Program-made: the position numbers and the translations under genes
Notes under the pieces: generated by a model
The model's input: only the letters and a program-made list of their open reading frames with translations
Database searches by the model: none
Told to the model about the DNA's origin: nothing
Shown here: piece after piece, positions 1 to 35,084 of the stretch
Position numbering within the stretch: position 1 is the stretch's first letter
How the letters are laid out: each line of letters starts with the position of its first letter
Assembly: GCA_019634125.1 (NCBI GenBank)
Contig: JAHQVX010000068.1
Coordinates: forward strand, 1-35,084
DNA length: 35,084 nucleotides
DNA from: Saprospiraceae bacterium
Lineage (GTDB): Bacteria; Bacteroidota; Bacteroidia; Chitinophagales; JAHQVX01
Reading direction: 5' to 3'

Positions 1-1
1 C

Positions 2-748
2 GTAGTTTCGGAAATTATTCCTAAAACAATTGGTGCCAGCTCTTGGAAACAACTCTCTGGATTTACCGCCACAGCACTCAATTGGATGATTGCTCCCCTC
101 AAGTGGACTGGGATTATGTGGATTCTGCAACGCCTCACGAAGTTATTTGGCAGTAGCCACCATGGAAGTGTATTCAGTAGAGCCGACTTCTCTGCAGTTA
201 CCGAAGCAGCCTCCGATAGTGGCGCTTTGGAGAAATCTGAAAGCAAAATTATTAACAACTTATTATCCTTAAATAAGGTCTTTGTGAAAGATATCATGAC
301 GCCTAGAACCGTTATGATCACTGCCAATGAAGACACATACATCAATAACTTCTACAAAGGCAATAAGAATTTGAGGTATAGCCGTATTCCAGTATACAGC
401 AAAACAGAAGATGATATCACCGGCTATATTCTAAAAGATGAGCTCTTACAGCACTTAATTGAAGAAGACGGCGATATGCCTTTGTCTACACTTAAACGCA
501 ATTTGCTTACCGTAAAAAATGAAATGGCTTTGCCAGATTTATTCGACAAGCTCACCAATCAAAGAGAGCACTTAGCTGTGGTCGAAAATGAACATGGAAC
601 ACTTGTCGGATTGGTCACCATGGAAGACGTTATTGAAACGCTATTGGGGCTCGAGATTATGGACGAATTAGATAATGTAGCTGATCTCCAGAAACTGGCC
701 CGCCAAAAATGGCAAGAACGTGCAAAGCAAAGAGGTATTTTAGAATAA
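2..748 (+). CDS. CNNM/DUF21 + tandem CBS domain hemolysin/CorC-family protein (5' truncated by window edge)
   Basis: Frame stays open to the left edge and reads VVSEIIPKTIGASSWKQLSGFTATALNWMIAPL, a DUF21-like tail, followed by a CBS pair (VKDIMTPRTVMITA..., VVENEHGTLVGLVTMEDVIETLLG). The listed ATG at 86 is internal. Confidence 0.88.
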   Translation, partial: VVSEIIPKTIGASSWKQLSGFTATALNWMIAPLKWTGIMWILQRLTKLFGSSHHGSVFSRADFSAVTEAASDSGALEKSESKIINNLLSLNKVFVKDIMTPRTVMITANEDTYINNFYKGNKNLRYSRIPVYSKTEDDITGYILKDELLQHLIEEDGDMPLSTLKRNLLTVKNEMALPDLFDKLTNQREHLAVVENEHGTLVGLVTMEDVIETLLGLEIMDELDNVADLQKLARQKWQERAKQRGILE

Positions 749-774
749 TTCCTGCTGTACTTTTGTATTAAGAA

Positions 775-1956
775 ATGAAGCGTATGTCAGCAAATGACAC
801 ATTTATCTTGGAGCATGTTCCAGCAGAACTTCATCCAATAGCACATAAAGTAGCTCGTGGAGAGCGAATAACTGCCGAGGAAGGCATCAAATTGTTTGAA
901 TTAGGTGAAGTTGCTTTTCTTGGCCAATTAGCCGATTTCATTCGAACGCAACGCCACGGAGACACCACCTATTTCAATAAGAACTTTCACGTAGAACCAA
1001 CAAATCTTTGTGTTTTCGACTGTAAGTTTTGTGCGTACTCGCGTTTGCTTCGCGAAAAAGGCGATTTACAAGCCTGGGAAATGAGTGCAGAAGATATTAT
1101 TGAGACAGTAAAGAGCTATGATAAGGCTGAAGTAACAGAAGTGCATATCGTTGGGGGAGTACATCCGAAAATGGGACTGCATTATTTCGCTGATTTAATT
1201 CGATCTATTAAAGCTGAACGCCCCGACATACATGTTAAAGCTTTTACTGCGGTAGAATTAGAATACATGTGCCGTAAGGCAAAGCTGAGTTATAAAGAAG
1301 GTTTGGAGGTCTTGAAAGCAGCCGGGCAAGATTCCTTGCCCGGAGGTGGGGCAGAGATCTTCCATGATGAAATTCGAGATCAAATTTGCAAGGATAAATG
1401 CTCGGCCGACCAATGGCTAGAAATTCACGAAACAGCACATGAACTCGGCATGCCTTCCAATGCTACCATGCTCTACGGCCATATCGAAGCGTATAAGCAT
1501 CGAATCCATCATATGGAGGCATTGCGCAACCTGCAAGACAAAACCAATAAGTTCAATGCCTTCATTCCATTGAAATATCGAAGTGGAAATAATCAAATGA
1601 GCGACGTTGGCGAAGTCAGTGTTATTGAAGATATTAAAATGTACGCTGTAGCCCGGATTTTTATGGATAATTTCCCACACATCAAAGCATACTGGCCAAT
1701 GATTGGAAGGGATACGGCTCAACTTTTACTCAAATTCGGCGTAAACGACATCGATGGAACCATAGATGACACTACGAAGATTTATTCTATGGCTGGAGCC
1801 GAAGAACAAAGTCCAAAAATGAGCACCTACGATATCGTTAAACTCATTAAATCCGTAGGGAAGCGTCCGGTAGAACGTGATTCTGTTTACAATGAATTGA
1901 AAGACTATTCGGACGTAGAATTTGAAGAAGCGCCCACCGTAAAATCCTATAACTAA
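775..1956 (+). CDS. mqnE: Aminofutalosine synthase MqnE (radical SAM)
   Basis: Radical-SAM CxxxCxxC motif (NLCVFDCKFCAYSR), HIVGGVHP, SLPGGGAEIF; directly followed by mqnA. Confidence 0.92.
   Translation: MKRMSANDTFILEHVPAELHPIAHKVARGERITAEEGIKLFELGEVAFLGQLADFIRTQRHGDTTYFNKNFHVEPTNLCVFDCKFCAYSRLLREKGDLQAWEMSAEDIIETVKSYDKAEVTEVHIVGGVHPKMGLHYFADLIRSIKAERPDIHVKAFTAVELEYMCRKAKLSYKEGLEVLKAAGQDSLPGGGAEIFHDEIRDQICKDKCSADQWLEIHETAHELGMPSNATMLYGHIEAYKHRIHHMEALRNLQDKTNKFNAFIPLKYRSGNNQMSDVGEVSVIEDIKMYAVARIFMDNFPHIKAYWPMIGRDTAQLLLKFGVNDIDGTIDDTTKIYSMAGAEEQSPKMSTYDIVKLIKSVGKRPVERDSVYNELKDYSDVEFEEAPTVKSYN
1322..1343. repeat. In-CDS hairpin, 9-bp perfect stem, 4-nt loop (mqnE)
   Basis: ccgggcaag-attc-cttgcccgg. 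Confidence 0.9.
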
Positions 1957-2723
1957 TGCCGGATCTACGCCTTTCTATGGTGTCGTATATTAATGCGAAG
2001 CCGTTCCAACTTGGTCTGGAACAAAGCGGTTTGATCAATGAGATTGAATTGCTCTTAGAAGTTCCATCGGAAAGTGCGCGAAAACTCCAGGAAAGGGAAG
2101 TTGATATTGCCTTAGTTCCCGCAGCTTCGCTGCGGGAAATACCGAGTGCGGAAATCATCACCAATTTTTGTATCGGTGCCGATGGGGAAGTAGCCTCCGT
2201 AGGACTTTTTGCAGAACTACCCGTCGAGGAATTGACGCATATTTATCTCGATTATCAATCAAGAACTTCGGTGCAGCTGCTGAAAATCTTACTCCATGAA
2301 TATTGGCAGAAGGATGTCACGTTTTTAAAGGCTTATCCTGGTTATGAAAACGATATTAAAGGCACAAAGGGAGGTTTAATTATTGGAGATCGAGCTATCC
2401 AGCAAAAAGGAGATTTTCAATTTAATTACGATTTATCTGCGTACTGGAAAGCACATACTGAGTTGCCTTTTGTATTCGCGGTTTGGGTCGCAAACCAATC
2501 GATTGATACAACATTCGAAAAACGCCTCGAAGAGGCGTTTAAATTAGGGATGACTCAAAAAGAACGTGTGATTGACTTCTATCGAAAAGAATACGAACAG
2601 TATTTAGATGTTGAACACTATTTCCAAGAAAATATAGAATATCAACTCAATCCAGAAAAACTCCGCGCCCTCGATCTATTTCTGCTCAAAATCAATCAGT
2701 TAGAAAGCCGCTCTATAGCGTAA
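1956..2723 (+). CDS. mqnA: Chorismate dehydratase MqnA (menaquinone futalosine pathway)
   Basis: N-terminus LRLSMVSYINAKPFQLGL and DIALVPAASLREIP typical of MqnA; overlaps the mqnE stop by one base. Confidence 0.9.
   Translation: MPDLRLSMVSYINAKPFQLGLEQSGLINEIELLLEVPSESARKLQEREVDIALVPAASLREIPSAEIITNFCIGADGEVASVGLFAELPVEELTHIYLDYQSRTSVQLLKILLHEYWQKDVTFLKAYPGYENDIKGTKGGLIIGDRAIQQKGDFQFNYDLSAYWKAHTELPFVFAVWVANQSIDTTFEKRLEEAFKLGMTQKERVIDFYRKEYEQYLDVEHYFQENIEYQLNPEKLRALDLFLLKINQLESRSIA
2116..2138. repeat. In-CDS hairpin, 10-bp perfect stem, 3-nt loop (mqnA)
   Basis: ttcccgcagc-ttc-gctgcgggaa. Confidence 0.93.
2520..2540. repeat. In-CDS hairpin, 9-bp perfect stem, 3-nt loop (mqnA)
   Basis: aaacgcctc-gaa-gaggcgttt. 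Confidence 0.9.
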
Positions 2724-3594
2724 CAAGTTTATCCAGTACCCATTGAATAGCACGGTCTACAGCCTTGGCTGGATCACTACTAAACGTTTGTTTCGCTCTG
2801 TTCGCAATTAAAACATTTACCGACAAAGCATGATGCCCGAGAAGTGCTGCTAATCCATAAATTCCAGCAGTTTCCATCTCAAAATTGGTCAGATTATAAT
2901 TTGGAATATTTACACCTTGAAGCGTATCTAAAATAGAAGCCATTTTGGGCTGCAACCGAAGCTGACGACCCTGTGGCGCATAAAACCCCGCACAAGTCGT
3001 AGTAAGGCCTTCATAAACCGACGAATCCTTAAAATGATTCAATAACAATTCGGAAGCAGGAAACAGATAAGGTTCAATCCCTACAGCAGATAAGTCTGTT
3101 TGCTCTAGTAAGGCTTCCAAAAAATTTTGCTGTTTCTCCGACTTAGGGTAAGAATAAAAATTAAGTAATCCCTCTAAACCGAGGCCATGATTAGATAACA
3201 AAATACCATCTACCGGAATAGAAGGAACAAAGCAGCCTGAAGTGCCAATTCGAATAATTTTAAGTGACTGCTTCTCCACTTTTTCGGTTCGTGTTGTTAA
3301 ATCAATATTCACCAAAGCATCTAATTCATTGAAAACAATATCAATGTTATCCGTTCCAATTCCTGTGGATAGTACTGAAATTCGGTGGCCTTTGTAAGTG
3401 CCTGTATGGCAATGGAATTCCCGCTTTCCCTTCTTTAAGTCGATCGAATCGAAATACTTACTCACTTTTGAAACCCTTTCTGGGTCACCTACTGTAATTA
3501 TAGTTGAACCAATATCCTGGGGGAGTAGATTTAAGTGGTAAACACTGCCATCACTATTTAGTATGAGCTCCGATTCTTTGAGCGGTTGAAACAT
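2713..3594 (-). CDS. Nucleoside phosphorylase (uridine/purine phosphorylase superfamily)
   Basis: TIITVGDPERVSKVSKYFD, STGIGTDNIDIVFNEL, NFEMETAGIYGLAALLGH. ORF track starts at a TTG (3612); ATG at 3594 (MFQPLKESEL) is more likely. Confidence 0.85.
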   Translation of the reverse strand: MFQPLKESELILNSDGSVYHLNLLPQDIGSTIITVGDPERVSKVSKYFDSIDLKKGKREFHCHTGTYKGHRISVLSTGIGTDNIDIVFNELDALVNIDLTTRTEKVEKQSLKIIRIGTSGCFVPSIPVDGILLSNHGLGLEGLLNFYSYPKSEKQQNFLEALLEQTDLSAVGIEPYLFPASELLLNHFKDSSVYEGLTTTCAGFYAPQGRQLRLQPKMASILDTLQGVNIPNYNLTNFEMETAGIYGLAALLGHHALSVNVLIANRAKQTFSSDPAKAVDRAIQWVLDKLVTL

Positions 3595-3613
3595 GATTTG
3601 AATTTTTGACAAA

Positions 3614-3621
3614 TAGTTTTG
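3614..3621 (+). promoter_or_regulatory. Bacteroidota-type -7 box TAGTTTTG (TAnnTTTG) upstream of the lipoprotein gene
   Basis: Exact match to the Bacteroidota -7 consensus TAnnTTTG, 33 nt before the ATG at 3655. Confidence 0.45.
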
Positions 3622-3654
3622 TAAATTTAAGCACCCCTTCGAAACAAAGTACTT

Positions 3655-4692
3655 ATGATAAAAACAAACCTAAAATTAATAGGAGGGGTATTTCTTTTAG
3701 CTTTTATTTCTTCTTGCGTTCCAGACAGAGATGTTGATGTAACCCACGATTTTGTGGCGATTGCATCCAAAAACTCACCAGAAATTAATGTATTTGACTT
3801 AGGGACTATGGAAGTCGTGCAAAATCGAAAATTAGATCGAAATGCACGCATCCAGCAAATGGTCTATAGTCCAAGATTTAAGAAATTCTTCGCGCTTGAC
3901 GCTACCAACAACCGACTATTAGTCTATGAAACTCATTTCTTTAAGTTAATTGGAGAGTTAAGTATTTCAGGAGATGTGGTAGATATGGAACCGGATAAGC
4001 TCGGGCATTACCTCTGGTTAATCCATAAAAATGGAGATTTTTCCAAAATTGATATCGAACTTGGAGATGTTTCGCTTCAAAGTAAAATTGACCACCCATC
4101 TGTTCAAGGACTCAATGCAAAGAGTATTATGGTCTCACCAGAAGGAGAGTACTTATACATTACCTATCAAGCTGGGGCTTCTGATATGCTTCTTGCTTTT
4201 GACTTGGAAACCTTAGAAGTAGAAAGTACACAACCAATTGGTAGAGATGCGAATCTATTTTTCTCAGGAAAAACAAATCGACTCATCGCTGTTAGTCCAT
4301 TAGAAAGCAATGTAATGGAGTTTAAGCCAGACTTAGAATTTGTTTCGCAAGCCAATCTTGCCTTTGATCATTTACTTGGGATCAATACCAGAGGAACACA
4401 CTTTTTCTTTGCCTCAGGAAACAATGTCATGGCCTACGACTTAGTCGCATTTTCTTCAAAGCAAGTATATGCAGGTTCTTCTCCACCAGCTGTGTTATCT
4501 ACTAATTTCTACGATTCAGAAGGGTATATTTCTTTTCCAGATGAAAATAAAATCGACGTAGTGCAATTGGCTAGCAACCGAGCAGATATGACTTTTTACG
4601 AAACACGAAATGTTGAGAAGAACCCTAACAGCGTTGAGTATTACTCTGCTCCAGGAGCCTGTTCTTACCATAGTGTAGACATTCGATATTGA
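3655..4692 (+). CDS. Putative lipoprotein, beta-propeller-like
   Basis: Signal peptide with lipobox (LLAFISSC|VPD); repeated strand-rich segments (VFDLGTMEVVQNRKL, AFDLETLEVESTQPIG) resembling YncE-like propellers. Confidence 0.7.
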   Translation: MIKTNLKLIGGVFLLAFISSCVPDRDVDVTHDFVAIASKNSPEINVFDLGTMEVVQNRKLDRNARIQQMVYSPRFKKFFALDATNNRLLVYETHFFKLIGELSISGDVVDMEPDKLGHYLWLIHKNGDFSKIDIELGDVSLQSKIDHPSVQGLNAKSIMVSPEGEYLYITYQAGASDMLLAFDLETLEVESTQPIGRDANLFFSGKTNRLIAVSPLESNVMEFKPDLEFVSQANLAFDHLLGINTRGTHFFFASGNNVMAYDLVAFSSKQVYAGSSPPAVLSTNFYDSEGYISFPDENKIDVVQLASNRADMTFYETRNVEKNPNSVEYYSAPGACSYHSVDIRY

Positions 4693-4697
4693 AAATA

Positions 4698-4733
4698 AAC
4701 TAAAAAATTAGTTGGATAACTAATTTTTTAGTT
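4698..4733. promoter_or_regulatory. Perfect 16-bp inverted repeat, candidate BlaI-type operator
   Basis: aactaaaaaattagtt-ggat-aactaattttttagtt; arms are exact reverse complements, directly upstream of a BlaI-family regulator. Confidence 0.8.
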
Positions 4734-4740
4734 ATCTTTG
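4733..4740 (+). promoter_or_regulatory. -7 box TATCTTTG (TAnnTTTG) for the blaI-like gene, abutting the operator
   Basis: Exact consensus match; TTG at 4712-4714 sits at roughly -33 spacing inside the inverted repeat. Confidence 0.6.
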
Positions 4741-4759
4741 GGTTAAAGGTTGGCACACC

Positions 4760-5125
4760 ATGGAAAAATTAACTCAAAGAGAAGAAGAGATAATGCGCGC
4801 CCTTTGGCAACTCAACAAAGGTTTCGTAAAAGAAATTATAGAACTTCTTCCAGCTCCCAAACCACACTATAATACAACAAGCACACTTGTTCGAATCTTG
4901 GAAGAAAAAGGATTCGTAGACCACAATACTTTTGGTAAAAGTCACCAGTACTTTCCCTTAATCTCAGAAGAAGAATACAAAGCCAAGTTTATGAAAGGTT
5001 TTGTCAATAAATATTTCAAGAATTCCTATAAAGAGATGGTGACGTTTTTCGCTAAAGAAGAAAACCTCTCTAAAAAAGATTTAGAAGAGATTTTAAAGAT
5101 GATTGAAAAGGGTAGCAATGAATAG
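4760..5125 (+). CDS. BlaI/MecI/CopY family transcriptional repressor
   Basis: LTQREEEIMRALWQLNKGFVKEIIELLPAPKPHYNTTSTLVRILEEKGFVDH is the winged-helix domain of the BlaI/MecI family. Confidence 0.93.
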   Translation: MEKLTQREEEIMRALWQLNKGFVKEIIELLPAPKPHYNTTSTLVRILEEKGFVDHNTFGKSHQYFPLISEEEYKAKFMKGFVNKYFKNSYKEMVTFFAKEENLSKKDLEEILKMIEKGSNE

Positions 5126-7850
5126 TTTAATCCTATACTTACTGAAATCTACGGTTGTCCTTTCCATTTTTACCGTCTTTTATTACTTCACTTTACGAAA
5201 GGAAACGTTTCATCATTTGAAGCGATATTTTTTGCTATTGATTCCTTTTGTAGCATTTGCCTTTCCGCTGTTAAAATTCTCAGTTCCTACAGAACAGGTA
5301 CTCGTAACTACATTGATAGAGGAAGTAAGTATTGTGTCTTCGGATAGGATAATCAATACAAGTCCAGCGATTACTTGGAATAACATCCTTTCAACGCTCT
5401 TCTACATGGGTGGATGCTTGCTGTTACTTTACTTTATTGGCGGCATGATCCAACTTTTTACTTTGTTATCAAAAACGATTAAACGCACACTTAATATTGG
5501 TGTGTTGGCCATTACGAAGGAAGATATTTCCCCGTTTAGTTTCTTGAAATATATTGTCATTAATATAGATCGTCATACACAAGAGGAAGTCGATCAAATT
5601 GTACATCATGAACAAGTACATATTGCGGGTATGCACTCATTTGATGCACTTTTAGCTCAATTCGTACTGCTATTGAGCTGGTTTAATCCTATGGCTTGGT
5701 TGTACAAGCACTTGGTGATGGAAAATCTAGAGTTTATAGCAGATAGTGAAGTTTTAAAGACTTCAGAGATAGATAAAAAAGCTTATCAGTTAAGCTTAAT
5801 AAATACGGCTTTTTATAATAATTCCATGGTGTTTGCCAACCACTTCAACCAATTATTAATCAAAAAACGTATTGCAATGATGAACAAACAATTAAGTAAG
5901 CCTAAAAACTTGTTTAAAACGGTTTTTGTGCTGCCTATACTCCTGCTGTTACTTGTGGTGTCTGGGCAACTAAGAGCCAATCAACAAACGACAATTTTAG
6001 CAAATGAAGTCGTAGATGACTCCACAAGGATCGATTATTTTATTGATGGTCAAGCGGTAACGATGGATTTCATCCAAGATGCATATGAAGGTCAGATAGA
6101 AGGCTACACGGCAATTAGTGAGCAGCACGATGATGGCTCCCAAGAATTACGGGTATATACTTCAAAAGAAACCTATGCTTCAGGACCCGATTTTGATCCA
6201 GCCTTAGAAATCCTAACAGACGAAGGCATTATTGAGCATCCCAATGTGGTCTTGATTCAAGAACCTTTGGATGAACGCTTCTTTATTGACGATAAAGCGG
6301 TGACAGCTCAAGAATTTGAACGACATGCTGCGTCTGCAGAATGCTATAAGCGTTGGTCATGGACTTATAAACAGGAAGATAAAAACATGAAGGTCACGTA
6401 TTGCTGGACCACGGAAACGGCGTATGCGAATCGTAAATCAGACGCGTATTACGAAGATCGTTTTGGAATTACGATTCCACCTCCGCCGCCGCCGCCAGCT
6501 CCAAGGGAAGGGGCTGTACCTGCTCCCCCTGCACCACCAGCTCCTCCTAGTAGTGCTGGACTTCCCGCTCCGCCACCACCGCCACCTCCTCCGCCACCGA
6601 TGACCTTTAATGAAGTGATCAATGAGGACTATGAAGAGATTTGGATTGATGGAGAAAAAGCTGCGGAAGAGGTACTTCAACAACTAGAAAAATCGGAGAT
6701 CGAGAATATTGATATCTCCTTTAAGAATAATAAGAAGATCATTCGAGTGATTACAAAAGATATCGCTGGGATTAATGAACTCTTAAATAGTGGGGATGCT
6801 GAGATTAAAATAGATGGTCGCAACGCTACTATTTCAGAATTCAGAGCACTTCCTACTTCTGAAATAGAAACTGTGAGTGTGAAAAAAACCTTAGGAGTTA
6901 ATTCCATTCGAGTAAGTACAAAATCACAACAAGTACAGGTTGTTGCTGAAGTCATGCCTGAATATCCAGGTGGACTTAATGCATTAAGGAAAGAAGTCGG
7001 CAAAAAGTTTAATGTACCTAAGTCGATGACTGAGAGCGGCAAAGTAACATGTAGGTTTATTATCGAGAAGGATGGCAGAGTAGGTACGGTAGAAATACTG
7101 AGAAATACTGCCAATGAAGAAGCTGCGATTGAAGCTGAGCGAGTACTAAAGAGTCTGGATCATAAGTTCACACCAGCTGAAGAAGGGGGAAAAAAGGTTC
7201 GAACATGGTTTATTTTACCGATTGATATCGCTTTAGGAAATTCAGATAATACGCAAAATTCATCAAAGACCCATCGAATGCCTGAGTATCCTGGTGGAAT
7301 GGCAGCATTTCGAAAAGAAATCGCTGAAAAATATGTGGTTCCTAAAAGTTTTCAAGGCAACCAAAAGTTGATGTGTGAGTTCGTTGTACTAGAGAGTGGA
7401 GACGTTGGAGACGTAAACATTTTATTGAGCGTGAGTGAAGAAGCAGATGCGAACGCTATCAAAGTGCTTAAGAACCTAGACCACAAATTTATCCCAGCCA
7501 TGAAGGATGGAAAAGCTGTCCGAATGAAGTTAACAGTTCCTTTTCGGGTTACCACCACGAAAAGTACTACAGCATCCTATATCCGAGAAGGATATTCTGG
7601 ATACATGGTTAATGACAACGTTGTTTTCGAAATGCAAGGGTATATGCATCGAAGCGAGGGAAGTTCCTTCATTGTTCCGACTTCTTGGAAGAAGCAAAAA
7701 TTGGAACAAGCCATTTCGAATAAAGACTACGACGTTCTTTTTGTTCGAATTAAAGAGAACAGAGCCTTACTAACGAAAGAAGGTTTACCAACTGAAGAAG
7801 TAAAACGTATCGAAAACCCGAAGCGATTGATTCGAGTCATACATGTATAA
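5118..7850 (+). CDS. BlaR1-like M56 family metallopeptidase with repeated extracytoplasmic modules, Pro-rich linker and two TonB-C-like domains
   Basis: N-terminal TM helices and HEQVHIAGMHSFD (HExxH); overlaps the BlaI stop by 8 nt; tandem MPEYPGGLNALRKEV... and MPEYPGGMAAFRKEI.... ORF track starts at TTG 5103; ATG 5118 (MNSLILYLLK) preferred. Confidence 0.88.
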   Translation: MNSLILYLLKSTVVLSIFTVFYYFTLRKETFHHLKRYFLLLIPFVAFAFPLLKFSVPTEQVLVTTLIEEVSIVSSDRIINTSPAITWNNILSTLFYMGGCLLLLYFIGGMIQLFTLLSKTIKRTLNIGVLAITKEDISPFSFLKYIVINIDRHTQEEVDQIVHHEQVHIAGMHSFDALLAQFVLLLSWFNPMAWLYKHLVMENLEFIADSEVLKTSEIDKKAYQLSLINTAFYNNSMVFANHFNQLLIKKRIAMMNKQLSKPKNLFKTVFVLPILLLLLVVSGQLRANQQTTILANEVVDDSTRIDYFIDGQAVTMDFIQDAYEGQIEGYTAISEQHDDGSQELRVYTSKETYASGPDFDPALEILTDEGIIEHPNVVLIQEPLDERFFIDDKAVTAQEFERHAASAECYKRWSWTYKQEDKNMKVTYCWTTETAYANRKSDAYYEDRFGITIPPPPPPPAPREGAVPAPPAPPAPPSSAGLPAPPPPPPPPPPMTFNEVINEDYEEIWIDGEKAAEEVLQQLEKSEIENIDISFKNNKKIIRVITKDIAGINELLNSGDAEIKIDGRNATISEFRALPTSEIETVSVKKTLGVNSIRVSTKSQQVQVVAEVMPEYPGGLNALRKEVGKKFNVPKSMTESGKVTCRFIIEKDGRVGTVEILRNTANEEAAIEAERVLKSLDHKFTPAEEGGKKVRTWFILPIDIALGNSDNTQNSSKTHRMPEYPGGMAAFRKEIAEKYVVPKSFQGNQKLMCEFVVLESGDVGDVNILLSVSEEADANAIKVLKNLDHKFIPAMKDGKAVRMKLTVPFRVTTTKSTTASYIREGYSGYMVNDNVVFEMQGYMHRSEGSSFIVPTSWKKQKLEQAISNKDYDVLFVRIKENRALLTKEGLPTEEVKRIENPKRLIRVIHV
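6477..6600 (+). repeat. Proline-rich low-complexity segment within the M56 gene
   Basis: Encodes PPPPPPPPAPREGAVPAPPAPPAPPSSAGLPAPPPPPPPPPP. Confidence 0.9.
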
Positions 7851-7870
7851 GTATTACTACTGTACAAACA

Positions 7871-7899
7871 AAACCCCCTCGGCAAAGCCGAGGGGGTTT
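7871..7899. terminator. Bidirectional intrinsic terminator
   Basis: aaaccccctcggc-aaa-gccgagggggttt: perfect 13-bp stem with A and T tracts, between convergent genes. Confidence 0.93.
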
Positions 7900-7940
7900 C
7901 TTATCCACTATAATCAAGTCGTTTCTCAACGATAATTATC

Positions 7941-10397
7941 CTAAAATCCAAGCCCAGGCTGACGCTCTTGGCGCTCTTCTCTACGTTGCTGCTTACGCTT
8001 CGCAGGCTGTTTCATCTGCCCAAAATTGTAGTTAAATCCAATAAAGCCCATCTGACTCGGCCAGTCTAATACTAAGTTTTGAGCTTGTGAATCATCCTCA
8101 AATTCTACTTCTAAACCAAATGTGTTAAACAGATCATTTACCCGAATGTAAGAATTCAACTTCCCTTTCATAAATGATTTACGCACGTTCATATCCACAC
8201 CATACATCGCACTCAAACGGCCTTGGTAATAAGCGAACGGACTTTGATAATTACTTGAAACTTGTCCGCCCCAACCCTTAGGGAAATTCATATTAGCCAT
8301 GATACGACCACTGAAAATACTTGTACTTGCATTTAAGACTTCACCATCTTCATCTTCAGGATTTTGGATTTCTCCATAGTTGTAATTACCAGACACCATC
8401 AGGTTTAACCAGTTTGCTGGGTTAAAGTTGAACGAAGATTCCATTCCATAAACGTTCAATTGATTTACATTTCTGAAAGAAATTGTGGAACCTCCATCTG
8501 CTCGTACAGTATCTCGGAAATAACGAATATGGTCTGTAATTCCTCGATGGTAAACACTCGCATCAACACTCATTTTATCGAAGAACTTCGAATACCCGAA
8601 TTCATAAGAGTCCGTGAATTCTGGGCGAAGTGTATTATTTCCTTCAAACAGGTTATTTAAATCGGTTCGGTCTGCAAAAGGCGTAAGTTGTTGCCCGTTC
8701 GGACGATTAATCCGACGGCTATAACTCAAGCGCATGTTCGCCGACTCCGACAACGTATAACTAGCAGTAGCACTAGGGAACAAACTAATATAGGTGTCGG
8801 TATATTCATTGTTGGCTCCAAGCTCATTCTCTACCTCACTGTCTACATCAGTAAATTCGGAACGAAGTCCCCCTTTTAAACCTAATTTCTCAAAATTCTT
8901 CTCGTAAGTCACATAAGCTGCGGCTACGTCTTGAGTAAAATTGAATAAGTCATCAGAATTGAAGGCTGCGTCATCTTGAAAGACCTGAAAACGTTGTTCT
9001 TGATCTTCTAGCACCGCTCTAAAGCCCAATTCTAATTTTTCTTTACCAGAAAAAGGATTGGTATAGTCTAATGATAGGGTAGTCGTATTCCGATCATTGT
9101 CAGTAATGTCTGTATCGAACGAATTGAAAATCAACTCTAAGGGATCAAAAAACACATTACTGCGATTATTTGTCGTTTGCTCTTCACCTACATTGTAGGC
9201 TGCATCTAATAATAAATTGTGCTTCGGATTCCCATCAAATTCTTTTTGAAGTCCTAATGTTACCTCGCCGCCAGTTCTATCGTTAAATCCATCATTGAAA
9301 CGATTATAATTCGTCACGCCTTCCACAGGTGCGAAAAAGACATTGTCGTTAGCTGTAAGCGACACATTCTCTCCATCGCCAGGATTCAACGAAGCAGAGA
9401 AAAACACCGTACTACTCTCATTCAGGTAGTGATCAATTCCAATTCGAGCAAATTGCCCTTTACGATAAAAATCTCTATCCTCATCAGATATTTGATCTAC
9501 GCCAATTGCATTGATAAAGTCGTTGCGCTGGTTATCCCTTAGGAAATCATCTTCAAACCGGTTCAGGTTGAAACTAGAGCTTAGATTCCACTTCTTGGTT
9601 TTTAAATTTAAGCCCACATTTCCGTTGTATTTGTTCTCTGTTCCCCAGTTTGCGCCAACATTTCCTGTAAATCCTTCGATGTCGTTTTCTTTCAAAACAA
9701 TATTGATAATACCGGCTTCTCCTTCTGCATCATACTTTGCGGAAGGATTGGTAATGATTTCAATGTCTTGAATGTTTTTTTGCGGGATTTGTTCGAGCAA
9801 GGTCTGTAGACTAAAGCTTGAAGGACGTCCATTAATTAAAACACGTACATTCTGGCTGCCCCGAAGCTGAATATTTCCTTGGTCATCTACTGTAACAGAA
9901 GGGATTTGTTGCAATACATCTTTTGCGTTACCTCCTTCTGCAGCTTTGATTTGAGAGGCATCGTATATCTTCTTATCCACTTCATAGCGTACAGGGGCTG
10001 CAGCACCTTCTATCGTTACATCTTCAATTTGTGCTGCGCTGGCCGATAAAGTAATAGAGCCGATATTGTGCTTAACGGTTTCTTGTGGGTTGAAAATGAT
10101 TGGTCCTCGTATTTGCTTTTCATAGCCAATAAACGAGATTTCCGCAAAGTGACCACCAAGTGGAATTTCATTGACGGAAAACGTCCCATCATCTAAAGAA
10201 AGTCCACCAGTCACAACTGTAGAATCTTTGGCATTTCGAATCGTAATAGTTGCATAAGCAATCGGCTCATTCGTTGCTTCATCAACCACACTTCCTTCGA
10301 GTATTCCAATTTTAGGAGGCCCACCAGCTCCAGGGTATTGCGCAAAAGCACCTACAAAGAAAAATAGGGCTAGTGTTAGGGTTATTAGTTTTTGCAT
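7941..10397 (-). CDS. TonB-dependent outer membrane receptor (carboxypeptidase-regulatory-like domain + plug + beta-barrel)
   Basis: Signal peptide MQKLITLTLALFFFVGAFAQ; GSVVDEATNEPIAYATITI; plug DVLQQIPSVTVDDQGNIQLRGSQNVRVLINGRP...IEIITNPSAKYDAEGEAGIINIVLK. ATG at 10397 preferred over 10439. Confidence 0.92.
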   Translation of the reverse strand: MQKLITLTLALFFFVGAFAQYPGAGGPPKIGILEGSVVDEATNEPIAYATITIRNAKDSTVVTGGLSLDDGTFSVNEIPLGGHFAEISFIGYEKQIRGPIIFNPQETVKHNIGSITLSASAAQIEDVTIEGAAAPVRYEVDKKIYDASQIKAAEGGNAKDVLQQIPSVTVDDQGNIQLRGSQNVRVLINGRPSSFSLQTLLEQIPQKNIQDIEIITNPSAKYDAEGEAGIINIVLKENDIEGFTGNVGANWGTENKYNGNVGLNLKTKKWNLSSSFNLNRFEDDFLRDNQRNDFINAIGVDQISDEDRDFYRKGQFARIGIDHYLNESSTVFFSASLNPGDGENVSLTANDNVFFAPVEGVTNYNRFNDGFNDRTGGEVTLGLQKEFDGNPKHNLLLDAAYNVGEEQTTNNRSNVFFDPLELIFNSFDTDITDNDRNTTTLSLDYTNPFSGKEKLELGFRAVLEDQEQRFQVFQDDAAFNSDDLFNFTQDVAAAYVTYEKNFEKLGLKGGLRSEFTDVDSEVENELGANNEYTDTYISLFPSATASYTLSESANMRLSYSRRINRPNGQQLTPFADRTDLNNLFEGNNTLRPEFTDSYEFGYSKFFDKMSVDASVYHRGITDHIRYFRDTVRADGGSTISFRNVNQLNVYGMESSFNFNPANWLNLMVSGNYNYGEIQNPEDEDGEVLNASTSIFSGRIMANMNFPKGWGGQVSSNYQSPFAYYQGRLSAMYGVDMNVRKSFMKGKLNSYIRVNDLFNTFGLEVEFEDDSQAQNLVLDWPSQMGFIGFNYNFGQMKQPAKRKQQRREERQERQPGLGF

Positions 10398-10502
10398 GCT
10401 GATTGTGTTTTTGTAAAAGTTCGTTTTTGGTATATGCAAATAGACCCAGTTGAGGAAAATAAGTTACACTAAAAACAGAATTTTTCTAAAATGGAAATTT
10501 AT

Positions 10503-11099
10503 TCATATCCATTCTTTGAAGCGGGATTGAACAAGTGCTTCATCGGATTTTGGGAAGGATATTTCGAAGTATGCATGCGTGGAAGAAAAACGTTCAGAAA
10601 GTAGGGTTATCGGCAATTTGTTGGCCTGCTGGTGAAAAACATTAACTTTATCGTAAGGCAGTTTTAATTCGATAGAAGATTGAATGATTTTCGTGACAAT
10701 TTCAGCAGCGTCAAGGCTGAGGTTAGTAGTGAGTTTATACGCTTTGATGAGTCCTGGTATTCCAAGTTTTGTACCTCCAAAATAACGTACGACAACAACT
10801 AAAATATTGGTAAGTTGGGCCGAATCGATTTGATTGAGTATAGGCCTTCCGGCGGAGCCGGAAGGCTCACCCGCATCGTTCACCCGATAAAGGTTTTTAT
10901 CTAAACCCAATCGCCATGCATAACAATGATGACGAGCCTTTGGATGTAATTCATTGACCTCTACCAATGCTTCTTTAATAGCTGCTTCCGAATCCACGGG
11001 GAAGGCATAACCATAAAACTTACTGGCCTTCACCGTATACCGATCGGTACTTGGAGCTGCAATTGTATTGTAACTATATAGCGACATTAACTTGTTCAA
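10503..11099 (-). CDS. IMPACT/YigZ (UPF0029) family protein
   Basis: VKASKFYGYAFPV, NDAGEPSGSAGRPILNQID, VVVRYFGGTKLGIPGLIKAYK are hallmark YigZ motifs. Confidence 0.92.
   Translation of the reverse strand: MNKLMSLYSYNTIAAPSTDRYTVKASKFYGYAFPVDSEAAIKEALVEVNELHPKARHHCYAWRLGLDKNLYRVNDAGEPSGSAGRPILNQIDSAQLTNILVVVVRYFGGTKLGIPGLIKAYKLTTNLSLDAAEIVTKIIQSSIELKLPYDKVNVFHQQANKLPITLLSERFSSTHAYFEISFPKSDEALVQSRFKEWI
10844..10866. repeat. In-CDS hairpin, 10-bp perfect stem, 3-nt loop (yigZ-like)
   Basis: gccttccggc-gga-gccggaaggc. Confidence 0.93.
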
Positions 11100-11961
11100 A
11101 AATCAATAAGAAAATAGCGAGGATAGATAAACCTAAACCAACTAATTTCAAGGATGTAGTCCGTTCCCGAAAGAAGGCAAAACCTAAAATGGTGGTCAAA
11201 AGCACAATGCCAATGTTATTGACGGGATAAATCATCGAACTTTCCCAACCATCGACATCTAAGGTTTTAAATAAATAATAAATCGAACCATAATTCGGAA
11301 TACCTAGTGCAATTCCCGCCAACCAGCTTTTAGGGGATGGCTTCATTTTTCCTCTTATCCATTGAATGAGAAACACAAAGATGCCTATGCCTGCGGCGGT
11401 AGCAAACAAGAACGCCAGAAATTGGTTAAACTCAAGGCCTGGGAAGCGAAATTCTACTTCTTTTAATAAGCTACTGATCACCCCCCCGCCAATAAATACG
11501 GCAATTGGTAACCATCTAGGCCCTTTGTTGGTCGTTTTGTCCGTTGATTTTGGCTGAGCTACGCTCAGCCAAACAGCAACAATCGCCAACACAATACCAC
11601 TAACTTTCAATAACGTAACCTGATCGCCATAGAATAGAAAAGCAATAAATACAGGAACAACCAACGACAACTTATCACTTAATGAAGCAATGCCTACTCC
11701 AAAAACCTGAGCGGTTCTGCCAATTAGGTTAAACAACGTAATAAACAAAAGTCCTAGAATCAACGCATAGGGTAGAGTAGTCGTGGGAATTTCACTCAAC
11801 CAACCTCTATCTTGTTGTGCAGCAAAACCCGCACCCATACCGGCACAAATCAAGTAATTCACCACAATAGCTTGAAATGTATTCACCTTATACGTGTCAA
11901 ATCCCTTGAAAATGATGTAAATCAAGGAGGATAAACCGATGGTCAAAATTAAATAGATCAT
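11074..11961 (-). CDS. EamA/DMT family transporter
   Basis: About ten hydrophobic helices in two similar halves; VVPVFIAFLFYGDQVTLLKVSGIVLAIVAVWL and FFRERTTSLKLVGLGLSILAIFLL. Confidence 0.85.
   Translation of the reverse strand: MIYLILTIGLSSLIYIIFKGFDTYKVNTFQAIVVNYLICAGMGAGFAAQQDRGWLSEIPTTTLPYALILGLLFITLFNLIGRTAQVFGVGIASLSDKLSLVVPVFIAFLFYGDQVTLLKVSGIVLAIVAVWLSVAQPKSTDKTTNKGPRWLPIAVFIGGGVISSLLKEVEFRFPGLEFNQFLAFLFATAAGIGIFVFLIQWIRGKMKPSPKSWLAGIALGIPNYGSIYYLFKTLDVDGWESSMIYPVNNIGIVLLTTILGFAFFRERTTSLKLVGLGLSILAIFLLIFEQVNVAI
11549..11573. repeat. In-CDS hairpin, 11-bp perfect stem, 3-nt loop (EamA transporter)
   Basis: tttggctgagc-tac-gctcagccaaa. Confidence 0.93.
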
Positions 11962-12992
11962 GAACTTGATATTATGGTGGTGATTTTATCCGTACCCAAT
12001 TGGATCAAACTTAAATGTTGGCCTTCAATAATGGGTGCTTTTACTCCATGATTTAATAACTTGGTTGAAGTAATGATTCGGGCTTCGTCCCAACACTTAG
12101 AATCAATGAAGCTTCGCAAAGTTTTCCCTCCTCCTTCTACAATTATACTTTGAATCAAAGCATCATCAAGGCTACTTAAATACTTGAAAAACAATCGTAT
12201 AAAATTTGCGTGCGCCAAATTGTCATTTGACTTAACCAATGAAAACAAATTCCTATGTATAACTAAAGTTTTGACCGTTTTGTTAAAAATATTAAAGTCG
12301 TTAGGCACACGTTTATTGGGATCAAAAAGGATACGAATAGGGTGCTTGCCAAACCAATTACGATTTGTCAAATTTGGATCATCATTAATGGCGGTTTGAG
12401 CCCCAATTAAAATAGCATCTTCTTCACTTCTCCATTTATGGGTATAGATGTTTGTCAATGCATTTGAAATAGCCATTTGAGTACCATCATTCCGACCAAT
12501 AAATCCATCAGCTGATTGCGCCCATTTTAAAATGATGTAAGGCCGATGTTTCGTATGCTGGGTAAAAAATCGTCGATTGAGCCATTTGCCTTCTTTTTCA
12601 AGAATTCCTGTGATCACATCAACACCTTGCTTTCGCAAAACTTCAATTCCCTGGCCGTTTGTAGACGGGTTGGGGTCAACATTAGACAGCACAACACGTC
12701 GTACGCCTTCTTTTATAACTCGTTGAGAACAAGGTGGTGTTTTACCATGATGATTACAAGGTTCCAAGTTCACAAACAACGTACTTTCTGGGATCAATGC
12801 TCTTTTTGAATCTGGAACACTTTCAAAGGCGTTCACTTCAGCATGTGCTTCGCCATATTGCTCATGATAGCCTTCGCCGATGATCTCGTCGTTATAGACG
12901 AGGACAGCTCCCACCAACGGATTAGGCGAAACAGCACCTGCTCCATTCTGCGCTAATTCGAAACATCGTCGTATATAGTGTTCAAAATTCAA
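11958..12992 (-). CDS. ribD: Bifunctional deaminase/reductase RibD (riboflavin biosynthesis), apparent TTG start
   Basis: GAGAVSPNPLVGAVLV, GEAHAEVNAF, NLEPCNHHGKTPPCSQRVI, ILKWAQSADGFIGR; ATGA overlap with the EamA gene. Confidence 0.93.
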   Translation of the reverse strand: MNFEHYIRRCFELAQNGAGAVSPNPLVGAVLVYNDEIIGEGYHEQYGEAHAEVNAFESVPDSKRALIPESTLFVNLEPCNHHGKTPPCSQRVIKEGVRRVVLSNVDPNPSTNGQGIEVLRKQGVDVITGILEKEGKWLNRRFFTQHTKHRPYIILKWAQSADGFIGRNDGTQMAISNALTNIYTHKWRSEEDAILIGAQTAINDDPNLTNRNWFGKHPIRILFDPNKRVPNDFNIFNKTVKTLVIHRNLFSLVKSNDNLAHANFIRLFFKYLSSLDDALIQSIIVEGGGKTLRSFIDSKCWDEARIITSTKLLNHGVKAPIIEGQHLSLIQLGTDKITTIISSS

Positions 12993-12997
12993 GACTG

Positions 12998-13005
12998 CAA
13001 AGGTA
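12998..13005 (-). promoter_or_regulatory. -7 box TACCTTTG immediately upstream of ribD
   Basis: Minus strand reads TACCTTTG-CAGTC-TTG(start): exact TAnnTTTG match 5 nt from the start codon. Confidence 0.55.
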
Positions 13006-13054
13006 GAAATTGGAATTTAGAAGAATTCAATCCCTTTTCGCTAACTTTAGAATA

Positions 13055-13714
13055 ATGCTTATTCCTAGACCCATAGAAGCACTTATCGTCTTTATCATTG
13101 TAACAGCACTTGTCCAATTTTATATTGACCTCGGGCACCCACAACAAAGTATTGTGGCTAAAGCCATGCAAGTCAATCATACGATGGATGATCATACTTC
13201 TGGGCACATCTGTATGCTTACTGCCAATGGAACAGCATTGGCATGGAAAAAAGAGACCTTGCTAGACTGGAACGATTTCAAAGCAGAAGAAAAAAATAGC
13301 CCAGGCCAAGCTGTAGCTACTTCTAATACCGGTTTTGGCTATACCATCACAAAAAAAGGATTTAAGCCACAGGGCTATGTTTTTGCGCATTTTTATTGCT
13401 CTGGATCCTGGAAGAAACCAGGCTTACTGAGCGATCAAGTTTTGGCTCATGAACAACGTCATTTTGATATTTGTGAATTGTATAGCAGAAAGTTTTTGGC
13501 TTCAATTGATGCATTAAAAACGGAACAAAACTTCAACTTTGCTACTTTAAGTACCACTTACGATGAACTGAACAAGGAATTTGCTGGATTCCAAGAACAA
13601 TATGATGAAGAGACGAAACACAGTATGGATGCATTTGCTCAGAAACTATGGAATGGACGGATTAAAAGGGAGCTAGAACAACTTGAACAATACGCACTAA
13701 ACAGAAATTTTTAA
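13055..13714 (+). CDS. DUF922-like putative secreted/membrane-anchored zinc protease
   Basis: N-terminal TM helix, WNDFKA motif, and HExxH-like LAHEQRHFDICELYSRKF. A TAACTTTA box at about 13041 favours the ATG at 13055 over 13010. Confidence 0.7.
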   Translation: MLIPRPIEALIVFIIVTALVQFYIDLGHPQQSIVAKAMQVNHTMDDHTSGHICMLTANGTALAWKKETLLDWNDFKAEEKNSPGQAVATSNTGFGYTITKKGFKPQGYVFAHFYCSGSWKKPGLLSDQVLAHEQRHFDICELYSRKFLASIDALKTEQNFNFATLSTTYDELNKEFAGFQEQYDEETKHSMDAFAQKLWNGRIKRELEQLEQYALNRNF

Positions 13715-13724
13715 CCTTTGTGCG

Positions 13725-14576
13725 GTGAAAACTTGGAACGACCTCAAACAATCTCTCCCTCAATTATTAGCTCCTGAAATTGAAACCGGTGAATCGATCT
13801 CTTATTTTAAGATCCTCGCCGAACATTATCATGGGCAGTATAACCTAGACCTTACAGCCTTAGAGTTAGACCTTCCAGCGCAACTCAAAATAGACTTTCC
13901 AGATCTTGTCAAAAGATTTAAAAGCCACGAACCGATTCAATACGTATTAGGCTATACTTGGTTTTACAACTTAAAGATCAATGTAAATCCTGCTGTTTTA
14001 ATTCCTAGACAAGAAACGGAAGAGTTGGTACATTGGATTTTACAGGACTATCAATTCAAGCTGGGTCCAACGGTTTGGGATATCGGGACAGGTAGCGGAT
14101 GTATTGCGTTAGCTCTTGCTGCGTATATGCGCTCGCCCAAAATTTGGGCAAGCGACGTGAGCGAAAGAGCCCTCGCTACCGCATCGGCAAATGCCCAGAA
14201 AAATGAAATCTATAACATCTCCTTTCTGGAACACAACATCCTCCAAGAACCACCTCCAACCCATTCCTATGATATTATTGTGAGTAACCCACCGTATATA
14301 AAGCCTTCTGCGAAGTCCATTATGAGTAAAAATGTGCTGCAATATGAGCCAGAACTCGCACTTTTTGCGCCAGAAGAAGATCCATTGGTTTTCTACAGAG
14401 CAATTGCCAGAATAGCCAAATCTTCGCTCCAACCCAACGGAAAGCTCTATTTCGAGATCAATGAATTTCTCAAAGAAAACTTAGAAGAATTACTCCAAGC
14501 AGAAGGCTTTACATCTATTGAGTTTAAACAGGATCTCAGTGGTTTGTGGCGTATGGTTCGATGTGGAATCAACTAG
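13725..14576 (+). CDS. prmC: Peptide chain release factor N5-glutamine methyltransferase PrmC/HemK (GTG start)
   Basis: EPIQYVLGYTWFYNLKINVNPAVLIPRQETEELV; VWDIGTGSGCIALALA; IIVSNPPYIKPS (NPPY). Confidence 0.94.
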   Translation: MKTWNDLKQSLPQLLAPEIETGESISYFKILAEHYHGQYNLDLTALELDLPAQLKIDFPDLVKRFKSHEPIQYVLGYTWFYNLKINVNPAVLIPRQETEELVHWILQDYQFKLGPTVWDIGTGSGCIALALAAYMRSPKIWASDVSERALATASANAQKNEIYNISFLEHNILQEPPPTHSYDIIVSNPPYIKPSAKSIMSKNVLQYEPELALFAPEEDPLVFYRAIARIAKSSLQPNGKLYFEINEFLKENLEELLQAEGFTSIEFKQDLSGLWRMVRCGIN

Positions 14577-14618
14577 GGTTTCACTGAAATGCTTAATTTG
14601 GTAAAAATATTATTTCAA

Positions 14619-16628
14619 ATGGTAAAACAAGTTACTTTCTTCATTTGTTCGCTCCTCTCGATGTCTCTTATGGCGCAAGACTCCGGCAAAGGCTGGGTCG
14701 TTACTGCCGAAAACATCCAACCAAATGAGTACTACGGAGAAACCGTTGCTAATGGCATGGTTGGCCTCATTAGTAGTCCAGAACCTATGAAAGTTAAAGA
14801 TGTGGTACTCAATGGTGTTTTCGACCAATACGGACGGGGAAGAGTAGAAAATATCCTAAAAGTATTTAACCATATCAATCTCGACATCTTCGTAGATAAT
14901 AAGTTGGCGAATGGACAAAATATTTCCAACTTCGAACAACGCCTCGATTTGCGGAAAGCTGTATTGATCACCGAATTTGATTTTGAAGGTGTGCATGTCG
15001 TGCACAAAATGCGATCGCTAAGGCATTTACCTTTTAACCAGCTGGTTGAAGTCGAGTTAAAAGCATCTAAGCCGGTTTCTGTTCGTATTCAAAACAAACT
15101 TGAGACACCAGATCATTTACGGGATAATCGAATGTTTTTTAACGAGATTTCTCGGCCTCACGTCGACATTACCCTCATGACTAGTGTGGCACAGAGTCCT
15201 ACTGGCCGCCACAAAGTGGCGGCCACATCCTCCTTCCTATTCGAAGAAAAACATGGCTATGAACCACGGATTCGCCACGAAGAATGGGATGAAGGCATGC
15301 ACTACCAGCACTTTACAAAGAAACTGAGTCCAACAGCTACTTATCGATTTGGACTAGCAGGTACTTCCATTGCAAGTGAACATGTAGATGATCCTCATAA
15401 CGAAGCTGAACGCATGGCACTTTACGCCAAATTAGAAGGTATGGACCGGCTAATAAAGTTCCACGACGAAGCTTGGGATACACTTTGGGAAGGAGATATT
15501 GTCATTGAAGGCAACGACAAAGATCAACTCGATGTTCGTTCTGCACTTTACCATCTATACAGTTTTGTGCGCGCAGGAAGTGGTTACAGTATGTCGCCAA
15601 TGGGCCTTAGCGGCTTAGGGTACAATGGCCATGTCTTTTGGGATACCGAAATCTGGATGTACCCACCATTACTCGTGCTTCAACCCGAAATTGCAAGGTC
15701 GCTGTTAGATTATCGGTTTAATCGGCTAGATGCCGCGATGACAAATGCCAAGATGCACGGATACGATGGGGCAATGTTCCCCTGGGAAAGCGCAGATACA
15801 GGCTCGGAACAAACTCCAGTATGGGCAATCACAGGGCCCTTCGAACACCACATTACTGGAGATATTGCTTGGGCGGCTTGGCAATACTTCTCTGTAACCA
15901 ACGATATGCAATGGTTAGAAGAGAAAGGCTACCCGTTATTAAAAGCCACGGCAGATTATTGGGCAAGTAGAGTAGAACGAAATGGCCCAGGTCAATACAA
16001 CATCAAAAACGTTGTCTGTGCCGATGAATATGCCGAGAATGTAGACGACAACGCCTTTACAAATGCGGGAGCAATTCTGAACCTTGAATATGCTACCAAA
16101 GCGGCTAACTTACTCGGAAAAGCACCAAATCCAGATTGGATGCATGTGGCCGAAAACATTCCAATTCTAAAGTTTAATGGCGGAGTTATTCAAGAACATG
16201 CCACTTATGAAGGGGAAACCATCAAACAGGCTGATGTCAACCTCTTGGCCCATCCGTTTTACTTTGTGACCGATAAAACGCAAATTAAACGCGATTTAGA
16301 CTATTATGAACCTCGTTATGATGAATTTGGACCTGCCATGGGTTTTTGCACATTAGCGACCCTTCATGCCCAACTCGATAATGAGAAACGGGCTTATCAA
16401 TTATGGACACAAAGCTTTCGGCCGAATTTTGTTCCACCGTTTAATGTAATTAGTGAGACGAAAGGTGGGACAAATCCCTATTTTTCTACTGGAGCTGGTG
16501 GAATGCTTCAAACCGTTTTATGGGGTTTTGGCGGTGTGCGCGTTACTGAGGATGGAATTGTAGTGACGGAACAAAAGAAGCCAAATGAATGGAAAAGCTT
16601 AGAAATTAAAGGATTAGCGGTTAGATAG
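14619..16628 (+). CDS. Exported glycoside hydrolase family 65-like protein
   Basis: Signal peptide MVKQVTFFICSLLSMSLMAQ; GHVFWDTEIWMYPPLLVLQPEIARSLLDYRFNRLDAAMTNAKMHGYDGAMFPWES; VVCADEYAENVDDNAFTNAGAI. ATG 14619 preferred over 14589. Confidence 0.85.
   Translation: MVKQVTFFICSLLSMSLMAQDSGKGWVVTAENIQPNEYYGETVANGMVGLISSPEPMKVKDVVLNGVFDQYGRGRVENILKVFNHINLDIFVDNKLANGQNISNFEQRLDLRKAVLITEFDFEGVHVVHKMRSLRHLPFNQLVEVELKASKPVSVRIQNKLETPDHLRDNRMFFNEISRPHVDITLMTSVAQSPTGRHKVAATSSFLFEEKHGYEPRIRHEEWDEGMHYQHFTKKLSPTATYRFGLAGTSIASEHVDDPHNEAERMALYAKLEGMDRLIKFHDEAWDTLWEGDIVIEGNDKDQLDVRSALYHLYSFVRAGSGYSMSPMGLSGLGYNGHVFWDTEIWMYPPLLVLQPEIARSLLDYRFNRLDAAMTNAKMHGYDGAMFPWESADTGSEQTPVWAITGPFEHHITGDIAWAAWQYFSVTNDMQWLEEKGYPLLKATADYWASRVERNGPGQYNIKNVVCADEYAENVDDNAFTNAGAILNLEYATKAANLLGKAPNPDWMHVAENIPILKFNGGVIQEHATYEGETIKQADVNLLAHPFYFVTDKTQIKRDLDYYEPRYDEFGPAMGFCTLATLHAQLDNEKRAYQLWTQSFRPNFVPPFNVISETKGGTNPYFSTGAGGMLQTVLWGFGGVRVTEDGIVVTEQKKPNEWKSLEIKGLAVR
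15203..15225. repeat. In-CDS hairpin, 10-bp perfect stem, 3-nt loop (GH65-like)
   Basis: tggccgccac-aaa-gtggcggcca. Confidence 0.93.
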
Positions 16629-16634
16629 AACAAA

Positions 16635-16660
16635 AAACCTCCCCCGTCCGGGGGAGGTTT
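16635..16660. terminator. Intrinsic terminator between convergent GH65-like and YegP genes
   Basis: aaacctccccc-gtcc-gggggaggttt: perfect 11-bp stem with flanking A/T tracts. Confidence 0.9.
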
Positions 16661-16681
16661 CATCACAAAGAGACCCTCTAG

Positions 16682-17011
16682 TTAAGCAGTCATATCGTTT
16701 ATTGTTGCGGTTGGAGCATTGGTGCTAACACTCTTTATTCCATTTCTACAGCCACTTGTACTCTTATACATCTGACTCTTACCAATAACTTGACCATTCC
16801 CCGATTTTAAGTTAAAGTAAGTACGTCCATCTTTGGCCGTTAACATATCGAAACATTTTTCATCCTTACAATTCTTCCGGACACTCTCAATACCATTTTC
16901 TGCCCCCTTTTTACTGGAATAACCTTGACTCGTTAAAATAACCTGTCCATTCCTCGCCTTCAAGTTCCAATGGAACTTTTTTGACTTTTTATTTTGAAAT
17001 AATTCAAACAT
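16682..17011 (-). CDS. YegP family (DUF1508) protein with two tandem repeats
   Basis: FHWNLKARNGQVILTSQGYSSKKGAENGIESVRKN and TYFNLKSGNGQVIGKSQMYKSTSGCRNGIKSVSTN. Confidence 0.9.
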   Translation of the reverse strand: MFELFQNKKSKKFHWNLKARNGQVILTSQGYSSKKGAENGIESVRKNCKDEKCFDMLTAKDGRTYFNLKSGNGQVIGKSQMYKSTSGCRNGIKSVSTNAPTATINDMTA

Positions 17012-17117
17012 AGTAGTGTGATTTTTAGTGGTTTATGTGCATTAAAATACTATTTTTTGCTGAGAGTTCTGCATATAATTCATTGGCTAAGAAGTACTAA
17101 GAAGAATTTTCACGCAT

Positions 17118-17125
17118 TATCTTTG
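17118..17125 (+). promoter_or_regulatory. -7 box TATCTTTG for ccmE-ccmF
   Basis: Exact TAnnTTTG match, 15 nt before ATG 17141. Confidence 0.55.
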
Positions 17126-17140
17126 TGAAAATTTTTGTCG

Positions 17141-17548
17141 ATGAAGAAGATGCAAATCATAGCCATAATTGCTGTAGCACTCTGCTTAGCGGTAATTGTA
17201 GCGCTTGTATCAGACGTGGAAGAATACAAAACATTTGCTGCTGCGCAGCAAATGCCTGATGGCAAAACCTCTACCATAGTAGGGGAGCTCACCCATCCAG
17301 ATCAAGTCATTTATAACCCCCAACAAAACCCCAATCTTACAGTCTTCTATATGACAGACAAAGAAGGCGGTCAAATGAAAGTAAAGTACTTCGAACCTAA
17401 ACCGAGAGATTTTGAAAAATCAGATCAGGTCACGATTACTGGTAAGGTTGTAGGGGATGAGTTTCACGCTTCTAGACTTTTAATGAAATGCCCATCGAAG
17501 TATGTTGAAGATGAGGAATTTGACACCGCCGTAGAAACCATTTCTTAA
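17141..17548 (+). CDS. ccmE: Cytochrome c maturation heme chaperone CcmE, CXXXY variant
   Basis: N-terminal TM anchor, OB-fold-like region (VTITGKVVGDEFHASRLLMKCPSKYVED), immediately upstream of ccmF. Confidence 0.85.
   Translation: MKKMQIIAIIAVALCLAVIVALVSDVEEYKTFAAAQQMPDGKTSTIVGELTHPDQVIYNPQQNPNLTVFYMTDKEGGQMKVKYFEPKPRDFEKSDQVTITGKVVGDEFHASRLLMKCPSKYVEDEEFDTAVETIS
17232..17254. repeat. In-CDS hairpin, 10-bp perfect stem, 3-nt loop (ccmE)
   Basis: catttgctgc-tgc-gcagcaaatg. Confidence 0.92.
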
Positions 17549-20076
17549 TGGATATATATGCAACTGGCCCCGATATTTGGATTGGAAAACTCGGGCACTT
17601 CTTACTCATTCTTGCTTTTATTTCAGCCTTAGTTTCGGCTGCTAGTTATTGGTTTGGCTTTTCAAAGACGAACAACAAGGAACTCAGAAGTTGGACTTCT
17701 ATCGGGCGAACAGCATTCTATTTACACGGCTTAGCCCTACTTACAGCTATTGGATTGGTCTTCTTCATGATGGCCACAAAAAAATACAATTACCAGTATG
17801 TCTACAAACATGCTTCTAACGACCTGCCATTTCGGTACTTATTTGCTGCATTTTGGGAAGGACAAGAAGGCAGTACCATGCTTTGGTCGCTCTGGCATGT
17901 TATTCTTGGCTTTATACTCATTTTCAAAGCCAAGAAATGGCAACCACCTGTCGTAGGAACTATTGCGCTTGTACAAGTCTTTTTGATAAGTATGATTTTG
18001 GGCCTTTATTTCTTTGGTCAAAAAATCGGCACCAGTCCATTTGTCTTGCTTAAAAGCGCTATGGGCAATGCACCTGTTTTTGATATCAATCCAAATTTTG
18101 TTCCCGACGACGGCCAAGGCTTGAACGAATTACTCAGAAACTATTGGATGGTCATTCACCCGCCAATTATTTTCTTAGGTTTTGCTTCGGTCACTATTCC
18201 TTTTGCTTATGCCATGGGCGCATTATACAAACGCGACTTAAAAGGCTGGATCCAACCTGCTATGCCTTGGGCTTTGCTTTCTGCTGGGGTTCTAGGACTC
18301 GGCATTCTCATGGGAGGAGCTTGGGCATACGAATCGCTTAGTTTTGGTGGTTTTTGGGTATGGGATCCCGTTGAAAACGCCTCTTTAGTACCTTGGTTGT
18401 TCTTAGTGGCTGGCATTCACATGATGTTAGTGTTTCGAAGCACGGGCTATTCTGGACTTTCCTCTTTTGTATTTGTCATACTGTCTTTTCTGTTTCTTAT
18501 CTATTCCACGTTTTTAACTAAAAGTGGTGTATTAGGCGAAACCTCAGTCCACTCTTTCGCCGATCTTGGAATGAGTGGCCAACTCGTCGTATTTATGCTC
18601 TTTTTTGCTTGGTTCGGCTTTATGATGCTCTTACCAACTGGGAAAAAACGAGGCATATATTCTTTATTGATTCTTGGAACAGTCCTTCTATATGCAGTGA
18701 CCAATCATTTCGGAAGCACGTTAGGTTTATTCCTCTTCGTAAGTATTGCCTCTTTATTTTTCGCCGAAGATTTCCCTAAAAAAGAACGCGAAGAACCCTT
18801 GTGGTCTCGGGAGTTTTGGATGTTTATCGGCGCTTTAGTGTTTTTGCTTTCCGGATTACACATTTCAGGGGGGACTTCCGTTCCTGTTTTTAACAAACTA
18901 TTCGACACCAACTATAATGTACCTGACGCTTTCCATTATGATCGAATACAAATATGGGTGGCTATTGCTTTAGCCGTTGGAACGGGTTTGATACAATACT
19001 TCAATTACAACAAAACCAATCTCAAGAAAGTAGCTCGTCAGTTGGTGTTACCGATTATTGGAAGTGTAGCACTGACCTTACTTTTCGGTTTCCTCTACCA
19101 ATTCAAAAGCATACCCAACATCCTATTATTATGCACTTCTAGTTTCGCGGTATTGGCCAATTTAAATTACATTTTTGCCGTATTCAGAGGCCGAATAAGT
19201 GTTTCAGGTTCAGCCATGGCCCATCTAGGCTTTGCATTATTATTACTTGGTGTAATCATTTCTCAATCGAAGAAAAGAGTGGTGAGCTACAATACCACAG
19301 GTGCTGTATATGGGGAGAATCTTGATGAGGAAACGAATACAGAAACCGTCTTACTTTATGAAGACAGTCCAAAACGCATGGGCGATTACTTTGTCACGCT
19401 CAAAGACAATGAAACGGGAAATCTAAGAGATGCTGTTCGGGTTAACTTCAAGAAAGTAGATTCTGCGGGCACTAAGATTTTAGCCGATTTTAATTTAAAG
19501 CCTTCCTTCAAAGCCATGGATGACAACAGTTTAATCGCAGATCCGGCGATTAGGCGTTTGCCCCATCAAGACTTTTTTACCCATATTTCTCTGATTAATT
19601 TAGGAACAGAAATAGATACAACGAAGTACGAGCCTGCTGACTTCAAAGTAGGAGATACTTTGAGTTATGATCGCTCTGCGTATATTTTGAAAAACCTGAA
19701 GGAAGGTACCACTCGGGATGACATTCCATTAGAACCCAACGATATTGTACTCTCTGCCGATATGGATGTGGTAACGCTGAGTGGAATTCACCAAATTGAG
19801 CCTGTGTATGTGATTCGTGGGAACTTGGGCATTCCTTTTCCAGCGAAGATTAATGAAGAGAAATTGACGCTTCGGATTGAAAAGATCAATCCACAAGAAC
19901 AGTCAGTAACCATAGGAATTAAGAGCTCTAAACCGTTCCGGAAATATATTTTGTTGAAGGCAATGATTTTCCCTTTAATCAATTTCGTGTGGCTGGGCTC
20001 CATCTTGATGTTCCTTGGATTTATTCTGAGTATGCTTCAACGGAGGAAGGCCAACAAGTTGAAAGCCAGGCCCTAA
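17548..20076 (+). CDS. ccmF: Cytochrome c heme lyase CcmF/CcsA family
   Basis: Multi-TM protein with WWD-type motif GGFWVWDPVENASLVPWLFLVAGIH and FWEGQEGSTMLWSLW; 1-nt overlap with ccmE. Confidence 0.92.
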   Translation: MDIYATGPDIWIGKLGHFLLILAFISALVSAASYWFGFSKTNNKELRSWTSIGRTAFYLHGLALLTAIGLVFFMMATKKYNYQYVYKHASNDLPFRYLFAAFWEGQEGSTMLWSLWHVILGFILIFKAKKWQPPVVGTIALVQVFLISMILGLYFFGQKIGTSPFVLLKSAMGNAPVFDINPNFVPDDGQGLNELLRNYWMVIHPPIIFLGFASVTIPFAYAMGALYKRDLKGWIQPAMPWALLSAGVLGLGILMGGAWAYESLSFGGFWVWDPVENASLVPWLFLVAGIHMMLVFRSTGYSGLSSFVFVILSFLFLIYSTFLTKSGVLGETSVHSFADLGMSGQLVVFMLFFAWFGFMMLLPTGKKRGIYSLLILGTVLLYAVTNHFGSTLGLFLFVSIASLFFAEDFPKKEREEPLWSREFWMFIGALVFLLSGLHISGGTSVPVFNKLFDTNYNVPDAFHYDRIQIWVAIALAVGTGLIQYFNYNKTNLKKVARQLVLPIIGSVALTLLFGFLYQFKSIPNILLLCTSSFAVLANLNYIFAVFRGRISVSGSAMAHLGFALLLLGVIISQSKKRVVSYNTTGAVYGENLDEETNTETVLLYEDSPKRMGDYFVTLKDNETGNLRDAVRVNFKKVDSAGTKILADFNLKPSFKAMDDNSLIADPAIRRLPHQDFFTHISLINLGTEIDTTKYEPADFKVGDTLSYDRSAYILKNLKEGTTRDDIPLEPNDIVLSADMDVVTLSGIHQIEPVYVIRGNLGIPFPAKINEEKLTLRIEKINPQEQSVTIGIKSSKPFRKYILLKAMIFPLINFVWLGSILMFLGFILSMLQRRKANKLKARP

Positions 20077-20093
20077 TTTTCCAGTAGTTCTAC

Positions 20094-20101
20094 TACCTTT
20101 G
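20094..20101 (+). promoter_or_regulatory. -7 box TACCTTTG directly upstream of the DUF2520 gene
   Basis: TACCTTTG-GGCG-ATG: exact TAnnTTTG match 4 nt before the start codon. Confidence 0.6.
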
Positions 20102-20105
20102 GGCG

Positions 20106-20885
20106 ATGGATTTTTCAGAGGTAAATGTCGTCCTAATTGGTGCGGGAAATGTTGCTACACAGTTGGGCATTGCCCTGCGTTCCGCAGGGCTCAACATCCG
20201 CCAAGTCTATAGTCGTACAACAGAAAAAGCAGAGGCCCTTGCCGAGCAGCTCAGCTGCGAAGCCATCAACGACCTTCAAGACATTCACCAGGATGCTGCC
20301 TTGTATATCCTCGCTGTCTCTGATGGTGCCATTGAATCTGTGTTGAATCAATTGCCTAATTTAAATGGGGTGATTGCACATACCTCTGGCGTGACTTCCC
20401 ATACCGTAGTTGCCGAACATGGATTTACTGGCGGGTATTTCTACCCATTACAAACCTTTGTAGCGGATGAAGCTATGGACATGACTACGTGCCCCATTTT
20501 CGTGAAAGCTAATGAAGCAGCTGCGGAGCAGCTGCTTCTAAAAGTGGCGCAAAAGATATCTAACAACGTTAAAGTCATCTCCGATGAGCAGAAAAAACAC
20601 CTCCATCTTTCAGCAGTCATCGTCAACAATTTTGTGAATCATCTCTATGCCTTGACTACGGATATGCTAAGGAATGAACACCTCGATTTCACGGATCTAG
20701 AACCCATTATCGAAAGCACTATACAACGTGCACTTGCGAATGAGCCGAAATCCATTCAAACTGGACCTGCTCGACGAAACGATACAACAACTATTGAAGA
20801 ACACTTGGCGATGCTAAAGCATCAGCCATTACTCCGAAAAGTCTATAAGTGCTTATCCAAGAGTATAATAAAGTACTATGAATAA
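20106..20885 (+). CDS. Rossmann-fold + DUF2520 domain protein
   Basis: VVLIGAGNVATQLGIALRSAGLNIRQVYSRT; HTSGVTSHTVV..GGYFYPLQTF; HLSAVIVNNFVNHLYALT. Confidence 0.88.
   Translation: MDFSEVNVVLIGAGNVATQLGIALRSAGLNIRQVYSRTTEKAEALAEQLSCEAINDLQDIHQDAALYILAVSDGAIESVLNQLPNLNGVIAHTSGVTSHTVVAEHGFTGGYFYPLQTFVADEAMDMTTCPIFVKANEAAAEQLLLKVAQKISNNVKVISDEQKKHLHLSAVIVNNFVNHLYALTTDMLRNEHLDFTDLEPIIESTIQRALANEPKSIQTGPARRNDTTTIEEHLAMLKHQPLLRKVYKCLSKSIIKYYE
20172..20190. repeat. In-CDS hairpin, 8-bp perfect stem, 3-nt loop (DUF2520 gene)
   Basis: gccctgcg-ttc-cgcagggc. Confidence 0.85.
20514..20538. repeat. In-CDS hairpin, 11-bp perfect stem, 3-nt loop (DUF2520 gene)
   Basis: gaagcagctgc-gga-gcagctgcttc. Confidence 0.93.
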
Positions 20886-21438
20886 GGAAATACCTATAAA
20901 CCCTTGGAAAACGAAAACTAGTCGCGTAGCCTTCGAAAACCCCTGGATTCGTGTTCAAGATGAACTGGCCATGGGTCCAGGGAACCATGAATTCACCTAT
21001 GGTGTCGTACAGTTTAAAAATCTAGCCATTGGAATCTTGCCTGTTAATGAAGCGGGCTATACATGGTTAGTAGGGCAGTGGCGGTATCCGTTGAATAGGT
21101 TTAGCTGGGAAATTCCGGAAGGAGGTTGTTTAATGGATAAGGAATCTCCTTTAGAAGCTGCGAAGCGGGAACTGAAAGAAGAAACGGGAATAATTGCCGA
21201 GCAGTATACTACGTTGTTAGAATTAGATTTATCGAATTCAGTGACCGATGAGCGCGCTTTGGTTTACGTGGCGACATCGCTCACTTTCGAAGAAAGTGAG
21301 CCCGACCCCTCAGAAGAGATTGTCGTTAAAAAAATCCATATCGATCAAGCTTTGCAAATGGTCCTAGATGGCACCATTACCGATGCCATTTCTGTGGCAG
21401 CAATATTGAAATACAAAACGATTCAGCATCAACTATGA
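20878..21438 (+). CDS. NUDIX hydrolase (ADP-ribose pyrophosphatase-like)
   Basis: Nudix box GGCLMDKESPLEAAKRELKEETGI; 8-nt overlap with the preceding gene. Confidence 0.92.
   Translation: MNKEIPINPWKTKTSRVAFENPWIRVQDELAMGPGNHEFTYGVVQFKNLAIGILPVNEAGYTWLVGQWRYPLNRFSWEIPEGGCLMDKESPLEAAKRELKEETGIIAEQYTTLLELDLSNSVTDERALVYVATSLTFEESEPDPSEEIVVKKIHIDQALQMVLDGTITDAISVAAILKYKTIQHQL
21279..21301. repeat. In-CDS hairpin, 10-bp perfect stem, 3-nt loop (NUDIX)
   Basis: gctcactttc-gaa-gaaagtgagc. Confidence 0.92.
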
Positions 21439-22019
21439 AATCATTTCCCCCATATAGCCACTTAGAGCTCTTATTGGCCTCCAAATCACCTAGAAGAAGG
21501 CAATTACTTGCTGGATTGGATGTAGCCGTTCAATTGGTCGATATTGAAGTGGAAGAGTCGTATCCAGAAACGTTAAAAAACAGTGATATAGGGGAATATT
21601 TGGCCATTAAAAAGTCGAAAGGCTACCAAAAGCCTTTGAAAGAACATCAAGTCCTACTCACCGCAGATACGGTGGTCCTTCAAGATGACATTCATTTCGC
21701 TAAACCCATCAATACGGCTGAAGCCAAAGCAATGATTCGTGCCTTTGCCAACAATACACATGAAGTCATCACAGGAGTATGCCTTCGGTCAGCAGATAAG
21801 CAAATTTCTTTTTCAGAACTGACGAAAGTCTCCTTCATGCCATTGAGCGATAGTGCTATTGACCACTATGTAAACCACTACGAAGTCCTTGATAAAGCTG
21901 GAGCTTACGGAATTCAAGATTGGCTGGGATTAACCACCATCAAAAAAATTGAAGGCTGCTACTACAATGTCATGGGACTGCCTACGTATAAAATATTCCG
22001 TGAATTAGCTCACTTTTGA
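21435..22019 (+). CDS. maf: Maf family nucleotide pyrophosphatase
   Basis: ELLLASKSPRRRQLLAGLDV; LLTADTVVLQDDIHFAKP; DKAGAYGIQDWLGL; ATGA overlap with the NUDIX gene. Confidence 0.94.
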   Translation: MKSFPPYSHLELLLASKSPRRRQLLAGLDVAVQLVDIEVEESYPETLKNSDIGEYLAIKKSKGYQKPLKEHQVLLTADTVVLQDDIHFAKPINTAEAKAMIRAFANNTHEVITGVCLRSADKQISFSELTKVSFMPLSDSAIDHYVNHYEVLDKAGAYGIQDWLGLTTIKKIEGCYYNVMGLPTYKIFRELAHF

Positions 22020-23096
22020 GCCTACTGATTTGCTCACCGGATTATCGTAAAATACTTCAGACTGTTGACGAATACTTTCGGTGTGAATCGCATCGAATAA
22101 GTTATTGATGAATTCTTTAGAAAGTCCAGATGGTTCTGCTTTCAACAATCTACGTTCTAACATCTTGGCTAAGTGCCCCGGCTGATAAATAGCTACGTTG
22201 TTTTCTTTCTTAATTAAGCCCAATTCACGAACTACTTCCATACGCTCACTCGTCATTTCAATGATTAAACGATCGATTTCTTCTAAAGCGCCCCGAAGTT
22301 CTTTTACAGACGAATCATCCGTAGTACGATTTCTTTGGCGAAGCTCAATCGTCATTTCATTGAAGCGATCTGGCGTAACTTGTTGTTTGGCGTCACTCCA
22401 TGCCTCATCAGGATTAACATGGCTTTCAATCATTAAACCATCAAATCCAAGATCAAGGCTCATTTGAGCGATTTGAAATAACAAATCTCTTCGTCCAGCA
22501 ATATGACTTGGGTCACATACCAACGGCATATCTGGGCGTTCTAAACGAAAATCAATTGGAATTTGCCAGATAGGTTGGTTTCTATAAACACTTTCTCCAT
22601 AATGAGAAAAGCCTCTATGAATAGCTGCAATTTTAGTGATTCCTGCGCCTTCAATTCGTTCTATAGCTCCCAACCACAATTTTAAATCAGGGTTGATTGG
22701 ATTCTTAACCATTACTGGGACATTCGTGCCCTTCAATGCATCTGCAATTTCTTGCACTGCAAACGGATTTACAGAGGTCCGCGCACCAATCCAATAATAA
22801 TCTACACCATGTTTTAAGCAAGCTTCTACGTGTTGGGGTGTGGCCACTTCTACAGCAATCGGCCGGCCAATTGCTTCTCCAGCTTTCTTTAACCAAGGAA
22901 GCGCCTTTTCACCATTTCCTTCAAAAGAATTCGGTCGTGTTCGAGGCTTCCAAATTCCACCACGAAGAATGTCTACATCATAATCTTTCAATCCTACAGC
23001 GGTAGCCATAGTTTGTTCCTCCGTTTCCACACTACAAGGACCACTAATTACTAATGGTCTGTCTAGCTGGAACCCCCATGAATCAAATCTTCTCAT
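22005..23096 (-). CDS. Bifunctional DAHP synthase / chorismate mutase (type II)
   Basis: RPLVISGPCSVETEEQ, VDYYWIGARTSVNPFAVQEIADAL, CDPSHIAGRR, then a C-terminal chorismate mutase (LRGALEEIDRLIIEMTSERMEVVRELGLIKKENNVAIY). ATG 23096 preferred. Confidence 0.93.
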   Translation of the reverse strand: MRRFDSWGFQLDRPLVISGPCSVETEEQTMATAVGLKDYDVDILRGGIWKPRTRPNSFEGNGEKALPWLKKAGEAIGRPIAVEVATPQHVEACLKHGVDYYWIGARTSVNPFAVQEIADALKGTNVPVMVKNPINPDLKLWLGAIERIEGAGITKIAAIHRGFSHYGESVYRNQPIWQIPIDFRLERPDMPLVCDPSHIAGRRDLLFQIAQMSLDLGFDGLMIESHVNPDEAWSDAKQQVTPDRFNEMTIELRQRNRTTDDSSVKELRGALEEIDRLIIEMTSERMEVVRELGLIKKENNVAIYQPGHLAKMLERRLLKAEPSGLSKEFINNLFDAIHTESIRQQSEVFYDNPVSKSVGSKVS

Positions 23097-23133
23097 AACA
23101 ATAAAGTGTATATGGTACAATTATAAGGAAGAA

Positions 23134-24015
23134 TCAAACTAATTTCAATTTTTTGGCAGTTGTTTTCGAGCAAAGTAAAAAATTGACTTGTTCGCTTTTT
23201 GTAAGGCGTTTAGAAGGGGTAACCGTTTTTTTGCGCTCATTAATATTGAAATAGAGATAGTTGCAACGTTCAAATAAGGGCGTAAGTCGCTCTGCGATAG
23301 CCTCTGTCATGATTTCAATAAAAATAGTAGGCTGGTGTTCCTCTAGGTATTTGCCATATCCTAACAAGACCTCTACTTCATGGCCTTCTGCATCTATTTT
23401 GAGTAAATCAATTTTTGAAAGTTGAGTCTGTTCTACAAAATCATCTAATCGAATGGTCTCAATTTCAGTAGAACGAACGAGTTGAAGTTGTTTGGAAGAA
23501 GTAGAATCCAATGTTGCCGAATAAGAGTGATTAATAGCTTCTTCAAAAATCTGTTGTTGGCCAGTACGGTTAGATAATGCTTTTTTTATGCAATGAATGG
23601 GGTAGTTGTTTATAGTCACATTTTTTTTCAGCTTGTCAAAAACGCGGGGTATTGGTTCGAACGCATAAACCTTACAACTTTGTTGTAAGGTTTGAGTCAA
23701 CAAACTATAAACTCCAGTATTTGCTCCAATATCCACCACAACTTCAGCATCTTCACACAACTTCGCCCACAACGCTAAAGATTGGCCCTCCCAGCTATTG
23801 AAAATGCCCTTCCAAAAAATCTCCGTTTCAATATATAAAGCATGACTTCGAATTTTAAATGCTTGATTTTCTTGAACAGGAACAGTAAATACCGCATCAA
23901 AAGTGAGGTAAGGATAAAAGGAAGACGAGGGAGCCCCAAAAACCTTTATACCTTCGTATAGGTTTTTTTTGAAAGGAATAAGTTGATAGATCGACTTTAA
24001 TGTTTTTTTAAGCAC
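23134..24015 (-). CDS. FkbM family methyltransferase
   Basis: VVDIGANTGVYSLLTQTL, VYAFEPIPRVFDKLKKN, IDLLKIDAEGHEVEVLLG. Confidence 0.92.
   Translation of the reverse strand: MLKKTLKSIYQLIPFKKNLYEGIKVFGAPSSSFYPYLTFDAVFTVPVQENQAFKIRSHALYIETEIFWKGIFNSWEGQSLALWAKLCEDAEVVVDIGANTGVYSLLTQTLQQSCKVYAFEPIPRVFDKLKKNVTINNYPIHCIKKALSNRTGQQQIFEEAINHSYSATLDSTSSKQLQLVRSTEIETIRLDDFVEQTQLSKIDLLKIDAEGHEVEVLLGYGKYLEEHQPTIFIEIMTEAIAERLTPLFERCNYLYFNINERKKTVTPSKRLTKSEQVNFLLCSKTTAKKLKLV
23667..23693. repeat. In-CDS hairpin, 12-bp perfect stem, 3-nt loop (FkbM methyltransferase)
   Basis: aaaccttacaac-ttt-gttgtaaggttt. Confidence 0.94.
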
Positions 24016-24065
24016 GATGTAAAATTGTAAAAACTTCTACGTCATTTAAAACGTAAATACAGAAG

Positions 24066-24743
24066 ATGAAAAATACGATAACCTTATTTTTATTCTTGTT
24101 AGCAGCTTTCTTTTTGTTCTCTTTTTTGATGAGAAGCCAAGCGAAGACCAAACAAGTACCCCCATTAGTGAAAAATACAAGTTTAATGAATACAACCAAT
24201 GGAGAATTAGAAGTGGCCACCTTTGGTGCTGGCTGTTTCTGGTGTGTAGAAGCCATCTTTGATGAACTAAAAGGCGTAGAAAGCGTCGTGTCCGGATTTA
24301 GTGGCGGAAAAGTCAAGAACCCTACTTATAAAGAAGTAATTTCAGGCAGAACTGGTCATGCAGAAGTTACACAAATCAAGTATGATCCAAATGTCATCAC
24401 GTTTTCAGAGTTGCTAGAAGTTTTCTGGAGTACACACGATCCTACCACACTGAATAGACAAGGCAATGATGTAGGCACTCAATACCGTTCTGCTATTTTC
24501 TATCATAACGCAGAGCAAAAAGAATTGGCGCAATTCTACCTAAAGCAGTTACAAGAACAAAAAGTGTTTGATCGGCCAATCGTTACCGAAATTGTAGCTT
24601 TTGAAGCTTTTTATGAAGCCGAAAATTACCACCAAGATTATTTCGCACTCAATCCAAATCAAGGATATTGTAGAGTGGTGATTGCTCCAAAAGTGGAGAA
24701 ATTTAGAAAGGTATTTAAGGAAAAACTAAAGACGTCTAATTAA
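24066..24743 (+). CDS. msrA: Peptide-methionine (S)-S-oxide reductase MsrA with N-terminal signal/TM segment
   Basis: ATFGAGCFWCVEAIFDELKGVESVVSGFSGG; QGNDVGTQYRSAIFYH; YHQDYFALNP. Confidence 0.95.
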   Translation: MKNTITLFLFLLAAFFLFSFLMRSQAKTKQVPPLVKNTSLMNTTNGELEVATFGAGCFWCVEAIFDELKGVESVVSGFSGGKVKNPTYKEVISGRTGHAEVTQIKYDPNVITFSELLEVFWSTHDPTTLNRQGNDVGTQYRSAIFYHNAEQKELAQFYLKQLQEQKVFDRPIVTEIVAFEAFYEAENYHQDYFALNPNQGYCRVVIAPKVEKFRKVFKEKLKTSN

Positions 24744-25959
24744 ATCTAGAGTCTAATTGAGACACGCCAACTAAGCGATCGTATCGGCTGCCGAAAGGCG
24801 AATAGTAAGCAAAAATCGTATACTGATTTTCGGTTCTGAATGTACTTCCTTCTGTTAAAGAAGTCGTATAGGAATCTCCATCTTTTACCAGATATGTATA
24901 GTCGTAATTCCCTTGCTTTAAGTATTGAACCGTACTCAATAAATTCTGTTTAGGATCGTACTCTAGTTTGTACTTATCATCGATTTTCCAGTTCGTTAAT
25001 GCACCGTATAAATACACCTCTTTATCAGCAAAAGAAGGTTGTTCCTGAAGGTAGAAATGCACGAAAGCATAATCAGCATTCACGTCATCGTTAACCCCTT
25101 CTTGGCGTTCGATTCGAAATCGGCCGTTAAAGTCGTTATAAGGAACAAAACGAGTAGCTTCTCTTACTTTATCTGGGATTAAGTAGGCATGTACACCATC
25201 TGTTTTTTGCAAGTATTCTACAACACCTTGAGTCTTATAACGAAAGCTCTTTGTATTAAACCATCGGAACTGATTTCCTGCGTCAAAATTCTGCTTAAAC
25301 GGATTATTAAAATACATGCGTTGTGCATCTACGCGTTGGGCCTGTAAGTTGTACAATGCATTATCTGGACGCATATTTTGAAACACATTCACTTTAAATT
25401 CCTCTCTAGGATTAATTGTGCTTAGGCCTTCATAAAGCATAGAGAAGTTAATTTGATGATGGCTATCGCGTTTGCCTAGTCCAGCAGCATTATCTACTTG
25501 ACCTGTAATCTGCACGCGTTGTTCGGTGACCATGAATGACCGTTCAAACAAGACGTCACCTCCGTCAGATACTATGATTTTGTAGTTGCCCGAAACGATG
25601 GGCTGAGCCCTTCTATTTGGAAATTCAAAGGTATAATGAGTATAATACTGTTCTGAGTCAAAGGAAAAATCATATTCGTTAATAGAACCCGATGCAAAGC
25701 CTTCGATATATTCGTTCGGATTAATCCTAGATTTCTCCCAGTTGTAGGAATAATGCTCTATAGTATAGGAAAGCAGTGGCGCCTCTTCGCCCAAAATATC
25801 AAATTCTAATAGGAGTGGGGTATTTCCACCTAAACGGATAATAGGATCACCCAATTCATTGCCCAGCGGGTAAAGTTGAATCGATTTCACATCGCCTTCA
25901 TTCTGCGACATCCCCAAAAAAGAAAGCAATACTAGTATTGCCAAAAAGATCATTCTCAT
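24736..25959 (-). CDS. DUF5103 / type IX secretion system plug-domain protein
   Basis: Signal peptide MRMIFLAILVLLSFLGMSQ; SYTIEHYSYNWEKSRINPNEYIEGFASGSINEYDFSFDSEQYYTHYTFEFPN; YVFPN/GALTNWKIDDKYKLEYD-type C-terminus. ATG 25959 preferred over 26046. Confidence 0.85.
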   Translation of the reverse strand: MRMIFLAILVLLSFLGMSQNEGDVKSIQLYPLGNELGDPIIRLGGNTPLLLEFDILGEEAPLLSYTIEHYSYNWEKSRINPNEYIEGFASGSINEYDFSFDSEQYYTHYTFEFPNRRAQPIVSGNYKIIVSDGGDVLFERSFMVTEQRVQITGQVDNAAGLGKRDSHHQINFSMLYEGLSTINPREEFKVNVFQNMRPDNALYNLQAQRVDAQRMYFNNPFKQNFDAGNQFRWFNTKSFRYKTQGVVEYLQKTDGVHAYLIPDKVREATRFVPYNDFNGRFRIERQEGVNDDVNADYAFVHFYLQEQPSFADKEVYLYGALTNWKIDDKYKLEYDPKQNLLSTVQYLKQGNYDYTYLVKDGDSYTTSLTEGSTFRTENQYTIFAYYSPFGSRYDRLVGVSQLDSRFN

Positions 25960-26112
25960 ATTCAAAAGGTATAGTGCAATTCTCAGACCAAAATTAAGTC
26001 GGAAGTCATCAATTAATTTACAACTGAAAACCAATAGTTTATACATGTATCTTAAAGAAGCATCATGTAATAAACGAATTTTCTGTTTTACTTTGTACGC
26101 TCAAAGTGAAAC

Positions 26113-28425
26113 ATGGCTAAAAATTTATTGATCGTAGAGTCTCCTGCAAAAGCGAAAACCATTGAGAAGATCTTAGGGAAGGATTTTGTTGTAAAATCGA
26201 GCTTTGGCCATGTGCGTGATTTGGCGAAAAAAGACATGGGAATTGATGTAGAAGGCAACTACACCCCGAACTATGAAATTTCTGCGGATAAGAAGAAAGT
26301 GGTGTCTGAATTAAAGAAGCTAGCTAAAGATGCTGAAGTCTGGTTAGCGACGGATGAGGATCGGGAAGGAGAGGCTATTTCTTGGCATTTACTAGAGGTG
26401 TTGAATCTAGATCCGGCCACAACGAAGCGAATTGTTTTTCATGAAATCACCCCAACAGCTATCAAGAAAGCTGTTGCGAATCCAAGAACGGTGAACATTG
26501 ATTTAGTGAATGCCCAGCAAGCACGACGAATTTTAGATCGTTTAGTTGGTTTTGAGTTATCGCCTTTGCTTTGGAAGAAGATCAGTATGCGAAATAGTTT
26601 ATCGGCTGGTCGTGTACAGAGTGTCGCTGTTCGCTTATTGGTAGAACGTGAACGTGAGATTATTGGCTTTGACCCGCAAGCGTATTTTAAAGTGACGGCA
26701 GAGTTTGATGTAGATGGAACGACATTAAAAGCGGATTTAGGGAAGCGTTTCGATACAGAAGCTGAGGCGACAAGCTTTTTAGAAGCCTGCGCAAGCGCAG
26801 GCTTTTCGGTCAAAGACATCCAAGTAAAACCCTCGAAAAGAAAACCAGCTCCACCATTTACCACATCTACACTTCAGCAGGAAGCCAGTAGAAAGCTCGG
26901 TTACTCCGTAGCTCGAACCATGAGCGTAGCCCAACGCCTCTACGAGAATGGACATATTACCTATATGCGTACCGATTCTGTAAATCTGTCCGACTTGGCA
27001 TTAAATACCGCCAAGAAAGTCATTACTGAAGAATATGGTGCTGAATATTCAAAAACTCGAAAGTACACCACAAAAAAAGCTGGTGCACAAGAAGCCCACG
27101 AAGCCATTCGACCAACGTACATCAACAATATAACAATTGAAGCAGAACGCGACCAACAACGCCTTTATGAGCTCATCTGGAAACGCACGGTTGCCTCACA
27201 AATGGCGGAAGCTGAATTAGAAAAAACCACCATTAAAATCGATGTTTCGAACCGAGACGAAGATTTTTCTGCCAATGGCGAAGTCATCAAATTTGATGGT
27301 TTCCTAAAGTTATACATCGTTTCAAAAGACGAAGAGGACACAGAAGACGATAACACACAAGGATTACTTCCTCCTGTAAGCATAGGTCAAACATTGGGCT
27401 TGTTAACAGCTAGTGGCTTCCAAAAATTCACCAACCCGCCTTACCGTTTCACAGAAGCTAGTCTGGTGAAGAAATTAGAAGAATTAGGTATTGGCCGTCC
27501 TTCTACCTATGCTCCAACCATTAACACGATTCAAAAACGGGGTTATGTGGTGAAGGAAAATAGAGACGGACAAAAGCGTAAGGCTATTCAGTTACACCTC
27601 AATAACGGCCAAGTAGAAAGAAGTGAGCCGCTTGAAACGTTTGGAACAGAGCGTAATAAGTTATTTCCAACCGATTTAGGCATGGTTGTTACCGACTTTT
27701 TAAAGCAGCACTTCACCAATATCATGGACTATAGCTTCACGGCGAATATTGAGGCGCAATTCGATAAGATTGCAGACGGGGAGAAAGAATGGGTGGCTAC
27801 AGTAGACAACTTCTACAAGCCGTTTCATGAAAAGCTGAAAGACACTGAAGCCACAGCCGAGCGAGCCACCGGCGAGCGGGTTTTAGGCACTGACCCAGAT
27901 TCTGGAAGAGAGGTCTTGGTTCGGATTGGTAAATTTGGACCGATGGTCCAAATTGGTCGCGTCGATGAAGAAGAAAAACCACGTTTTGCCAGCCTACTTC
28001 CCGATCAACATCTAGAGACCATTACCTTCGAAGAAGCCATGGAACTCTTTAAACTCCCGAGAGTACTTGGGAAATCTGATAAAGGAGAAGACATTAAAGC
28101 AAATATTGGCCGATATGGACCTTATGTGCAATTGGGGAAAACTTTCGCCTCGATTCCTGAAGATAAAAATCCACATTCCATTACCTTAGAAGAAGCAGTA
28201 GTGCTGATTAAAGACAAATTAGAAGCTGCCGCTAAAAACACTATAGCCTCCTTTAACGAAGGAGAAATTCAAATTCTGAATGGACGCTATGGCCCTTACA
28301 TTAAACAAGGGAAACGCAACTTCAAAATTCCAAAGGACAGAAAACCAGAGGAGTTAACCTTAGAAGATTGCCAGGAAATTATAGAAAACGCTCCACCGCC
28401 AAGACGAGGCAGAGGACGCAAATAA
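26113..28425 (+). CDS. topA: DNA topoisomerase I
   Basis: NLLIVESPAKAKTIEKILG; WLATDEDREGEAISWHL; SAGRVQSVAVRLLVERE; HITYMRTDSVNLS; repeated C-terminal GRYGPYVQLGK units. Confidence 0.97.
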   Translation: MAKNLLIVESPAKAKTIEKILGKDFVVKSSFGHVRDLAKKDMGIDVEGNYTPNYEISADKKKVVSELKKLAKDAEVWLATDEDREGEAISWHLLEVLNLDPATTKRIVFHEITPTAIKKAVANPRTVNIDLVNAQQARRILDRLVGFELSPLLWKKISMRNSLSAGRVQSVAVRLLVEREREIIGFDPQAYFKVTAEFDVDGTTLKADLGKRFDTEAEATSFLEACASAGFSVKDIQVKPSKRKPAPPFTTSTLQQEASRKLGYSVARTMSVAQRLYENGHITYMRTDSVNLSDLALNTAKKVITEEYGAEYSKTRKYTTKKAGAQEAHEAIRPTYINNITIEAERDQQRLYELIWKRTVASQMAEAELEKTTIKIDVSNRDEDFSANGEVIKFDGFLKLYIVSKDEEDTEDDNTQGLLPPVSIGQTLGLLTASGFQKFTNPPYRFTEASLVKKLEELGIGRPSTYAPTINTIQKRGYVVKENRDGQKRKAIQLHLNNGQVERSEPLETFGTERNKLFPTDLGMVVTDFLKQHFTNIMDYSFTANIEAQFDKIADGEKEWVATVDNFYKPFHEKLKDTEATAERATGERVLGTDPDSGREVLVRIGKFGPMVQIGRVDEEEKPRFASLLPDQHLETITFEEAMELFKLPRVLGKSDKGEDIKANIGRYGPYVQLGKTFASIPEDKNPHSITLEEAVVLIKDKLEAAAKNTIASFNEGEIQILNGRYGPYIKQGKRNFKIPKDRKPEELTLEDCQEIIENAPPPRRGRGRK
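26783..26804. repeat. In-CDS hairpin, 10-bp inverted repeat with 2-nt centre (or 9 bp + 4-nt loop) (topA)
   Basis: aagcctgcgc-aa-gcgcaggctt. Confidence 0.92.
27932..27954. repeat. In-CDS hairpin, 10-bp perfect stem, 3-nt loop (topA)
   Basis: aatttggacc-gat-ggtccaaatt. Confidence 0.88.
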
Positions 28426-28430
28426 GGCGC

Positions 28431-29315
28431 ATGGAAAACAAAGAGCTAAAGGCCTTAATTAGCTTACTAGACGACCCGGATGAAGCAGTCTTCGATCAAG
28501 TGAAAAAACGGATCGAACAATACGGTACGGCTGTTATCGATGACCTTGAAATGGCTTGGGAGAATTCTTTAGATCCGTTCTTTCAAGAACGTATTGAAGA
28601 CCTCATTTCAGTCATTCAAAAAAGCACCTTGCGGGAAAAGCTACAGCTTTGGTTAACCCGGAACTCCGATGACTTAATACAAGGCGCGATTCTCCTCGCT
28701 AAATTTCAGTACCCAGACATAAATGCTGCGGAAATCAAAGAAGAAATCAGTAAAATCAAGCAGGATATTTGGCTGGAACTCAACGACAACCTCACTCCAC
28801 TTGAATGCGTCAATGTATTCAACCAAATATTTTACGATACACACGGATTCTCAGGGAATTTGAAGAATGTCTACAATCCACAAAACAACTTTATTCACAC
28901 CGTTTTAGAACGTAGAAAGGGTAGTCCCATCATGTTGGGTATCATCTACCAGGCAATTGCTAATGAGCTCGACCTGCCGATCTTTGGTGTCGATTTGCCG
29001 TTTCATTTCGTATTGGCTTACTGTAAATACAAATATTCGAGAGAAAAGAAAGACTTCTATGCCGACAAAGATCAGGTCATCTTTTACATCAACCCTATCA
29101 GTAATGGGTTAATGTTCTCGAAAAATGAAATTCGAGATTACTTAAAACGCATGAAAATCAAGGAAGAAAAGCTTTTTTTCAAACCCGTTTCTAACAAACA
29201 AGTCATCCATACTTTGTTTCTTCAATTGAGTCAGTGCTACAAAAACAATAACGACACAGAAAAAGTAGAAGAACTACAAGCCTTCATCGATCTTTTTGAT
29301 GAAAATTATGAATAA
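28431..29315 (+). CDS. SirB1/transglutaminase-like family protein
   Basis: VFNQIFYDTHGFSGNLKNVYNPQNNFIHTVLERRKGSPIMLGIIYQAIANELDLPIFGVDLPFHFVLAY. ATG 28431 follows the topA stop. Confidence 0.88.
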   Translation: MENKELKALISLLDDPDEAVFDQVKKRIEQYGTAVIDDLEMAWENSLDPFFQERIEDLISVIQKSTLREKLQLWLTRNSDDLIQGAILLAKFQYPDINAAEIKEEISKIKQDIWLELNDNLTPLECVNVFNQIFYDTHGFSGNLKNVYNPQNNFIHTVLERRKGSPIMLGIIYQAIANELDLPIFGVDLPFHFVLAYCKYKYSREKKDFYADKDQVIFYINPISNGLMFSKNEIRDYLKRMKIKEEKLFFKPVSNKQVIHTLFLQLSQCYKNNNDTEKVEELQAFIDLFDENYE

Positions 29316-29374
29316 TTGAACTTTATGTTCAGATTTAGTCGTTGAATTGGTATTAATATTGCCATAGTATTAGC

Positions 29375-29689
29375 ATGAAACAATTTTTTCTTTTTTGGGG
29401 ACTACTTTTCTTCTTTTTTGGCATTCAAGCACAAGAAAAAAGTGATAGTGTTATTGTGATTGCAGGTGAAGTGTATTACAAAGACAGCCTGCCTGATTTA
29501 GAGATTCCTGCCATTGCCGTTCAATACAAACCACCAGGATATTATCAAAAACTACGTAGAGATGTTTTCCGAGCATACCCATATGCGATTCGTGTAGTGA
29601 GCTTAGTAGAGCAAGTAGAAGCGCACACGGAGACTATAAAAAAGAAAAAGCATAAGAAACGCTACATCAAAAGAAGGAAAAGATCATGA
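29375..29689 (+). CDS. DUF4294 protein, N-terminal half (signal peptide + VFRAYPYAIRV region); separated from its C-terminal half by a frame change
   Basis: Signal peptide MKQFFLFWGLLFFFFGIQAQ; RRDVFRAYPYAIRVVSLVEQVEAHTETIKKKKHKKRYIK is typical of the N-terminal half of DUF4294 proteins. Confidence 0.75.
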   Translation: MKQFFLFWGLLFFFFGIQAQEKSDSVIVIAGEVYYKDSLPDLEIPAIAVQYKPPGYYQKLRRDVFRAYPYAIRVVSLVEQVEAHTETIKKKKHKKRYIKRRKRS

Positions 29690-30009
29690 AAGACTTGTTT
29701 GAGGACAAAATGAAAAAATTGACCAAAAGGCAAGGCCGGATTTTAGTTCGCTTGATCAATCGAGAGATGGAAGAAGACACGGTGTATGACTTAATAAAAG
29801 AGTATAAGAACGGTGTAAATGCAAGAATGTGGCAAATTGTAGCCAAGAAATACGATTCCGATCTGAAAGCAGAATACGATCCGGACAATCCAGATAGTGA
29901 AGACTACGATATTGAGTTGATTGTGGAAGAAATAGAGAAGAGCTATAAGACAGCATTTTCAGACGATATTGTTGTTGACCCACCTACTTACAGAGACCTT
30001 CAACCATGA
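29686..30009 (+). CDS. DUF4294 protein, C-terminal half, in the -1 frame relative to the preceding ORF
   Basis: LFEDKMKKLTKRQGRILVRLINREMEEDTVYDLIKEYKNGVNARMWQIVAKKYDSDLKAEYDP matches the C-terminal signature of DUF4294 (KLTxxQGrlLikLIdRe...YdLIKe.rg...a.fwQ..a..fg..LK..YDP). Confidence 0.75.
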   Translation: MKDLFEDKMKKLTKRQGRILVRLINREMEEDTVYDLIKEYKNGVNARMWQIVAKKYDSDLKAEYDPDNPDSEDYDIELIVEEIEKSYKTAFSDDIVVDPPTYRDLQP

Positions 30010-30722
30010 AACTAGACATACTTGTATTTGCGGCACATCCTGATGATGCGGAGTTAGCTTGTTCGGGGACTATTGTTAAACACATTAAAGCTGGGAAAAA
30101 AGTAGGTGTGGTAGACCTGACCCGTGGAGAATTAGGGAGTAGAGGAAGTGCTGAGATCCGCCATCAAGAAGCTGCAAAAGCAAGTGAAATCATGGGTTTA
30201 GCAACCCGCGTTAATCTTGATTTAGGTGATGGCCGATTTGAAAATAATCATGAAAGCCGTTTAAAGTTAATCGAGCAAATTCGACGATTCCAGCCTGAGA
30301 TTGTGCTTGGGAATGCGATTAAAGATCGGCATTCAGATCATGGACGTGCAGCCGAACTAGCACGAGATGCCTGTTTTTACAGTGGTTTAGCAAAGATTGA
30401 AACCCAATGGCAAGGCGAATCTCAAGCACATTGGCGACCTAAAGCACTTTACCATTATATTCAAGATTACCATATCGAGCCCGATTTTGTTGTCGATATT
30501 TCAGAGGAATGGACGACCAAGAGAGCAGCTATTTCCGCCTTTAGTTCTCAATTTTTCTCTGGAGGTGTTGATGGCCCCGCCACACCAATTTCTTCTGAAG
30601 GGTTTTGGCATTTTCTAGAAGCCCGCGCTCGTGACTTTGGAAGACCTATAGGTGCGACTTACGGCGAAGGCTTTACCAGTGCTCGATACTTAGGTGTGGA
30701 TAACCTATTTGACCTCTCCTAA
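30006..30722 (+). CDS. bshB1: Bacillithiol biosynthesis deacetylase BshB1
   Basis: LDILVFAAHPDDAELACSGTI; VVDLTRGELGSRGSAEIRHQEA; HSDHGRAAELARDACFYSGL. Confidence 0.92.
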   Translation: MKLDILVFAAHPDDAELACSGTIVKHIKAGKKVGVVDLTRGELGSRGSAEIRHQEAAKASEIMGLATRVNLDLGDGRFENNHESRLKLIEQIRRFQPEIVLGNAIKDRHSDHGRAAELARDACFYSGLAKIETQWQGESQAHWRPKALYHYIQDYHIEPDFVVDISEEWTTKRAAISAFSSQFFSGGVDGPATPISSEGFWHFLEARARDFGRPIGATYGEGFTSARYLGVDNLFDLS

Positions 30723-30743
30723 GCTTCTTTTTACTTTTCCTGT

Positions 30744-31130
30744 ATGAAACGATCTCATACAGATTTTGCATTGCTTATCCTCCGAATTGGATTCGGTGTG
30801 TTAATGCTTGTAGGGCATGGTTTGCCAAAACTGAAGAAATTGATAAATGGTGACTTTAGGTTTCCTAAAGTGTTTGGAATGCCCGATTGGTTGGGTTTAA
30901 GTCTAGCTACTTTTTCAGAATTTCTTTGCGCGGCTTTGGTCATTTTAGGAGTAAAAACACGTTTAGCTACAGTTCCATTGATCATAACCATGTTGATAGC
31001 AGCCTTTGTGATACATGGTTCGGATGGCTGGTTTGGTTCGCCCAGTAAAGAATTAGCACTACTTTATTTATTTCCTTTCTTAGCGCTTTTCTTCTCTGGG
31101 CCAGGAAAGTATTCAATTGATAAAATGTAA
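30744..31130 (+). CDS. DoxX family membrane protein
   Basis: LLILRIGFGVLMLVGHGLPKL; SEFLCAALVILGVKTRLATVPLIITM; four predicted helices. Confidence 0.87.
   Translation: MKRSHTDFALLILRIGFGVLMLVGHGLPKLKKLINGDFRFPKVFGMPDWLGLSLATFSEFLCAALVILGVKTRLATVPLIITMLIAAFVIHGSDGWFGSPSKELALLYLFPFLALFFSGPGKYSIDKM
30853..30871. repeat. In-CDS hairpin, 8-bp perfect stem, 3-nt loop (doxX)
   Basis: actttagg-ttt-cctaaagt. Confidence 0.8.
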
Positions 31131-31973
31131 TCAGGCCTTTTCTAGAATTAGAATGTCCTGGAAGTAGATACCTGGATAGTTTTTCCAAGAACCTGGGTAA
31201 TATTGATTGATTTGAAACCCAGCTCCATTGATCCACTGAAAGAGAACAGTCTTAGGAATAGCAATCGCTTTTTCGGGAATATCTGCCCATTCTGTGGTTT
31301 TCCAGTGTGCTGACTCATAAGCGTTTTTGGGAAATAACCAACGCCCTTCGGGCGTTGGAACACGACGATTCACACCACCTTGAGCTTCAAATGAAGCATA
31401 GTGTTCATCCAAAACGAAAAATGTAAGCACTGCTTTGGCACCAGGTCGAAGTACTCGATGCACTTCATCCAAATAATAGCGAGCATCTGCCTCATTAAAA
31501 TGGGTCCAAACCGAGAGCGCAGTAACGACATCATAGGCTGCATCTTCAACCGGCCAAATAGGGCGTTGATCACCTTGTTCATTGTAATACGCATTTGAAG
31601 CATCGATGTGGTAGAAACTTGTATTTCTCGGATCGAAATGCGCTTTGCAAAATTCAATCTGAGCCCGATCCACATCAATTCCAGAATAACTTCCACCGTC
31701 TTCGATCAATGACTCTGCAGCTAAGCCTAGAATTCCAGAACCACAGCCCACATCAAGAATGGCAACATCTTCCGCTTCCACTTGTTGATGAAGAATCGTT
31801 TGGAATATGCCGATTACATAAGCCCAATCGGCATAGGATACTTTTCCACCAAGCCGTTGTTTTAAGTACGGAATTCTCCGGATGTTATTCGCTTTGCCAG
31901 TGTAGGAACGGTCCACTCGCACAAATACTCGATCGAGCAATTGATATATCCATAGTTTGACGCGGGCAATCAT
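31131..31973 (-). CDS. Class I SAM-dependent methyltransferase
   Basis: VAILDVGCGSGILGLAAESL; YDVVTALSVWTHFNEADARYYLDEVHRVLRPGAKAVLTFF. ATG 31973 forms an ATGA overlap with the GT2 stop. Confidence 0.9.
   Translation of the reverse strand: MIARVKLWIYQLLDRVFVRVDRSYTGKANNIRRIPYLKQRLGGKVSYADWAYVIGIFQTILHQQVEAEDVAILDVGCGSGILGLAAESLIEDGGSYSGIDVDRAQIEFCKAHFDPRNTSFYHIDASNAYYNEQGDQRPIWPVEDAAYDVVTALSVWTHFNEADARYYLDEVHRVLRPGAKAVLTFFVLDEHYASFEAQGGVNRRVPTPEGRWLFPKNAYESAHWKTTEWADIPEKAIAIPKTVLFQWINGAGFQINQYYPGSWKNYPGIYFQDILILEKA
31338..31358. repeat. In-CDS hairpin, 9-bp perfect stem, 3-nt loop (methyltransferase)
   Basis: ccaacgccc-ttc-gggcgttgg. Confidence 0.92.
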
Positions 31974-32905
31974 GGCAATAAATCTCTTAAAATTTCCTTG
32001 GATAATCGCAACCGAACATAGGTTTTGAAATTGGAGACTAAGAACACCAGACGTAGAATCCAAGAAGAATTAGAAAGTCGACCTAGGCAAAAAGCCCTGA
32101 AAGACCCAATTAATGTTTTGTCTTCTGCTGTTGCACCAACCAACTCAGCAAGCTGAGTTTGCAAATCAGCCCAGTCAACAAAAGACTGTATGTAATTCGT
32201 TCGATTTCGTTTCACAGCACCAATCCCTTGCTTTGTGGTGTCAATTCCCACTTGCTGGCCACTATGTACTCGATAGGTCATTAATGACTTCGATGTAAAG
32301 GCAGTAGTGACTGTTGGATCTAAAATTGCCAGCAAATGGAGCTGGCTATCGTGCAAAATATTATCAGACAATTCAGTTGTAGGAAAAGGATAGTAACGTT
32401 CGAAGAAATCCTTCCGAAGGGCAGCTGTAGCCCCAGTAACCATATTCTTTTGGGTTAACGATGTAAGCAAGCGTTCATGATTGTAATAACGTTGAATTCT
32501 GAACGGAAAGTGAATATCGAAGAGCGATTGGGAAGCATTGCTCAATTCAGCGTTGGTAAAGGTAAAGGCTACGTTGTCGCCTTGAAATAGTTGGAGTTGT
32601 TCTTCGATTTTATTTGGTTTCCAAACATCATCTTGGTCGGCTAGGAAAACAATTTGCCCAGAACAGGCATGAATCGTCTCGAAGAAATTCGCTTTCACCC
32701 CTAAACGACGGGAATGTTGGATGAGCGTAACTGGGAAAGACGCATTCGCTTGAAAAGCTTGAATAATCGATATGGTGTTATCGGTAGATCCGTCGTCTCC
32801 AATGATGAGCTCATCGGGCAAGATACTTTGCTGGGCAATACTCTGTAGTTGCTCCTTCAGGAAGGCAGCCCCATTGTACGTACATAACGCTACAGAAACT
32901 TTCAT
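31970..32905 (-). CDS. Glycosyltransferase family 2
   Basis: VSVALCTYNGAAFLKEQLQSIAQQSILPDELIIGDDGSTDNT; IVFLADQDDVWKPNKI. Confidence 0.93.
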   Translation of the reverse strand: MKVSVALCTYNGAAFLKEQLQSIAQQSILPDELIIGDDGSTDNTISIIQAFQANASFPVTLIQHSRRLGVKANFFETIHACSGQIVFLADQDDVWKPNKIEEQLQLFQGDNVAFTFTNAELSNASQSLFDIHFPFRIQRYYNHERLLTSLTQKNMVTGATAALRKDFFERYYPFPTTELSDNILHDSQLHLLAILDPTVTTAFTSKSLMTYRVHSGQQVGIDTTKQGIGAVKRNRTNYIQSFVDWADLQTQLAELVGATAEDKTLIGSFRAFCLGRLSNSSWILRLVFLVSNFKTYVRLRLSKEILRDLLP

Positions 32906-33687
32906 TGCTCAAGTGATCTTTTAGACAGTTCTTTTAGCTGGTTGTAAACATCGATGGTTTGTTGTTGCAACGGGATGGTGAGGGGCTTTAATGCCGTAGA
33001 AGTGAATAATGAATCATCTTTAACTTCTTGAATTGGAACGGCGTTCAGGTCAAAGCCCCAGCGGTTGAGGATGTTGAGCCCAAGCGGAGCTTGGGCTTCT
33101 AATTCCGCCAACTCCAAAATTACGCTCCGTTCAGGCCGAGCAGATGCATATTCCAAAAGCTGTTTGTTGTAAAATACATACGCCTTTTCAAAGCGCTTCA
33201 ACCATTTAAAGCGCATGGCATTCCACTTCAAGGTCTTCAGCAAGCCACTACGATGCATCATATACTCTTCGCGCTTCTCTAATGAAGCAATTACCTGTTT
33301 GGGATGTCGAAAAATAAATATTGAATACGCATCAGGCAATACGTTTGCCCAAAGCTGATTTAAGAACAAACAAGTTCGAGGATCTTTAAAACCAGCAACC
33401 GACTTAGCCACATATTTCGAAGCTAATAAAGCTTGAAGTTCCGATTCATCGCTTTCATCAACGGGTACTTCTGCTGATTTAGGAAACACATGAATGCCTT
33501 TCCGCAGCATTAAATCTTGCTGAAAGCGCATAATATCCTCATCTTCAAAATGCCCACGCGCATTCGAAAAGTTGCCCGGCAACAACTGATCTCCTACATC
33601 TAAACCACAACGCTGCAGCCAACCCGCTAGGAGCGAGGTTCCAGAGCGATGCATGCCACTAATGATTAGTAATCGCGTATTATTCAT
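32902..33687 (-). CDS. Sulfotransferase family protein
   Basis: 5'-PSB-like loop LLIISGMHRSGTSLLAGWLQRCGLDVG; GHFEDEDIMRFQQDLM; IFIFRHPKQVIASLEKRE. Confidence 0.88.
   Translation of the reverse strand: MNNTRLLIISGMHRSGTSLLAGWLQRCGLDVGDQLLPGNFSNARGHFEDEDIMRFQQDLMLRKGIHVFPKSAEVPVDESDESELQALLASKYVAKSVAGFKDPRTCLFLNQLWANVLPDAYSIFIFRHPKQVIASLEKREEYMMHRSGLLKTLKWNAMRFKWLKRFEKAYVFYNKQLLEYASARPERSVILELAELEAQAPLGLNILNRWGFDLNAVPIQEVKDDSLFTSTALKPLTIPLQQQTIDVYNQLKELSKRSLEQ
33077..33097. repeat. In-CDS hairpin, 9-bp perfect stem, 3-nt loop (sulfotransferase)
   Basis: agcccaagc-gga-gcttgggct. Confidence 0.92.
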
Positions 33688-35084
33688 TCCAGTTCGCTAT
33701 GAAGTTCCTAAAAAATCGCCAACCAGAAGGATTTAACCAAGGACTAATTCCGAAATACACGACCACCGAAAGGCAGCCACAAGCTAGAAAATTGATCAGA
33801 TAAGACGTATGGCCATTTAAGAAATAACTCAGCGTATAAGCCGCGATGGCCGCGATGAGCGAACACAATAGTCCCGCTAACATGCTTCGTACAAATTGAC
33901 TACGTGATATGGCCAATTCTTTCTTTCCAATAAATAAATTGATGAGGAAGGCAATGATTTCACTGCCTAACTTTCCAAAGGCTAAGGCAATCAAGCCAAA
34001 CTTGAATGTGGCTAAGATTCCTGCAATGAGAACAATGCGTTTCACCAACAATACATTGAACAAAAATTTGGGTTTCGATTTCGACATTAACACCGTGAAA
34101 AACATGGGATTAAAAATCGAAAACAAACCAGCTGCAGAAAAAACAACGATTAACCACTGAATAGTGGGGCGATCCCATTCTTCAGGGAAATAGAAATAAG
34201 TAAAGGGTTGGGCTAACGCTGCAAGTACAAAAAATAATGGAAAGAGCAAGAACGTGACCAAGGCCGAGGCATCTAAGAAGCGTTTTTGCTTTTCTTGTTC
34301 ATCAATATTTTCAGCGGAAAGGGCAGGGAAGAGCACATCTGAAATCGACACCACTAAATACGTCTTAGGCATCAATAAAAAACCAATGGCTTTGTTGTAG
34401 CCGCCTAGTGCTGCTTCACCCCAAAACTTTCCAACTAATTGTTTGTCTAAATTCTCGGTGAGCCAGCCACTAATTTTATTGAACATTAAACTGCCGTTGA
34501 ATATGGCATGTTGTTTTAAAAACGCCCCATCAAACTGAAAGGAGGGCAACCAAGGTCGAGCAATGAATTTGAAGACCGGCATAAGAACAGCATAGCTGCC
34601 AAATAGTACAAACAAGCTCCAAAACTTTTCACCTAGGATGGCCAACACTAAAGCACCTAGGATACCTAAGATTTTGGCAAAGAAGTTGACAATGCCAATT
34701 AAATCGAACTTCAGACTTTGTTTCAGCTTTACGGTAGGAACAAGTCCCAGTGGAAAAATAAAGAAGGTTAAGCTGAATAAGATGATGTACTTGCGCACAT
34801 CCGGACTACCGTCTACCAGCTCGGTAAACACCCCAGATAACGCGATAAAGAGTATGCTGAGAAAACTCGACATCCCAAACGCGGCCCAAAATGCAGTAGA
34901 TAGAACGCGGTTATCCTTGGCTTTCACCCGAATCAACAAACTGGACAATTCTAAACTCCAAATTAAGTTCACTAAACTCGTGAAACTCATAGCGAGACCT
35001 ACATTGCCGTGAAATTCTGGTTCAATCAGGCGATTGAAATAATAGCCTGTTACCAAGTGAATGATAAAGGTTAGAACTTTCGAC
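33680..35084 (-). CDS. MOP-superfamily polysaccharide flippase / O-antigen exporter (5' truncated by window edge)
   Basis: About 12 TM helices; frame remains open upstream (KVLTFIIHLVTGYYFNRLIEPEFHGNVGLAMSFTSLVNLIWSLELSSLLI). The TTG start at 35056 is internal. Confidence 0.88.
   Translation of the reverse strand, partial: SKVLTFIIHLVTGYYFNRLIEPEFHGNVGLAMSFTSLVNLIWSLELSSLLIRVKAKDNRVLSTAFWAAFGMSSFLSILFIALSGVFTELVDGSPDVRKYIILFSLTFFIFPLGLVPTVKLKQSLKFDLIGIVNFFAKILGILGALVLAILGEKFWSLFVLFGSYAVLMPVFKFIARPWLPSFQFDGAFLKQHAIFNGSLMFNKISGWLTENLDKQLVGKFWGEAALGGYNKAIGFLLMPKTYLVVSISDVLFPALSAENIDEQEKQKRFLDASALVTFLLFPLFFVLAALAQPFTYFYFPEEWDRPTIQWLIVVFSAAGLFSIFNPMFFTVLMSKSKPKFLFNVLLVKRIVLIAGILATFKFGLIALAFGKLGSEIIAFLINLFIGKKELAISRSQFVRSMLAGLLCSLIAAIAAYTLSYFLNGHTSYLINFLACGCLSVVVYFGISPWLNPSGWRFFRNFIANWNE

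Follow-up and report, generated by a model that had tools for sequence, protein, structure and literature searches.

The window, a contig of 35,084 nucleotides from a Saprospiraceae bacterium, carries among others genes for menaquinone biosynthesis, a GH65 protein, a FkbM methyltransferase, and topoisomerase I, and short perfect inverted repeats lie inside these reading frames (Table 1). An exhaustive scan of the window recovered all 14 perfect hairpins listed in a first-pass annotation at the coordinates given there, together with its three 8 bp examples. As that annotation had also claimed, every stem falls within an ORF, two of these ORFs being short (137 and 128 aa). Using 30 synonymous-codon shuffles of ORFs of at least 150 aa, we found a mean of 0.67 and a maximum of 2 hairpins with arms of at least 9 bp and loops of 2 to 4 nt, against 13 observed; the excess is real and larger than had been stated. 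The 8 bp hairpin at 30853-30871 is possibly a chance match. Beneath the hairpin at 27932-27954, seven of the eight residues of the FGPMVQIG stretch are identical in a topoisomerase I orthologue. Two terminator-like stems have the same form as the coding hairpins but lie outside ORFs.

Table 1. Perfect hairpins of the window, with the reading frames in which they lie; (-), reverse strand. The flank (skew) switch is described in the text.
Positions	Arms (bp)	Loop	Location	Remark
1322-1343	9	4 nt	ORF 775-1956, radical SAM, CofH/MqnC-type	
2116-2138	10	TTC	ORF 1956-2723, menaquinone biosynthesis	also recovered by covariance model R1
2520-2540	9	GAA	ORF 1956-2723, menaquinone biosynthesis	
7871-7899	13	AAA	between ORFs	terminator-like, contrast case
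10844-10866	10	GGA	ORF 10503-11099 (-), UPF0029	
11549-11573	11	TAC	ORF 11074-11961 (-), EamA transporter	two-sided skew switch
15203-15225	10	AAA	ORF 14589-16628, GH65	gapless alignment to orthologue
16635-16660	12	2 nt	directly 3′ of GH65 stop codon	terminator-like, contrast case
17232-17254	10	CTG	ORF 17135-17548, 137 aa	
20172-20190	8	TTC	ORF 20106-20885, DUF2520	flank switch strong
20514-20538	11	GGA	ORF 20106-20885, DUF2520	
21279-21301	10	GAA	ORF 20878-21438, NUDIX	two-sided skew switch
23667-23693	12	TTT	ORF 23134-24015 (-), FkbM methyltransferase	
26783-26804	10	AA	ORF 26113-28425, topoisomerase I	
27932-27954	10	GAT	ORF 26113-28425, topoisomerase I	at conserved FGPMVQIG
30853-30871	8		ORF 30744-31130, 128 aa	without flank switch
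31338-31358	9	TTC	ORF 31131-32063 (-), 310 aa, methyltransferase	
32142-32159	8	AA	ORF 31970-32905 (-)	
33077-33097	9	GGA	ORF 32902-33687 (-), sulfotransferase-like	window's strongest flank switch

The pattern is genome-wide. Within the 1.865 of 2.204 Mb of this metagenome-assembled genome of an uncultured bacterium (Bacteroidota, apparently Chitinophagales; completeness 83%) that we analysed, 1.73 Mb of coding sequence holds 777 perfect hairpins, approximately one per 2.2 kb and roughly 20 to 50 times chance. The first-pass annotation had regarded genome-wide counts matching shuffled controls as grounds for dismissing the pattern; the observed count lies far above the shuffles. In the first 1.26 Mb of coding sequence, 3 nt loops with arms of 9, 10, 11, and 12 bp occurred 119, 116, 58, and 26 times (4.0, 1.3, 0.3, and 0.3 expected), 2 nt loops with arms of at least 9 bp approximately 120 times (4.4 expected), 4 nt loops 53 times (5.3 expected), and loopless palindromes with arms of at least 11 bp 34 times (0 expected); for loops of 5 to 9 nt, an excess was not clear. 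The excess is limited to loops of 0 to 4 nt and to whole hairpins of approximately 20 to 28 nt. Coding stems have arms of 9 to 13 bp and mostly a 3 nt loop, most commonly GAA/TTC, AAA/TTT, or GGA/TCC, closed by a C-G pair. These preferences are those of stable DNA mini-hairpins, of which d(GCGAAGC) has been reported to be extraordinarily stable (PMC10527192). Longer arms carry less GC (64% at 9 bp and 48% at 12 bp), a trade-off expected for a stability threshold. The earlier statement that the stems are not a copied family is correct, as they have no sequence in common. Hairpins are distributed over genes as a Poisson variable (775/298/99/20/2 observed; 772/313/84/20/4 expected), and a trend with gene conservation was not clear. 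Within ORFs, the first 30 nt are avoided (3 hairpins; 16 expected) and nucleotides 30 to 90 are enriched (58 hairpins; 32 expected).

The encoded proteins are not detectably changed by the stems. Gap frequency in orthologue alignments is 0.15 at stems, equal to that of neighboring windows, and the inserted peptides for which the first-pass annotation proposed to search are absent, as neither extra residues nor gaps mark the stems. This result, and the lack of a common sequence, led us to reject insertion of a mobile hairpin; the equal gap frequency likewise excludes insertions of the Rickettsia palindromic element type. Identity to orthologues is 0.40 at stems and approximately 0.39 in their flanks, within loose limits. 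Synonymous codon choice appears to have built the hairpins. Sites at which a hairpin is silently feasible are as frequent as in relatives (4801 and 4789 per million codons, SE approximately 140), again within loose limits. Hairpins are realized at 31% of the feasible sites whose loop residue is suitable and whose closing pair could be C-G. At feasible sites, we counted 251 perfect stems (4.8 expected), 68 with one mismatch (50 expected), and 167 with two (230 expected); after rescaling, the one- and two-mismatch classes stand at 1.5 and 0.80 of expectation. With a single mismatch at inner positions 0 to 5, 51 stems were observed against 32 expected, compared with 211 perfect stems against 2.0. 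Transversion-type mismatches were slightly commoner in decayed stems, in very small numbers.

The average hairpin sits at a dyad-symmetric switch in third-codon-position composition, G-rich 5′ and C-rich 3′, that fades over approximately 1 kb. The mirrored flanks are G/T-rich on the 5′ side and A/C-rich on the 3′ side, with GC raised on both. The switch passes gene borders in either gene orientation, and in oppositely oriented neighbors it keeps to the DNA strand, not to the direction of the gene. Both flanks are positive at 63% of hairpins; loopless perfect palindromes carry the identical signature, and chance hairpins lack it. A motif search of the flanks returned composition only. Pairing between flanks into a larger cruciform was rejected, as real pairs bind no more strongly than swapped ones (−13.43 and −13.51). 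A one-sided mixture set by replication direction is not supported as the full account, because the effects on the two sides of a hairpin correlate positively. The right-left balance of the effect varies between contigs. T and TTTT are depleted 3′ of the stems, which, with their spread along genes, argues against intrinsic terminators.

The hairpin excess is absent from 80 named relatives, and a covariance-model survey of approximately 450 Bacteroidota found no comparable genome. No closer relative was found among viral contigs, plasmids, and 399 genomes of the order; the closest in the comparison share only approximately 60 to 67% identity. Neither ExoVII nor an SbcD above the family cut-off was found in this genome, but the same holds for many hairpin-free relatives, so a missing hairpin or 3′ exonuclease was rejected as the cause. 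MutS is present. Expansion of HUH/Y1 transposases was also rejected, since Y1 transposases are equally common in relatives without hairpins. REP/BIME or RAYT-linked palindromes fit no better: the stems lie in genes, share no sequence, and are accompanied by Y1_Tnp genes that are not genome-specific.

The explanation we favor, to which we give about equal weight for and against, is that recurrent template switching perfects DNA palindromes, with the outcome filtered to silent sites. Coding palindromes with 9 to 12 bp stems and loops of the C-GNA-G or C-AAA-G type would form stable hairpins in single-stranded DNA, at which a nascent strand may switch to the opposite arm during replication or gap-filling. 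Such a switch would copy one arm onto the other, keeping stems perfect and converting near-palindromes into new ones, and would occasionally invert the loop. Purifying selection would retain mainly protein-neutral outcomes, so that stems gather where a palindrome can be silent. A putative change in replication or repair, probably an altered repair factor, would raise the switching rate in this lineage far above that of relatives, and repeated stalling and resynthesis toward the hairpin from both sides may leave the mirrored 1 kb footprint.

Loop inversion with intact arms was observed between related copies in two cases, one of which lies directly after a stop codon: between strain alleles L159:11021-11041 and L190 (96% identical, taken from contig-end overlaps without reads), and between tandem paralogues sharing 67% identity (L210:9946-9968, TTC; 10414-10436, GAA). 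These inversions match template switching in yeast and support the mechanism; there, coding genes have arms of 10 to 11 bp and spacers of 2 to 5 nt, gaa/ttc, gga/tcc, and aa/tt flips were traced to template switching, and Saccharomyces cerevisiae strains differ by spacer inversion in 10 genes and arm changes in 68 (PMC8604942). The two systems agree in arm and spacer sizes and sequences, in perfect short-spaced stems in genes, and in GAA to TTC (E to F) inversions, and differ in that ours is a bacterium with hundreds of stems and a kilobase-scale composition switch (PMC8604942). Further support comes from stems with a single interior mismatch, which are near background; it is from such a "binary", perfect-only pattern that Mikhailov et al. 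deduce repeat conversion in Nematomorpha mitochondria (PMC6649704). Those genomes likewise have perfect repeats without an imperfect excess in conserved protein genes, preserved protein sequences, codon-phase preference, and patchy taxonomic distribution. Their palindromes are mitochondrial and reach 284 bp, whereas the arms here are short (at most approximately 13 bp), the loops tiny and stable, the distribution chromosome-wide, and the flanks marked (PMC6649704). In RNA genes, a perfect stem can arise by template switching in a single event and be maintained by it, stable loops promoting the process, and loops invert there too; unlike our mRNA stems, which lack signs of RNA selection, those genes are under such selection (PMC8794818). 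In Escherichia coli, imperfect inverted repeats (quasipalindromes) are template-switch mutation hotspots studied in reporters, whereas this genome holds a genome-wide population of perfect stems (PMC7202029).

Several observations weigh against template switching. Mutation of such strength should also harm proteins, yet feasible sites and stem identity are unremarkable, within loose limits. One-mismatch sites show no depletion, loop inversions number only two, and loop residues of the in-frame class match their neighbors in conservation, with no protein change seen through loop flips. The missing ExoVII and SbcD are no distinguishing feature of this genome, as many hairpin-free relatives lack them too, and MutS is present. 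The first-pass annotation had proposed that template switching perfects quasi-palindromes: the two loop inversions, a depletion limited to two-mismatch sites, and orthologue alignments free of inserted peptides and gaps at the stems bear this out in part.

The strongest competitor, which we hold as tentative, is a DNA signal that is selected or driven and is defined by its shape and not by its sequence, being read as a hairpin or cruciform and starting a two-sided process such as break and resection, recombination, priming, or uptake. Synonymous changes would build and keep the element, and the mirrored step would be the footprint of the process. DNA uptake sequences, Chi, and KOPS-type signals are dense, dispersed, and strongly over-represented in genes, and are defined by sequence; the hairpins resemble them in density and dispersal in genes, but have only shape in common, with no motif in stems or flanks. 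A uniform benefit of perfect stems alone predicts enrichment of perfect and near-neutrality of mismatched stems, roughly as seen. Poisson placement with no clear trend with conservation, the trade of arm length against GC, the two-sided flank switch missing from chance hairpins, and the 0 arm-base differences among the few coding-gene hairpins seen in strain alleles or paralogues also point this way. Against it, no candidate recognizer emerged, Y1 transposases being equally common in hairpin-free relatives; the flanks carry composition only; and neither three-base loop inversions nor two-mismatch depletion is produced by selection acting alone. The DNA-level mark suggested by the first-pass annotation is a possible reading, strengthened by the dyad-symmetric switch, which that annotation could not have seen. 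In its specific form, a perfect hairpin of any sequence, approximately 21 to 27 nt long with a tiny stable loop, placed silently about every 2.2 kb and leaving a two-sided, strand-specific imprint of approximately 1 kb, the signal is possible, if doubtful.

Selection for mRNA structure acting in pausing, stability, polarity, or attenuation, also raised in the first-pass annotation, is improbable. Avoidance of ORF starts and the excess at nucleotides 30 to 90 imply that folding of the mRNA is to some degree costly or useful, and AAA/TTT loops are skewed 42:21 on the coding strand. However, GAA/TTC, GGA/TCC, and most other loop types are near-equal on the coding and template strands (GAA:TTC 29:30 in the first 0.51 Mb and 73:56 in 1.26 Mb), G.T mismatches, G.U in mRNA, are not enriched (19; 30 expected), loopless palindromes share the flank signature, and that signature tracks the DNA strand into genes of opposite orientation. 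Recurrent double-strand breaks by a structure-specific nuclease at cruciforms, with two-sided resection making hairpins break and conversion hotspots, are similarly improbable: the composition step would reflect damage to single-stranded 3′ tails, and the flank composition would fit 3′-ended strands that are often single-stranded, with GC raised on both sides, but no nuclease was identified (SbcD over the family cut-off not being found), and stems that caused frequent breaks at this many positions should be selected against. An assembly or library artefact, conceivable in a metagenome-assembled genome of this completeness, is already refuted for practical purposes by the intact reading frames and orthologue alignments at stems, the stems common to overlapping allele contigs, and the kilobase-scale flank signatures.

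The finding points either to copying that perfects its own palindromes or to a novel DNA signal, and the genome serves as a natural experiment, on the scale of a chromosome, in the formation of DNA hairpins, their lasting perfection, and the marks they leave on nearby sequence. Should template switching be responsible, this lineage carries an alteration of replication or repair that raises switching far above the level of other bacteria; identifying it would uncover a factor by which switching is normally held down. Should the hairpins be a signal, they form a class of chromosome element invisible to motif searches. On either reading, other genomes can be searched for the mirrored composition switch as a footprint, and the silent placement of the stems shows the reach of DNA structure over codon choice.

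A full scan of the window recovered every hairpin (short perfect inverted repeat) listed in the first-pass annotation at its exact coordinates, all within ORFs, and the excess over chance claimed there held: 13 were observed against a mean of 0.67 in synonymous-codon shuffles of the window ORFs. The window derives from a 2.20-Mb metagenome-assembled genome (146 contigs, 83% complete), the nearest named matches of which are Chitinophagales-like Bacteroidota. We analyzed 141 pieces of this one incomplete genome (1.865 Mb, window included), using mechanical ORF calls and distant orthologues.

Genome-wide, the 1.73 Mb of coding sequence contains 777 stems whose arms reach 9 bp or more, with loops of 3 nt (453), 2 nt (169), 4 nt (66), 0 nt (62), or 1 nt (27). 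The excess, measured on the first 1.26 Mb of coding sequence, was limited to loops of 0 to 4 nt, was maximal at loop 3 with arms of 9 to 10 bp, and ended at ~13 bp. GAA/TTC, AAA/TTT, and GGA/TCC are the commonest loops, with a C..G closing pair; d(GCGAAGC) is an extraordinarily stable DNA mini-hairpin (PMC10527192). Stem GC falls with arm length, from 64% at 9 bp to 48% at 12 bp, and stems per gene follow a Poisson distribution. ORF positions 0 to 30 nt are nearly without hairpins (3 versus 16 expected); at 30 to 90 nt from the start codon, hairpins are in excess (58 versus 32 expected). One stem is accounted for by an Ala-Gly-rich protein motif (table).

Relatives showed no excess, with 29 stems versus 34 in shuffles across loci from 80 of them (1.29 Mb of coding sequence); none of these relatives belongs to the same genus or family. 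A covariance model built on C-GAA-G stems matched 62 times in the Saprospiraceae genome, at most 3 times per genome among 59 genomes of the order, and at most twice per genome among 395 others of the phylum, a survey of one loop class with strict filters that would reveal a comparable genome, not a mild excess. We found no report of such a bacterial chromosome in the open-access literature. In a 2026 survey of 118,019 genomes, bacterial perfect inverted repeats lie mainly between genes and have 4-bp spacers (PMC13155455), the opposite of the pattern seen here.

Third codon positions are G-rich 5′ and C-rich 3′ of the stems: upstream G/(G+A) is 0.53 versus 0.40 genome-wide, and downstream C/(C+T) is 0.62 within 30 nt versus 0.42 genome-wide. 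Among window hairpins, this composition switch is clear at three (table) and weak or absent elsewhere, and is thus a population signal. It is seen in all loop classes, including loopless palindromes, and in both loop orientations, and is absent at 82 chance stems with loops of 5 to 9 nt. The switch fades across ~1 kb and runs on into adjacent opposite-orientation genes, following the DNA strand. For loop-3 stems, it starts at arms of 7 to 8 bp, where the excess also starts, with none below; single-mismatch stems show little of it, and terminator-like intergenic stems a weaker form. The two flanks do not pair with each other, and a motif search of the flanks returned composition only. Fourfold sites 5′ of the stems indicate mainly A to G changes and those 3′ of the stems mainly T to C, the direction being judged from frequencies. 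Between two hairpins, the apparent strain alleles L159 and L190 differ at a run of six positions in 47 nt, five T/C and one A/G; L190 always carries C or G, the same bases as in the flank signature.

Other repeats were noticed. A separate inverted-repeat family with conserved arms CTATGGACT..AGTCCATAG (variant CTACGGACT..AGTCCGTAG) is sequence-defined, unlike the coding hairpins; it is apparently mainly intergenic and in places forms tandem units of ~100 bp. Terminator-like stems are bidirectional, often with arms of 12 to 19 bp and AAA/TTT loops. A long perfect palindrome at a contig end may be genuine or a fold-back made in assembly.

Features located in the window and in other pieces of the same genome (L numbers)
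Feature	Location	Remark
Window hairpin	11549-11573	clear composition switch
Window hairpin	21279-21301	clear composition switch
Window hairpin	33077-33097	clear composition switch
Motif-explained stem	L227:3097-3117	KAAAGGGGKG; biotin-carboxylase-like by eye
Allele differences	L159:10957-11003	compared with L190
CTATGGACT..AGTCCATAG family	L016:4404-4423	
CTATGGACT..AGTCCATAG family	L016:5225-5244	
CTATGGACT..AGTCCATAG family	L028:11234-11253	
CTATGGACT..AGTCCATAG family	L168:3611-3630	
CTATGGACT..AGTCCATAG family	L205:13072-13228	
CTATGGACT..AGTCCATAG family	L048:3861-3880	
Terminator-like stem	window 7871-7899	5′ end A-rich, 3′ end T-rich
Terminator-like stem	L039:13548-13586	5′ end A-rich, 3′ end T-rich
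Palindrome	L152:9762-9881	120 bp, 60-bp arms, no loop

Insertion of ready-made hairpins, which the first-pass annotation had proposed to seek as an extra peptide in orthologue alignments, is ruled out, as gap frequency (0.15) and protein identity (0.40) at 53 stems with an orthologue equal those of neighboring windows. We defined feasible sites as positions at which synonymous codon choice can spell a 9-bp stem whose loop is a codon, covering one codon phase. Their density per million codons is 4801 in the genome versus 4789 in relatives (SE ~140, estimated from counts), whereas 9.3% are realized in the genome versus 0.14% in relatives; in the genome this share reaches 31% for sites that encode E, F, K, G, S, or V in the loop and permit a C-G closing pair. 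Together with the identity at stems, this density points to stems that were apparently built silently, within a loose limit, two SE permitting up to ~65% to need a protein change.

Selection for mRNA structure, also suggested at first pass, is not supported. Apart from AAA/TTT (42:21 on the coding strand), loop types are near equal between coding and template strands (GAA:TTC on the coding strand, 29:30 in a smaller set and 73:56 in a larger one), and G.T mismatches, tolerable in mRNA as G.U, are not enriched (19 versus 30 expected). These results point to DNA, not RNA, as the relevant level.

Silently feasible sites hold 251 perfect stems versus 4.8 expected, 68 with one mismatch versus 50, and 167 with two versus 230; those with three or more are near expectation after rescaling, and stems with an interior single mismatch are near background. 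Overlapping contig ends supplied apparent strain alleles, few and without reads. In L159 and L190 (96% identical), a stem directly after a stop codon has its GAA/TTC loop flipped and its arms intact; in L210, tandem paralogous stretches (67% identical) share identical 10-bp arms, one having a TTC loop and its partner a GAA loop. Such flips have been ascribed to template switching in RNA genes (PMC8794818) and in yeast genes, where arm and spacer sizes are the same as here (PMC8604942).

The main rival to template switching is a shape signal, selected or driven, which explains the silent, Poisson, threshold-like placement of stems about as well. Template switching, put forward in the first-pass annotation, stands in part: combined with a purifying filter, it explains why stems are perfect, why imperfect ones are scarce, why loops flip, and why stable loops are preferred. 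A similar conversion has been proposed for the mitochondrial palindromes of hairworms (PMC6649704). Template switching alone accounts neither for the restriction to one lineage nor for the composition switch. SbcD, ExoVII, MutS, and Y1 transposase were checked, and none sets the Saprospiraceae genome apart. Under template switching, the composition switch may tentatively be put down to synthesis running repeatedly up to the hairpin from either side.
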